Shown here one piece after another: positions 1 to 42,906 of a DNA stretch of 42,906 nucleotides; positions within the stretch are counted from its first letter, which is position 1; each line of letters opens with the position of its first letter. The notes under the pieces are model-generated. The model did not search any database, had not been told where the DNA came from, and saw nothing but the letters and a program-made list of their open reading frames with translations. The DNA comes from a virus. A program made the translations under genes and the position numbers. The stretch spans positions 1 through 42,906 of IMG/VR virus record IMGVR_UViG_3300035670_000455; one strand, 5' to 3'.

Positions 1-104
1 GCTCCTACACCGGCTCCCGCCGTGGATGCTACCCCGGCCAAGGATTCACGTATGACAGCGAGAATGACGTTTTTGTTCCGCCAGTTATTGAGGACAGCGA
101 ATGA
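1..104 (+). CDS. C-terminus of small tail-fibre-associated protein (partial)
   Basis: An open frame enters from the left edge and stops with TGA at 102-104, overlapping the next start as ATGA. The last 34 residues are visible. They carry the pattern G-x-G-[FY]-x-YD-[SE]-E-x-D-x-FV-x-P followed by an acidic tail. The same pattern ends the 89-aa protein at 1868-2137, so the two are paralogues. From memory, short proteins with this ending sit beside tail-fibre genes in cyanophages and other environmental phages; their function is not established. The DNA is GC-rich like the following gene. Its start lies outside the window. Confidence 0.6.
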   Translation, partial: SYTGSRRGCYPGQGFTYDSENDVFVPPVIEDSE

Positions 105-1834
105 GTATCAATAAACTTTCCACCATTCAAGGATTCAACACACCCGCTCGGGTCGGTGGAGCGACGATCACTACCGCTGCTACTGGTAATTACACGGTGG
201 GTGATGTTACGTATGATTATTGGTCGTTTACGGGTAATGGTTCGCTGGATGTCGTTACCGCTGGCTATGCGGATGTTCTCGTTGTCGGTGGTGGTGGTGC
301 GTCAGGAGCCAATACAGGAAACAGCGCAAATAGTTGCACGGGTGGCGGTGGTGCAGGTGGTGTTCTTTCTGCTTCTAACATTTACCTTTCTGTTGGAACA
401 CAAACAATCGTGGTTGGTGCTGGCGGAGCGCAGACAGCAGATTTTGGTGCTGTTGATTACGCGCCTCGCGGCAACATTGGCAACGCTTCGCGTCTCGGTT
501 CCTACTATGCCGTAGGTGGCGGTGGTGGTGGATCAGGTTCAGGTAATGCTTCCGACCAACAGAATGGTGGATTCGGTGGCTCTGGGGGTGGGGCTGGCGG
601 TAACACGACCTCTGCCAAGACAGGTGGGTCTGCTACTGATGGTCAGGGCTATGCAGGTGGCTCTAACTACACGGCAGGTGCTTACTACGGTGCTGGCGGT
701 GGTGGAGGCGCTAGTGCGGTTGGCGCGAATGGAACTGCCGTTGGTGGTGGCAACGGTGGTGATGGTCTTGCTTCAAGCATCACTGGCTCTTCTGTTACTT
801 ACGGTGGAGGTGGTGGAGGAAGTAACACTTCCACTGGAACTCCCGGTACAGGTGGTGCTGGTGGCGGCGGTAATGCTTCTATTGCTGGCATAGGTACTGC
901 TGGAAGTGCTAACACGGGCGGAGGCGGTGGTGGTGGTAAGGGTGCCGGAGTTGATGGCGCCGCTGGCGGTTCTGGTGTCGTTATTGTTCGTGTTGCCCGC
1001 CCCGTGAGCGTTGCTGCTGGTGGTGCGGTCGTGTCGAATACTGCTACTGGTTCTTACACTTCTGGTTCAGCGACGTATAACTATTACTCGTTTACGGGTA
1101 ATGGGACGTTGAACGTGCAGCGTGCTGGTTTCGCTGACATTTTGGTTGTTGGTGGTGGCGGAAGCGGCGGAGTTTGGCGTGCAGGTGGCGGCGGCGCAGG
1201 TGGTCATCTTGTTGCTGAAAACGCTTATCTACCTGCGGGAAGTCTTACCGTCACAGTAGGTGCAGGTGGCGCTGGAAAAACAGCAACAGCCGCTGGTCTA
1301 GGTAGCCCCGGTCTTAGCGGTAACACATCGCGTCTAGGTAGTTACTTTGCTCCGGGTGGTGGCGGTGGTGGAGCCACTGTATATGACGGTGCGGCTGGAG
1401 TTGTGGATATCAACTCCGCGCAGAATGGTGGATCGGGTGGTGGCGGAAACACTCTCAACAATGGCGCAAATGGAATCTCTCCCATCGGATCTAATGGTGG
1501 AAATGGCGGAAGTATCAATACGGGTGGCGGTGGAGGCGGTGCAGGTGCCGCTGGTTCTAACGCTACTTCTTCAGTTGGCGGTGCTGGTGGCGCTGGAGTT
1601 TCTAATTCATACACTGGCTCAGCAGTAACTCGCGCAGGTGGTGGTGGTGGTGGTGGGCCAACTTCTGGCGCTGGTGGTTCTGGTGGCGGTGGCGCTGGTA
1701 TTGATTCCGGCACAGCGACAAGCGGAACAGCGAACACTGGTGGCGGCGGTGGTGGTACTCGTAATAATACGAATAATGAAACTTCTGGCGCTGGTGGTTC
1801 CGGCATTGTCATCGTAAGAATCCGAACAGCATAA
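101..1834 (+). CDS. Glycine-rich tail fibre / adhesin with internal duplication
   Basis: A 577-aa protein dominated by glycine runs with Ala, Ser and Asn. It is built of two similar halves of about 288 residues. Each half starts with a beta-rich segment (around residues 25-70 and 313-358) containing a SFTGNG motif and then [VI]LVVGGGG, continues through glycine-rich loops, and ends in GGSG[VI]VIVR (about 288-300 and 565-577). This is the style of the glycine-rich domains found in phage fibres and receptor-binding adhesins, where glycine-rich loops decide specificity. It is translationally coupled to the preceding gene (ATGA). The DNA is far more GC-rich than most of the window, partly because of Gly codons but also in the surrounding bases, suggesting acquisition. 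Receptor binding at the cell surface is inferred. Confidence 0.65.
   Translation: MSINKLSTIQGFNTPARVGGATITTAATGNYTVGDVTYDYWSFTGNGSLDVVTAGYADVLVVGGGGASGANTGNSANSCTGGGGAGGVLSASNIYLSVGTQTIVVGAGGAQTADFGAVDYAPRGNIGNASRLGSYYAVGGGGGGSGSGNASDQQNGGFGGSGGGAGGNTTSAKTGGSATDGQGYAGGSNYTAGAYYGAGGGGGASAVGANGTAVGGGNGGDGLASSITGSSVTYGGGGGGSNTSTGTPGTGGAGGGGNASIAGIGTAGSANTGGGGGGGKGAGVDGAAGGSGVVIVRVARPVSVAAGGAVVSNTATGSYTSGSATYNYYSFTGNGTLNVQRAGFADILVVGGGGSGGVWRAGGGGAGGHLVAENAYLPAGSLTVTVGAGGAGKTATAAGLGSPGLSGNTSRLGSYFAPGGGGGGATVYDGAAGVVDINSAQNGGSGGGGNTLNNGANGISPIGSNGGNGGSINTGGGGGGAGAAGSNATSSVGGAGGAGVSNSYTGSAVTRAGGGGGGGPTSGAGGSGGGGAGIDSGTATSGTANTGGGGGGTRNNTNNETSGAGGSGIVIVRIRTA
175..1834 (+). repeat. Two-copy internal repeat in the glycine-rich fibre gene
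   Basis: Copy 1 runs from about 175 to 1005 and copy 2 from about 1039 to 1834. Both encode the order ATG[NS]YT, SFTGNG, [YF]AD[VI]LVVGGGG, glycine-rich loops containing [NQ]NGG-type turns, and a closing VIVR. The copies are diverged at the DNA level, so this is an old duplication within the gene or a fusion of two related fibre units. Confidence 0.7.
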
Positions 1835-1839
1835 TACTG

Positions 1840-1845
1840 TATAAT
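1840..1845 (+). promoter_or_regulatory. -10-like promoter element TATAAT
   Basis: TATAAT lies just after the stop of the glycine-rich gene and about 23-32 bases before the possible starts of the next gene. A TG directly precedes the hexamer, without the usual one-base gap of an extended -10. No clear -35 is visible. Confidence 0.45.
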
Positions 1846-1867
1846 AAACACATAACTTAGAAAGGAA

Positions 1868-2137
1868 GTGGTTAAAATCGCACATGTAGCAAGAATAGAA
1901 GATGGAATTGTTCGTGAGGTTCATGTCCTCAATAATTCTGATCTACCCAATAATGGAGAATTTTCTCCTGAAGTAGAAGAGGCAGCAAATGCTTTTCAAC
2001 ATTCCCTGGGTTTAATGGGTACTTGGAAGCTTACATCATACAATGGTAATTTTAGAGGTCGTTATGCAGGTATTGGATATAAGTATGACGAAGAGCTTGA
2101 TGAATTTGTTGCACCAGAAGCAGCTATAGAGGAATAA
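1868..2137 (+). CDS. Small tail-fibre-associated protein, paralogue of the gene at the left edge
   Basis: About 86-89 aa, function unknown. The N-terminus reads AHVARIEDGIVREV, a form I recall as the usual start of such fibre-associated proteins, and the C-terminus has the G-x-G-[FY]-x-YDEE-x-D-x-FV-x-P pattern shared with the protein ending at 104. The start is uncertain. GTG at 1868 is the first conventional start, but the ribosome site AAAGGAAG (1861-1868) overlaps it and is too close to serve it. The in-frame ATC at 1877 gives good spacing and makes the protein begin exactly at the conserved AHVARIE block. Both neighbours are fibre genes, so a role in fibre assembly or attachment is likely but unproven. 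Confidence 0.7.
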   Translation: MVKIAHVARIEDGIVREVHVLNNSDLPNNGEFSPEVEEAANAFQHSLGLMGTWKLTSYNGNFRGRYAGIGYKYDEELDEFVAPEAAIEE

Positions 2138-2152
2138 TAATATTTTTAGAAA

Positions 2153-2185
2153 AGGGGGTAGAAAAATATATCTACCCTCTTTTTC
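2153..2185 (+). terminator. Intrinsic terminator
   Basis: A 10-bp stem (2153-2162 with 2171-2180, one G-U pair, core GGGTAGA/TCTACCC) and an 8-base loop are followed by a run of T to 2184. It closes the unit that ends at 2137 and abuts the next promoter element, which starts at 2186. Confidence 0.85.
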
Positions 2186-2194
2186 TGATATAAT
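2186..2194 (+). promoter_or_regulatory. Extended -10 promoter TGATATAAT
   Basis: TG-A-TATAAT lies one base after the terminator T-tract. A -35 would fall inside the hairpin, and none resembling TTGACA is present. It should start transcription near 2201, just before the ribosome site AGGAG of the gene at 2211. Confidence 0.65.
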
Positions 2195-2210
2195 AAAACA
2201 GGAGTAAATA

Positions 2211-2381
2211 ATGAGTAGAGCGAGAGATATAGCCAGCCTATTAAATACCGTTGCTACGGATACTGAGATTGCCAATAAAATTGATGGCGACGGTAGCATT
2301 ACAGATATTGTAGAAGTAACACAAGCAGAATATGATGCTCTTACTCCAGATTCAACTACCCTTTATGTTATTGTAGGTTAA
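2211..2381 (+). CDS. 56-aa fibre-anchor-like peptide
   Basis: ATG with an AGGAG ribosome site. The N-terminus SRARDIASLL resembles the common opening of phage tail fibres, and the C-terminus TQAEYDALTPDSTTLYVIV is a motif often found at the end of small fibre or neck-appendage proteins. Here both lie in a separate 56-aa reading frame rather than fused to a long fibre. The stop TAA (2379-2381) is one base before the next ATG, so translation is probably coupled to the receptor-binding module downstream. It could be a real small adaptor or the result of a fibre gene splitting. No frameshift that would join it to the next frame is obvious. Confidence 0.65.
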   Translation: MSRARDIASLLNTVATDTEIANKIDGDGSITDIVEVTQAEYDALTPDSTTLYVIVG

Positions 2382-2382
2382 T

Positions 2383-3018
2383 ATGGTAGCTTTAGGATCT
2401 ACCCTTATTGATACCGCCAAATTTGGATCAAATGATGTTACAGCATTCTATTTGGGTAGCAATGAAGCATGGACAGCAGGAGAACCTGCAGAGCTTATAA
2501 AGCCAACAAGTATTGCAAATAGTGGCGGTAGTGCAAGCATTGGAACAAATGGACAAGTTACCTTTAGCGGTGTTACAAGTGTGTCTCTTAATGGAGTATT
2601 CTCTGCTGACTTCGACAATTATGTGGTATCAGTCAGGGCGGTATTAGCATCGGGTGGTACTGGTTTGTCTATTCGTTATCGTGTTGCTGGATCAGATGCA
2701 TCTGGGGCCAACTACACTCGTCAAAATTTAGACGCAGGTGGTACGGCGGTTACTGCAAGTCGTAATTCTTCAGAGACTAGCACTCGTATTGGTTTTGTTT
2801 CTGCTACGCAACGTGACGGAACAAACGTTTATATTTATGGCCCTTATCTTGCTCAACCAACGGCAACTCGCTGTACTTCGGTATCGGGTTCATCATCAGC
2901 ATATCTTTATGACGTTGCAAGCACGCATTCGTTATCTACTTCATATGACGGCCTGACGGTGCTTACTAGTAGTAGTTCAATCACAGGTGCATTACAAGTA
3001 TATGGATTGAGGATGTAA
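2383..3018 (+). CDS. Receptor-binding/tail-fibre module 1
   Basis: A 211-aa beta-rich protein. A short N-terminal leader of about 35 residues (VTAFYLGSNEAW) precedes a domain shared with the next two genes. The common landmarks are KPTSIA, G-x-V-x-F-x-x-[VA]T, NGVF followed by D-NY, [IL]YGP-x-L-x-QPTA-x-R, [YF]DG[LF] and a closing TG-x-[LV]-x-V-[YF]G. The order and length suggest a globular, probably trimeric fibre tip; that is inference. No catalytic motif is seen. It overlaps the next gene by one base (TAATG), consistent with stoichiometric production. Confidence 0.7.
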   Translation: MVALGSTLIDTAKFGSNDVTAFYLGSNEAWTAGEPAELIKPTSIANSGGSASIGTNGQVTFSGVTSVSLNGVFSADFDNYVVSVRAVLASGGTGLSIRYRVAGSDASGANYTRQNLDAGGTAVTASRNSSETSTRIGFVSATQRDGTNVYIYGPYLAQPTATRCTSVSGSSSAYLYDVASTHSLSTSYDGLTVLTSSSSITGALQVYGLRM

Positions 3019-3572
3019 TGGCAAACACGGGTATGTTAGTATCAATGAAACCAACTTCTATTGCTTATTCTGGAACATCTGCATCTGTTAATAATAATGG
3101 TGGCGTGGATTTCACGGCTGTTACTGAAATAACTATAAATGGTGTATTCGCTACGGGCATAGATAATTATTTAATTGTGCTCAGTAATTGCACGGGAAGT
3201 ATTGACAATAAATCTGTGACAATTAGATTGACCTCCCTTGGATCTTTAGATACAGATGGTTCTTGGAACAGACAATTAATACAAGCAAATTCAACTACCA
3301 TTACTGCAAATAGAGCTACTGCTGTAAATACAGGAAACTTTGGAAATGTATCTACTTCAATATCAAGTGGGTTCATGTGCCATATTTATGGCCCTTACTT
3401 GGAGCAGCCTACAGCGTTACGTGTCACTTCTATTGCCCGTAATCCTGACGTTCTTACTGTTGATTTTGCGTGTACTCAAACAGAAAGTTCTGCCTTTGAT
3501 GGCTTTCGTCTTGCTGTAAGCCTTGGTGATACTTTCACTGGCAACGTTCATGTGTTTGGGTATAGGGAGTAA
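3018..3572 (+). CDS. Receptor-binding/tail-fibre module 2
   Basis: A 184-aa paralogue of the preceding and following genes. It lacks the N-terminal leader of module 1 and begins almost at the shared KPTSIAYSG block. It keeps NGVF, DNY, IYGPYLEQPTALR, FDGF and the terminal TGNVHVFGY, while the central region is strongly diverged. The conserved frame with variable middle fits a fold retained for trimerisation with altered ligand contacts. It starts by TAATG overlap with module 1 and is followed after three bases by module 3. Function in receptor recognition is inferred from location and family style. Confidence 0.7.
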   Translation: MANTGMLVSMKPTSIAYSGTSASVNNNGGVDFTAVTEITINGVFATGIDNYLIVLSNCTGSIDNKSVTIRLTSLGSLDTDGSWNRQLIQANSTTITANRATAVNTGNFGNVSTSISSGFMCHIYGPYLEQPTALRVTSIARNPDVLTVDFACTQTESSAFDGFRLAVSLGDTFTGNVHVFGYRE

Positions 3573-3575
3573 ATT

Positions 3576-4115
3576 ATGGCTATTCCAATGGGAGAATTAA
3601 TTATACCGTCGTCGGTTGCTGGTTCTGGTGTGTCGGTGTCTGCGTCGGGGAAGGTGACGTTCACGGCAGCGACAGAAATAAATGTCAATGGGGTATTCAG
3701 CAGCACCTATGACAACTATGTGATCGTGAGCCGCTACAAATACGGTGGAAACAATAATGCTTACATTCGGCTGCGCGGTTCTGGAACAGATGTTGTTACT
3801 GGATACGTGAATCAGTATGTGAACGCTGATGGGACGAGTGTTACTGGGGCGCGTCTATCTACTGGTGGTGGTGCTACTTATTGGTATGTGAACTATGGGG
3901 GAACAACTGAACAAGGCCGTCATTTCTACCTTTATGGCCCTGCCCTGTCACAACCAACAGCGTTCCGTTCTGTCGGTGTAAGTAGTTACAACACCGCACT
4001 CATTGAAGATTTCGCTAGTACGCAATCCACCTCATCGGGGTATGACGGTTTCACTTGGTATCACGCTAACTCAACAATGACAGGCTCCCTCACCGTGTAC
4101 GGACTCTCACAGTAA
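3576..4115 (+). CDS. Receptor-binding/tail-fibre module 3 (GC-rich)
   Basis: A 179-aa third copy of the same module: NGVFSSTYDNY, LYGPALSQPTAFR, YDGF and TGSLTVYGL are aligned with modules 1 and 2. From about 3605 the DNA becomes clearly more GC-rich than modules 1 and 2 and uses other synonymous codons; this continues to about 4165, past the stop. That suggests the module was recently swapped in from a phage of different composition, with the left junction near the shared N-terminal coding block. Probable role is host recognition at the tail tip. Confidence 0.7.
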   Translation: MAIPMGELIIPSSVAGSGVSVSASGKVTFTAATEINVNGVFSSTYDNYVIVSRYKYGGNNNAYIRLRGSGTDVVTGYVNQYVNADGTSVTGARLSTGGGATYWYVNYGGTTEQGRHFYLYGPALSQPTAFRSVGVSSYNTALIEDFASTQSTSSGYDGFTWYHANSTMTGSLTVYGLSQ

Positions 4116-4146
4116 AAGAATGATTATGGAACCGTGGACAATCACC

Positions 4147-4164
4147 ACCGTCTATCCCGACGGT
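4147..4164 (+). terminator. Hairpin after the fibre modules (possible weak terminator)
   Basis: ACCGTC (4147-4152) pairs with GACGGT (4159-4164) around a 6-base loop. Only an AT-rich stretch follows, not a clean T run, so termination is uncertain. Confidence 0.35.
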
Positions 4165-4178
4165 ATAAATTAATAATC

Positions 4179-4187
4179 TGATACAAT
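4179..4187 (+). promoter_or_regulatory. Extended -10 promoter variant TGATACAAT
   Basis: TG-A-TACAAT lies 26 bases before the holin-like gene and fits the recurrent promoter element of this genome. No -35 is evident. Confidence 0.5.
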
Positions 4188-4213
4188 ATTTCTCTATATA
4201 GAAAGGAAGACAT

Positions 4214-4432
4214 ATGTCTACACAAACAAAGGCTATGCTAAAGTCATGGTTTAATGTTTTTATTTCTGCACTCATTACCGCCGTTTTGGTAATTCTTACA
4301 TCAAATAATGGAACAATTCCTCTTGATGGAGAGCTATGGTTGGGTGCATTAATTTCAGCAGTTGTTGCTGTTTTGCCAGTTATCAAGAATTACTTTGATA
4401 CAAGTGATCCACGATATGGTCATATTGAGTAA
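4214..4432 (+). CDS. Putative holin (small two-TM membrane protein)
   Basis: A 72-aa protein with two hydrophobic segments, about residues 13-29 (VFISALITAVLVILTS) and 43-58 (WLGALISAVVAVLPVI), separated by a short polar turn. It ends in a charged, tyrosine-containing tail. Size, two TM segments and charged ends match small phage holins, which permeabilise the membrane at lysis. ATG is preceded by AAAGGAAG at good spacing. It has its own promoter-like element upstream and a strong terminator downstream. The candidate lysin is nearby but on the other strand. Another small membrane protein cannot be excluded. Confidence 0.6.
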   Translation: MSTQTKAMLKSWFNVFISALITAVLVILTSNNGTIPLDGELWLGALISAVVAVLPVIKNYFDTSDPRYGHIE

Positions 4433-4451
4433 TAATTAGTTTAAGAAATTT

Positions 4452-4480
4452 GGGGATAGTCTTGTGCTATCCCCTTTTTT
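4452..4480 (+). terminator. Intrinsic terminator
   Basis: GGGGATAG (4452-4459) pairs perfectly with CTATCCCC (4467-4474) around a 7-base loop, followed by six T. It closes the holin-like unit and abuts the next promoter element. Confidence 0.9.
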
Positions 4481-4482
4481 CT

Positions 4483-4491
4483 TGATATAAT
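4483..4491 (+). promoter_or_regulatory. Extended -10 promoter TGATATAAT
   Basis: It lies two bases after the T-tract of the preceding terminator and 22 bases before the glycosyltransferase start. The 3' arm of the hairpin occupies the place where a -35 would be. Confidence 0.65.
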
Positions 4492-4512
4492 TGAGCAAAT
4501 TATTGGAGAAAA

Positions 4513-5610
4513 ATGACAAATAAAAAACCAACTGTAACATTTTTAACTTTTGATTGGGCTTTTGGTACAAAACCATTAGAACCTAATGGATGTGCCTGGT
4601 ACAGGTGCTATCTTCCTATGAAGGAATTAGAAAAGCAAGGTTGGGAAACAGGTATTGGATTTCCAGGGTGGAATGAAGAGCATGGATTTGGAATGCTTAT
4701 ACCAGACAACAAAGCTATTCATGGTTGGGACATTATTGTATTTAAGCTTATTATGCTTGAGAGTGTATCAAGTAAGATAGATATAGCCCGTAAGATGGGT
4801 CAGAAGATTGTTGTTGATATTGATGACTGGTTTGAGGGATTAGAAAAATCTAATCTTGCTCATAAGATGACAGATCCTGAAATGAATCCAAAAAATAATC
4901 GTGAGCATTATATGAAAATTATTGATAGTGCTGATGCTATTATTACATCTACCCCATTTTTATATGATTTTTATACAAAGGAAAAGGGTAGAAAAAATGT
5001 TTACCTAGTTCGTAATGGTATAGATTATTCACGATGGATTCCAAGAAAGGATCATGCACGAGGTCTACCAAAGTTTGGTTGGGTAGGAGCAACACCATGG
5101 CGCTCTAACGATCTTGAACAACTAGTTCCATTCTTTGGACAGTTCTTAGAAAAAAATAGATTATCATTTCATCATTCTGGTCATATTAAAAATGCAAAAT
5201 ATGCTAAAGATCAATTGATGATTCCAAGTTCTGTCAAGACAACTGAACAACCTATGGAGCCTATTAGTAGATATCCAGAAATGTTTAGAAAAATAGATGT
5301 TGGCATTGTGCCGCTCAACGACGTTGGTTTCAATCATGCGAAGTCTGGAATCAAGGGGCTTGAGTATAGTGCTGCTGGAGTGCCTTGGATTGCCTCATAC
5401 AGCCCTGAGTACGCTCTACTAGAAGAGCAGGGTATTGGAAGAGTGGCAAGAAATGAACGGGAGTGGATGGGGCATATGGAAGAGCTTCTAGACCACAGAG
5501 TTCGTAAAGAAGATGTTGAAAGAAATCTTGAAGGAATAAAAAAATATCAGTCTATGGAAATTCGTGGATCTGATTGGAATGAAGTAATGCACGCAATTCG
5601 TGAACAATAG
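4513..5610 (+). CDS. Glycosyltransferase, GT-B fold (family 1/4-like)
   Basis: A 365-aa protein resembling retaining GT-B glycosyltransferases. The N-terminal half has Rossmann-like strands with VVDIDDWF at about residues 107-114, then an ADAIITSTPFL segment and VRNGID, typical of the inter-domain region of this superfamily. The C-terminal half has GWVGATPWRSNDL, then DVGIVPL and K-x-G-I-KGLEYSAAGVPWI, the usual donor-nucleotide-sugar binding region with its glutamate. It is flanked by its own promoter and terminators, so it is an independent unit. The start ATG follows TTGGAG. In phages such enzymes modify host surface glycans, virion proteins or DNA; the substrate cannot be read from the sequence. 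The part from about 5300 to 5500 is more GC-rich than the first half. Confidence 0.75.
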   Translation: MTNKKPTVTFLTFDWAFGTKPLEPNGCAWYRCYLPMKELEKQGWETGIGFPGWNEEHGFGMLIPDNKAIHGWDIIVFKLIMLESVSSKIDIARKMGQKIVVDIDDWFEGLEKSNLAHKMTDPEMNPKNNREHYMKIIDSADAIITSTPFLYDFYTKEKGRKNVYLVRNGIDYSRWIPRKDHARGLPKFGWVGATPWRSNDLEQLVPFFGQFLEKNRLSFHHSGHIKNAKYAKDQLMIPSSVKTTEQPMEPISRYPEMFRKIDVGIVPLNDVGFNHAKSGIKGLEYSAAGVPWIASYSPEYALLEEQGIGRVARNEREWMGHMEELLDHRVRKEDVERNLEGIKKYQSMEIRGSDWNEVMHAIREQ

Positions 5611-5615
5611 AAAGA

Positions 5616-5662
5616 CAGGGTAGGATTGTTGCCACCTGAATAATTAAGGTTTTCCTACCCTG
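5616..5662. terminator. Bidirectional hairpin between convergent genes
   Basis: CAGGGTAGGA (5616-5625) pairs with TCCTACCCTG (5653-5662) around a 27-base loop that itself contains ACCT/AGGT. It sits between the ends of the rightward glycosyltransferase and the leftward lysin gene. T-tracts are weak on both sides. Confidence 0.65.
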
Positions 5663-5671
5663 CCTAACTAA

Positions 5672-6199
5672 TTAATAGCAATTATGACCAGGATAAAACC
5701 AATGCTTGCTACCCTTGCCATTTTGCCAAGCGGTATAAAAAGCACGATCTTGATAATATCTTGACCACTTATGAATAGGCTTATCAAACAAAGTTCTAAT
5801 CTCTGCTGATAAACCATCTCCTACTTTCTTTGATTCTTTTAGCATCATCCAGACAAGACCATCTCTCCATTGAGAGTCTAAAAATTGATAGGCTCCCCTA
5901 GCAGAAGATGACTTATTAGCGGCACGGTAGGAAAAATGTGATTCTCTATTCATGATGCATTTTCGAGAATCTTCCCATTTTGCGTTGTACCACTTACCAC
6001 GATAAAGAGAAGGCTCAAAGCCTTTCATATCACTTGCCAAAGAAGACCTAGCAGATCTATGTTCTTGGCTGATGAATGCGACCGTGGCAGCCGCAGTTGG
6101 TGCAGACTTAGCATACACCGTATCAGAGGAAAATGCAGGGGAAGCAAAAGTAATTGACACTACCATTCCTACAATTCCTCCTATCAGTTTCGTTTTCAT
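5672..6199 (-). CDS. Secreted transglycosylase/lysozyme-like protein (candidate endolysin)
   Basis: A 175-aa protein with a clear Sec signal peptide: positive N-terminus MKTK, hydrophobic residues 5-19, and a probable cut near residue 24. After a linker, residues 78-175 form a small lysozyme-like domain. CIMNRESHFSY carries the likely catalytic Glu86, and GAYQF at 102-106 is the substrate-groove motif of Rpf/transglycosylase-type domains. Cys81 and Cys174 could form a disulphide, which fits an exported protein. Such enzymes cut the glycan strands of peptidoglycan. It is the first of three leftward genes and has the only textbook promoter seen here plus an AGGAGG ribosome site. It may be a Sec-exported endolysin working with the nearby holin-like protein, or a secreted wall-remodelling accessory. 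Confidence 0.75.
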   Translation of the reverse strand: MKTKLIGGIVGMVVSITFASPAFSSDTVYAKSAPTAAATVAFISQEHRSARSSLASDMKGFEPSLYRGKWYNAKWEDSRKCIMNRESHFSYRAANKSSSARGAYQFLDSQWRDGLVWMMLKESKKVGDGLSAEIRTLFDKPIHKWSRYYQDRAFYTAWQNGKGSKHWFYPGHNCY

Positions 6200-6229
6200 C
6201 TGTTTCCTCCTAGCGGCGGCAACTTATCT

Positions 6230-6259
6230 AGCATAACAGAGATAAACAGCTAATGTCAA
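6230..6259 (-). promoter_or_regulatory. Consensus-type promoter for the secreted lysozyme-like gene
   Basis: On the minus strand TTGACA (6259-6254) is followed after 18 bases by TATGCT (6235-6230), which is itself preceded by TGT, an extended -10. An AGGAGG site follows before the ATG at 6199. Unlike the other promoters in the window it has a full -35. Confidence 0.65.
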
Positions 6260-6327
6260 ATAAATGTAGTAGAAATGTCTTATTTGTGAATAAATATACA
6301 ATAAAAAAAAATATATATATTCTTATA

Positions 6328-6771
6328 TTAGTTCCAGCCCAAGTAATTAGAAGCCTTTTTAAACCAATCTTTTTCTTTATTTTCAATTCTTCCAAGAAGA
6401 GTGTTGCAACTCGAACATAGAATACCTCTTGGCTTACCAGTTAAATGATCGTGGTCGGCGTGCCAATCTCTTTTACCAGAAGGCGATGGACTATCTATGT
6501 TGCATATCGCACATCTGTAATTTTGTTTTTTTAGAGTAGCATTAAAAAGCTCTTCTGTCCAACCGTTTTTTCTTCTATTGTATTTTACCGCCCACCTAGT
6601 TCTTTTTTGATACTCTTTTTGATATTTATAATTATTTTTTTTAAAATAATCTTTTATATTCTTATAGTTTGTTTTTTTAGAATACTCTTTTTGATATTCA
6701 TTGTGACAATCTTTACAATAAGAAGAAGTACTATATCTTTCTTTTAATTTACATTTACAACAAACATTCAT
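6328..6771 (-). CDS. Endonuclease VII-like HNH nuclease
   Basis: A 147-aa protein of the recombination endonuclease VII/HNH (beta-beta-alpha metal) type. An N-terminal zinc ribbon (CCKC...CKDCH) is followed by a very Lys/Tyr-rich linker, then the nuclease core with CAIC, HADHDHLTGK (catalytic/metal His and Asp), RGILC and CN-x-LLG. The two CxxC pairs of the core bind structural zinc. Relatives resolve branched DNA during packaging or act as free-standing homing nucleases. The start is placed at the second of two in-frame ATGs: a -10 element ends directly at the first ATG (6777), so the transcript should begin at or near 6771. The DNA here is extremely AT-rich, even for this genome. Confidence 0.8.
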   Translation of the reverse strand: MNVCCKCKLKERYSTSSYCKDCHNEYQKEYSKKTNYKNIKDYFKKNNYKYQKEYQKRTRWAVKYNRRKNGWTEELFNATLKKQNYRCAICNIDSPSPSGKRDWHADHDHLTGKPRGILCSSCNTLLGRIENKEKDWFKKASNYLGWN

Positions 6772-6777
6772 ATACAT

Positions 6778-6786
6778 ATAATATCA
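6778..6786 (-). promoter_or_regulatory. Extended -10 TGATATTAT giving a leaderless mRNA
   Basis: On the minus strand TG-A-TATTAT runs from 6786 to 6778, and the ATG at 6771 begins six bases later. No ribosome site precedes that ATG. The predicted transcription start therefore coincides with the start codon. Confidence 0.5.
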
Positions 6787-6872
6787 TATTTCTATAGAAG
6801 ATAATATTCTATATATATATTTTTTTATTATTATATTTAATCTATTCCCGCCCTTACCACCCATCAATGCTA

Positions 6873-7100
6873 TCATCTATTTCTCTGGTTGTCAATAGCT
6901 TTTTTAATTTTTTCTATAACGTTTCTTCCTGGATAAATTCTTGCTTTAGAAGAAAGATCGTAGAAGTATACACGATCTAGTTCATCAAGTCTAGGTATAA
7001 CAATAGAATCATCATCAACACCAGATAACTTAAGTTTTTCTTCTTTGCCTTCGTTTACCAAATTGTTATAAGAGTGTACCTCTTGAATTGTTAGTTCCAT
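6873..7100 (-). CDS. Hypothetical protein, 75 aa
   Basis: I do not recognise the family. It is a charged, soluble-looking protein without TM segments or cysteines. It has a predicted helical N-terminus (LTIQEVHSYNNLVNEGKEE), a middle segment with DSIVIPRLDELDRVYFYDL, and a basic C-terminal helix. ATG has a good AAGGAG site six bases upstream. It is the divergent neighbour of the ribonucleotide reductase gene and shares a 67-bp intergenic region with it that holds two opposed -10 elements, so the two may be regulated against each other. A small regulatory or DNA-associated role is possible but unsupported by motifs. Confidence 0.65.
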   Translation of the reverse strand: MELTIQEVHSYNNLVNEGKEEKLKLSGVDDDSIVIPRLDELDRVYFYDLSSKARIYPGRNVIEKIKKAIDNQRNR

Positions 7101-7119
7101 TGCTTGCTCCTTAAAACTC

Positions 7120-7151
7120 TGTTAGAATATTACTTATCCATAATTCTATCA
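7120..7151. promoter_or_regulatory. Opposed extended -10 elements forming an inverted repeat
   Basis: On the plus strand TG-T-TAGAAT (7120-7128) points toward the reductase gene. On the minus strand TG-A-TAGAAT (7151-7143) points toward the 75-aa gene. The arms form an inverted repeat with one mismatch and a 14-base spacer. Predicted starts are at about 7135 (plus) and 7136 (minus), so the two polymerases would compete for the same DNA. Confidence 0.45.
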
Positions 7152-7167
7152 AAGGAAGTGTTTTTAA

Positions 7168-9123
7168 TTGTCTCTCATTAACGATCATGGTTCTATCAAG
7201 GACTTCTACAGAAATTTCATACACATCAGCAGATATGCTCGCTGGATCGAAGAAGAAAACAGAAGGGAGACTTGGGTAGAAACAGTAGATCGTTATATTA
7301 ACTTTATGAAATCACACCTAGTAAAAAACTATGGATATGATGAAAATGATATTAAGTTTTCACAGGTTCGTGAAGCAGTACTTAATCACAAGGTAATGCC
7401 TTCAATGCGAGCAATGATGACAGCAGGGCCAGCATTAGAAAGAGATAACATTGCAGCATACAACTGTTCTTTTATTGCTGTAGATAGCCTAAGAGCTTTT
7501 GATGAAGCAATGTATATTCTTATGAACGGAACTGGAGTAGGATTCTCTGTCGAACAAAAATATGTTGCAAATCTTCCAGTAGTTTCAGAAGAATTTTATC
7601 CAACAAACACGACTATTGTAGTTGAAGATTCAAAGCTTGGATGGGCAAAGGCATATAAAGAACTTATTGGACTTCTTGTTACTGGACAAATTCCTACATG
7701 GGATATGTCAAAGGTTCGCCCAGCAGGTGCTCGTCTAAAGGTTTTTGGAGGAAGGGCAAGTGGACCAGAGCCACTTAATGATCTTTTTAACTTTACTATT
7801 GAAACATTTAAGATTGCAAAGGGTCGTCGCCTTAAGCCAATTGAAGCACATGATCTTATGTGTAAAATTGGTGAGATAGTTGTTGTTGGTGGTGTTCGTC
7901 GTTCAGCACTTATCTCTCTTTCTAATCTTGATGACTTTGAAATGGCAAAGGCAAAGAGCGGTCAATGGTGGGAACAAGAACCACAAAGGGCACTAGCAAA
8001 TAATTCAGCGGTATACAATGGAAAGCCAAATACTGCACAGTTTCTTCGTGAATGGCGTAACCTATATGAGTCAAAGTCTGGTGAGCGTGGAATTTATAAT
8101 ATGGATTCTGTTCGTAAGCATATTGACAAGTTTGGTCGTCGTGACTCATCCAAGGTTGCTGGAACAAACCCATGTGGTGAAATTCTTCTTCGTCCTAACC
8201 AGTTCTGTAACCTTACTGAGGTTGTTATTGAAGCAGACGATACATATGAGGATCTTGCAGAAAAGATTCGTATTGCTACCATTCTTGGAACTTGGCAATC
8301 AACTCTTTCAAACTTTAAGTACATTCGTAAGTCTTGGAAGGATAACACAGAAGAAGAAAGACTTCTTGGTGTTTCACTTACAGGAATATTTGGAAATGAA
8401 TTAACAGGAACACTTCATAATAATCTTCCAAATATGCTTGATTCTCTAAGAGAGTTGGCAGTAGGAGAAAATGCAGTAGAGGCAGACATTCTTGGAATTG
8501 AGCATTCTGCTGCAGTTACAACTATCAAACCATCTGGAACAGTATCTCAGCTTACTGGAGTATCCTCTGGTATTCATCCATGGTACTCAAAGCATTACAT
8601 TCGCTCTGTTCGTGCAGACAACAAAGATCCGCTTACACAATTTCTAAAGGACTTTGGTGTTCCAAATGAGCCAGATGTAATGAAGCCAGATGCTACTACT
8701 GTATTCTATTTTCCAATCAAGGCTCCAGACAATGCAACGGTAACAACAGATCTTAGTGCCATAGATCATCTAGAGGTATGGAAAGTTTATAGAACACATT
8801 GGACAGAGCACAACCCATCTGTAACAATCAATGTTGCAGAAGATGAGTGGCTTGATGTAGGAGCATGGGTATTTAATAACTTTGATCATATTGGTGGAGT
8901 TTCATTTCTTCCATTATCAGAGCATTCGTATAAACAAGCGCCATATCAGGAAGTAACTGAGGAAGAATATAACGATTTGTTAGCACAAATGCCTAAGAAT
9001 ATTCCATGGGAGTCATTACCTCTTTATGAGCTAGAGGACACAACTACTGGATCTCAGGAGCTTTCATGTGTTGCAGGGGCATGTGAAATAGTAGATATTG
9101 GAGAAGTCTCTGTAGTCAAATAG
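7168..9123 (+). CDS. nrdJ: Adenosylcobalamin-dependent (class II) ribonucleotide reductase
   Basis: A 651-aa monomeric class II ribonucleoside-triphosphate reductase, which makes deoxynucleotides using a cobalamin-generated thiyl radical. Visible active-site residues are Cys100 (YNCSF), the NPCGEI loop with radical Cys336 and Glu338, and Cys347 in FCNLTEV. The 11-residue interval between Cys336 and Cys347 equals that of C408 and C419 in the Lactobacillus leichmannii enzyme. The C-terminal CVAGAC (Cys634, Cys639) is the swinging redox pair. It is somewhat shorter than the 739-aa model enzyme. TTG is chosen as start because AAAGGAAG (7151-7158) lies nine bases upstream. It supplies dNTPs for the DnaE-type replication genes at the right end and implies a host that has or imports B12. 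No cobalamin riboswitch fits in the short leader. Confidence 0.93.
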   Translation: MSLINDHGSIKDFYRNFIHISRYARWIEEENRRETWVETVDRYINFMKSHLVKNYGYDENDIKFSQVREAVLNHKVMPSMRAMMTAGPALERDNIAAYNCSFIAVDSLRAFDEAMYILMNGTGVGFSVEQKYVANLPVVSEEFYPTNTTIVVEDSKLGWAKAYKELIGLLVTGQIPTWDMSKVRPAGARLKVFGGRASGPEPLNDLFNFTIETFKIAKGRRLKPIEAHDLMCKIGEIVVVGGVRRSALISLSNLDDFEMAKAKSGQWWEQEPQRALANNSAVYNGKPNTAQFLREWRNLYESKSGERGIYNMDSVRKHIDKFGRRDSSKVAGTNPCGEILLRPNQFCNLTEVVIEADDTYEDLAEKIRIATILGTWQSTLSNFKYIRKSWKDNTEEERLLGVSLTGIFGNELTGTLHNNLPNMLDSLRELAVGENAVEADILGIEHSAAVTTIKPSGTVSQLTGVSSGIHPWYSKHYIRSVRADNKDPLTQFLKDFGVPNEPDVMKPDATTVFYFPIKAPDNATVTTDLSAIDHLEVWKVYRTHWTEHNPSVTINVAEDEWLDVGAWVFNNFDHIGGVSFLPLSEHSYKQAPYQEVTEEEYNDLLAQMPKNIPWESLPLYELEDTTTGSQELSCVAGACEIVDIGEVSVVK

Positions 9124-9128
9124 TCTCC

Positions 9129-9137
9129 TGATATAAT
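9129..9137 (+). promoter_or_regulatory. Extended -10 promoter TGATATAAT
   Basis: It lies six bases after the reductase stop and 15 bases before the next ATG, with AGGGA as ribosome site in between. No -35 is recognisable in the end of the reductase gene. Confidence 0.6.
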
Positions 9138-9152
9138 AAAATAGGGATAAAA

Positions 9153-12100
9153 ATGACTCAAAATATTTTCAATCTATACTCTGCTCAAGCATTCTCAGAG
9201 CATCCATTAGCACTATGGGGACTTGATGATGATTTTTCATATTTATCTCTAATATCTGCTAGCCCAATATACTCTTTAACAGATGCAGTCTCTGCTAGCG
9301 TAGCTAATCCACCAACAGAGAAGCCACAGGAAACAGTAGGAATATCTGATATCTTTATTGAGATAGATAGCTTTACTGGTTCTGGATCTGCTAGCATAAT
9401 TGAAACACAATCTTTTTCAGTTAGCGATACAGATTCTCAAAAGCCAACGGTAAATATAAATTCATTTATATATACATATGATACAAACATAACTAGTCTT
9501 CAAATTGGATTTAGATATGACGGAGATAATTATTACTCAACATATGAAAATCTTGATACAAATTCTTGGACAAGAATTCATCACACAATGGATCTTCCAG
9601 ACTCTGGTGATGTAACGCCATATATATCAATTATTCATCCAGATCCAGAAAAAACATATTCTTTGTATCAGTTGTCAGTAGGACAATGGTCAGAGCAATA
9701 TAACCATGAAACTCAGGGATCTGTAACCATACCATTTGAAAATATAAGTGCATCTGCATCACTTATGGGATCAGTAGCTGGTGCATTATCTGCATCACCA
9801 ACAATATTTGATGTTGTTGAAGTTGATGAGTACGGATTTTCAACGGCTAACTATGGATACTATTTTGTAGAAAACAATAGGATGTTATCTACAAATACTA
9901 AACTACCAATGGTATACGGGTCTGGAGACATAACAGAAGTATATGCATCAAGTAATTCTATTCCATCTATTGTTTTTCCTGGTAAAGGATTTTTACATAC
10001 TAATGGAAAGTTCAGCGATTTAACAGCAGAGTTCTGGTTAAAAATTTATCCAGACAACACTACAAAGAAAAGAATATTTGGCCCACTTGCCAGCGAAGAT
10101 GGTCTATATGTAGATAAAGATTTTATAACTCTAAGAATTGGTCCATATGAAAAGTCATATTTTATTAATAAATGGTATAGGCCAATGCTTGTCAGCATAA
10201 GATATAACCAATCTTTTGCTAGCGTAATGATAAATGGTGAACTAGTTATTGAGCAAAATCTTGTTCCAAGAGATGTTGATTTCCCAGAAAATATTACTTA
10301 CGATACAGACTGGGTAGGATTCTATAGCCATGATGATATTGTCAAATTTGAAGTAGACTGTTTAGCAATATATCCTTATATTGTTTCAGATCAGTCAGCA
10401 AAGAAGAAGTTTGTTTATGGTCAGGGTGTTGGTCAGGCACAAGAGATAACTAGAAAGTTTGGATCTACCTCTGTTCCAGTTGACTTCTCATTTGCTGGAT
10501 ATTCAAGTAATCTTATTTATCCAGACATGACTAACTGGTATGCAGGATTTTATTCAAATCTAGATCCAACTTCACAATATCTTAGCATTCCTAAATATCA
10601 ATTGCCAGAAATATCATATCTTGGAGATGATCTATCTGCATTTAATGTTGATAGAAGAAGAAAGACTTGGCGAAGTGTAGCTGCTAGAACTTGGTACATC
10701 TGGCTAAGTAGAATTTGGAGACAGATTTCCTCTTCTAGAGAAATTGAACCACTATTTGATAATTTTGACTCTCAAATAGATAGAACAGAAAACTTTTATT
10801 TTCAAACTAGACCAAACAGCGCATATAACAATGTTTATGGATCAATAGTATTTAATTCATTAAACATTCTTAATGAGCCAGCCAGATCAATCCTCGGAGT
10901 ATTTTCTATAAATCAATCTGAGATAGATGAAAAAGAGGCTGGTACAGAAATATCAATAATGCATTTTAAAAATTCTGCAACAGGAGATATTTTTAAAATA
11001 ATTTTTGATGATTCAGATAACAAAGTTAAATACATATATAATTCAACAACATTAAAAGAATTTGAAATTTTAATATCAGATGATGACACATTCTTTATTG
11101 CTGGCATAGACATAAATAATCTAACAGATTCATTTGCAAGGATCGTAAAAAGATTTTTTTCTATCCCTCAAAATATAAAATTTAATGTTGCTGGAAATGA
11201 GAATAATCAATTCCCAGGAAAAATTTATAGAATAAACATAAACAACTCATTCTTTACAAGAAAAGATATGGGAGACTACTTTGATTCACAGGGTTTTGCA
11301 TCATATAGTGATGAAGCAGAGATACTTGAGTCAAATAGCATACTTTCATATATAGCTAATTACACTCTTTTCTTTTCCAAGACAAATTCATCAATGATTA
11401 TGGATATTGCCTCAACAGGTTACTGGGAAGATAGTGTTCCTCTATCATATTTTGGATCATATATTTTGAACTCAAAGGGAGAAAGAACAGGCTACGATCT
11501 TGACTTCTTACAATTTAATATAGACTATCCAAGCTCCATTTACTCTAATGATAACTTTGATGATGATAGAAACGTAAAAATTTATGCAACGCTTCAGAAT
11601 TATGAAGATGCTGGAAAAATATCATATTCAAACTACACCATTACAAAAGGACTAGATGAGAATAGATATGTAGATTTTGAAAATATAGACTCAGACATTG
11701 ATGCAACAAAGTTTAATATTGTTGACGGTACAATAATATTTGCACCAAAATCAATAATTGACTTTAACAATGCATACCTAACAATTCATATGGAGATTAA
11801 AGATCCTGGAGTTGGGGCAAACCCAGTAAATATTCAAAGAATGGCACTTTCATCATTAGCATATGATCAAGGATCTCTATATCCATTGAATAGTGCTACT
11901 GGAAACAAGATATATCCATTTACAAGACAGGGTATATCCTACATAACAAAAGCAAAGAATCCATATCTATTTTATAAAGATGCCACACCATACCTTTACC
12001 TAACATCAGACTCTGGAGTTCAAGCACTACCATATCCAGACATAGAAGACACAGCTAGCGAAACATTTAGAAGAGGAATCTCTATACCACTCAATCAATC

Positions 12101-12623
12101 AAGAGTAGATAACTATAGCCTATATGGAATGCACCTATGGGCTTTTTATAATAATGCCTCAACTATAACTGAAAGACAAATGGTATTTTCTCTTTCTTAT
12201 CAAGATACGAGATACAACTTCTATCTTGAGCCAGAGGTCGGCGGTAAAAGAGCAAAGCTTGTTCCATATCTATATGACATTTTAGGTGAGCAAGAGGCTA
12301 CAGAAATTGTTATGTATCAAAACGGTATCAAGCAAGAAGTTTATATAAATCCACTATCATGGTCATTAATTACAATAAGATTTATAGAAGAAATTGATTT
12401 AAGCAATGCCCGTGGACAATTTGAAATATATCCAGGATTTGTTGTTAATAATATAACAATGTTTGAGCAGAATATTGAAAAAAAGGTTGATGATATATTT
12501 GAGTCACACCTTGGTCTTTCAAATATAGTCTCGCAAGATTCGTCAACACTTGCGCTAAATTTCAATGAACTAAACCTATTTAGTGACATTACATGGACAA
12601 ATTTTGATGGTAAACCACTATAA
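9153..12623 (+). CDS. Large LamG-like putative virion / minor tail protein
   Basis: A 1156-aa, beta-rich, AT-coded protein rich in Tyr, Asn, Ser and Ile. The N-terminus SAQAFSEHPLALWGLDDD resembles other actinophage LamG-type proteins. Several segments look like concanavalin/LamG sandwiches: about residues 100-190, about 270-420 (SIVFPGKGFLHT, AEFWLKIYP, VSIRYNQSFASVMINGELV) and about 570-720. These folds usually bind carbohydrate. No enzyme motif, TM segment or signal peptide is seen. It stands alone between the reductase and the portal cluster with its own promoter, unlike the other minor tail genes which follow the tape measure. A host-surface-binding virion protein is the best guess; a non-virion lectin is possible. 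Confidence 0.55.
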   Translation: MTQNIFNLYSAQAFSEHPLALWGLDDDFSYLSLISASPIYSLTDAVSASVANPPTEKPQETVGISDIFIEIDSFTGSGSASIIETQSFSVSDTDSQKPTVNINSFIYTYDTNITSLQIGFRYDGDNYYSTYENLDTNSWTRIHHTMDLPDSGDVTPYISIIHPDPEKTYSLYQLSVGQWSEQYNHETQGSVTIPFENISASASLMGSVAGALSASPTIFDVVEVDEYGFSTANYGYYFVENNRMLSTNTKLPMVYGSGDITEVYASSNSIPSIVFPGKGFLHTNGKFSDLTAEFWLKIYPDNTTKKRIFGPLASEDGLYVDKDFITLRIGPYEKSYFINKWYRPMLVSIRYNQSFASVMINGELVIEQNLVPRDVDFPENITYDTDWVGFYSHDDIVKFEVDCLAIYPYIVSDQSAKKKFVYGQGVGQAQEITRKFGSTSVPVDFSFAGYSSNLIYPDMTNWYAGFYSNLDPTSQYLSIPKYQLPEISYLGDDLSAFNVDRRRKTWRSVAARTWYIWLSRIWRQISSSREIEPLFDNFDSQIDRTENFYFQTRPNSAYNNVYGSIVFNSLNILNEPARSILGVFSINQSEIDEKEAGTEISIMHFKNSATGDIFKIIFDDSDNKVKYIYNSTTLKEFEILISDDDTFFIAGIDINNLTDSFARIVKRFFSIPQNIKFNVAGNENNQFPGKIYRININNSFFTRKDMGDYFDSQGFASYSDEAEILESNSILSYIANYTLFFSKTNSSMIMDIASTGYWEDSVPLSYFGSYILNSKGERTGYDLDFLQFNIDYPSSIYSNDNFDDDRNVKIYATLQNYEDAGKISYSNYTITKGLDENRYVDFENIDSDIDATKFNIVDGTIIFAPKSIIDFNNAYLTIHMEIKDPGVGANPVNIQRMALSSLAYDQGSLYPLNSATGNKIYPFTRQGISYITKAKNPYLFYKDATPYLYLTSDSGVQALPYPDIEDTASETFRRGISIPLNQSRVDNYSLYGMHLWAFYNNASTITERQMVFSLSYQDTRYNFYLEPEVGGKRAKLVPYLYDILGEQEATEIVMYQNGIKQEVYINPLSWSLITIRFIEEIDLSNARGQFEIYPGFVVNNITMFEQNIEKKVDDIFESHLGLSNIVSQDSSTLALNFNELNLFSDITWTNFDGKPL

Positions 12624-12625
12624 TA

Positions 12626-12634
12626 TGGTACAAT
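12626..12634 (+). promoter_or_regulatory. Extended -10 variant TGGTACAAT, leaderless start
   Basis: TG-G-TACAAT ends seven bases before the ATG at 12642. There is no ribosome site between them, so the predicted mRNA 5' end is at or next to the start codon. The element would open the head operon. Confidence 0.5.
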
Positions 12635-12641
12635 TAGTGTC

Positions 12642-12986
12642 ATGAAGTCATCTAAACCACGAATAACTGTCATAGAAAAGCAAGGTGAACATGGAATATA
12701 TGTATGGAAAACACCAGAAGGAAAGATAGTTACTGATGGTAATGGAAATACAATGAATATCCCTGCTCGTCACGGTGATATTGAAGCAATATCAAAAATA
12801 ACAAAGGCAGCAGCTTACTATGGATTTCCAGAGGGCCAAGCGGTATTTAGGGCTGGTCAAAGAAGAATCACTGACGAAGAACACTCAGAACAAGTAGATA
12901 GAATGAAACAAGGTCTTATCGCTAGTGAAACAGATTTAGGTGCTTGGTATGATGCAGCGAAAGGACTAAGAACACATGGCGAGTGA
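12642..12986 (+). CDS. Conserved-looking head-operon protein of unknown function, 114 aa
   Basis: A soluble charged protein with a beta N-terminus (KQGEHGIYVWKTPEGKIV) followed by helical segments (DIEAISKITKAAAYYGFPEG, SEQVDRMKQGLIASETD). I know similar small genes directly before the portal in actinophages but no assigned function. It overlaps the portal start by 11 bases, so translation is probably coupled. The start is supported by the promoter placement rather than by a ribosome site, suggesting a leaderless message. A packaging or portal-associated role is possible. Confidence 0.7.
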   Translation: MKSSKPRITVIEKQGEHGIYVWKTPEGKIVTDGNGNTMNIPARHGDIEAISKITKAAAYYGFPEGQAVFRAGQRRITDEEHSEQVDRMKQGLIASETDLGAWYDAAKGLRTHGE

Positions 12987-14529
12987 AGATTATGATTCAA
13001 GAGTAAGAATTGACAATCCTCAAAAATCAGAGATTGTAAAATATGATGCATTTGATGCAGATCTTGAAACAGTAAAGTCATTTGAAGGTTTGAATCCAAA
13101 CTTTAAAAGAAGGCTTTCACGACTAAATAAGGTTTGGACAGGAGAAGATGGTGCAAAGTCAAAGCAACTTATTCCAGATATGGATATCACATCTGCTTAC
13201 GGGCTTTTTGATGTAATTGTTCCACCATATAATCTTGATGAACTTGCTAGTTTTTATGAAACAAATTTTGCTAATCACGCAGCAGTAAATGCTAAGGTGT
13301 CAAATACAGTAGGTCTTGGTTATCATCTAGAGCCAAGTATGGCATTAATGGATAGACTAGAAGATGCACAAGATGACACCCAAAGAATGAGAGCACAACG
13401 CAAGGCAGATAGAGCAAAGGCCATGGTAATGGAATGGCTAGAGGGTCTTAATGATGAAGATACAATTACACACGTTTTAGAAAAGGCATTTACAGATTAT
13501 GAAGCGACAGGAAATGGGTACATTGAAATTGGAAGGACCGTCACGGGTGATATCGGATATGTTGGGCATATCCCTGCTACTACTATTAGGGTCCGTAGAC
13601 TTAGGGATGGATACATTCAAATCGTTAATCAAAGGACTGTCTTCTTTAGAAACTTTCAGCAAACAACAAGCCCAAATAATATTACAACAGATCCACGACC
13701 AAACGAACTAATTCATATAAAGAAATATACTCCTCGTAATAGTTATTATGGAGTTCCAGATATATTGTCTGCAGCAACAGCACTTGTTGGCGATACGCTT
13801 GCTAGCAAATATAATATTGACTATTTTGAAAATAAAGCGGTTCCTCGCTACATTGTAACTCTTAAGGGTGCAAAGCTTAGCGTTGATGCAGAAGATAAGC
13901 TATTTAGGTTCCTTCAGTCTGGACTTAAGGGTCAAAACCATAGAACTCTTTATATACCTCTTCCTGGTGATACTGGAGATAATAAGGTTGAGTTCAAAAT
14001 GGAACCAATTGAAAATGGAGTACAAGAAGGATCTTTTGATAAATATCGTAAATCAAATAAAGACGATATCCTAATGGCACACCAAACACCAATTTCTAAA
14101 GTTGGTGGTGGACAAGGAATGTCAATTGCCTCTGCACTAGCATCTGATAGAACCTTCAAGGAACAGGTTGCTCGTCCAGCACAAAGAAGTTTGGAAAAGG
14201 TATTTAATAAAATAGTAAGAGAAAAAACAGATATGTTTATCTTTAAGCTTAATGAATTTACTCTTACAGATGAAAATACACAAAGCCAGATTGATGAGCG
14301 TTATCTAAAGACTCAGGTAGTTGTTCCTAATGAAGTTCGTCAACGTCTTGGTATGCCAATGCGTGATGGTGGACAAGATCCAGTTCAACTTACTTCAGGT
14401 CAGAGAGCAGAAAATACAAGGCAAATAATGGGTGACCAAAGAGCAACACAGAGAGAAAATAATGCCTCAGACTCTACTGCTACATCAACAGGAAGAAATC
14501 CTGGCGGCGAAGGTGCTTCATCACAATAG
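12976..14529 (+). CDS. Portal protein
   Basis: A 517-aa portal of the HK97/PBSX-type family, the dodecameric ring at the head vertex through which DNA enters and leaves. Supporting features are the length, an N-terminal region with DVIVPPYNLDELASFYE, the central core with an IEIGRT strand and VRRLRDGYIQIV, PDILSAATALVGD, and the C-terminal clip/crown region with AHQTPISKVGGGQG, ALASDRTFKEQV and ARPAQRSLEKVFN. The C-terminus is disordered and Gln/Asn/Ser-rich. Gene order (protease, capsid and connectors follow) agrees. No terminase gene precedes it in this window. Confidence 0.9.
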   Translation: MASEDYDSRVRIDNPQKSEIVKYDAFDADLETVKSFEGLNPNFKRRLSRLNKVWTGEDGAKSKQLIPDMDITSAYGLFDVIVPPYNLDELASFYETNFANHAAVNAKVSNTVGLGYHLEPSMALMDRLEDAQDDTQRMRAQRKADRAKAMVMEWLEGLNDEDTITHVLEKAFTDYEATGNGYIEIGRTVTGDIGYVGHIPATTIRVRRLRDGYIQIVNQRTVFFRNFQQTTSPNNITTDPRPNELIHIKKYTPRNSYYGVPDILSAATALVGDTLASKYNIDYFENKAVPRYIVTLKGAKLSVDAEDKLFRFLQSGLKGQNHRTLYIPLPGDTGDNKVEFKMEPIENGVQEGSFDKYRKSNKDDILMAHQTPISKVGGGQGMSIASALASDRTFKEQVARPAQRSLEKVFNKIVREKTDMFIFKLNEFTLTDENTQSQIDERYLKTQVVVPNEVRQRLGMPMRDGGQDPVQLTSGQRAENTRQIMGDQRATQRENNASDSTATSTGRNPGGEGASSQ

Positions 14530-14540
14530 ATATCAAAATA

Positions 14541-14570
14541 TGATAAAATACTAAAAACATACTATATAAT
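14541..14570 (+). promoter_or_regulatory. Two tandem -10 elements before the protease-scaffold gene
   Basis: TG-A-TAAAAT lies at 14541-14549 and a perfect TATAAT at 14565-14570. The second ends nine bases before ATG 14580, leaving only a very short leader with a poorly spaced AAAGGTG. Two alternative starts of transcription are possible. Confidence 0.45.
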
Positions 14571-14579
14571 AAAGGTGTC

Positions 14580-15953
14580 ATGACTGATTTTACAAAAGCA
14601 TATTGGGCTACCGATGGTGACTCCATCTCAGTTCGTATGCCAATCACAAAGGTAGACAAAGAGCGCAGAATTGTTTCTGGCTGGGCTACCACAGATGTTC
14701 TTGATAAGCAGGGAGATATTGTCTCCTCAGAAGCATCTGCCCGTGCATTTGAAAACTTTTTGGGAAATGTACGAGAACAACATACACCACTTGCTGTAGG
14801 AAAAGTTGTTTCATTTAAGCAAGATAAGTTCTTTGATAAGAATGAAAACAAATTTTACAACGGAATGTATGTAGATGTATATGTTTCTAAGGGTGCAGAA
14901 GATACTTGGCACAAAGTTAATGAGGGAATTCTAACTGGATTTTCTATTGGTGGAAGCATCAAGGATTCAGAAAATGTTTACAACAAGTCAATGGATCAAG
15001 AGATTCGGGTAATTAAAGAATATGATCTTCATGAACTTTCTCTTGTTGATAATCCAGCAAATCCAGCATCAACAATTGTATCTGTACAAAAGTTTGATAA
15101 CGTTGTACAAGATATTGAAAAGAATTATCTTGAAAATGTTTACTGGTGTTCAGATAGCGATGTAGTTATTCTAAGCGAAAAAGCAGATTATCCATGCCCC
15201 GATTGTAATAAGCACATGACTAATATTGGTTTTGTTGAAAGTAATGATGTTAATAAGTCAGATTCTGTTAAGAATCTTATTAACTCATTCACAAAGGCTT
15301 CAGATATAGAATCTGAAAACATGGCGATTGACGAAGAAGCCAAGTCAATTGCTGAAAATATTGAAAAGGAGGGAAATAAAGTGGGAATTCTAAACAAGAA
15401 GACCAAGGACGCAGAGATTGCAAAGTCTGAAGAAACAGTAGAAGATGCTGTAGAAACTACAGAAGAAGCTGTCGAAGAGGCAATTGAAAAGTCCGATGAG
15501 GTCGAAGAAGTAGAAGTAGCTGAAGATACAGCCGAAGTTGCTGAAGAAGCAACCGAAGAGGTTGTTGAAAAGGCTGATACAACTGAAGAAGTCATTGAGA
15601 CAGAAGAAGTTGTAGAGAAGTCCACAACTCCTGCAGAAGACAGCACAGATGACTTGGCAAAGGCTGTAAGCGAGATCAAGGATTCTGTTGCCGACGCAAT
15701 TGCAGATCTTGCTGCAGTAGTTAAGGGTATTGCTGATCAGGTGGCAGAAGTAAAGAAGTCACTTGATGGCGTTTCAGAGGAAGTAAACGTCGTAAAGGGC
15801 AATGTTGCAGAGTTTGGAGAGCGTATCGATGAGGTTGAAGCAGATACAGCTGTCCGTAAGTCTGGCGATCTTGGCGGGATCGTGCAGGAAAATAAAATAA
15901 GAAAGTCGATGTGGGGCGGTCGTTTCCTCAATTCCGCTGACCTATATCGGTAA
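14580..15953 (+). CDS. Prohead protease with C-terminal scaffold domain
   Basis: A 457-aa two-part protein. Residues 1-180 resemble the S78/XkdF-like prohead proteases: GWATTDVLDKQGDIV, His68 in REQHTPLAVG and Ser122 in TGFSIGG as likely catalytic residues, and ELSLVDNPANP. Residues 188-215 hold a possible zinc site (Cys190, Cys206, Cys209, His212). From about 265 on it is an acidic Glu/Val/Ala-rich region followed by a heptad-like helix (residues 370-440), typical of head scaffolds, and a basic C-terminal end with MWGGRF. The protease would cut the scaffold and capsid during head maturation. A strong internal ribosome site at 15366 suggests the scaffold part is also made alone. Confidence 0.85.
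   Translation: MTDFTKAYWATDGDSISVRMPITKVDKERRIVSGWATTDVLDKQGDIVSSEASARAFENFLGNVREQHTPLAVGKVVSFKQDKFFDKNENKFYNGMYVDVYVSKGAEDTWHKVNEGILTGFSIGGSIKDSENVYNKSMDQEIRVIKEYDLHELSLVDNPANPASTIVSVQKFDNVVQDIEKNYLENVYWCSDSDVVILSEKADYPCPDCNKHMTNIGFVESNDVNKSDSVKNLINSFTKASDIESENMAIDEEAKSIAENIEKEGNKVGILNKKTKDAEIAKSEETVEDAVETTEEAVEEAIEKSDEVEEVEVAEDTAEVAEEATEEVVEKADTTEEVIETEEVVEKSTTPAEDSTDDLAKAVSEIKDSVADAIADLAAVVKGIADQVAEVKKSLDGVSEEVNVVKGNVAEFGERIDEVEADTAVRKSGDLGGIVQENKIRKSMWGGRFLNSADLYR
15381..15953 (+). CDS. Nested in-frame scaffold protein (internal start of the protease gene)
   Basis: GTG at 15381 is codon 268 of the protease gene, in the same frame. AAGGAGGG (15366-15373) sits seven bases upstream, as good as the ribosome site of the major capsid gene. 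Starting there gives a 190-aa protein that consists of exactly the acidic, helical scaffold region and none of the protease. This is the arrangement of lambda C/Nu3, where the scaffold is made from an internal start within the protease gene. Using it would yield the excess of scaffold over protease that head assembly needs. It is inferred from sequence only; the AAGGAGG also encodes ordinary Glu-Lys-Glu-Gly residues. Confidence 0.6.
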   Translation: MGILNKKTKDAEIAKSEETVEDAVETTEEAVEEAIEKSDEVEEVEVAEDTAEVAEEATEEVVEKADTTEEVIETEEVVEKSTTPAEDSTDDLAKAVSEIKDSVADAIADLAAVVKGIADQVAEVKKSLDGVSEEVNVVKGNVAEFGERIDEVEADTAVRKSGDLGGIVQENKIRKSMWGGRFLNSADLYR

Positions 15954-15983
15954 ACATCGGTAAAAATACAGGAGGTGAAAAAT

Positions 15984-16985
15984 ATGTCAGAAGATATTCT
16001 AGAGAAGGCAGCAGCAACAGGCGCAGTAGTTTCTGGTGGAATTGGTGGTGTAACCAATCCATCAGCTGGTGATCTTGGTGTTGTTGGCAGCACAACCGAT
16101 GATGGCGGTATTCTCAATCCTGAGCAGTCTCGCCAATTCATCGAATACATTTGGGAACAGCAGGTACTAGCACAAGATGGTCGTAGAGTTACCATGCGTG
16201 CAAACACTGCAGAACTAGAAAAGCTTAACGTAGGTGAGCGTGTAATCCGTGCAGCAGCTCAGGCTGATGCAACTTATACAAACGCAGACGTAGCTTTCAC
16301 TAAGGTAGAAGTTACAACCAAGAAGATTCGTCTTGACTGGGAAGTTTCTACTGAAGCTCTTGAGGACAACATCGAAGGTGTAGGTCTTGAGGACCATTTG
16401 GTTCGCACCATGACACGCGCATTCGCTAATGACCTTGAGGATCTTGCTATCAATGGTACTGGTTCTGGTACGAACTCATTCCTAAGCATCCTTGAAGGAT
16501 TCCATGCCAAGGAGACTGGTGGTGGCAACGAAGCCACTACAGTAGCCTCCAGCGGCAGCACATGGACAGTTCAGGATCTACAGGACATTGTTCTAGCCAT
16601 GCCACGCAAGTACCGTGGTTCACGGTCTGCAATGAAGTTCTATGCTGGTTCACCAACTCTATCTTCACTTCTCAACAGCCTTGCAAACAGTGGTAACTTT
16701 AACAGTGAGCGCATCGTTGAGAGAATTGTTGATGGATCTGTACCACAGGTTGTTGGTGCTCCACTACAGTACCGCGTTCTCGGACTACCAATCGTTGAGG
16801 TTCCTTACCTCCCAGACGATTATGTCTCACTCACATTCCCAGAGAACAGAATTTGGGGATTCCAGAGAGATGTTACAGTCCACCGCGAGTTCAAGCCAAA
16901 GAAGGATACCGTAGAGTACACAGTATTCGTTCGCTTTGGTGTACAAATCGAAGAAACAGACGCAGTAGCCTACGGCGCTAAGTAA
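15984..16985 (+). CDS. Major capsid protein (HK97 fold)
   Basis: A 333-aa protein that forms the head shell. Typical elements are an N-arm rich in Gly/Ala/Asn, ILNPEQSRQFIEYIWEQ, the E-loop with VRRVT-like RRVTMRAN, the spine helix LEDHLVRTMTRAFANDLEDLAINGTG, the A-domain segment YRVLGLPIVEVPYLPDD and C-terminal strands EYTVFVRFGVQIE. ATG 15984 is preferred over the GTG at 15975 because AGGAGGTGA (15970-15978) overlaps that GTG and is correctly spaced for the ATG. The gene is markedly more GC-rich than its neighbours, as expected for codon selection in the most abundant virion protein. A strong terminator follows. Confidence 0.93.
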   Translation: MSEDILEKAAATGAVVSGGIGGVTNPSAGDLGVVGSTTDDGGILNPEQSRQFIEYIWEQQVLAQDGRRVTMRANTAELEKLNVGERVIRAAAQADATYTNADVAFTKVEVTTKKIRLDWEVSTEALEDNIEGVGLEDHLVRTMTRAFANDLEDLAINGTGSGTNSFLSILEGFHAKETGGGNEATTVASSGSTWTVQDLQDIVLAMPRKYRGSRSAMKFYAGSPTLSSLLNSLANSGNFNSERIVERIVDGSVPQVVGAPLQYRVLGLPIVEVPYLPDDYVSLTFPENRIWGFQRDVTVHREFKPKKDTVEYTVFVRFGVQIEETDAVAYGAK

Positions 16986-17002
16986 TTCTGTTTCAAAGCT
17001 AC

Positions 17003-17039
17003 GGAGGGAGGCCCACAAAGCCTCCCTCCAATGCTTTTT
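17003..17039 (+). terminator. Strong intrinsic terminator after the capsid gene
   Basis: GGAGGGAGGC (17003-17012) pairs perfectly with GCCTCCCTCC (17020-17029) around a 7-base loop. A T-rich end at 17035-17039 follows. Confidence 0.9.
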
Positions 17040-17043
17040 AAGA

Positions 17044-17052
17044 TGATATAAT
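17044..17052 (+). promoter_or_regulatory. Extended -10 promoter TGATATAAT
   Basis: It lies just after the terminator T-tract and 16 bases before the next ATG, with GGAG between them. This is another terminator-promoter pair. Confidence 0.65.
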
Positions 17053-17068
17053 TAACTTGGAGATAAAT

Positions 17069-17320
17069 ATGCCTGAAAATAAAACTACGCCAATAAAGAA
17101 AAAGGCACCAGAAAAAACTACTATTAATAAAAAGGTAGAACAAAAACAGCCAGATAAGGTTGCAATATTCTCATCTGGAAATTTGTTTCATCCTATACTA
17201 GGAAGAATTTCAAAGGGCTACTCTATTTTAGATTATTCTACTGCTCATGAATGGATGAAAATTTCAAATAAAATAAGGGAAGCTACTCCAGAAGAAGTCG
17301 CCGTAGCTTACGGTGTATAA
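17069..17320 (+). CDS. Small protein between capsid and connector genes, 83 aa
   Basis: Unknown family. The first 30 residues are highly Lys/Pro/Glu-rich and probably disordered. The rest, from VAIFSSGNLFHPILGRI, is compact and contains STAHEWMKI and PEEVAVAYGV. ATG 17069 is chosen over an in-frame TTG at 17057 because GGAG (17059-17062) serves the ATG. Its stop is directly followed by the next ATG. The place in the operon suggests a head decoration or head-tail joining accessory, but no motif shows this. Confidence 0.7.
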   Translation: MPENKTTPIKKKAPEKTTINKKVEQKQPDKVAIFSSGNLFHPILGRISKGYSILDYSTAHEWMKISNKIREATPEEVAVAYGV

Positions 17321-18187
17321 ATGGAAACATTAAGACTTCCAGAAACAACATCTATAGATGTTACATTTTCTGTTCCTGATGCACTAACAAATTATTCAAT
17401 GACATATGTTGATTTTAATACTGGAATATCAAGATCAGCATCTGCAACCTCAAATTCTTCAGAACTTGTTACATTCACACTTGATGATTACTACCTAACT
17501 TATACTGGAACAGTAAAGACAGATATTTATGATGGATCAACACTTGTTATTTCAACTGGAATTGATATTGTAAAGCCATATTGTGATATTACATCTGTTA
17601 AAAATAAACTTGGAATAACAACAGCTCAAACAATTCAGATTGAAAAGGTAGCAAGAAAAATAATAGAGTCAGAAGCAGGAACATTTAATTTTGTTCGTAA
17701 GCAAAAAGAAATTACTGGAATGGGACTTGACTATCTACCCGTTGATGAAAGAATTGTAAATCTATATTATATGTATGAAAATGGAGACTTAATCTATGAT
17801 TATGAAGATGAAAATCTCGATGATTATAGAATTAGCATAGATGGAACATCTATTGTTACATCAGTATCTCCAGTAAACAAGATGGAATACCAGAAGGTGT
17901 GGAGAGACAGATTTTTAGATACTGACTTTACTAGTGGATATGAATACTTGATAGATGGAGATTTTGGATATCAAGTAGTTCCAGAAGATATTCAAGAAGT
18001 ATGCGAACTTCTTATGCAAGATATTGCATCTAATAATATGAGATATATTAATCGTGGTATAGAAGAATTTGACAATAACGAATTTAAAATCAAATTTGCA
18101 AAAGGTTACACATCTGGTACAGGCAATATGATTGCCGATAAAATTCTAGCAAAGTATAAGAATAGAATTATTCCAGGGGTGATTTAA
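17321..18187 (+). CDS. Head-tail connector (adaptor) with N-terminal beta domain
   Basis: A 288-aa protein. Residues 1-88 look like a small beta-sandwich (SIDVTFSVPDALTNYSMTYV, TGTVKTDIYDGSTLV). Residues 90-280 resemble helical head-tail adaptors that bind under the portal: CDITSVKNKLG, EKVARKIIESEAG, a variable middle with RISIDGTSIV, then VPEDIQEVCELLMQDIASNN. The N-terminal domain is additional to the usual short adaptor. It starts directly after the preceding stop and abuts the next gene, fitting the neck operon. Confidence 0.7.
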   Translation: METLRLPETTSIDVTFSVPDALTNYSMTYVDFNTGISRSASATSNSSELVTFTLDDYYLTYTGTVKTDIYDGSTLVISTGIDIVKPYCDITSVKNKLGITTAQTIQIEKVARKIIESEAGTFNFVRKQKEITGMGLDYLPVDERIVNLYYMYENGDLIYDYEDENLDDYRISIDGTSIVTSVSPVNKMEYQKVWRDRFLDTDFTSGYEYLIDGDFGYQVVPEDIQEVCELLMQDIASNNMRYINRGIEEFDNNEFKIKFAKGYTSGTGNMIADKILAKYKNRIIPGVI

Positions 18188-18631
18188 ATGCTGCCAGTTG
18201 GCAACTTAAATAATTTATATTATCCAATGACTGCTGATATTTATTATGCATCCAGCACACAGAATGCCTTTGGTGAATATGCAAAATCTTGGACAAAAGA
18301 CAGAACAATAAATTGTTCTGCAATTAAAGAAAATCCAGCATCATCAATGAGAACTGCATTAACTGCTGAAAAATTTTTAGAATATGATGTAAAAATTAAT
18401 ATGCGTACAAATGAAAATATATTTAAAGCAATTGATGGAACACACTATAAGCCAACAGATATTTTAATTACAAATATCAAAGATCCTTTTAATTCAATAG
18501 CTTGGATGGAAAATGATGTTAATCCAACAAGCTTTGAAGTAGATATTGTTGAGCCAATGTTTGATGAGTTTCATGGGGTAGCTGGATACAGAGTATTATT
18601 ACGAAGATCAGATTTACAGGTTGATGTTTAA
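18188..18631 (+). CDS. Head-closure / neck protein
   Basis: A 147-aa protein, best explained as the head-closure (stopper-type) component. It sits second after the connector and is rich in beta structure, with DIYYASSTQNAFGEYAKSW at the N-terminus and YRVLLRRSDLQ near the end. The central part has YKPTDILITNI. The assignment relies mainly on synteny and size. It overlaps the following gene by one base. Confidence 0.6.
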   Translation: MLPVGNLNNLYYPMTADIYYASSTQNAFGEYAKSWTKDRTINCSAIKENPASSMRTALTAEKFLEYDVKINMRTNENIFKAIDGTHYKPTDILITNIKDPFNSIAWMENDVNPTSFEVDIVEPMFDEFHGVAGYRVLLRRSDLQVDV

Positions 18632-19317
18632 TGTATACAATAAAATTTGATGGAAAAGAAGCAATGAAAATGCTTAGTAATGTAGTTGCGTACTCTGATG
18701 GATTTATAAAAGAAACAAAAGCAAAGCAATCAACAGTTGCATCTAAGTTGGCAGATTCAAGTATTGATGCATTTTATGATTACCTTGACGGACTAGCAAG
18801 AACAAACCCTGGAATGCTACATCATGTATATGAGTGGGGTAATGTAGGAAATCCAGAGGCTCGTTTGGTAGAACTAACAAAAGCTCTTGGGAGAGGAAAT
18901 TCTGTAGCAATTGACTCTGAGTTTCTTACCTCATCATCAATTCCAAATGGTGGCTCAGAACCATTTTATGAAAAAGCGACAATCATGGAAGAGGGTATTC
19001 CAGTAACAGTTCAAGCAGTAAATGCCAAGGCCATGTTTTTTGAATGGAATGGAGAAGAATACTTCACTGCTGGACCAATTGTTATAGAAAATCCAGGAGG
19101 AGAAGCGGTAAGAGGATCTTTTGTTAGAGCGTTTGAAGAATTTTATAATATATATTTTAATCAAGTATATCTGAGAGCAATTAGATTTTATGATCATTTT
19201 TCTCAAACCAGAGAATATTCTAAAAACTTTCCTGCGGCAGTTAAGTCTGCAAATGCAGCAAACATAGGAAGAACAACTGCGCTAAAATGGATATTAACAA
19301 TGCCAGGTGATGAATAA
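18631..19317 (+). CDS. Neck protein (HK97 gp10-like tail-completion family)
   Basis: A 228-aa protein with an N-terminal helix (KFDGKEAMKMLSNVV), a long helical stretch with QSTVASKLADSSIDAFYDYLD, then beta segments with MFFEWNGEEYFTAGPIVIENP and a C-terminal helix. A similar helix-then-strand plan and position characterise HK97 gp10-like neck proteins, which join the head to the tail terminator. Overlaps by one base at its start and end show tight coupling. Confidence 0.55.
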   Translation: MYTIKFDGKEAMKMLSNVVAYSDGFIKETKAKQSTVASKLADSSIDAFYDYLDGLARTNPGMLHHVYEWGNVGNPEARLVELTKALGRGNSVAIDSEFLTSSSIPNGGSEPFYEKATIMEEGIPVTVQAVNAKAMFFEWNGEEYFTAGPIVIENPGGEAVRGSFVRAFEEFYNIYFNQVYLRAIRFYDHFSQTREYSKNFPAAVKSANAANIGRTTALKWILTMPGDE

Positions 19318-19808
19318 TGAGTAGATATCCAGAACTTATAATTAATAGCTATGTGTGGAAGCAATTTGAAACTGCTAAACCAGCAATATATTCTCAATAT
19401 ACAGGAAGTCCAATTATTCCAGTAAGAGATATGTCCTCTGAGTACCCATGGGGAACAAAGCCATATATTATTTATGATTCTTTTGCAAGACCACGATCAG
19501 CAAGAAAATATTTTTATCCAGTTAAATCAGCTCAACTTATGTATTCAATTAAGGGGTCTATATCTGAAATATACGAGTGGAGAGACTTTATTATAAATGT
19601 CTTGGATAGAGAAGATGATGCTGCCAAAGATATTAACGAGTATGCTGGAGAAAATCTTAATGGAGTACGATCATATTTTCACTGTATTAATGCCTATCAA
19701 ATGAATTATATTGGAAATACCACAGAACAAACAGGGCAAAGAAAACAATTTTCAACAAATCTTATTGTAAAATATGACTATCATATTTCAGATGTTTACA
19801 ATGCTTAA
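19317..19808 (+). CDS. Tail terminator protein
   Basis: A 163-aa protein immediately before the major tail protein, the canonical place of the tail terminator that caps the growing tail tube. An alpha/beta layout is seen: KPYIIYDSFARPR, QLMYSIKGSISEIYEWRDFIINVLDRED (helix) and a closing beta segment FSTNLIVKYDYHIS. The assignment is by position, length and secondary-structure pattern. Confidence 0.6.
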   Translation: MSRYPELIINSYVWKQFETAKPAIYSQYTGSPIIPVRDMSSEYPWGTKPYIIYDSFARPRSARKYFYPVKSAQLMYSIKGSISEIYEWRDFIINVLDREDDAAKDINEYAGENLNGVRSYFHCINAYQMNYIGNTTEQTGQRKQFSTNLIVKYDYHISDVYNA

Positions 19809-19814
19809 AATAGA

Positions 19815-19823
19815 TGATACAAT
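19815..19823 (+). promoter_or_regulatory. Extended -10 variant TGATACAAT before the major tail gene
   Basis: It lies seven bases after the tail-terminator stop and 57 bases before the major tail ATG. It would give the tail-tube gene its own promoter and a leader of about 50 bases carrying AAGGGGTGA as ribosome site. Confidence 0.5.
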
Positions 19824-19880
19824 TATCTTGAGGAAACGCCCCACGCCAAAAAATAAACAATATAAGGGGTGAAATTATAT

Positions 19881-20564
19881 ATGGCAACTCTTGGTGATTC
19901 AACACAGATTATTGTAGGTGCAGCTCAGCTCTTTGTTTCAAAGAGTGGTTCACTAAAGTACATTGATGGTACAGATCCAGCAGAGTATTCATTTGATGGT
20001 GCAGCAGGCGACGATATCCCAGATTTCGTTGCAGGCACAGAATATGCCGACACTCTAGCAGGTGCTTCAGCTTCTGCTAACTGGAGAAATGTCGGTTACA
20101 CAATGAATGGTCTTGAGGTTCAGTTCCAGCCAGACTTTGGTGAAGTTCAAGTAGATCAGCTACTTGACGTTGCTCGCCTCTACAAGCAAGGTATGCAGGT
20201 CAACATGGTAACAGCATTTGCAGAAGGTACACTAGAGAATCTAGTTGTAGCTATTGCTGCAAATGATGCAGACTATGACGACTCAGATGCTGATGAGCTA
20301 ACACTCAATATGGCATCTGGCAACCTTGGTGAAGTTCCAGTAGAACGTGCTCTTATCGCTATCGGCCCAGGCTCTGGTGATCCATCAGCAACTGGTGCAG
20401 ATAAGGTAGAGCGTGTCTACGTTGCTCACAGAGCACTTTCTATTGAAAGTGTAACTGCGTCTGCTAAGCGTGATGAAGCTACAATGTTTGAAGTTTCCTT
20501 CCGTTTGCTACCTGCTAACAATGGCTCCTATGGAAAGATCGTAGACCGCGTTGTAGGTTCCTAA
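19881..20564 (+). CDS. Major tail (tube) protein
   Basis: A 227-aa protein that builds the tail tube. It begins GDSTQIIVGAAQLFVSK, has NWRNVGYTMNGLEVQFQPD, then VDQLLDVARLYKQGMQVN and VERALIAIGPGSGD, and ends with a beta segment containing ATMFEVSFRLLP, the usual plan of siphovirus tube proteins. ATG 19881 is chosen over an in-frame GTG at 19869 because AAGGGGTGA covers the latter. The gene is more GC-rich than its neighbours, like the capsid gene, consistent with very high expression. Confidence 0.9.
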   Translation: MATLGDSTQIIVGAAQLFVSKSGSLKYIDGTDPAEYSFDGAAGDDIPDFVAGTEYADTLAGASASANWRNVGYTMNGLEVQFQPDFGEVQVDQLLDVARLYKQGMQVNMVTAFAEGTLENLVVAIAANDADYDDSDADELTLNMASGNLGEVPVERALIAIGPGSGDPSATGADKVERVYVAHRALSIESVTASAKRDEATMFEVSFRLLPANNGSYGKIVDRVVGS

Positions 20565-20590
20565 TAATTAAACAACAATTTAATAGCATT

Positions 20591-20620
20591 AGACCCCGCT
20601 CATAATCTGGGCGGGGTTTA
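20591..20620 (+). terminator. Intrinsic terminator after the major tail gene
   Basis: ACCCCGC (20593-20599) pairs with GCGGGGT (20611-20617), extended by weaker pairs, with an 11-base loop. The following T-tract is short (TTT), so read-through into the chaperone genes is likely. Confidence 0.7.
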
Positions 20621-20629
20621 GTGCATTTA

Positions 20630-20657
20630 TGGTAGAATTGGCCTGCTATGTTATAAT
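20630..20657 (+). promoter_or_regulatory. Two extended -10 elements before the tail chaperones
   Basis: TG-G-TAGAAT (20630-20638) and TG-T-TATAAT (20649-20657) follow the terminator. The second lies 24 bases before ATG 20682, which has AAAGGAGAG as ribosome site. Confidence 0.55.
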
Positions 20658-20681
20658 TTTAATTAGAAGAAAAGGAGAGAC

Positions 20682-21017
20682 ATGGCAACTAGTGTATATG
20701 AAATAGTAGAAGTAGAGCTTATTGATGGCACAACAATTAAGATGCGCCCACTTAAGATTTCACTTCTTAGAGAATTCATGAAGGAATTCCAAAAGATTGG
20801 CGAAGAGGAAATCGCCTCAGATAATATTAAGTCTATGGATCTTCTTCTTGATTGTGCCGCCATTGCAATGAAGCAATACAATGAAGATTATTCTGATAAG
20901 GAAAAGCTAGAGGATGTTGTAGATCTTCCAACAATCTACAAGATCATTGAGGTCGCAGCAGGGATTAAGCTGAATGACCCAAACGCACTAGCGGCGGCTC
21001 TAGCTGGTCAGAGCTAG
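20682..21017 (+). CDS. Tail assembly chaperone, short form
   Basis: A 111-aa protein translated without frameshifting. It is helical, with an N-terminal strand pair (YEIVEVELIDGTTIKMRPL) followed by LLREFMKEFQKIGEEE and DLLLDCAAIAMKQYNEDYSD, the common form of siphovirus tail chaperones (lambda G analogue). Chaperones hold the tape measure protein during tail assembly and are absent from the virion. It lies between the major tail and tape measure genes as in most siphoviruses. Near its end the -1 slippery heptamer CCCAAAC lets part of the ribosomes continue into the long form. Confidence 0.9.
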   Translation: MATSVYEIVEVELIDGTTIKMRPLKISLLREFMKEFQKIGEEEIASDNIKSMDLLLDCAAIAMKQYNEDYSDKEKLEDVVDLPTIYKIIEVAAGIKLNDPNALAAALAGQS

Positions 21018-21376
21018 ATCTCGCCGCAATAGAATCACGGGTATTCCTTCTGGGGCATTGGAAGGATTACCAGGAACTGGAGGAAAACCTGTCAATGCCA
21101 GAACTTGTAGCTATTCTTGAAGCTAAAAATCAAGAAGATTATGAGCAAAGAAAGTTTTTGGCAGCCTTACAGGGTGTAGATCTTGACGCTCCACAAAAGC
21201 GTGGAAGCTCATGGGAAGAAATCAAAGCACGAGCATTCAGCGATGGTAAAACATCAAATCCAAAAGACGTTATGGCACTTAAAGGTAAAAACGCTAAGCG
21301 TAAAGGATTTGGTATTGGTCTAGGTTTGGATGCTGTAAGCATTGATGCTGATGGGCAGGTGACAAAGATTGGCTGA
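20682..21376 (+). CDS. Tail assembly chaperone, -1 frameshift fusion (long form)
   Basis: Ribosomes slip by -1 on C-CCA-AAC (20978-20984), keep codons 1-101 of the short form and then read 130 codons from 20984 to the TGA at 21374, giving about 231 aa (lambda GT analogue). The second frame is open through the join and has no good start: its first ATG (21095) falls in the middle of the conserved block. Family-like sequence is already present before it (LDLAAIESRVFLLGHWKDY), followed by MPELVAILEA and KFLAALQGVDLD. So it is expressed by frameshift rather than by separate initiation. It ends overlapping the tape measure start. Confidence 0.9.
20978..21027 (+). promoter_or_regulatory. -1 programmed frameshift signal
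   Basis: The slippery heptamer CCCAAAC (20978-20984) is in the right phase (C CCA AAC) for the zero frame. After a 6-base spacer an RNA stem-loop begins. The outer stem is GCGGCG (20991-20996) with CGCCGC (21022-21027), and the inner stem is TCTAGCT (20999-21005) with AGCTAGA (21012-21018), closing a 6-base loop. The zero-frame stop (21015-21017) lies inside the structure. The layout matches standard -1 signals. Confidence 0.9.
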
Positions 21377-24300
21377 AACCAGGGCAGTTATTAATGTTGA
21401 TATTAATACTGGTGATGCTACTGCAGCACTTAGATCTCTTCAGTCTCAACTTAATGCCTTTAATTCAACTTTAACAAAGTCTTCTGCTGTTCAATCAACG
21501 GCAATAAGAAATGCTAAAGATAATCTTACTGAACTAGTTAATGCATCACGTTTCTTTTCTGCTGAAACTGTCAGAATGCAGACTGCTGCTTCAGCACTTG
21601 ATAAAACACTTTCTAAAGGCCAGGTAACTCTTGGTCAATTCTTTGGTGCAAAGTTTAGAAAAGACAGTCTTGCTGCAGCACAAGTTCTTTCTCTTGCAGA
21701 AACTAGAGCAGCAGCACTACAAACACAGTTTGTTGCTACAGGTGCAGCAGCAAATGGTATGCGAGAAGCAATTGCCATTAGACCTCTTCAGGCATTTAAT
21801 AGTGCGGCAGTTGTTAGTGCTCAAAAACTTGCTATTCATAGAGCAATGCTTCAACAAGCAACCACATCTATGATTAACTTTGGTAAAAATACACAGTGGG
21901 CTGGTCGTCAGCTTATGGTTGGTTTTACTGTACCTCTTACAATTTTTGCAGCAGCAGCAGGAAAATCATTCAGAGAACTAGAAAAAGAAGCGGTAAACTT
22001 TAAAAAGGTTTATGGAGATGCATTTACTCCTCCAGAAGAAATGGAAGAAAACCTTAATGCTGTAAAAGAACTAGCAAAAGAATATACTAAATATGGTATT
22101 GCTGTAAAAGATACTGTTGCCCTTGCTGCACAGGCAGCGGCTGCTGGTGCTCAAAATAAAGATCTTCTTGATGCTACTACACAAGCAACTAGACTTGCAA
22201 CACTTGGTCAGATGGAACAAAATCAAGCACTTGAAACAACAATATCATTACAAAATGCCTTCAAGCTTTCTGGTGATGATCTTGCTAAATCAATTAACTT
22301 CTTAAACATGGTTGAAAACCAAACAGTTGTTACCCTACAAGATCTTTCTGCAGCAATTCCTCGCGTCGCACCAGTTATTAAGGGTCTTGGCGGAGATGTT
22401 GAAGATCTTGCAGCATTTCTTGCTGCTATGCAAGAAGGTGGAGTAACAGCAGAACAAGGAGCAAACGCATTAAAGTCTGGTCTAGCATCACTAATTAATC
22501 CAACAGAAAAAGCAAAGGAAGCTTTGCAGGGCATGGGAATTTCTTTAGATTCAATTATTCAAATGAATCGTGGAGATCTTATGGGAACAATTCAGGGATT
22601 TGCAGACGCACTAGACACCCTTGATACATTTAGTAGACAACAGGCACTTGAAAAAGTATTTGGAAAATTCCAGTATGCAAGGCTTGGTGCTCTTTTTGAC
22701 AATATTAATAAGAATGGAACACAGGCAGCAAGAGTATTAGAAATGACTGGAATGTCAGCAGCAGAAATGGCTGCATCAGCAGAAAAAGAACTTGGAGCAA
22801 TTGAAGAATCTGTCGGTGTAAAGTTTACTGCTGCAATGGAAAAACTCAAACTAGCAATTGCCCCCATTGGTGAAATGTTTACAAAAATGGCAATTCCAAT
22901 TGTTAATTTCTTTGTTGATATTCTTGATAAGTTTAATAATCTTCCAGACTTTGCAAAGAAGTTTATTGGTCTTGGAACAGTAATTACTGGTATCGTAATA
23001 CCTGCTGGAACAATGTTTTTAGGCTTACTTATGAACTTGGTTGGAACATTGGTTAAGTTTGGAAGTATGATTGGAATTGCATTTAAGGGATTCCTATCTG
23101 GTGGTATAAAGGGAGCATTTGATGCAGTAAGTCAGGCAACAAGATATATGGCTTTATCAGAAATAGATGCCTCTTTAGCTGCCCAACAACTTGCTGGAAC
23201 TACTGAAGCAGTAAACATTGCCCTACTTGAACAAGTTGGAGCAAGTGAAAGTGCTCAGGCAGCAGTAATGGAACTAGCACTCGCATATGAAATATTAGGG
23301 CAACAAATGCGTGAAGCAGGAATTCAAAATGAACTTGTTTTTGGTACGGGTGCAGCAGCAATGGGAGTAGCAGGTAAAAAGGGACCAAGAGTTAGAAGAA
23401 ATCGCGGCGGTACAATTCCAGGATCTGGAAATACTGATAAAGTTCCAGCAATGCTTACCCCTGGTGAATTTGTTATTAATAAGAAAGCAACACAAGAAAA
23501 CTTACCATTGCTCAAACAAATAAATGATGGTGGAAAAGTTCCAGGATTTATTTTAGGAGGAGCAGTTATTGGATCACGTTTATTAGCTGCTGCCACTTCT
23601 GTAAAATCAAGACCATTGACAATGCCCATGGGGGCAATGCCAGTTTCTTTGCCAACAACAACCATGGCTAAAAGATTTCAAGCAGCACATCTAGGTTCAG
23701 CATATCCTACAACATCTCAGATAACTGCATTAAGATCACAAAAGGTTAAAAAGAGTGCAAGATTAGATTTTGCAGAAACTCTATCAAAGTCTGGATTACC
23801 AGTAATTGGTCTAACAGATGATTGGGTTGTTGTTTCTTCAGCATTAAATCAGGCGGCAAAAAGAAGAACAACAAAGCCAATGACAATAAGACGAGCTATT
23901 GAAGATCTTTACGAAAATAAAGATAGTCTTAGAATAGGACCAGCAATGTCAAGGGCTGGAGTTTCACAAGATAAATTTGTTGATGAATTAGCAGAGTCTT
24001 TGCTAAATAGAAATAGAAACAGGCTTGATGATTTTATTACAGACATAGAATTAGAAGCAGCAAGAGATGCTGTCTATAGTGGATTGGGAATTCAAAAAAA
24101 TCTAAAGGGAGTCAGAATACCTGGAGAAATAGAACTTTTTGAATGGGTGGCAGCTAGAAAAAATATTCCAATAGAAAATGTTACTGAGTCACTTTTAAAA
24201 TCAGAACTAAAAGGTGTTGGATTCAAACTTACCTCTGCCCAAGCTGGAGGAAAAAGATCTTTAGTTCATATAGCCACTGGGCAAAGTGAAAGATTAGGAG

Positions 24301-27300
24301 ACTCTACAAGTTTTAGATCTGCAGCCGCTGTTCCATTAAACAAGGGTGGAATGATAGTTCCAGGACAAGGAAATTCTGATACTATTCCTGCCATGCTTAC
24401 TCCAGGAGAATTTGTTGTAAATAAAAAAGCTACACAGTCTAATATGGCACTTCTTAAAGCAATTAATGATGGAAGAATAAAGGGATACGAACTTGGAGGA
24501 CTAGTAGAGTCTACCCCTGGACAATATCTTGTTGAAGGAAGAAACGGTAGAATATTTGGTCCAATGCCATATAATCAAGCAATAAATAGATCAAAACAAC
24601 TTGTTTCTGCAAGAGCAAGAAGATCAATTGCCCAAGCAAAACCACGAGGAACAATGATGCGTGGAGCAATGGGTGGAGCATCGATGCTAGGTATGACGGC
24701 AATGATGGGTGGAATGATGATTCCTGGTGTTGCAGAAAGTCCCGTTGCGTCAACAGCAATGATGGGAGTCGGAACAGCATTAAGCATGGCTCCAATGCTT
24801 GCTGGTATGGGACCAGCTGGTCTTGCTATTGCTGGTGTAGCAGCAGCAGCCACAGCAGCAGGAGTTGCACTTTATAAATGGAGAGATAGTGTAGATACTG
24901 CTGCAAGACAAGCAGCAGATTTTGGAGCAAACCTTGGTGGTACAGCAAATGCATTAAATAATGTTGCTTCAATGCTTGGTCAACAAACTCCAGCACAAAG
25001 ACAAGCACAACTACAACTAGGAATATCAGAACAAGATATTAAAAAACTATCAGAGTCTACAGAATTTCAAAATATATTCACATCAGAAGAAGGACAAAAG
25101 TTTATTACAGATCTTGAAAACGCAACATCTGCAGATAGATTTAAGAAGCTTTCTGATTATTTAACATATGCTATTGCAGCAGGATTTATGGATGCTTCAA
25201 TGGCACAGTCTTTTGCAAAGGGTATATCTGCTCAAATAGGAGATGCAATTTTAGGATCTCAAGTTGCAAGTGCAATTTCAAAAACAGAAACTGGACCTCA
25301 GGCACTTATAGACCTTGGAGAAAAAAGAATTCAAGAAGCATCAAATGTAATTGCAAATGTTATTGAAAATAACAAAGTTTCTTATCAAGATTCTTCAAAG
25401 GCAATTGGTGCTGCAACACAAATTATTCAGGATTTTTCTAATGCAGAAGAATTAGCTCGTGAGCAATATGCTACTGGAGCAATTACATATGAAGAATTAC
25501 AATCTGTTGTTCAAAAATCAAGAGATATTCAAAATGATTATACAAATGCTATTGAACAAGCAATGAAAAAAACATCAGATTTTGGTGGAACAATGCAAGC
25601 AGTTAAAGATCAAATAATAGCTGCAGGATTAGCAACACCAGAAGAACTTAAAGCAATGGAAGCAGCAGCTCAGCCAAAGGGAATAGTTAGAGGAGGAGAA
25701 GTTTCTGGCTCTCAAGTATCAGATGTTATTGCTGGAAGAATAACTGAGTCTTCTGTAGGATTTATAAATTCAAGAGAACTACAAGCTGCACAGCAACAGG
25801 CTCTATTTTCTGGAATGGCACCAGCAAATATAATTTCAATATCAGAACAAATATCAACTGGTAAGGGTCCAATGTTTGATCTTTATCAACAAGCGATTGC
25901 TAGAGGTCAAGGTGGTGGTACTGCGTTTGAAACAGCGGCTGCAGCACAGGAGATTGCAAACATGGTTCCTCTTATAAAAAGTGCTTTGCCAATTGCAATG
26001 CAAAAAGAAAGAGTACAAAACGCGGTTCTTGACTTTTCAATATCTGGTGGAGATCCAACTGCACTTGCTTCTATAATTGCATCTCTTCCAGAAGATGGAA
26101 TAGCAAGATATGAATTTATTACAGATTTTAGAGGATTTGATCCAGAACAACAAACTAAATACATATCAGACTTCCAAAAACTTTCATCCCTACTTGGCTC
26201 AGAATTTGCAAATCAATTCCAGGCAAGCTCAGAATATCAAAACGCTATTAAGGCTGGAACAGAAGATGCTCTTGTTGCAACCGTAGAAAAAGCATCATCA
26301 GTCTTTGGAGATAATACACAAAAAATAATTGATTATTCAAAGCAAACAGGAATAAGTCTTACAGAATTAACACAATATGGATCTGATTTAGCATCAATGT
26401 CTTCAGATCTTCAATTTAGATTAGATATAGATTTATCAGATCCTGAAATTGTAAATAAATTTGGTCCAATTGCAAAAACATTAAAAGAAAATTGGCCTAT
26501 ACTACAAAATCTTAATAAAAATGTTGATTTAAAACTTTATACAGAATTTTTAACTAAAGATGGAGAAGGAAATGATTTGCCTCCAGGAGAAGTTGCAAAT
26601 AGAACACAGCAGCTAAATAAACTATGGAAGCAATTTGAAGCTGGAAAAACTGTAGAAGCAAGAAAAGCAGCATACCTTCAACTCTATACACTTCAAAATG
26701 GTGCTCCAGTTTCTCAAGCCAAATATGATGAAATGTGGAATGATCTTGTTTCAGAATTTGGGCAACAAAGAATAGCTAACTTACCAGCAGATCAACTTAA
26801 TAAAGTATTTCAAATTAATGCTGAAATACAGGGTGCAGAAACAGCAATTGAAGCTTTAAGAGGAATGGCTGCTGCAGCATATGCAATGGAAAATATTGCA
26901 AAGGGTGATGAGTATATACAAAGAATGCAAGATCTTCAAAGTAGCATAAAAGGTCTTGAAGCACAAAGAGTTTCAACAGTAAGATTTTCAAAGCCAATTG
27001 ACCGTGGCAATGGAGGTGGCGGAGGACAAAAGTCTATTGCTGAGCAACTTGCTGAAAAAGCAAAAGAGTCTCAAGCTATGCTATCTGGAATAACAAAACT
27101 AAGGGATACTAGAGGATTTAAATCTTTTATTTCTGGACCATTTGCTCCAGAATTCCTTGAATATCTTAGATCACAAGGAGCAGAAGGTCTTAAACTAATT
27201 AAGGGTGGACTAGATAAAGTTAGAGCTGTATATGCAGACTATATTAAAGATAAATCAGCACAGCTTGCTTCCCAAGCAATGATTGCCCCTGGTCTTAGAA

Positions 27301-29051
27301 GAGAAGAGCTTAATTCAATGAGACAAGAGATTTCTTTAAGAAATAAGTTAAAGTCACAGGGTAGATCACAAGAAGAAATTGATTTTATAGTTGAAAGAAC
27401 ATCTGAGTATAAAAAACTAATTGCAGCAAATAAAGATTTTATTGCCCAAGAAATGAAAAAACCAAAGGGGCAAAGAGACAAAGAATCAATTTCAATATTA
27501 AAAGAACACAATTCTGTAATGCAAAAAGATATTAGTTTAGTAGAACAAGATGCTGTTGCATATATGAAATTAGCTAAGGCACAAAAATATGCTCAAATGT
27601 CTACAGAAGATTTAACAAAAACACTTAGAGACTTGCAAATGGAAGAAAATGATATTCTTAGACAATTAGATGAAATTAGAATTATAAAGCCATTACAGGA
27701 TCAACTTGAGGCGCAACAAAAAATTAATGATGGAATTAGTAGATCTATAGAGCTTAAGCAAAGAGAAGCAGACACTATTGGAAGAAACATAGAATTAAAA
27801 CAAAGAGAGCTTGAACCAATTGATGATCAGATTACAGCATATGAAGATCAAATTGATAAAATTAATGAAGCATATGATTCTCAGCTAGAAGCATTAGATA
27901 AAATTTATCAAAAAGAAGAAAGTCTTGCTAGATTAAGAGAAGGAAAGGCAAATGTTGCTACTGCTCTTGCTAGAGGTGATATTGGTGCTGCTGCTCAAGC
28001 AGCTATGGAATTGCAAAGAACAATGGCTGCTCAACGCCAAGAAGATGCAAGAAGTGCAATTGAGCAGGCAAAACAAAATGAAATTCAAGCAGTAGAAACA
28101 AACATTAATGCTCTTAAAGATCAAAGAAAAGTTATTGAAACTGAAATAGCAAACTTACAAGAACAACAAAGAATAAAACAAGATGAAATTTATAATCTTG
28201 AACTTAGTAGAATACCAGTTCAAGATGAAATTTATAGATTAGAAAATCTAATTACAACAGAAGCAGATAAGTTAGATGATCAATATACTAATGCAGCTAA
28301 TGAAGCAGCAAATCTAAGAGATAGGCTTATAGAAGTAAAAAATGAAGCCTATGCTGTTGCTGCTGCATTAAGCGCACAAGCTAATGCTCAAAATAGTCTA
28401 AATGCTGCAAATGCTGCTGCAAATTGGACACCAGCTGGTGGTGGTCAGATTTATGGTAGTGAAGCACAAAATAGAATGTTTGGTGGAAATATTAATAAAT
28501 ATGCTATTGGTGGTATGGTTTCATATAAAGGATCAAGAGAGCCAGCACCAGGATTTATGATGGGTGGAAAAATAAAGAAGTTTGCAACAGGATCATTTGT
28601 TCCTGGTACTGGAATGACAGATAAGGTTCCAGCTATGCTAACACCAGGAGAGTTTGTTGTGCGTAAGTCTGTTGCTCAACAATATGCCCCATTATTAGAA
28701 AATCTTAATGGTCAAATATATCCAAAGCTTGGAGCATTTGGAGCATCAAAACTTAATTTCTCTTCACCATCATTCTCTGGAGGCCCAGGATTTACTGCAA
28801 GCGATATAAAGTTTAATGTTCCACCAACGGTAAATTCATTTATGTATCCGCAGTCAACAACAATTGGAAATGAAACAGATATTACATCTAATACAACAAA
28901 CTATGTATCTGGACCAACTACTGTACAATATAACTATAACCTAAGCGTATCTGCTGGAACAAATGCATCACCAGATGATATTGCTAATACAATTCTATAC
29001 AAGATTAAGAGAATAGAAGACAGAAACATAAAGGGAACTCAAATTGGCTAA
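21369..29051 (+). CDS. Tape measure protein
   Basis: A 2560-aa protein that spans the tail lumen and sets tail length. The N-terminus is helical with Ala-rich segments. Residues around 180-500 resemble the TP901-type core (YTKYGIAVKDTVALAAQAAAAG, split here by residues typical of that family). Hydrophobic stretches occur at about 532-580 and 1100-1165, as expected for a protein that inserts in the host membrane. Three copies of a PAMLTPGEF[VI] motif are at about 692, 1005 and 2419. Residues 2130-2360 form a long coiled coil. TTG 21369 is the start; it overlaps the chaperone stop as TTGGCTGA. An additional domain lies between the first two motif copies. Confidence 0.95.
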   Translation: MAETRAVINVDINTGDATAALRSLQSQLNAFNSTLTKSSAVQSTAIRNAKDNLTELVNASRFFSAETVRMQTAASALDKTLSKGQVTLGQFFGAKFRKDSLAAAQVLSLAETRAAALQTQFVATGAAANGMREAIAIRPLQAFNSAAVVSAQKLAIHRAMLQQATTSMINFGKNTQWAGRQLMVGFTVPLTIFAAAAGKSFRELEKEAVNFKKVYGDAFTPPEEMEENLNAVKELAKEYTKYGIAVKDTVALAAQAAAAGAQNKDLLDATTQATRLATLGQMEQNQALETTISLQNAFKLSGDDLAKSINFLNMVENQTVVTLQDLSAAIPRVAPVIKGLGGDVEDLAAFLAAMQEGGVTAEQGANALKSGLASLINPTEKAKEALQGMGISLDSIIQMNRGDLMGTIQGFADALDTLDTFSRQQALEKVFGKFQYARLGALFDNINKNGTQAARVLEMTGMSAAEMAASAEKELGAIEESVGVKFTAAMEKLKLAIAPIGEMFTKMAIPIVNFFVDILDKFNNLPDFAKKFIGLGTVITGIVIPAGTMFLGLLMNLVGTLVKFGSMIGIAFKGFLSGGIKGAFDAVSQATRYMALSEIDASLAAQQLAGTTEAVNIALLEQVGASESAQAAVMELALAYEILGQQMREAGIQNELVFGTGAAAMGVAGKKGPRVRRNRGGTIPGSGNTDKVPAMLTPGEFVINKKATQENLPLLKQINDGGKVPGFILGGAVIGSRLLAAATSVKSRPLTMPMGAMPVSLPTTTMAKRFQAAHLGSAYPTTSQITALRSQKVKKSARLDFAETLSKSGLPVIGLTDDWVVVSSALNQAAKRRTTKPMTIRRAIEDLYENKDSLRIGPAMSRAGVSQDKFVDELAESLLNRNRNRLDDFITDIELEAARDAVYSGLGIQKNLKGVRIPGEIELFEWVAARKNIPIENVTESLLKSELKGVGFKLTSAQAGGKRSLVHIATGQSERLGDSTSFRSAAAVPLNKGGMIVPGQGNSDTIPAMLTPGEFVVNKKATQSNMALLKAINDGRIKGYELGGLVESTPGQYLVEGRNGRIFGPMPYNQAINRSKQLVSARARRSIAQAKPRGTMMRGAMGGASMLGMTAMMGGMMIPGVAESPVASTAMMGVGTALSMAPMLAGMGPAGLAIAGVAAAATAAGVALYKWRDSVDTAARQAADFGANLGGTANALNNVASMLGQQTPAQRQAQLQLGISEQDIKKLSESTEFQNIFTSEEGQKFITDLENATSADRFKKLSDYLTYAIAAGFMDASMAQSFAKGISAQIGDAILGSQVASAISKTETGPQALIDLGEKRIQEASNVIANVIENNKVSYQDSSKAIGAATQIIQDFSNAEELAREQYATGAITYEELQSVVQKSRDIQNDYTNAIEQAMKKTSDFGGTMQAVKDQIIAAGLATPEELKAMEAAAQPKGIVRGGEVSGSQVSDVIAGRITESSVGFINSRELQAAQQQALFSGMAPANIISISEQISTGKGPMFDLYQQAIARGQGGGTAFETAAAAQEIANMVPLIKSALPIAMQKERVQNAVLDFSISGGDPTALASIIASLPEDGIARYEFITDFRGFDPEQQTKYISDFQKLSSLLGSEFANQFQASSEYQNAIKAGTEDALVATVEKASSVFGDNTQKIIDYSKQTGISLTELTQYGSDLASMSSDLQFRLDIDLSDPEIVNKFGPIAKTLKENWPILQNLNKNVDLKLYTEFLTKDGEGNDLPPGEVANRTQQLNKLWKQFEAGKTVEARKAAYLQLYTLQNGAPVSQAKYDEMWNDLVSEFGQQRIANLPADQLNKVFQINAEIQGAETAIEALRGMAAAAYAMENIAKGDEYIQRMQDLQSSIKGLEAQRVSTVRFSKPIDRGNGGGGGQKSIAEQLAEKAKESQAMLSGITKLRDTRGFKSFISGPFAPEFLEYLRSQGAEGLKLIKGGLDKVRAVYADYIKDKSAQLASQAMIAPGLRREELNSMRQEISLRNKLKSQGRSQEEIDFIVERTSEYKKLIAANKDFIAQEMKKPKGQRDKESISILKEHNSVMQKDISLVEQDAVAYMKLAKAQKYAQMSTEDLTKTLRDLQMEENDILRQLDEIRIIKPLQDQLEAQQKINDGISRSIELKQREADTIGRNIELKQRELEPIDDQITAYEDQIDKINEAYDSQLEALDKIYQKEESLARLREGKANVATALARGDIGAAAQAAMELQRTMAAQRQEDARSAIEQAKQNEIQAVETNINALKDQRKVIETEIANLQEQQRIKQDEIYNLELSRIPVQDEIYRLENLITTEADKLDDQYTNAANEAANLRDRLIEVKNEAYAVAAALSAQANAQNSLNAANAAANWTPAGGGQIYGSEAQNRMFGGNINKYAIGGMVSYKGSREPAPGFMMGGKIKKFATGSFVPGTGMTDKVPAMLTPGEFVVRKSVAQQYAPLLENLNGQIYPKLGAFGASKLNFSSPSFSGGPGFTASDIKFNVPPTVNSFMYPQSTTIGNETDITSNTTNYVSGPTTVQYNYNLSVSAGTNASPDDIANTILYKIKRIEDRNIKGTQIG
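23398..28710 (+). repeat. Three-copy PAMLTPGEFV repeat in the tape measure gene
   Basis: Copies are at about 23398-23563, 24337-24500 and 28580-28710. Each encodes a Gly-rich lead-in with PG-x-G-[NM]-[TS]-D, then PAMLTPGEF[VI]V and a basic/Ala segment followed by a Leu-rich helix. Copies 1 and 2 are most alike (both continue NKKATQ). The copies bracket other domains and may be linker modules or sites of domain exchange. Confidence 0.75.
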
Positions 29052-29691
29052 TACAACATACATGCGTGGTAGGTGGGATCTTAATGGTCTTCGTAATAGG
29101 CCACAGGCAATCTTATGGTCAGATAACTTTGGAACCATTGACGATACAGTGTATATTAATCCAATTACTAGTGCATCAACATCTTTGCAACTAACAGTTC
29201 CAACTGGTACAGAATATGATGACTTCATAATCCTTTCTGATCATAATAGGCAAGAACTATCTTTTGCCAAACAAAGAATAGAAAATAAGCAAAGAATGAT
29301 TAATGGAACTATGAGGTCTTATCATATTGCAGATAAACTACAAATGTCTGTATCTTGGGATAATTTACCATCAAGATCTTTTAGTAAAGATCCACTTTTT
29401 GATGAAAATACTGGTAAGTCAACAGCATCAGATATAGAACTGTATACTGTTGATGGTGGTGCTGGAGGAGCAGAAATTTTAAAATGGTATGAGGATCACC
29501 CAGGCCCATTTTGGATGTTATTAGCATATGATAAATATACAGATTTTAGTGGTGAAAATAAGTATAACTATCTTAGCCAATATAATCAAATAATTCAAGT
29601 ATATTTTTCATCATTTGATTATAGTGTAGTAAAAAGAGGCGGAACAACACATGACTTCTGGAACATCTCTTGTACTGTTGAGGAAGTCTAA
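29044..29691 (+). CDS. Minor tail protein (distal-tail-like position)
   Basis: A 215-aa protein directly after the tape measure, where the distal tail protein usually is encoded. It begins MANTTYMRGRWDL and contains LSFAKQRIENKQRMINGTM, MSVSWDNLPSRSF and a Trp/Tyr-rich C-terminal half, the style of actinophage minor tail proteins. The TTG start overlaps the tape measure stop as TTGGCTAA, mirroring the junction at the other end of the tape measure gene. A later ATG at 29062 would remove five conserved-looking residues and is less likely. It ends overlapping the next ATG (TAATG). Confidence 0.7.
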   Translation: MANTTYMRGRWDLNGLRNRPQAILWSDNFGTIDDTVYINPITSASTSLQLTVPTGTEYDDFIILSDHNRQELSFAKQRIENKQRMINGTMRSYHIADKLQMSVSWDNLPSRSFSKDPLFDENTGKSTASDIELYTVDGGAGGAEILKWYEDHPGPFWMLLAYDKYTDFSGENKYNYLSQYNQIIQVYFSSFDYSVVKRGGTTHDFWNISCTVEEV

Positions 29692-32600
29692 TGTGGAAAG
29701 ACCCAAAAGGTAAGTTAGAAAATTATGTTCAAGTTTCTAATACTTTACAAATAGAATCATTAGTTATTGCTGAATGGAATATGAATGACTTTCAGACTTT
29801 AGCAAACTATGGCGTATACAGATACCGCCCAACAACAGCATCATCAGCATACTACAGGGTTCCATCAAGCTACGATCCAACAGATATAGGCGACTACTAT
29901 ACAGACTCAGATAAATCATTTTATACATTCTCGGACTTTGTAACTGATACAGATGAGCCAGTTCTATTTGAATCACAAGAGGTAGATAGATCTCTATACT
30001 TTGATCTTAAGGAATGTGTTAAACCATTTAGACCAAGATCTGGCATTAATAAAGCACTATACTTTCCAGAAAAATATATTGATAGTGTAAGAAGTGCAAG
30101 AAGACCAAGATACTATATGGCATCACGATATGATACGTTTAAATACTGGAACTCATATAGAGTACAAGTAGAAGATGGTTCTACACAAGAGCGTGGAATA
30201 TCGTTTGTTGACAATCCAGATGGATTTAATAATTCAATTGGATATCTTATAGAGGATACCGCTCCATTCTTTGTTTATGAAAATGTCATTCCCACTAATA
30301 GAATTGTTGTCAAGATGCAAACAAATCTAGCTGACACTTCTTCACCAGAAAATATAAGAATTAAATCTGATGAGACAATAACTGATCCATTACAAAATAG
30401 AAGTGAGTCAAGCATTCCACAGAGATGGAAAATTGAATATTTAGACGAGTCAGATAATTGGATTACCGCAGTTTCATTTGATGAAAATTCATCAAGAAGA
30501 GATGGTACAGAAATTGTAAAATGGGATGGAAACGTAGAGCTTTACTATGGAATAAAAATTCCAGAAGAATTTAAGGATTCTTTTAATCTTATATCATACC
30601 TTGACTATGAATCACAACTTCCATTAGACAACCTTAATGGAGAGTCATATGTTATTGGTGCATCAGAAAGCTCTTCTGGAACACTATACATTTGGAGTTC
30701 TGAAATATTAGACTGGATAACAAACGAGGTATCGTATGGATTCTCTTTATTGGAAGATGACGATACAAAAAGAGTTGGTCTTATTACAGACTTGACAAAT
30801 CCAGAATACTACAAAACACTTGATGGGTTTGTTATCTACAAAGAACTTGTTTTTATAAAGGGTGTAAGAGTCGTAGTAGAGTCAATGATAGCTCCAGACA
30901 CTACATTTGACCTAATAGAAATATCTCCTAGATTAACAGTTGATCTATCTAGATATGTTACATCATACAGCTTTTCAAAATCTATCGCTAACGATGACAC
31001 AGGAATACCAGTCGGTGGTCTTTTAGCGTCAAATGGAGAGTTGTCAATTCTTAATGATGATGGTTCATTTACAGAGAACAATATCATTGCATTTGAAAGT
31101 GATGATGTTGTTATAGGAAAGACACCAAGGATTGGTAGTTTAATTTCTCAGTATATGAAGCCAAATATTAAGTTTACATTCTATGAGTCTATCCTTAATG
31201 TAGATGGCTATGATAAATTTATTCCAATGAAGACTATGTATTCAGAAGAGTTTTCTGGAAGTGCAGGTGGATCATCCACTGTCTCTATTCCAATAAGGGA
31301 CTTCTTCTTTAGAGTTGAAAGCTTAAGAGCACCATCAATGTTTCTTACAGATGTTAATTTTACATCAGCCGTCGCCATGCTAATGGATAACATCGGGTTT
31401 AGTAATTACATATTTAAAGGTTTTGATGACGTACAAGTGTCTGGAAGTGGAACACTATATCCAAATGAATACCCTCCGCTACCAGAGGGTGTGGTCTTTG
31501 CAGGAGGGTCACCATACTTTGACGAAGCAACGGGAAAGCTTATTTCAAAAAATGATGCTTGGGAAGTATACTGGTCATATACTGGAGATGAGTATCGTAA
31601 TACGCAGCAACAGTTCTTACAAAGTATGTATGACACCGTTATTCCATACTTCTTTGTTTCGCCAGACTCTTCTGTTGCAGAAGTTCTTGTTGACCTAGCC
31701 CTATCGTGTCAGACAGCTATGTTTTTTGACGAATATAACAACCTTGTCGTAATGCCAAAAGAGTATATTCTTCCATCAAATAATGAAAGACCAACAGATA
31801 TTACTCTCTATGGTCAATCAGAACTAAGTGGAGGATCATTGACTGCTCTTCCTAACATTATAAATATTAGTAATTCAGAAACAAAGATCATTAATGATGG
31901 CACAATTAACTACAACATTAGATATATTCAAAGAGAGGCAGGATCTCTTGCTCAGGCTGGATATATTGATAAGGATAAGGTTTTTGGATATAAGCCAGTT
32001 TTATTATGGGAGGTAGGAGGAACTAATGAAACAAAGACTGTTAATGAAGAAGTCAAGCAAACGTCTGCCTATACATTAGGTGCTGCCGCACTTAATACTA
32101 CTCTTTCTTCCTCTGCTCCATATGTAGAAAATAACGAAATTAAAAATAATATTATTGATCTAGGAGAAAATGTTTATTGGCTTCCAAGATTCCAAAGCTA
32201 TGTGTATGCCAATGGAGAAATAATACGATATGATGCAGTAGAATATGATATCTCTGGAACGGGTAAAAAATGGATATCGAATAACTCAGAGTATCAAAAG
32301 TACTTTGGATCTCTTCCATTTAATGGAAAAATGTATCCCACTGGTAACATAAGAATATTTTGTGAGCCATATTATGTTGAATATGAAAATGCACCCGTAA
32401 CAACTGGACTTGATACCAATGTTACATATAAAAATGGTGAAGTAAGAAGGCATGGTAGAGGACAATTTGGAACAAACATAGTAGAGCACACTGCTGGTAT
32501 ATCAGAATACTGGACAGCGAATGATTATGTTCGTGGATTAAAGATGGATTCAAAATATATCTTTAGCACAACACCAACATCAAAAATTACATATCCAACT

Positions 32601-34289
32601 CTTGCAAATAATTCAAGTGCAGTTGGACAAAATAATTCACAGGCTCAAAAGTCATCTAGAAATAGTATTATTAAAAATATGTTTAGTCAAATATATCCAA
32701 CAGACGATGTTGTTAAAACTTTAAAAACAACACAATCAGGAACAATTCAAGCTTCTGCATTATCGTTCTATGGCCCTACAGACTTTGATTCTTCTATTAC
32801 AAAAAGAGATTTTATATCTTATTCATATAAGAATTTGAACTCATCATTCAAACATTTTGGAACAAGATTAAGAGTAATTGGAAAGCTAACTAATAATGAT
32901 AACGTTCAAACACCAACTAGCTCAACAACATACTTTAATGTTCAGCCATCATCCAGTGCAGAGTCAGTTAATGTTGATGGAGGATCTGGAGGAATAGCAG
33001 TAGGAATAAATCCAGAAACAAATCATGGATACTTCTTTGAAATATGTGCATTAACAAAAGACAATCTTGAAGATTATTTCACAATAAATACAACAACTGG
33101 TCAAGAAGAATCTGTTCTTCATAATATTATTTTTTACAAAATAATGAGATCTGGAGACACAGCAATTCCCGTAAAGCTATGGGGAGGACTAGCAAAGATT
33201 ATTGTTGATGAAGGATACTTTGTTGGAATGGACAGAATTGGCGCAGAGGATCAACCAACAGTATATGATCTTGCAGTAGAGTATGAAAATATTGGAGGGA
33301 AAAGAAGATTCTATCTATATCTAAATAATACTCAAATAGCAGTAGTTGATGATTCAAATCCTTTACCAGAATATTCAAACTTAGCACTATTTGTTCGTGG
33401 AAGTAGTCAAGTTATATTTGAAAATGTTTATGCATTACAAAATTTAATGGCTAGAAATACTGGAGAAACAGTAGTAAATCAAATATCAGATGCATTTTCT
33501 CTAGACAAAGTTAGTGCAAAACAAAGTCTTTCTAAATATAATGTATCAGGATTTGTAAACTCATCATATCTATCAAATATTAGTACAGAATCAGAGCCAA
33601 AATTTAAGATCTATTATGATGAATTTGGCACTATTATGAGAGAGTGTGCTTACTTTAATATTAAATATGATCAGGCATATCCAGCCCTTATAGCAAAGAT
33701 TGCAGAAACATTTGGTCAAGATAGAGGGTACTCAGTTTCTGGATTTTATGCAGGATCATATGGAGCGGAATTTTTAGTATTTAACCATACTGATAGATTT
33801 ATTTCTTTAGATGAAACAACTGGAAGATATCTAACTATTATTGGAGTAACATTCACTCAGGATGTTCCAGAGGAATTAACTGTTGATAAATTCTTTAATG
33901 AAAGATCAAGCTTCTCAGATCCATTTATTGAGGATACAACAATTAAATCACCAATAGTAGCAAAAAAGGTATACGATAGTATCAAGACAAGTAGGCAAAA
34001 ATATGGTAAGAGAGAGTTTACACTTAATCCAACATATATTCAATCAGTTGGAGATGCCAATAATCTAATGGAATGGATTATAGAAAAAACTCTTAGGACA
34101 AGGAAAACAATAGATCTAGAAGTTTTTGGAGTACCACATATACAACTTGGCGATATAGTTAAAATTAATTTCTTCATGCCAGAAGGTGTATACTTTGTAG
34201 ATACAGATAAGCAATTCATTGTTCAATCAATTGATTTTTCAAGAACACTAGAGGGAAATACTACAATATTGAGAGTAGTTGAGATATAA
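29691..34289 (+). CDS. Large minor tail protein (tail-tip hub candidate)
   Basis: A 1532-aa beta-rich protein, the largest after the tape measure and second after it, where the tail-associated hub protein is expected. The N-terminal 400 residues contain Tyr/Arg-rich strands (YGVYRYRPTT, RRPRYYMASRYDTF). A central part around 470-600 has TFYESILNVDGYD and IPIRDFFFRVESL. A LamG/concanavalin-like sandwich lies at about 1111-1248 (GYFFEICALTKDN, YDLAVEYENIGGKRRFYLYLN). The C-terminal 150 residues (GVPHIQLGDIVKINF, QSIDFSRTLEGNTTILRV) resemble hub domains. No protease or lysozyme motif is seen. It starts and ends with one-base overlaps. Confidence 0.75.
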   Translation: MWKDPKGKLENYVQVSNTLQIESLVIAEWNMNDFQTLANYGVYRYRPTTASSAYYRVPSSYDPTDIGDYYTDSDKSFYTFSDFVTDTDEPVLFESQEVDRSLYFDLKECVKPFRPRSGINKALYFPEKYIDSVRSARRPRYYMASRYDTFKYWNSYRVQVEDGSTQERGISFVDNPDGFNNSIGYLIEDTAPFFVYENVIPTNRIVVKMQTNLADTSSPENIRIKSDETITDPLQNRSESSIPQRWKIEYLDESDNWITAVSFDENSSRRDGTEIVKWDGNVELYYGIKIPEEFKDSFNLISYLDYESQLPLDNLNGESYVIGASESSSGTLYIWSSEILDWITNEVSYGFSLLEDDDTKRVGLITDLTNPEYYKTLDGFVIYKELVFIKGVRVVVESMIAPDTTFDLIEISPRLTVDLSRYVTSYSFSKSIANDDTGIPVGGLLASNGELSILNDDGSFTENNIIAFESDDVVIGKTPRIGSLISQYMKPNIKFTFYESILNVDGYDKFIPMKTMYSEEFSGSAGGSSTVSIPIRDFFFRVESLRAPSMFLTDVNFTSAVAMLMDNIGFSNYIFKGFDDVQVSGSGTLYPNEYPPLPEGVVFAGGSPYFDEATGKLISKNDAWEVYWSYTGDEYRNTQQQFLQSMYDTVIPYFFVSPDSSVAEVLVDLALSCQTAMFFDEYNNLVVMPKEYILPSNNERPTDITLYGQSELSGGSLTALPNIINISNSETKIINDGTINYNIRYIQREAGSLAQAGYIDKDKVFGYKPVLLWEVGGTNETKTVNEEVKQTSAYTLGAAALNTTLSSSAPYVENNEIKNNIIDLGENVYWLPRFQSYVYANGEIIRYDAVEYDISGTGKKWISNNSEYQKYFGSLPFNGKMYPTGNIRIFCEPYYVEYENAPVTTGLDTNVTYKNGEVRRHGRGQFGTNIVEHTAGISEYWTANDYVRGLKMDSKYIFSTTPTSKITYPTLANNSSAVGQNNSQAQKSSRNSIIKNMFSQIYPTDDVVKTLKTTQSGTIQASALSFYGPTDFDSSITKRDFISYSYKNLNSSFKHFGTRLRVIGKLTNNDNVQTPTSSTTYFNVQPSSSAESVNVDGGSGGIAVGINPETNHGYFFEICALTKDNLEDYFTINTTTGQEESVLHNIIFYKIMRSGDTAIPVKLWGGLAKIIVDEGYFVGMDRIGAEDQPTVYDLAVEYENIGGKRRFYLYLNNTQIAVVDDSNPLPEYSNLALFVRGSSQVIFENVYALQNLMARNTGETVVNQISDAFSLDKVSAKQSLSKYNVSGFVNSSYLSNISTESEPKFKIYYDEFGTIMRECAYFNIKYDQAYPALIAKIAETFGQDRGYSVSGFYAGSYGAEFLVFNHTDRFISLDETTGRYLTIIGVTFTQDVPEELTVDKFFNERSSFSDPFIEDTTIKSPIVAKKVYDSIKTSRQKYGKREFTLNPTYIQSVGDANNLMEWIIEKTLRTRKTIDLEVFGVPHIQLGDIVKINFFMPEGVYFVDTDKQFIVQSIDFSRTLEGNTTILRVVEI

Positions 34290-35302
34290 TGGCAGCGCCT
34301 CGTGGAGAATCTGGAGCAAGGCTTGATACAGAACCTGGAAGAGCGGCAGAAGCGGCATACCAGCAACAAAAGGCAGCTGCCGCTGCTATTGCAGCTATGC
34401 AGGTTGCACAGTCAGAAGCTTCTTTTGGTAGATATGAAGCCGCTGCGCAGGCAATTGCAACAGCACAGTCTGCGGCTAGTGGAGCTGCTGCACAGGTTCA
34501 ACAAGCAGTAGCATCACATGCTGCACAAATTCAACCAGCAATTTCTATATCTCAGACTGCTCCATTAAACCAACCACAGGCACAAGTTCAAGCAAACAAT
34601 GCTTACAATACATATCAAAGTGCTCTTGCAAATGCTCAAGCATTAAAAGCAAACCCAACTGTAAATCCATCACTTCAGACAGCAGCACAGAGACAGGCAC
34701 TAGCACAATTAAATTCAGCATTTTTAGCTTCACAGGCAGCAAATAAAGTATTAACTAGTACATATACACAAGCTCCATCTGCTCCAACACCAGAGCCAAC
34801 AAAACCAACTCCTGCGCCATCAAATCTTAGACCATCAACACCAAGCTCTCCTGTTCAACAACGTCAATCAATTGTAAAAAGTCCAAACAGAGATGTTATC
34901 AATTTTCAAAGCGAAGAGTATTCTGCATCAGCAATAGCTAGATTACTTTTTGAACAGGTTGGAAGTATTGAATTAATTAATATTGCACGAAGAGACATTA
35001 TTGAAGGACAAAATCCATACTATAGTGTAATATCTAATCTATCATCAATTAAAAAGAATTTTAATCCTACAACACTTATTTCAAGACAAAGAGTAAATGA
35101 AACAGTATTTGACAACTATACAATTGACTTAAATACAAAAATACCAGATCAAGAATATTTGACAGATAATAATCTAGACAATTTTTACTATATAGATACT
35201 AATGGTGACCTTGTAATAGAATTAGTAAACTTGTCAGATGACGAAAGAATAGAATTAGAAATAGCTGAGAGTGGTACAATTAATTTGGTAGATGAAGCAT
35301 GA
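34289..35302 (+). CDS. Ala/Gln-rich minor tail protein with C-terminal globular domain
   Basis: A 337-aa protein of unusual composition. Residues 1-160 are Ala/Gln-rich and predicted helical (AAAAIAAMQVAQSEASFGRY, QAIATAQSAASGAAAQVQQA), probably a rod or coiled coil. Residues 165-200 are a Pro/Thr/Ser linker. Residues 205-337 form a mixed domain with SAIARLLFEQVGSIELINIA and IPDQEYLTDNNLDNFYYID. This head-rod-linker plan suggests a fibre or tail-tip spike, but no ligand motif is seen. It overlaps its neighbours at both ends (TAATG and ATGA). Confidence 0.65.
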   Translation: MAAPRGESGARLDTEPGRAAEAAYQQQKAAAAAIAAMQVAQSEASFGRYEAAAQAIATAQSAASGAAAQVQQAVASHAAQIQPAISISQTAPLNQPQAQVQANNAYNTYQSALANAQALKANPTVNPSLQTAAQRQALAQLNSAFLASQAANKVLTSTYTQAPSAPTPEPTKPTPAPSNLRPSTPSSPVQQRQSIVKSPNRDVINFQSEEYSASAIARLLFEQVGSIELINIARRDIIEGQNPYYSVISNLSSIKKNFNPTTLISRQRVNETVFDNYTIDLNTKIPDQEYLTDNNLDNFYYIDTNGDLVIELVNLSDDERIELEIAESGTINLVDEA

Positions 35303-36459
35303 TAACAAACGACGGAAAACAAATTATAGCTAAGTTCCTGCTTGGTCAGGCACCAGAATTTGCAACCCACATAGCTGCTGGCTGTGGTGCAACGCCACTT
35401 TTTCCAAATCAAGTTTTATCTAATGATGTTGTGGACAGTCTAAAAGAAAAAAAGACACTTGATTTTGAAGCATTTAGAGTTCCTATTTCTGCTAAAGGAT
35501 TCGTAAAAGAAGACGGCGTAGAGAAGATTGTATTTAAGGCAGAAATGCCAACAGAACAAAGATACCAAATATCTGAAGTTGGATTCTTTCCTGCAGATAG
35601 TAACTCTGTTGCAGGTGCTTATGATAGTAAGTCACTATCAGTTTTCACGCCAACTGAATCTTGGGTTCTTTATTCTACAGACTCATCATCAAACATTTTG
35701 GCAGTAACAAGTGACGCAATATTATCGGATGCTAGTGCTAATATTATTATTGATGATATAGCTTATTACCTACAATCAGACTCTACCATCTTTGACAATG
35801 ATCAAAGAAAGGCAAGACAAGAAACACCTAGATACTATACAAATTCCCTAGCAGTTTCTGGATCATCATCATATATTTCTAGTGGATTTATTATTGATCA
35901 GTCATCTTATAGAATTGAAAATGCTACCGTTTCTTTTAACTTAAGCCAAAATTTACCAACAGATCAAATTAAACTTGCCACTAGCATTATTAGTAAGATT
36001 GCATCTAATGATACAAACCCAGAGTCAGTAAGAATCGTCATGGACTTTGTTAATAATTTGCCTGGACTAGATCTTGAGTCTCCAAAAGCTAGATTAAATA
36101 TAGAAATACCAAATAGTGACTTTGTTGTGTCAGACACTGGGCAGTCGCCAGACCCAAGCAACAGGTATCAAGTTATTACTAAGAGCCTTTCCGATTTTAT
36201 TCTTGATGATACATTTTCATGGGCAAATATAAGTTTAGTTAGATTTTATGCCTGTGTGGTTGATTCTGGAGAAAATCCTCTTGATACATACATTGTATCG
36301 CTTGATGGTCTTAGATTTGAAAACATTTCATCAGAGAATCCACTTTATAGCATGGTTGGTTACAATATTATTAGAAGTGATTTCTCATATCCAATTCTTA
36401 AAGCTCAAAATACAAATAACTATGTAGAATATAGGTTCGGCATAGGTGTTGATGTATAG
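35299..36459 (+). CDS. Minor tail / baseplate-like protein
   Basis: A 386-aa protein beginning MITNDGKQIIAKFLLGQ, followed by ATHIAAGCGATPL and AEMPTEQRYQISEVGFFP. This opening is characteristic of phage tail proteins that I know from actinophages and resembles tail-collar/fibre N-termini. The C-terminal 250 residues are beta-rich with SLVRFYACVVDSGENPLDTY and IVSLDGLRFEN. A structural tail-tip role is inferred. ATGA overlap with the upstream gene; the stop overlaps the next GTG start. Confidence 0.7.
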   Translation: MITNDGKQIIAKFLLGQAPEFATHIAAGCGATPLFPNQVLSNDVVDSLKEKKTLDFEAFRVPISAKGFVKEDGVEKIVFKAEMPTEQRYQISEVGFFPADSNSVAGAYDSKSLSVFTPTESWVLYSTDSSSNILAVTSDAILSDASANIIIDDIAYYLQSDSTIFDNDQRKARQETPRYYTNSLAVSGSSSYISSGFIIDQSSYRIENATVSFNLSQNLPTDQIKLATSIISKIASNDTNPESVRIVMDFVNNLPGLDLESPKARLNIEIPNSDFVVSDTGQSPDPSNRYQVITKSLSDFILDDTFSWANISLVRFYACVVDSGENPLDTYIVSLDGLRFENISSENPLYSMVGYNIIRSDFSYPILKAQNTNNYVEYRFGIGVDV

Positions 36460-36941
36460 TGGCAAAGTTTACTGTACCTGTTGAACATCTACCACCGCCA
36501 GCAAAAATGACTGGCGATCATGTTTTTAGATTCAGAGTAATATCAGAGGATAGAAACAGAATATCTCAATACTCAACTTTGTATGTAGTGCAAAGCAAGG
36601 GGCAAATTTTTCCACAAGAAGAAATTGCTCAAGTAACTTCCTCTGGTAGCGTTGTCTCTGTTTATTGGAACACTCCATCTATATATAATGTAGGGGCTTC
36701 TGCAGTAGGAGCATCAGTATTACACAATCATGAAAGCGAATGGAAGCAACATCCAGCAGATATTTTTGTAAGTTGGGATGACGCAGACTTTGAGTACTTT
36801 GGCAGAACAATTGATAGCAATATATCAATTATTAAAAGGGATGGTGCTACAACATTAAGAGTTTTAGGGCAATCGGCAAACTATCCACCGTGTGTATGTG
36901 AAATGTTTAAGATATATGACACGGGAAATATAGAGCTTTGA
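36459..36941 (+). CDS. Small minor tail protein, 160 aa
   Basis: GTG start within TAGTGG at the upstream stop. The sequence MAKFTVPVEHLPPPAKMTGD is followed by HVFRFRVISEDRNRISQYS and YWNTPSIYNVGASAVGAS, a fibronectin-like beta pattern, and ends with a CVC pair. Similar proteins follow the hub gene in actinophages. Probable tail-tip component. Its TGA stop is the first part of the next promoter element. Confidence 0.65.
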   Translation: MAKFTVPVEHLPPPAKMTGDHVFRFRVISEDRNRISQYSTLYVVQSKGQIFPQEEIAQVTSSGSVVSVYWNTPSIYNVGASAVGASVLHNHESEWKQHPADIFVSWDDADFEYFGRTIDSNISIIKRDGATTLRVLGQSANYPPCVCEMFKIYDTGNIEL

Positions 36942-36947
36942 TATAAT
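36939..36947 (+). promoter_or_regulatory. Extended -10 TGATATAAT built on a stop codon
   Basis: The TGA at 36939-36941 ends the upstream gene and is also the TG-A of the element. The next ATG is 15 bases downstream with AAGGAG between. Confidence 0.6.
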
Positions 36948-36962
36948 TAATAAGGAGATAAT

Positions 36963-37397
36963 ATGAAGTTACCATTACCAGAGCGTGGTCAGCCAATAGA
37001 CCTTAGCTATATGTATCAAATGGCAAATGCTATTAATGATTTAAACAATCAACTGGTATCTAATAGTGTTACCTCAGTTGTAAATAATGGAATAGATTTA
37101 AGAGAAGATGCAACAACAAGTAATCTAAGATTTTATGCAACAACAACTTCAATCCAAGCTGGAAGTGTAAGTGCAGGAACATCCCGTGCTTGGTCAGCAG
37201 ATTTTTCCCCAAATTTTCTTTATACCCCAGTTGTCACAGCGACTGTGCAAAACAATACATCGTCAACAGCAGGAAATAATATCACCCTAGTAATTAAAAG
37301 TATCACTACTGGTAGAGTAGATGGGAATATTATCTATAATGCCGCTGGTAGTATTGATATTACTATAAATGTCATAGCAATAGGCATCTCTAGATGA
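36963..37397 (+). CDS. Short tail fibre / appendage protein
   Basis: A 144-aa protein. The N-terminal LPERGQPIDLSYMYQMANAI and NDLNNQL form an attachment/coiled segment. The C-terminal 85 residues are a beta-rich domain (SAGTSRAWSADFSPNF, PVVTATVQNN, GNIIYNAAGSIDITINVIAI) resembling the H-type lectin-like domains at the end of many small fibres. It is the last structural gene and has its own promoter. Receptor or surface-glycan binding is inferred. Confidence 0.65.
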   Translation: MKLPLPERGQPIDLSYMYQMANAINDLNNQLVSNSVTSVVNNGIDLREDATTSNLRFYATTTSIQAGSVSAGTSRAWSADFSPNFLYTPVVTATVQNNTSSTAGNNITLVIKSITTGRVDGNIIYNAAGSIDITINVIAIGISR

Positions 37398-37403
37398 TAT
37401 AAT
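37395..37403 (+). promoter_or_regulatory. Extended -10 TGATATAAT on a stop codon, start of the replication region
   Basis: The TGA (37395-37397) is the stop of the fibre gene. ATG 37414 follows ten bases after the hexamer and lacks a ribosome site, so the leader would be only about four bases. It separates virion genes from replication genes. Confidence 0.6.
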
Positions 37404-37413
37404 AACGTCAATT

Positions 37414-37605
37414 ATGATGATTTGTAAAAAATGTAAAGGAAAGCTTTTTGTAGACAGAGTTCATTCTGGGCATGATCATTTAGAAACATTTTGCATAAAT
37501 TGTGGTGCAAGAAAAATGTATCACCCGCCATCAAAGTTTGGAGCGTTTGGTTTATGGCTGGAGAAGATGGAGAGGAACCATCTGAACAAGTCGAATGGAA
37601 AGTAG
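37414..37605 (+). CDS. Small zinc-ribbon protein, 63 aa
   Basis: Two CxxC pairs (CKKC at residues 4-7 and CINC at about 28-31) frame a short hairpin with HSGHDH, a zinc ribbon. The tail is basic. Such proteins often bind nucleic acids or RNA polymerase, but this one has no closer assignment. Two adjacent ATGs (37414 and 37417) are possible starts; the first is chosen by promoter spacing. Its last 52 bases overlap the next gene in another frame. Confidence 0.7.
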   Translation: MMICKKCKGKLFVDRVHSGHDHLETFCINCGARKMYHPPSKFGAFGLWLEKMERNHLNKSNGK

Positions 37606-38093
37606 ATCCTGCTGGGGTTATTTTCTTTCTTGATGGAGACTTGGTTAGGCTTATTGCTTCAAACCGTGGAAGAAATATAGTTTATTTATATAATAAAACT
37701 CAAGGCAAGGAGCAGACAATGCTCAGATCTGAGTTTAGAAAAAAAAGAAAAAGAGCCTATTTAGTTAAGGATGCTGCAAAAATTCTTGGAGTTCATCCAC
37801 AATCATTATATAGATATGCATGGAAAGGAATAATTCCTCCACCAATGGGCGGAGCATTGGGTGGGGAAAGAGAATTCCATAAAAGATCATATTATTCTGA
37901 AGACGATATATTTTTAATTAGAGAAATAATGACTTCAATACCAAAGGGTCGTCCAAGAAAGGATGGGCTAGTAGTTAACAATAGGGCATTGACAGAGCAA
38001 GAAGTGCGTGCTAAGATGGGCGAAGCACTAATCCTTTATACAAGAACAAAGGATGGAAGATACATTCCAGTGTGGGAAGAAAACACCTATTAG
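37554..38093 (+). CDS. MerR-like helix-turn-helix DNA-binding protein
   Basis: A 179-aa protein. ATG 37554 is preferred to upstream alternatives because the earlier part of the frame overlaps the zinc-ribbon gene and has no conserved look. An N-terminal beta part (EWKVDPAGVIFFLDGDLVRL) precedes a MerR/excisionase-like helix-turn-helix at about residues 68-97 (YLVKDAAKILGVHPQSLYRY, then a wing-like WKGIIPPP). A basic segment PKGRPRKDG follows, like an AT-hook, which fits AT-rich DNA. As the second gene of the replication region it could be an origin-binding or transcription regulator; the target is unknown. Confidence 0.75.
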   Translation: MAGEDGEEPSEQVEWKVDPAGVIFFLDGDLVRLIASNRGRNIVYLYNKTQGKEQTMLRSEFRKKRKRAYLVKDAAKILGVHPQSLYRYAWKGIIPPPMGGALGGEREFHKRSYYSEDDIFLIREIMTSIPKGRPRKDGLVVNNRALTEQEVRAKMGEALILYTRTKDGRYIPVWEENTY

Positions 38094-38100
38094 GAGAATA

Positions 38101-38298
38101 ATGTCAGATAAAACAAACGTAACAGTTAATCTTGGTTATACTTTAAACCTTGGAAACTTTCAAAGTCTCAGGGTAGATCTTGGCTGTACAGATTATGTAC
38201 GAGAAAGCGAAGGCGTGGATGCAGCTATGGAACGTGTCTATGCTTTTGTTGAATCAAAGGTTATTGAGAAGATTGAAGAAGCCAAGAAAGAAATGTGA
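38101..38298 (+). CDS. Conserved-looking small phage protein, 65 aa
   Basis: ATG 38101 with TAGGAG at correct spacing; upstream in-frame starts would run into the HTH gene. The sequence NVTVNLGYTLNLGNFQSLRV is followed by DCT-like LGCTDYVRE and a helix with AAMERVYAFVESKVIEKIEE. I recall similar short proteins beside replication genes in actinophages but no proven function. It overlaps the next gene as ATGTGATG. Confidence 0.65.
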   Translation: MSDKTNVTVNLGYTLNLGNFQSLRVDLGCTDYVRESEGVDAAMERVYAFVESKVIEKIEEAKKEM

Positions 38299-38603
38299 TG
38301 GCAGACAAAAAACAAAGGTTTGCCATATTGACAAGATTTCAAAAGCATCTTAAAGAAAGAAATATCTCAGCAGAGATAAACATATATTCTCAGCAGTGGG
38401 CAGCAGATGCCATGATTGAATCATATGGTTATGAAAAAACTATGGACGCAATAGAATATTATTTTTCTATCTCTGCGTCACCTGATTGGAATTGGTTTGC
38501 ATATAACTCTGATAAGGTGATACAATCTAAGCGTTTAGAAGAAGAAGACAAGGCTGTTAGAGCAAAGCTTCGTGCAGGAGCTAAGAAATGGTTGGAGAGT
38601 TAG
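38298..38603 (+). CDS. Putative helicase-accessory protein, 101 aa
   Basis: All-helical, charged 101-aa protein directly upstream of and overlapping (16 bases) the DnaB-type helicase gene. Landmarks are FQKHLKERNISAEINIYSQQ, AADAMIESYGYEKTMDAIEY and a basic/acidic C-terminal helix. ATG 38298 overlaps the upstream TGA. Position suggests helicase loading or binding, as for loader genes in many phages, but no motif (for example AAA+) supports it. Unknown family. Confidence 0.6.
   Translation: MADKKQRFAILTRFQKHLKERNISAEINIYSQQWAADAMIESYGYEKTMDAIEYYFSISASPDWNWFAYNSDKVIQSKRLEEEDKAVRAKLRAGAKKWLES
38518..38526 (+). promoter_or_regulatory. Possible intragenic -10 TGATACAAT before the helicase gene
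   Basis: It matches the element before the holin-like and major tail genes and lies 61 bases before the helicase ATG, within the preceding coding sequence. It may be a chance match. Confidence 0.25.
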
Positions 38604-39823
38604 TGGAAGATTTTGAAGCAAAGGTTTTATCTGCAGTACTTAATGATAAGCAAATTCATGTACTTATGCAGGCAAATCCAGACTCCTTATTTAGAACACA
38701 TAAAGATATCTGGGAATTTATAAAGTCATATTATGATAAGAATCAGTCTGTTCCACCATCAGATATTGTTGTAGATAAGTTCAGGGACTTCACACCAATT
38801 ACTGCAATAGGTGCAACAAAGCACCATGTTGAAGAATTGCGTATACACTACCTTGATTTAAAGATCAAGGATCTACTCAAAAACTCTGCACTAGAACTTC
38901 AAAAGAACAATCCAATTGAAGCACTAAACATTCTTATATCACAAAGTTCTGATCTAAAGAAAAGCACGGCAGATGTTCGTGATCTTGATGTTGTTGACGT
39001 AGAAGATGCAGTAACATACTTTAATCATATAGAAGAATTAAAGCGTCTTGGCGTTCATGGAATTAAAACAGGTCTTGCAGGATTTGATAATTATATGCCT
39101 GCTGGAATTATGCCAGGTCAGTTTGGAATTCTTTTAGCATATCCAGCAATTGGTAAATCTTGGCTTGCTCTATACCTTGCTGTCCAGGCGTGGAAGAATG
39201 GAAAGAAGCCATTATTTGTATCGCTTGAAATGACAGAGAGCGAAGTTCGCAATCGTGCCTATACAATTATGGCAGAAGGAAGATTCTCTCATAGAAAGAT
39301 GAGTGCTGGAGAACTTGATGTTGAAGAGTTTAGGAGATGGGGTTCTGGATATTTCAAAGATAAGCCATCGTTTCAAATTGTTTCTAATGATGGGCTAGGA
39401 GAAGTAACCCCAGCAGTTCTTAGAGGAAAGATAGATCAATATTCTCCAGATATTATATTTGTTGACTATATTCAGCTAATGCAATCAAATAGTCCAACAG
39501 ATAATGAAGTTGTAAAGATTAAAAATATTAGTCGTGAACTTAAGATTCTTGCTATTAGTGAACAGGTTCCAGTTATTGCTATTGCATCTGCCACACCAGA
39601 TGATGCAACAAATATGAATAGTGTTCCACAGCTTGGTCAAGTGGCATGGTCAAAGCAGCTATCATATGACGCAGATTGGGTTCTTGCTTTAGGAAGGCAG
39701 CCTGCATCAGATATTATGGAAGTTGCATTTCGTAAAAATAGAAATGGTTACCTAGGAGAATTTTTAGTACAGGTAGATTTCGATAGTGGAAGATTCCTTT
39801 ACAAAGATTATGAAGATAATTAA
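38588..39823 (+). CDS. dnaB: Replicative DNA helicase, DnaB type
   Basis: A 411-aa ring helicase of the DnaB/RecA fold. The N-terminal 130 residues form the helical interaction domain (EAKVLSAVLNDKQIHVLM). The ATPase domain has a Walker A-like AYPAIGKS at residues 184-191, SLEMTESEVRNRAY, Walker B DIIFVDYIQLM and the H3/H4 region ISRELKILAISEQVPVIAI. In the P-loop the usual first Gly is Ala184; Lys190 and Ser191 are kept. It should unwind DNA for the primase and DnaE-type polymerase encoded just downstream. Confidence 0.9.
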   Translation: MVGELVEDFEAKVLSAVLNDKQIHVLMQANPDSLFRTHKDIWEFIKSYYDKNQSVPPSDIVVDKFRDFTPITAIGATKHHVEELRIHYLDLKIKDLLKNSALELQKNNPIEALNILISQSSDLKKSTADVRDLDVVDVEDAVTYFNHIEELKRLGVHGIKTGLAGFDNYMPAGIMPGQFGILLAYPAIGKSWLALYLAVQAWKNGKKPLFVSLEMTESEVRNRAYTIMAEGRFSHRKMSAGELDVEEFRRWGSGYFKDKPSFQIVSNDGLGEVTPAVLRGKIDQYSPDIIFVDYIQLMQSNSPTDNEVVKIKNISRELKILAISEQVPVIAIASATPDDATNMNSVPQLGQVAWSKQLSYDADWVLALGRQPASDIMEVAFRKNRNGYLGEFLVQVDFDSGRFLYKDYEDN

Positions 39824-39827
39824 ATAG

Positions 39828-39833
39828 TATAAT
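39828..39833 (+). promoter_or_regulatory. TATAAT giving a leaderless mRNA
   Basis: TATAAT ends six bases before ATG 39840. No ribosome site exists in the 16 bases between the helicase stop and the ATG. Confidence 0.5.
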
Positions 39834-39839
39834 ATAAGC

Positions 39840-40163
39840 ATGACAATTGCACATAAATCAATAAAAAGATTCTTCCTTGATGGAGAGATCTATGACGAAT
39901 CCACAATCCCAAGGATGAAAGAACAATATATATTTATGTTGCAAGCTATGATGAAGTCTAAGGGATATTTACCACGATATGATATTGACCCAGACTTTAC
40001 CATAATATATAATGGAAAAACATTCGAGTTTAAGCTATCAGTATACGGTGTATTCGTTGGAAGGAAAAGGGCAGAGTGGTACGATGGAGTAGACAACAAT
40101 CGTCTAATAATAAATTCTACTCAGAAGAGCAAGTCAGAAGAGTCCTTGAATCCTGCGGAATAA
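39840..40163 (+). CDS. Conserved-looking replication-region protein, 107 aa
   Basis: Unknown function. It contains KRFFLDGEIYDESTIPRMKE, a helix QYIFMLQAMMKSKGYLPRYD and a beta pair FTIIYNGKTFEFKLSVYGVF. I recall similar small proteins between helicase and primase genes in actinophages. The start is set by a -10 six bases upstream, implying a leaderless message. Its 3' 88 bases overlap the primase start in another frame; the basic C-terminal stretch is what the overlap encodes. Confidence 0.65.
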   Translation: MTIAHKSIKRFFLDGEIYDESTIPRMKEQYIFMLQAMMKSKGYLPRYDIDPDFTIIYNGKTFEFKLSVYGVFVGRKRAEWYDGVDNNRLIINSTQKSKSEESLNPAE

Positions 40164-41026
40164 CTATAGAATATGAAATAGAATCAGATTACATTATTTA
40201 TTGTCCATTTCATAATAACTATCGAACTCCTGCTGCAGAAGTATCAAAAGAATCTGGAATGTTTTATTGCTTTGGATGCCAGGAGTCTAAAGATCTTGTA
40301 GAGCTTGTTATGTTTTCAAGCAAGAGATCATTCTTTGAGGCCACTAGGCTTATAGAGTCAAAGAAGATAGAGGTAGATATTGTTGACGAGGTATCTAAAA
40401 TTCTTGACAATAATGACGAGATAAAAGAATTTGATATTGAAACGGTTATTAGACTTAATAAGTCTGCGCTTAATTCTAAAAGAGCAGCAGAGTATCTAAA
40501 GGGTAGAAAAATTACAAAAGAAAGTGTTGAGAAGTATCTAATTGGATATTCTGAAAAACAGGATATGATTACTATCCCAATATTTTCACCCGATAATATT
40601 TGTTTGGGTATGGTAGGAAGATCAGTTGAGGGCAAGCAGTTTAAAAATACCCCAGGTCTTCCAAAAAATAAAACCTTTTTTAATATTCAAAGAAACAAAG
40701 CAGCAGATAAGATATTTCTGGTAGAATCGTCTTTTGATGCAATTAGACTTGAGCAAGTTGGAGCAAGAGCGTTGGCAAGCTTAGGTGCGTCAACATCCTC
40801 TTCTCAAAGAGACTTGCTAAAGAGATACTTCAATAGTATAATTGTTGTGTCTGATAATGATGATGCGGGTAACACAATGAAGAATAAACTCAAGTCATCA
40901 TTGGGCAACATGGTCATCGCTGGTCAGTTGCCTGACAATGTTAAGGATGTGTCTGATTTAGACGACGAATCTTTAGCAGAATTTATACACTCATTTGATA
41001 ATGAAATAGAATATATATTAAACTAG
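40076..41026 (+). CDS. DNA primase (CHC2 zinc finger, TOPRIM)
   Basis: A 316-aa DnaG-type primase. The N-terminal zinc finger has Cys43-Pro-Phe-His46 and Cys65-Phe-Gly-Cys68 (CHC2-type). The TOPRIM catalytic core shows VESSFDAIRLEQVG with Glu217, LASLGAS and SDNDDAG with Asp260 and Asp262. No helicase domain is fused; the helicase is the gene at 38588. The GTG start at 40076 is used because family-like sequence (FYSEEQVRRVLESCGI) begins before the end of the upstream gene and no later start exists in the overlap. The overlap is 88 bases. Confidence 0.9.
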   Translation: MVRWSRQQSSNNKFYSEEQVRRVLESCGITIEYEIESDYIIYCPFHNNYRTPAAEVSKESGMFYCFGCQESKDLVELVMFSSKRSFFEATRLIESKKIEVDIVDEVSKILDNNDEIKEFDIETVIRLNKSALNSKRAAEYLKGRKITKESVEKYLIGYSEKQDMITIPIFSPDNICLGMVGRSVEGKQFKNTPGLPKNKTFFNIQRNKAADKIFLVESSFDAIRLEQVGARALASLGASTSSSQRDLLKRYFNSIIVVSDNDDAGNTMKNKLKSSLGNMVIAGQLPDNVKDVSDLDDESLAEFIHSFDNEIEYILN

Positions 41027-41042
41027 GAAGAAGGCAATTTAC

Positions 41043-41693
41043 ATGTCAATAGTAAAAGGAATTAAGAACATTGAGGCTATGCTAGACAAGCCCAAGAATA
41101 CTGTAGCTAGCCCCAAAGTTCGCTGGCTTAAGATTGAAGACGGTCAGGCCGTCAAGGTTCGATTTGGTAACGAAGTAGACGAAGACTCAAAGGGCTATGA
41201 TGAAAAGCGTGGCCTTGCCATTGTTGTATCAGAGCATGTTAATCCTACAGACTACAAGCGTAAGGCAGTTTGTACGTCAGATGAAGAGGGACGTTGCTTT
41301 GGATGTGAGATGCATCGTAAGGACATGAAGGCTGGCTGGAGGCCACGGCTTCGTTTCTACACAAATGTCATTGTTGATGATGGAATGGAAGATCCATATG
41401 TTGCAATTTGGAGCATGGGTGTTGCAAAGTCTCCAACATTCGATATCATTCGTGAATATGCAGCAGAAGGAAACCCAATCTCTTCAATGATCTGGAAGGT
41501 AAAGCGTAATGGAAAGGGCACAGAAACAAGCTATGCTCTTATTCCAGGTGCTGCGGATACAGAAGATTTTAAGTGGGAAGATTTTGAATTGTTCCCATTG
41601 GAGTCTGCGATTAGACAGGTTCCATACTCTGAGCAGGAAGCGTTTTACTTTGGTTTTGATAACCCATCCACTTCAACAAATGTGGATTGGTAA
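41043..41693 (+). CDS. Single-stranded DNA-binding protein
   Basis: A 216-aa protein resembling the phage ssDNA-binding proteins found with DnaE/primase modules. SPKVRWLKIEDGQAVKVRFG opens an OB-like fold. A zinc site is formed by Cys77, Cys85, Cys88 and probably His91. RLRFYTNVIVDDGMEDPYVA and the acidic C-terminal region (DTEDFKWEDFELFPLE, closing NVDW) fit a protein that coats DNA and contacts partners through an acidic tail. It lies between primase and polymerase. Confidence 0.75.
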   Translation: MSIVKGIKNIEAMLDKPKNTVASPKVRWLKIEDGQAVKVRFGNEVDEDSKGYDEKRGLAIVVSEHVNPTDYKRKAVCTSDEEGRCFGCEMHRKDMKAGWRPRLRFYTNVIVDDGMEDPYVAIWSMGVAKSPTFDIIREYAAEGNPISSMIWKVKRNGKGTETSYALIPGAADTEDFKWEDFELFPLESAIRQVPYSEQEAFYFGFDNPSTSTNVDW

Positions 41694-41699
41694 AATAAA

Positions 41700-42906
41700 T
41701 TGAATTACGTTCCTCTTCACGTTCACACAGACATTGGCTCTTTGATGGATGGGGTAGCAACCCCTGAAGAATATGTTGAAAGAGCAGCAAGCCTTGGTAT
41801 GCCTGCGATTGCAGTTACAGATCATGGATCTTTATCAGCACATCGTAGAATGTATCGTGCAGCCAAGGCAAATGGTATCAAGCCCATTCTTGGTATAGAA
41901 GGATATATTACACAAGATAGATTTGATCAAAGAGATAAGGCAGAAAGAACTACCCCTCTTGATCTTATCTATAATCATATCGTTATTCTTGCTAAGAATC
42001 CACAAGGTCTTGAGAACTTGAATAGGCTTAATGAAATTGGTTGGACAGAAGGATTCTATAAGAAACCACGCATTGACTTTGAGGTGCTTGAAAAGTATAG
42101 CGAAGGTCTTATAGTTTCTTCTGCCTGCATGTCTGGTCTAATTAATAAGGCAATTGAGACTGGTGAATACGCAGCAGCAAAGAATCATATTAAATGGTTC
42201 AAAGAAATATTTAATGATGATTTCTATGTTGAGCTAATGCCACACAATGTCAAGGGAATGAATACAGAGCTTTATAATCTTGCTCAAGAAATGGATGTAA
42301 AGTGTATAGTTACACCAGACTGTCATCACTCTACCCCAGATCAAAAAGTTGTTCAGGAACTGATGCTTGCCCTGAATACACATGCAAAGCTTTTAAAAGA
42401 TGTTTCCTATGATAAATCTTTAAAGTATAAAGATCCAATGCAAAGGCTTGACTATCTTTATGGAGAAGATCGTCCAATGTCGTTTAGATCTTTTGATATT
42501 CATCTTCTTTCATATGAAGAGATGAAGTTTGCCATGGAAATGGAGGGTATAGATGATGAATCAATCTATACCAATACACTTGAGATTGCAGATAAGGTTC
42601 AAGACTACGACATTAAAAGCAATCTTAATCTTCTGCCAATAAAGGTAAATAATCCTGTTCAAGAACTGTATAACTTATCAATGCAAGGATTAAGAGATCG
42701 CGGTCTAGACAAAGATAAAGTCTATCTAGATAGGCTAGAAGAAGAGTTATCTATTATTTCAGATAAGGACTTTTCTCCGTACTTCTTGGTTGTTCGTAAT
42801 ATGATTTCATGGGCAAAGTCTCAAGGAATTATTGTTGGCCCTGGTCGTGGATCTGCGGCAGGATCTCTTGTCTGTTACTCACTTGGAATTACAGAAGTTG
42901 ATCCAA
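41700..42906 (+). CDS. dnaE: DNA polymerase III alpha subunit, DnaE type (partial, 3' end missing)
   Basis: At least 402 codons, running off the right edge. The N-terminal PHP domain is clear: LHVHTDIGSL with His7, His9 and Asp11, TDHGSLSAHRRMY with Asp41 and His42, and CHHSTP further on. The start of the polymerase palm is visible at residues 380-389 (GPGRGSAAGS) followed by LGITEVDP, the signature of bacterial C-family polymerases. The TTG at 41700 is the start because LHVHTD must lie at the very N-terminus; the preceding gene stops seven bases before. The ribosome site is poor, so coupling to the SSB gene is likely. This is a phage replicase encoded together with helicase, primase and SSB. 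Confidence 0.95.
   Translation, partial: MNYVPLHVHTDIGSLMDGVATPEEYVERAASLGMPAIAVTDHGSLSAHRRMYRAAKANGIKPILGIEGYITQDRFDQRDKAERTTPLDLIYNHIVILAKNPQGLENLNRLNEIGWTEGFYKKPRIDFEVLEKYSEGLIVSSACMSGLINKAIETGEYAAAKNHIKWFKEIFNDDFYVELMPHNVKGMNTELYNLAQEMDVKCIVTPDCHHSTPDQKVVQELMLALNTHAKLLKDVSYDKSLKYKDPMQRLDYLYGEDRPMSFRSFDIHLLSYEEMKFAMEMEGIDDESIYTNTLEIADKVQDYDIKSNLNLLPIKVNNPVQELYNLSMQGLRDRGLDKDKVYLDRLEEELSIISDKDFSPYFLVVRNMISWAKSQGIIVGPGRGSAAGSLVCYSLGITEVDP

Follow-up and report, generated by a model that had tools for sequence, protein, structure and literature searches.

Conserved hairpins beside extended -10 elements in a phage family: predicted attenuators and promoters of the late region

Four junctions in the window

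The window, by which we mean the whole 42,906-nucleotide stretch of DNA that was analysed, comes from a phage family whose host is probably a member of the Actinomycetota. Its genes include those for the major capsid protein (MCP) and the major tail protein (MTP), the latter probably starting at an ATG near 19881 (Table 1). At four places, sites 1 to 4, the order of elements is the same: a hairpin comes first, then an extended -10 element of consensus form (TGNTATAAT), and after it a ribosome site with its start codon. The composite terminator-promoter architecture described for these places in an earlier note is present at every one. The gene that starts after site 2 is glycosyltransferase-like, and the gene that starts after site 4 occupies the position of a tail assembly chaperone. 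A probable promoter of the MTP gene is followed by a conserved leader, TGAGGAAACGCC; a complement of this leader motif in the protease gene was dropped as a candidate when its covariation prediction failed. Rfam has no match in the window.

Table 1. Features of the window. Energies are for hairpins folded alone.
Feature	Positions	Strand	Details
Site 1 hairpin, 14 bp including A-U pairs with the T-tract	2149..2184	+	-18.7 kcal/mol, z -5.33
Site 1 extended -10, TGATATAAT	2186..2194	+	AGGAG 2200-2204; ATG 2211
Site 2 hairpin, 9 bp, then TTTTTT	4452..4474	+	-14.8 kcal/mol, z -5.15
Site 2 extended -10, TGATATAAT	4483..4491	+	ATG 4513
Extended -10 without hairpin, TGATATAAT	9129..9137	+	ahead of gene at 9153
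MCP gene	15975..16985	+	upstream of site 3; PHROG 1623/10; tblastn to annotated MCPs
Site 3 hairpin after MCP, 10 bp	17003..17029	+	-22.1 kcal/mol, z -5.08
Site 3 extended -10, TGATATAAT	17044..17052	+	GGAG 17059-17062; ATG 17069
Probable MTP promoter, TGATACAAT	19815..19823	+	conserved leader follows
MTP gene, Ig domain	19869..20564	+	upstream of site 4; PHROG 2175; annotated homologues in Streptomyces phages
Site 4 hairpin after MTP, 17 bp	20586..20624	+	-30.4 kcal/mol, z -7.35
Site 4 first extended -10-like element, TGGTAGAAT	20630..20638	+	
Site 4 second extended -10, TGTTATAAT	20649..20657	+	ATG 20682
Extended -10 without hairpin, TGATATAAT	36939..36947	+	ahead of gene at 36963
Extended -10 without hairpin, TGATATAAT	37395..37403	+	ahead of gene at 37414

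The hairpins are stable and GC-rich, in the window as in relatives, as expected of intrinsic terminators, and none of 200 shuffles folded equally well (z scores of -5.3, -5.2, -5.1 and -7.4 for sites 1 to 4). The U-tract is clear at sites 1 and 2, with textbook TTTTT and TTTTTT runs, and short and mixed at site 4. At site 3, TTTTT (17035-17039) is set off from the stem by AATGC, and therefore makes a poor canonical U-tract. The earlier description of a T-tract followed closely by the -10 element holds for spacing, in that TGATATAAT begins 0-4 nt past the T-rich tail at sites 1 to 3; the detachment of the tract at site 3 is a correction to it. Its placement of the hairpin's 3' arm where a -35 would be suits site 3 well and sites 1 and 2 roughly; at site 4 it suits the first -10 only, not the second. 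Tandem counterparts of that first element, TGATAAAAT/TGCTAAAAT, occur in L084-L087.

The motif TGNTATAAT occurs seven times in the window, within the range of shuffled sequence (4.24 +/- 2.05; 13 of 100 shuffles reach seven), and its frequency alone was discarded as evidence. What exceeds chance is strand, spacing to start codons, and association with hairpins: all seven sites lie on the coding strand, all seven lie 10-24 nt ahead of a start codon, and four have an upstream hairpin. Across 84 sequences (1.02 Mb), sites on the coding and opposite strands number 203 and 11, and those with a hairpin 86 and 0, while permuted control motifs with a hairpin number 0-1; these counts are a screen rather than a census, because the loci overlap and were picked around MCP.

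Conservation behind the capsid and tail genes

A hairpin follows the MCP gene in 66 of 66 distinct loci, joined by a -10 element in 53, and follows the MTP gene in 52 of 52, joined by a -10 element in 51. The gap from hairpin to TG is narrow at the MCP end (median 12 nt), and falls into two groups, 1-8 and 12-27 nt, at the MTP end. Among 658 gene ends in 12 long records there are 27 junctions, where about 0.7 are expected (61 hairpins, each with a 1.2% chance of a -10 within 45 nt); 22 of these junctions stand at the end of MCP or MTP, in 11 of the 12 records. Cultured Streptomyces phages, whose MCPs are about 38% identical, have the same junctions. After MCP, the hairpin is followed by TGNTATAAT in Annadreamy and Muntaha and by TGCTACAAT or TGGTAAAAT in Evy and Weasels2; after MTP, it is followed by TGNTATAAT in Evy and Coruscant. 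The earlier note had held that the architecture repeats, and had looked to similar pairing in relatives as its test, which on the sequence side it passes.

Counterparts of site 2 stand ahead of the homologous gene as a hairpin with TGCTATAAT in L237 and L238, or with a variant -10, TGATACAAT or TGGTAGAAT, in L250, L252 and L254-L256. The hairpin is lacking here in several further relatives; in some of them a TTGACC-17-TATAAT promoter takes its place. Homologues of the gene neighbouring site 1 sit in other contexts in relatives.

The 5' stems of the hairpins come in 48 distinct forms at the MCP end and 38 at the MTP end, 86 in all, with pairing kept. We judge this by how many different stems pair fully, since five hand-picked MTP hairpins aligned too poorly for covariation. 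Because pairing is kept while sequences differ, the architecture is under selection, as had been suggested from the window. The accompanying suggestion, spread of the module, finds no support as a mobile cassette, a reading that we rejected. The copies lie at orthologous gene ends, which points to vertical inheritance; their stems differ; and in one clade (L052, L054, L057, L060, L061, L063, L065-L067, L070, L072) a small gene lies between the halves, with hairpin and promoter both persisting about 300 nt apart, so that the two are separable.

A probable promoter class without a -35 element

In the -10 elements, TGN stands right ahead of a TATAAT-like hexamer, the arrangement of an extended -10 promoter. 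Upstream of start codons, no 6-mer is more enriched than TATAAT (146 occurrences, 20 expected). Over 128 sites, the distance from -10 to ATG peaks at 6-9 nt (44 sites, mostly with no Shine-Dalgarno sequence, SD) and at 14-18 nt (32 sites). Where an SD is absent, the ATG peak lies at 6-7 nt. Transcription from extended -10 promoters starts 6-8 nt past the hexamer, and two such peaks are expected if RNA starts 6-7 nt past the -10 and the mRNAs fall into two kinds, leaderless and SD-led. This clustering of start codons makes it probable that the -10 is a real promoter element, and the spacing can be used to recognise leaderless phage genes.

No -35 information was found in 104 distinct extended -10 sites. 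The mean match of extended -10 promoters to the six -35 positions is 2.59 without a hairpin and 2.33 with one, against a null of 2.53. The idea that the hairpin stands in for a -35 was rejected on this ground, since hairpin-free extended -10 promoters equally lack one; the extended -10 is a general -35-less promoter class and not a by-product of the hairpins. These genomes have two promoter classes, TG and non-TG TATAAT. The latter has a perfect TTGACA in 5 of 107 cases, and hairpins lie almost only beside the former (21 of 108, versus 4 of 111 non-TG). A phage sigma factor was rejected as reader, there being no sigma-70 region 2 domain in 16 records, in a search whose control was positive. 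PF00940 (T7-like RNA polymerase) also had no match in 16 records, although no control genome matched either and the window is a fragment. The reader is probably the host's main sigma-A RNA polymerase.

Proposed attenuation and restart, and the alternatives

On the best explanation, one transcription unit ends and another begins at each site within a one-directional late region, and there an attenuating terminator and an independent extended -10 promoter would uncouple abundant coat and tail mRNA from the minor genes downstream. We give this reading as a whole a probability of about 0.76. From the DNA features described above, we infer RNA ends and starts at the junctions, and with them a purpose in stoichiometry. 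The GC-rich hairpin and T-rich tail would act as an intrinsic terminator, probably leaky, behind a highly expressed gene: MCP at site 3, MTP at site 4, and two smaller genes at sites 1 and 2. The -35-less TGNTATAAT promoter, probably read by host sigma-A, would restart transcription 0-25 bp on for the next gene. Terminator and promoter can abut because the promoter needs no -35, and hairpin DNA fills that region. Coat and tail-tube mRNA would greatly exceed head-tail connector or tail-chaperone mRNA, and the downstream genes would not be lost.

How completely the hairpins stop transcription bears on the strongest alternative. Tails past the stems in relatives average 4.7-4.8 T in 8, and this modest T content, with the detached MCP tract in the window, suggests that termination may be weak. 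In the clade with the intervening gene, that gene begins about 20-30 nt past the hairpin, and no promoter belonging to it was seen; there the hairpin is not a full stop, the hairpin in general is probably leaky, and the clade is a natural experiment on leakiness. Imperfect U-tracts, the detached tract of site 3, and this promoterless gene would also suit a hairpin whose main role is to stabilise the 3' ends of MCP and MTP mRNAs or to mark where they are processed, read-through RNA being cleaved or shortened as far as the hairpin, beside an ordinary promoter of the next gene. We regard this as unlikely, since most tails are still T-rich, sites 1 and 2 have textbook tracts, and nearly all loci keep a promoter directly after the hairpin, which fits a place where transcription from upstream ends or declines.

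Slightly less likely still is a relay, in which polymerase lets go of its RNA at the T-tract but not of the DNA, and starts again a few bp on, with close packing selected. The -35-less promoter would enable tight coupling, and polymerases would be passed from one short unit to the next, a set loss accompanying every transfer. Single-molecule work shows that RNA polymerase often remains on DNA after intrinsic termination and can re-initiate at promoters nearby (PMC6978380), and the narrow MCP gap agrees with such coupling. Against it are the roughly 300 nt of the gene-between clade and the two groups of MTP gaps, which imply no fixed geometry; moreover, a diffusing polymerase needs no abutment, and genome compaction alone would pack hairpin and promoter. 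Chance, by which AT-rich intergenic DNA would yield TATAAT-like words beside hairpins, agrees with the unremarkable count of TGNTATAAT in the window and has a negligible probability, being refuted by strand bias and hairpin association in the 84-sequence screen, the MCP and MTP locus counts, the excess of junctions in the 12 long records, and their retention in phages with such divergent MCPs.

Attenuation followed by independent restart combines two principles that are each already known. Control of the major capsid gene in Pseudomonas phage LUZ100 is stated to be "similar to T7" (PMC10134795). The terminator right after MCP is shared with such units, here as a prediction from the hairpins. 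There MCP has its own promoter, read by a phage RNA polymerase; here no TATAAT-like element is placed as a promoter just ahead of MCP in the loci checked, a promoter lies directly against the hairpin, and the MTP end is built in the same way. Middle and late genes of Thermus phage P23-45 likewise rely on -35-independent extended -10 promoters, which the host's sigma-A RNA polymerase reads (review PMC7403470). There, sigma region 4 is displaced by the phage protein gp39, and that account does not include pairing with a terminator. Displacers of this kind are small and poorly conserved. Post-termination recycling, in which a terminator and a nearby same-strand promoter allow re-initiation on DNA (PMC6978380), is an in vitro E. 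coli phenomenon and not a genomic element, and is hypothetical for the junctions described here. Mycobacteriophages L5 and D29 resemble our phages as actinobacteriophages with a late-gene hairpin terminator, but their late genes 1-32 form one unit with a single such terminator in the 32-33 gap (PMC5712189), and the description mentions no terminator-promoter junction behind MCP or MTP. For the conserved pairing of hairpin and promoter seen in this lineage, we found no description in the literature.

The junctions provide a concrete plan of late transcription for a phage group that is large and mostly uncultured, and they place its predicted RNA ends at known bases. Cultured, annotated relatives, the Stanwilliamsviridae of Streptomyces, make the plan testable without a new isolate. 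It would explain how a one-directional late region can yield very different amounts of coat and tail proteins on the one hand and minor proteins on the other.

Junctions behind the MCP and MTP genes

All four predicted terminator-promoter sites described in the earlier note were found as given, with hairpin stability far above that of shuffled sequences. The proposed hairpin with T-tract is present, except that the T-tract at site 3 is detached from the stem, and the placement of the hairpin's 3' arm at the -35 position fails for the second -10 of site 4, which is too distant from the hairpin. By itself, TGNTATAAT is not over-represented in the window (7 copies vs 4.24 +/- 2.05 in shuffles); all seven lie on the coding strand, each with a start codon 10-24 nt downstream, and a hairpin lies upstream of four of them.

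Features of the window
Feature	Position	Strand	Remark
Gene matching PHROG 2295	101-1834		function unknown
Site 1	2149-2194		
Site 2	4452-4491		
Recombination endonuclease VII-type gene	6328-6777	-	inside otherwise + strand region
CGTTTCCTCA	15918-15936		end of protease gene
Major capsid protein (MCP) gene	15975-16985	+	
Site 3	17003-17052		after MCP gene
MTP mRNA 5' leader	19815-19881		
Leader motif	19829-19840		
Ig-domain major tail protein (MTP) gene	19869-20564	+	
Site 4	20586-20657		after MTP gene

Related loci were fetched with MCP (80) and MTP (another 80) as bait. The combination of hairpin, T-tract and TGNTATAAT, which the earlier note had proposed seeking in relatives, is kept almost everywhere after the MCP stop codon, in the order hairpin, T-rich tail, TGNTATAAT, ribosome site or none, and start codon. 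Among distinct loci, a hairpin occurs at 66/66 MCP ends (with a -10 in 53/66) and at 52/52 MTP ends (with a -10 in 51/52), counts that are not independent trials because the loci share descent; the variety of stems and the presence in cultured phages guard against this. There are 48 distinct 5' stem sequences at MCP ends and 38 at MTP ends, so pairing is maintained despite letter changes. Among cultured phages, the hairpin is joined to TGNTATAAT in Annadreamy and Muntaha (MCP end) and in Evy and Coruscant (MTP end), and to a variant extended -10 in Evy and Weasels2 (MCP end) and Muntaha (MTP end). The junction is absent in more distant MCP relatives (Archaeoglobales MAGs and one Mycobacterium MAG). 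The two closest relatives also have site 2, as do several others with a variant -10.

Since these loci were picked via MCP and MTP, specificity is judged solely from a survey of 12 long records, whose reading frames (100 codons or longer) were assigned with simple rules. A strong hairpin was found at 61 of 658 reading-frame ends and a full junction at 27, where chance would give <1. MCP or MTP ends account for 22 of the 27, spread over 11 of the 12 records; the other record, G009, belongs to a clade with a gene between hairpin and promoter.

The extended -10 element as a predicted promoter

Four independent lines (start-codon spacing, 6-mer rank, strand bias, and class structure) mark the extended -10 motif as a predicted promoter. 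In the 12 records, the spacing between TATAAT and the start codon is two-peaked, at 6-9 nt in 44 of 128 sites, where a Shine-Dalgarno sequence is mostly missing, and at 14-18 nt in 32, where one is usually present. If RNA starts 6-7 nt after the hexamer, the closer group would yield leaderless mRNAs, a frequent kind in Actinobacteria. Such genes are predicted to be common in these phages, many extended -10 sites standing 6-7 nt before an ATG that lacks a Shine-Dalgarno (for example in the long related records L169, L176, L188, L189, L193, L200); the window has no leaderless gene at any of its four junctions. TATAAT ranks first among 6-mers upstream of starts (146 vs 20, an unbiased count). Over 1.02 Mb, 203 motifs lie on the coding strand and 11 on the opposite one, a bias that holds in 25 of 26 long records (the exception, G024, has 10 and 12 sites) and reaches 28 to 1 in cultured relatives.

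No -35 signal was seen at the 104 TGN-type -10 sites, and TATAAT sites without TGN include perfect TTGACA partners; the predicted TGN-type promoters form a -35-less class of their own. Hairpins accompany 21 of 108 TG-class sites vs 4 of 111 non-TG sites, as expected if packing against a hairpin is open only to promoters without a -35.

Genome, probable host, and MTP leader

The window, a 42,906-bp IMG/VR virus record, has a GC content of ~37% except in its first 2 kb (54% at 1-2000), and its + strand holds nearly all long reading frames. It also encodes a portal, a capsid maturation protease, a tape-measure-length gene, a DnaB-type helicase, and a primase. By protein, the cultured phages closest to it are large ones of Streptomyces and Rhodococcus (identity 44% for the protease, ~38% for MCP), several of the nearest being classed as Stanwilliamsviridae. 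A regulator of the WhiB type, which is known from Actinomycetota and from phages of that group, was found in 9 of the 26 related records and all four cultured phages searched, with a positive control that matched only in Corynebacterium. The junction is also present in an Actinomycetota MAG (L213), at an MCP relative (57%). On these grounds, the host is probably an actinobacterium.

The 5' leader of the MTP mRNA is conserved, being seen also upstream of MTP in loci L084-L161 and in L208-L211, with the layout -10, 5-7 nt, TGAGGAAACGCC near the predicted transcription start, AT-rich stretch, RAGAGGTGAAA, and start codon; GAGGAAGTGCC replaces TGAGGAAACGCC in Streptomyces phages. Nearly all 12 long records have this candidate leader RNA element or operator at MTP, and it has no match in Rfam. 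In most relatives, the protease gene ends in codons (GRFL) that contain the reverse complement of the leader motif, CGTTTCCTCA. Motif and complement are both altered in one clade (CGTTTCCTAA / TTAGGAAACG). The match is broken in L064/L069 (CGTATCC) and L033, so the complementarity may be a coincidence with a conserved peptide.

Hairpin and promoter as separable parts

In one clade (L052, L054, L057, L060, L061, L063, L065-L067, L070, L072), a small-protein gene (product of roughly 80-100 residues, beginning MSYPG-) separates the MCP hairpin from the downstream promoter; the hairpin remains behind MCP, and TGGTATAAT/TGATATAAT remains before the same downstream gene. Hairpin and promoter are thus, judging from sequence, separable parts, which argues against spread of the module as a mobile cassette. 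The ribosome site of the in-between gene follows the hairpin by no more than about 10-20 nt, and a promoter belonging to this gene was not seen at these loci, so only read-through could reach it; this clade is the best evidence that the MCP hairpin would attenuate rather than stop transcription. The gene (product MSYPGxP... and then HNHNGEGAIVTLG-like) directly follows the hairpin and may encode a head decoration or fibre protein with a dose set by read-through.

A relay, in which polymerase re-initiates after termination while still on the DNA, is possible from single-molecule work in E. coli (PMC6978380) but unsupported in these phages, and the intervening gene counts against a fixed relay geometry.

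Each piece alone is already known: a terminator lies behind MCP in T7 and LUZ100 (PMC10134795), as predicted here, and Thermus phage P23-45 likewise has promoters independent of a -35 (PMC7403470). We found no description in the open-access literature of this pairing being conserved across a phage family at MCP and MTP ends alike. A search of these phages for a sigma-70 region 2 domain, in which the positive control matched, found none; a T7-like polymerase likewise gave no match, a weak result since no positive control matched. The best-supported account is a predicted attenuating terminator with a predicted independent extended -10 promoter: the pair lies behind the two most abundant virion genes, and host sigma-A polymerase would read the promoter.
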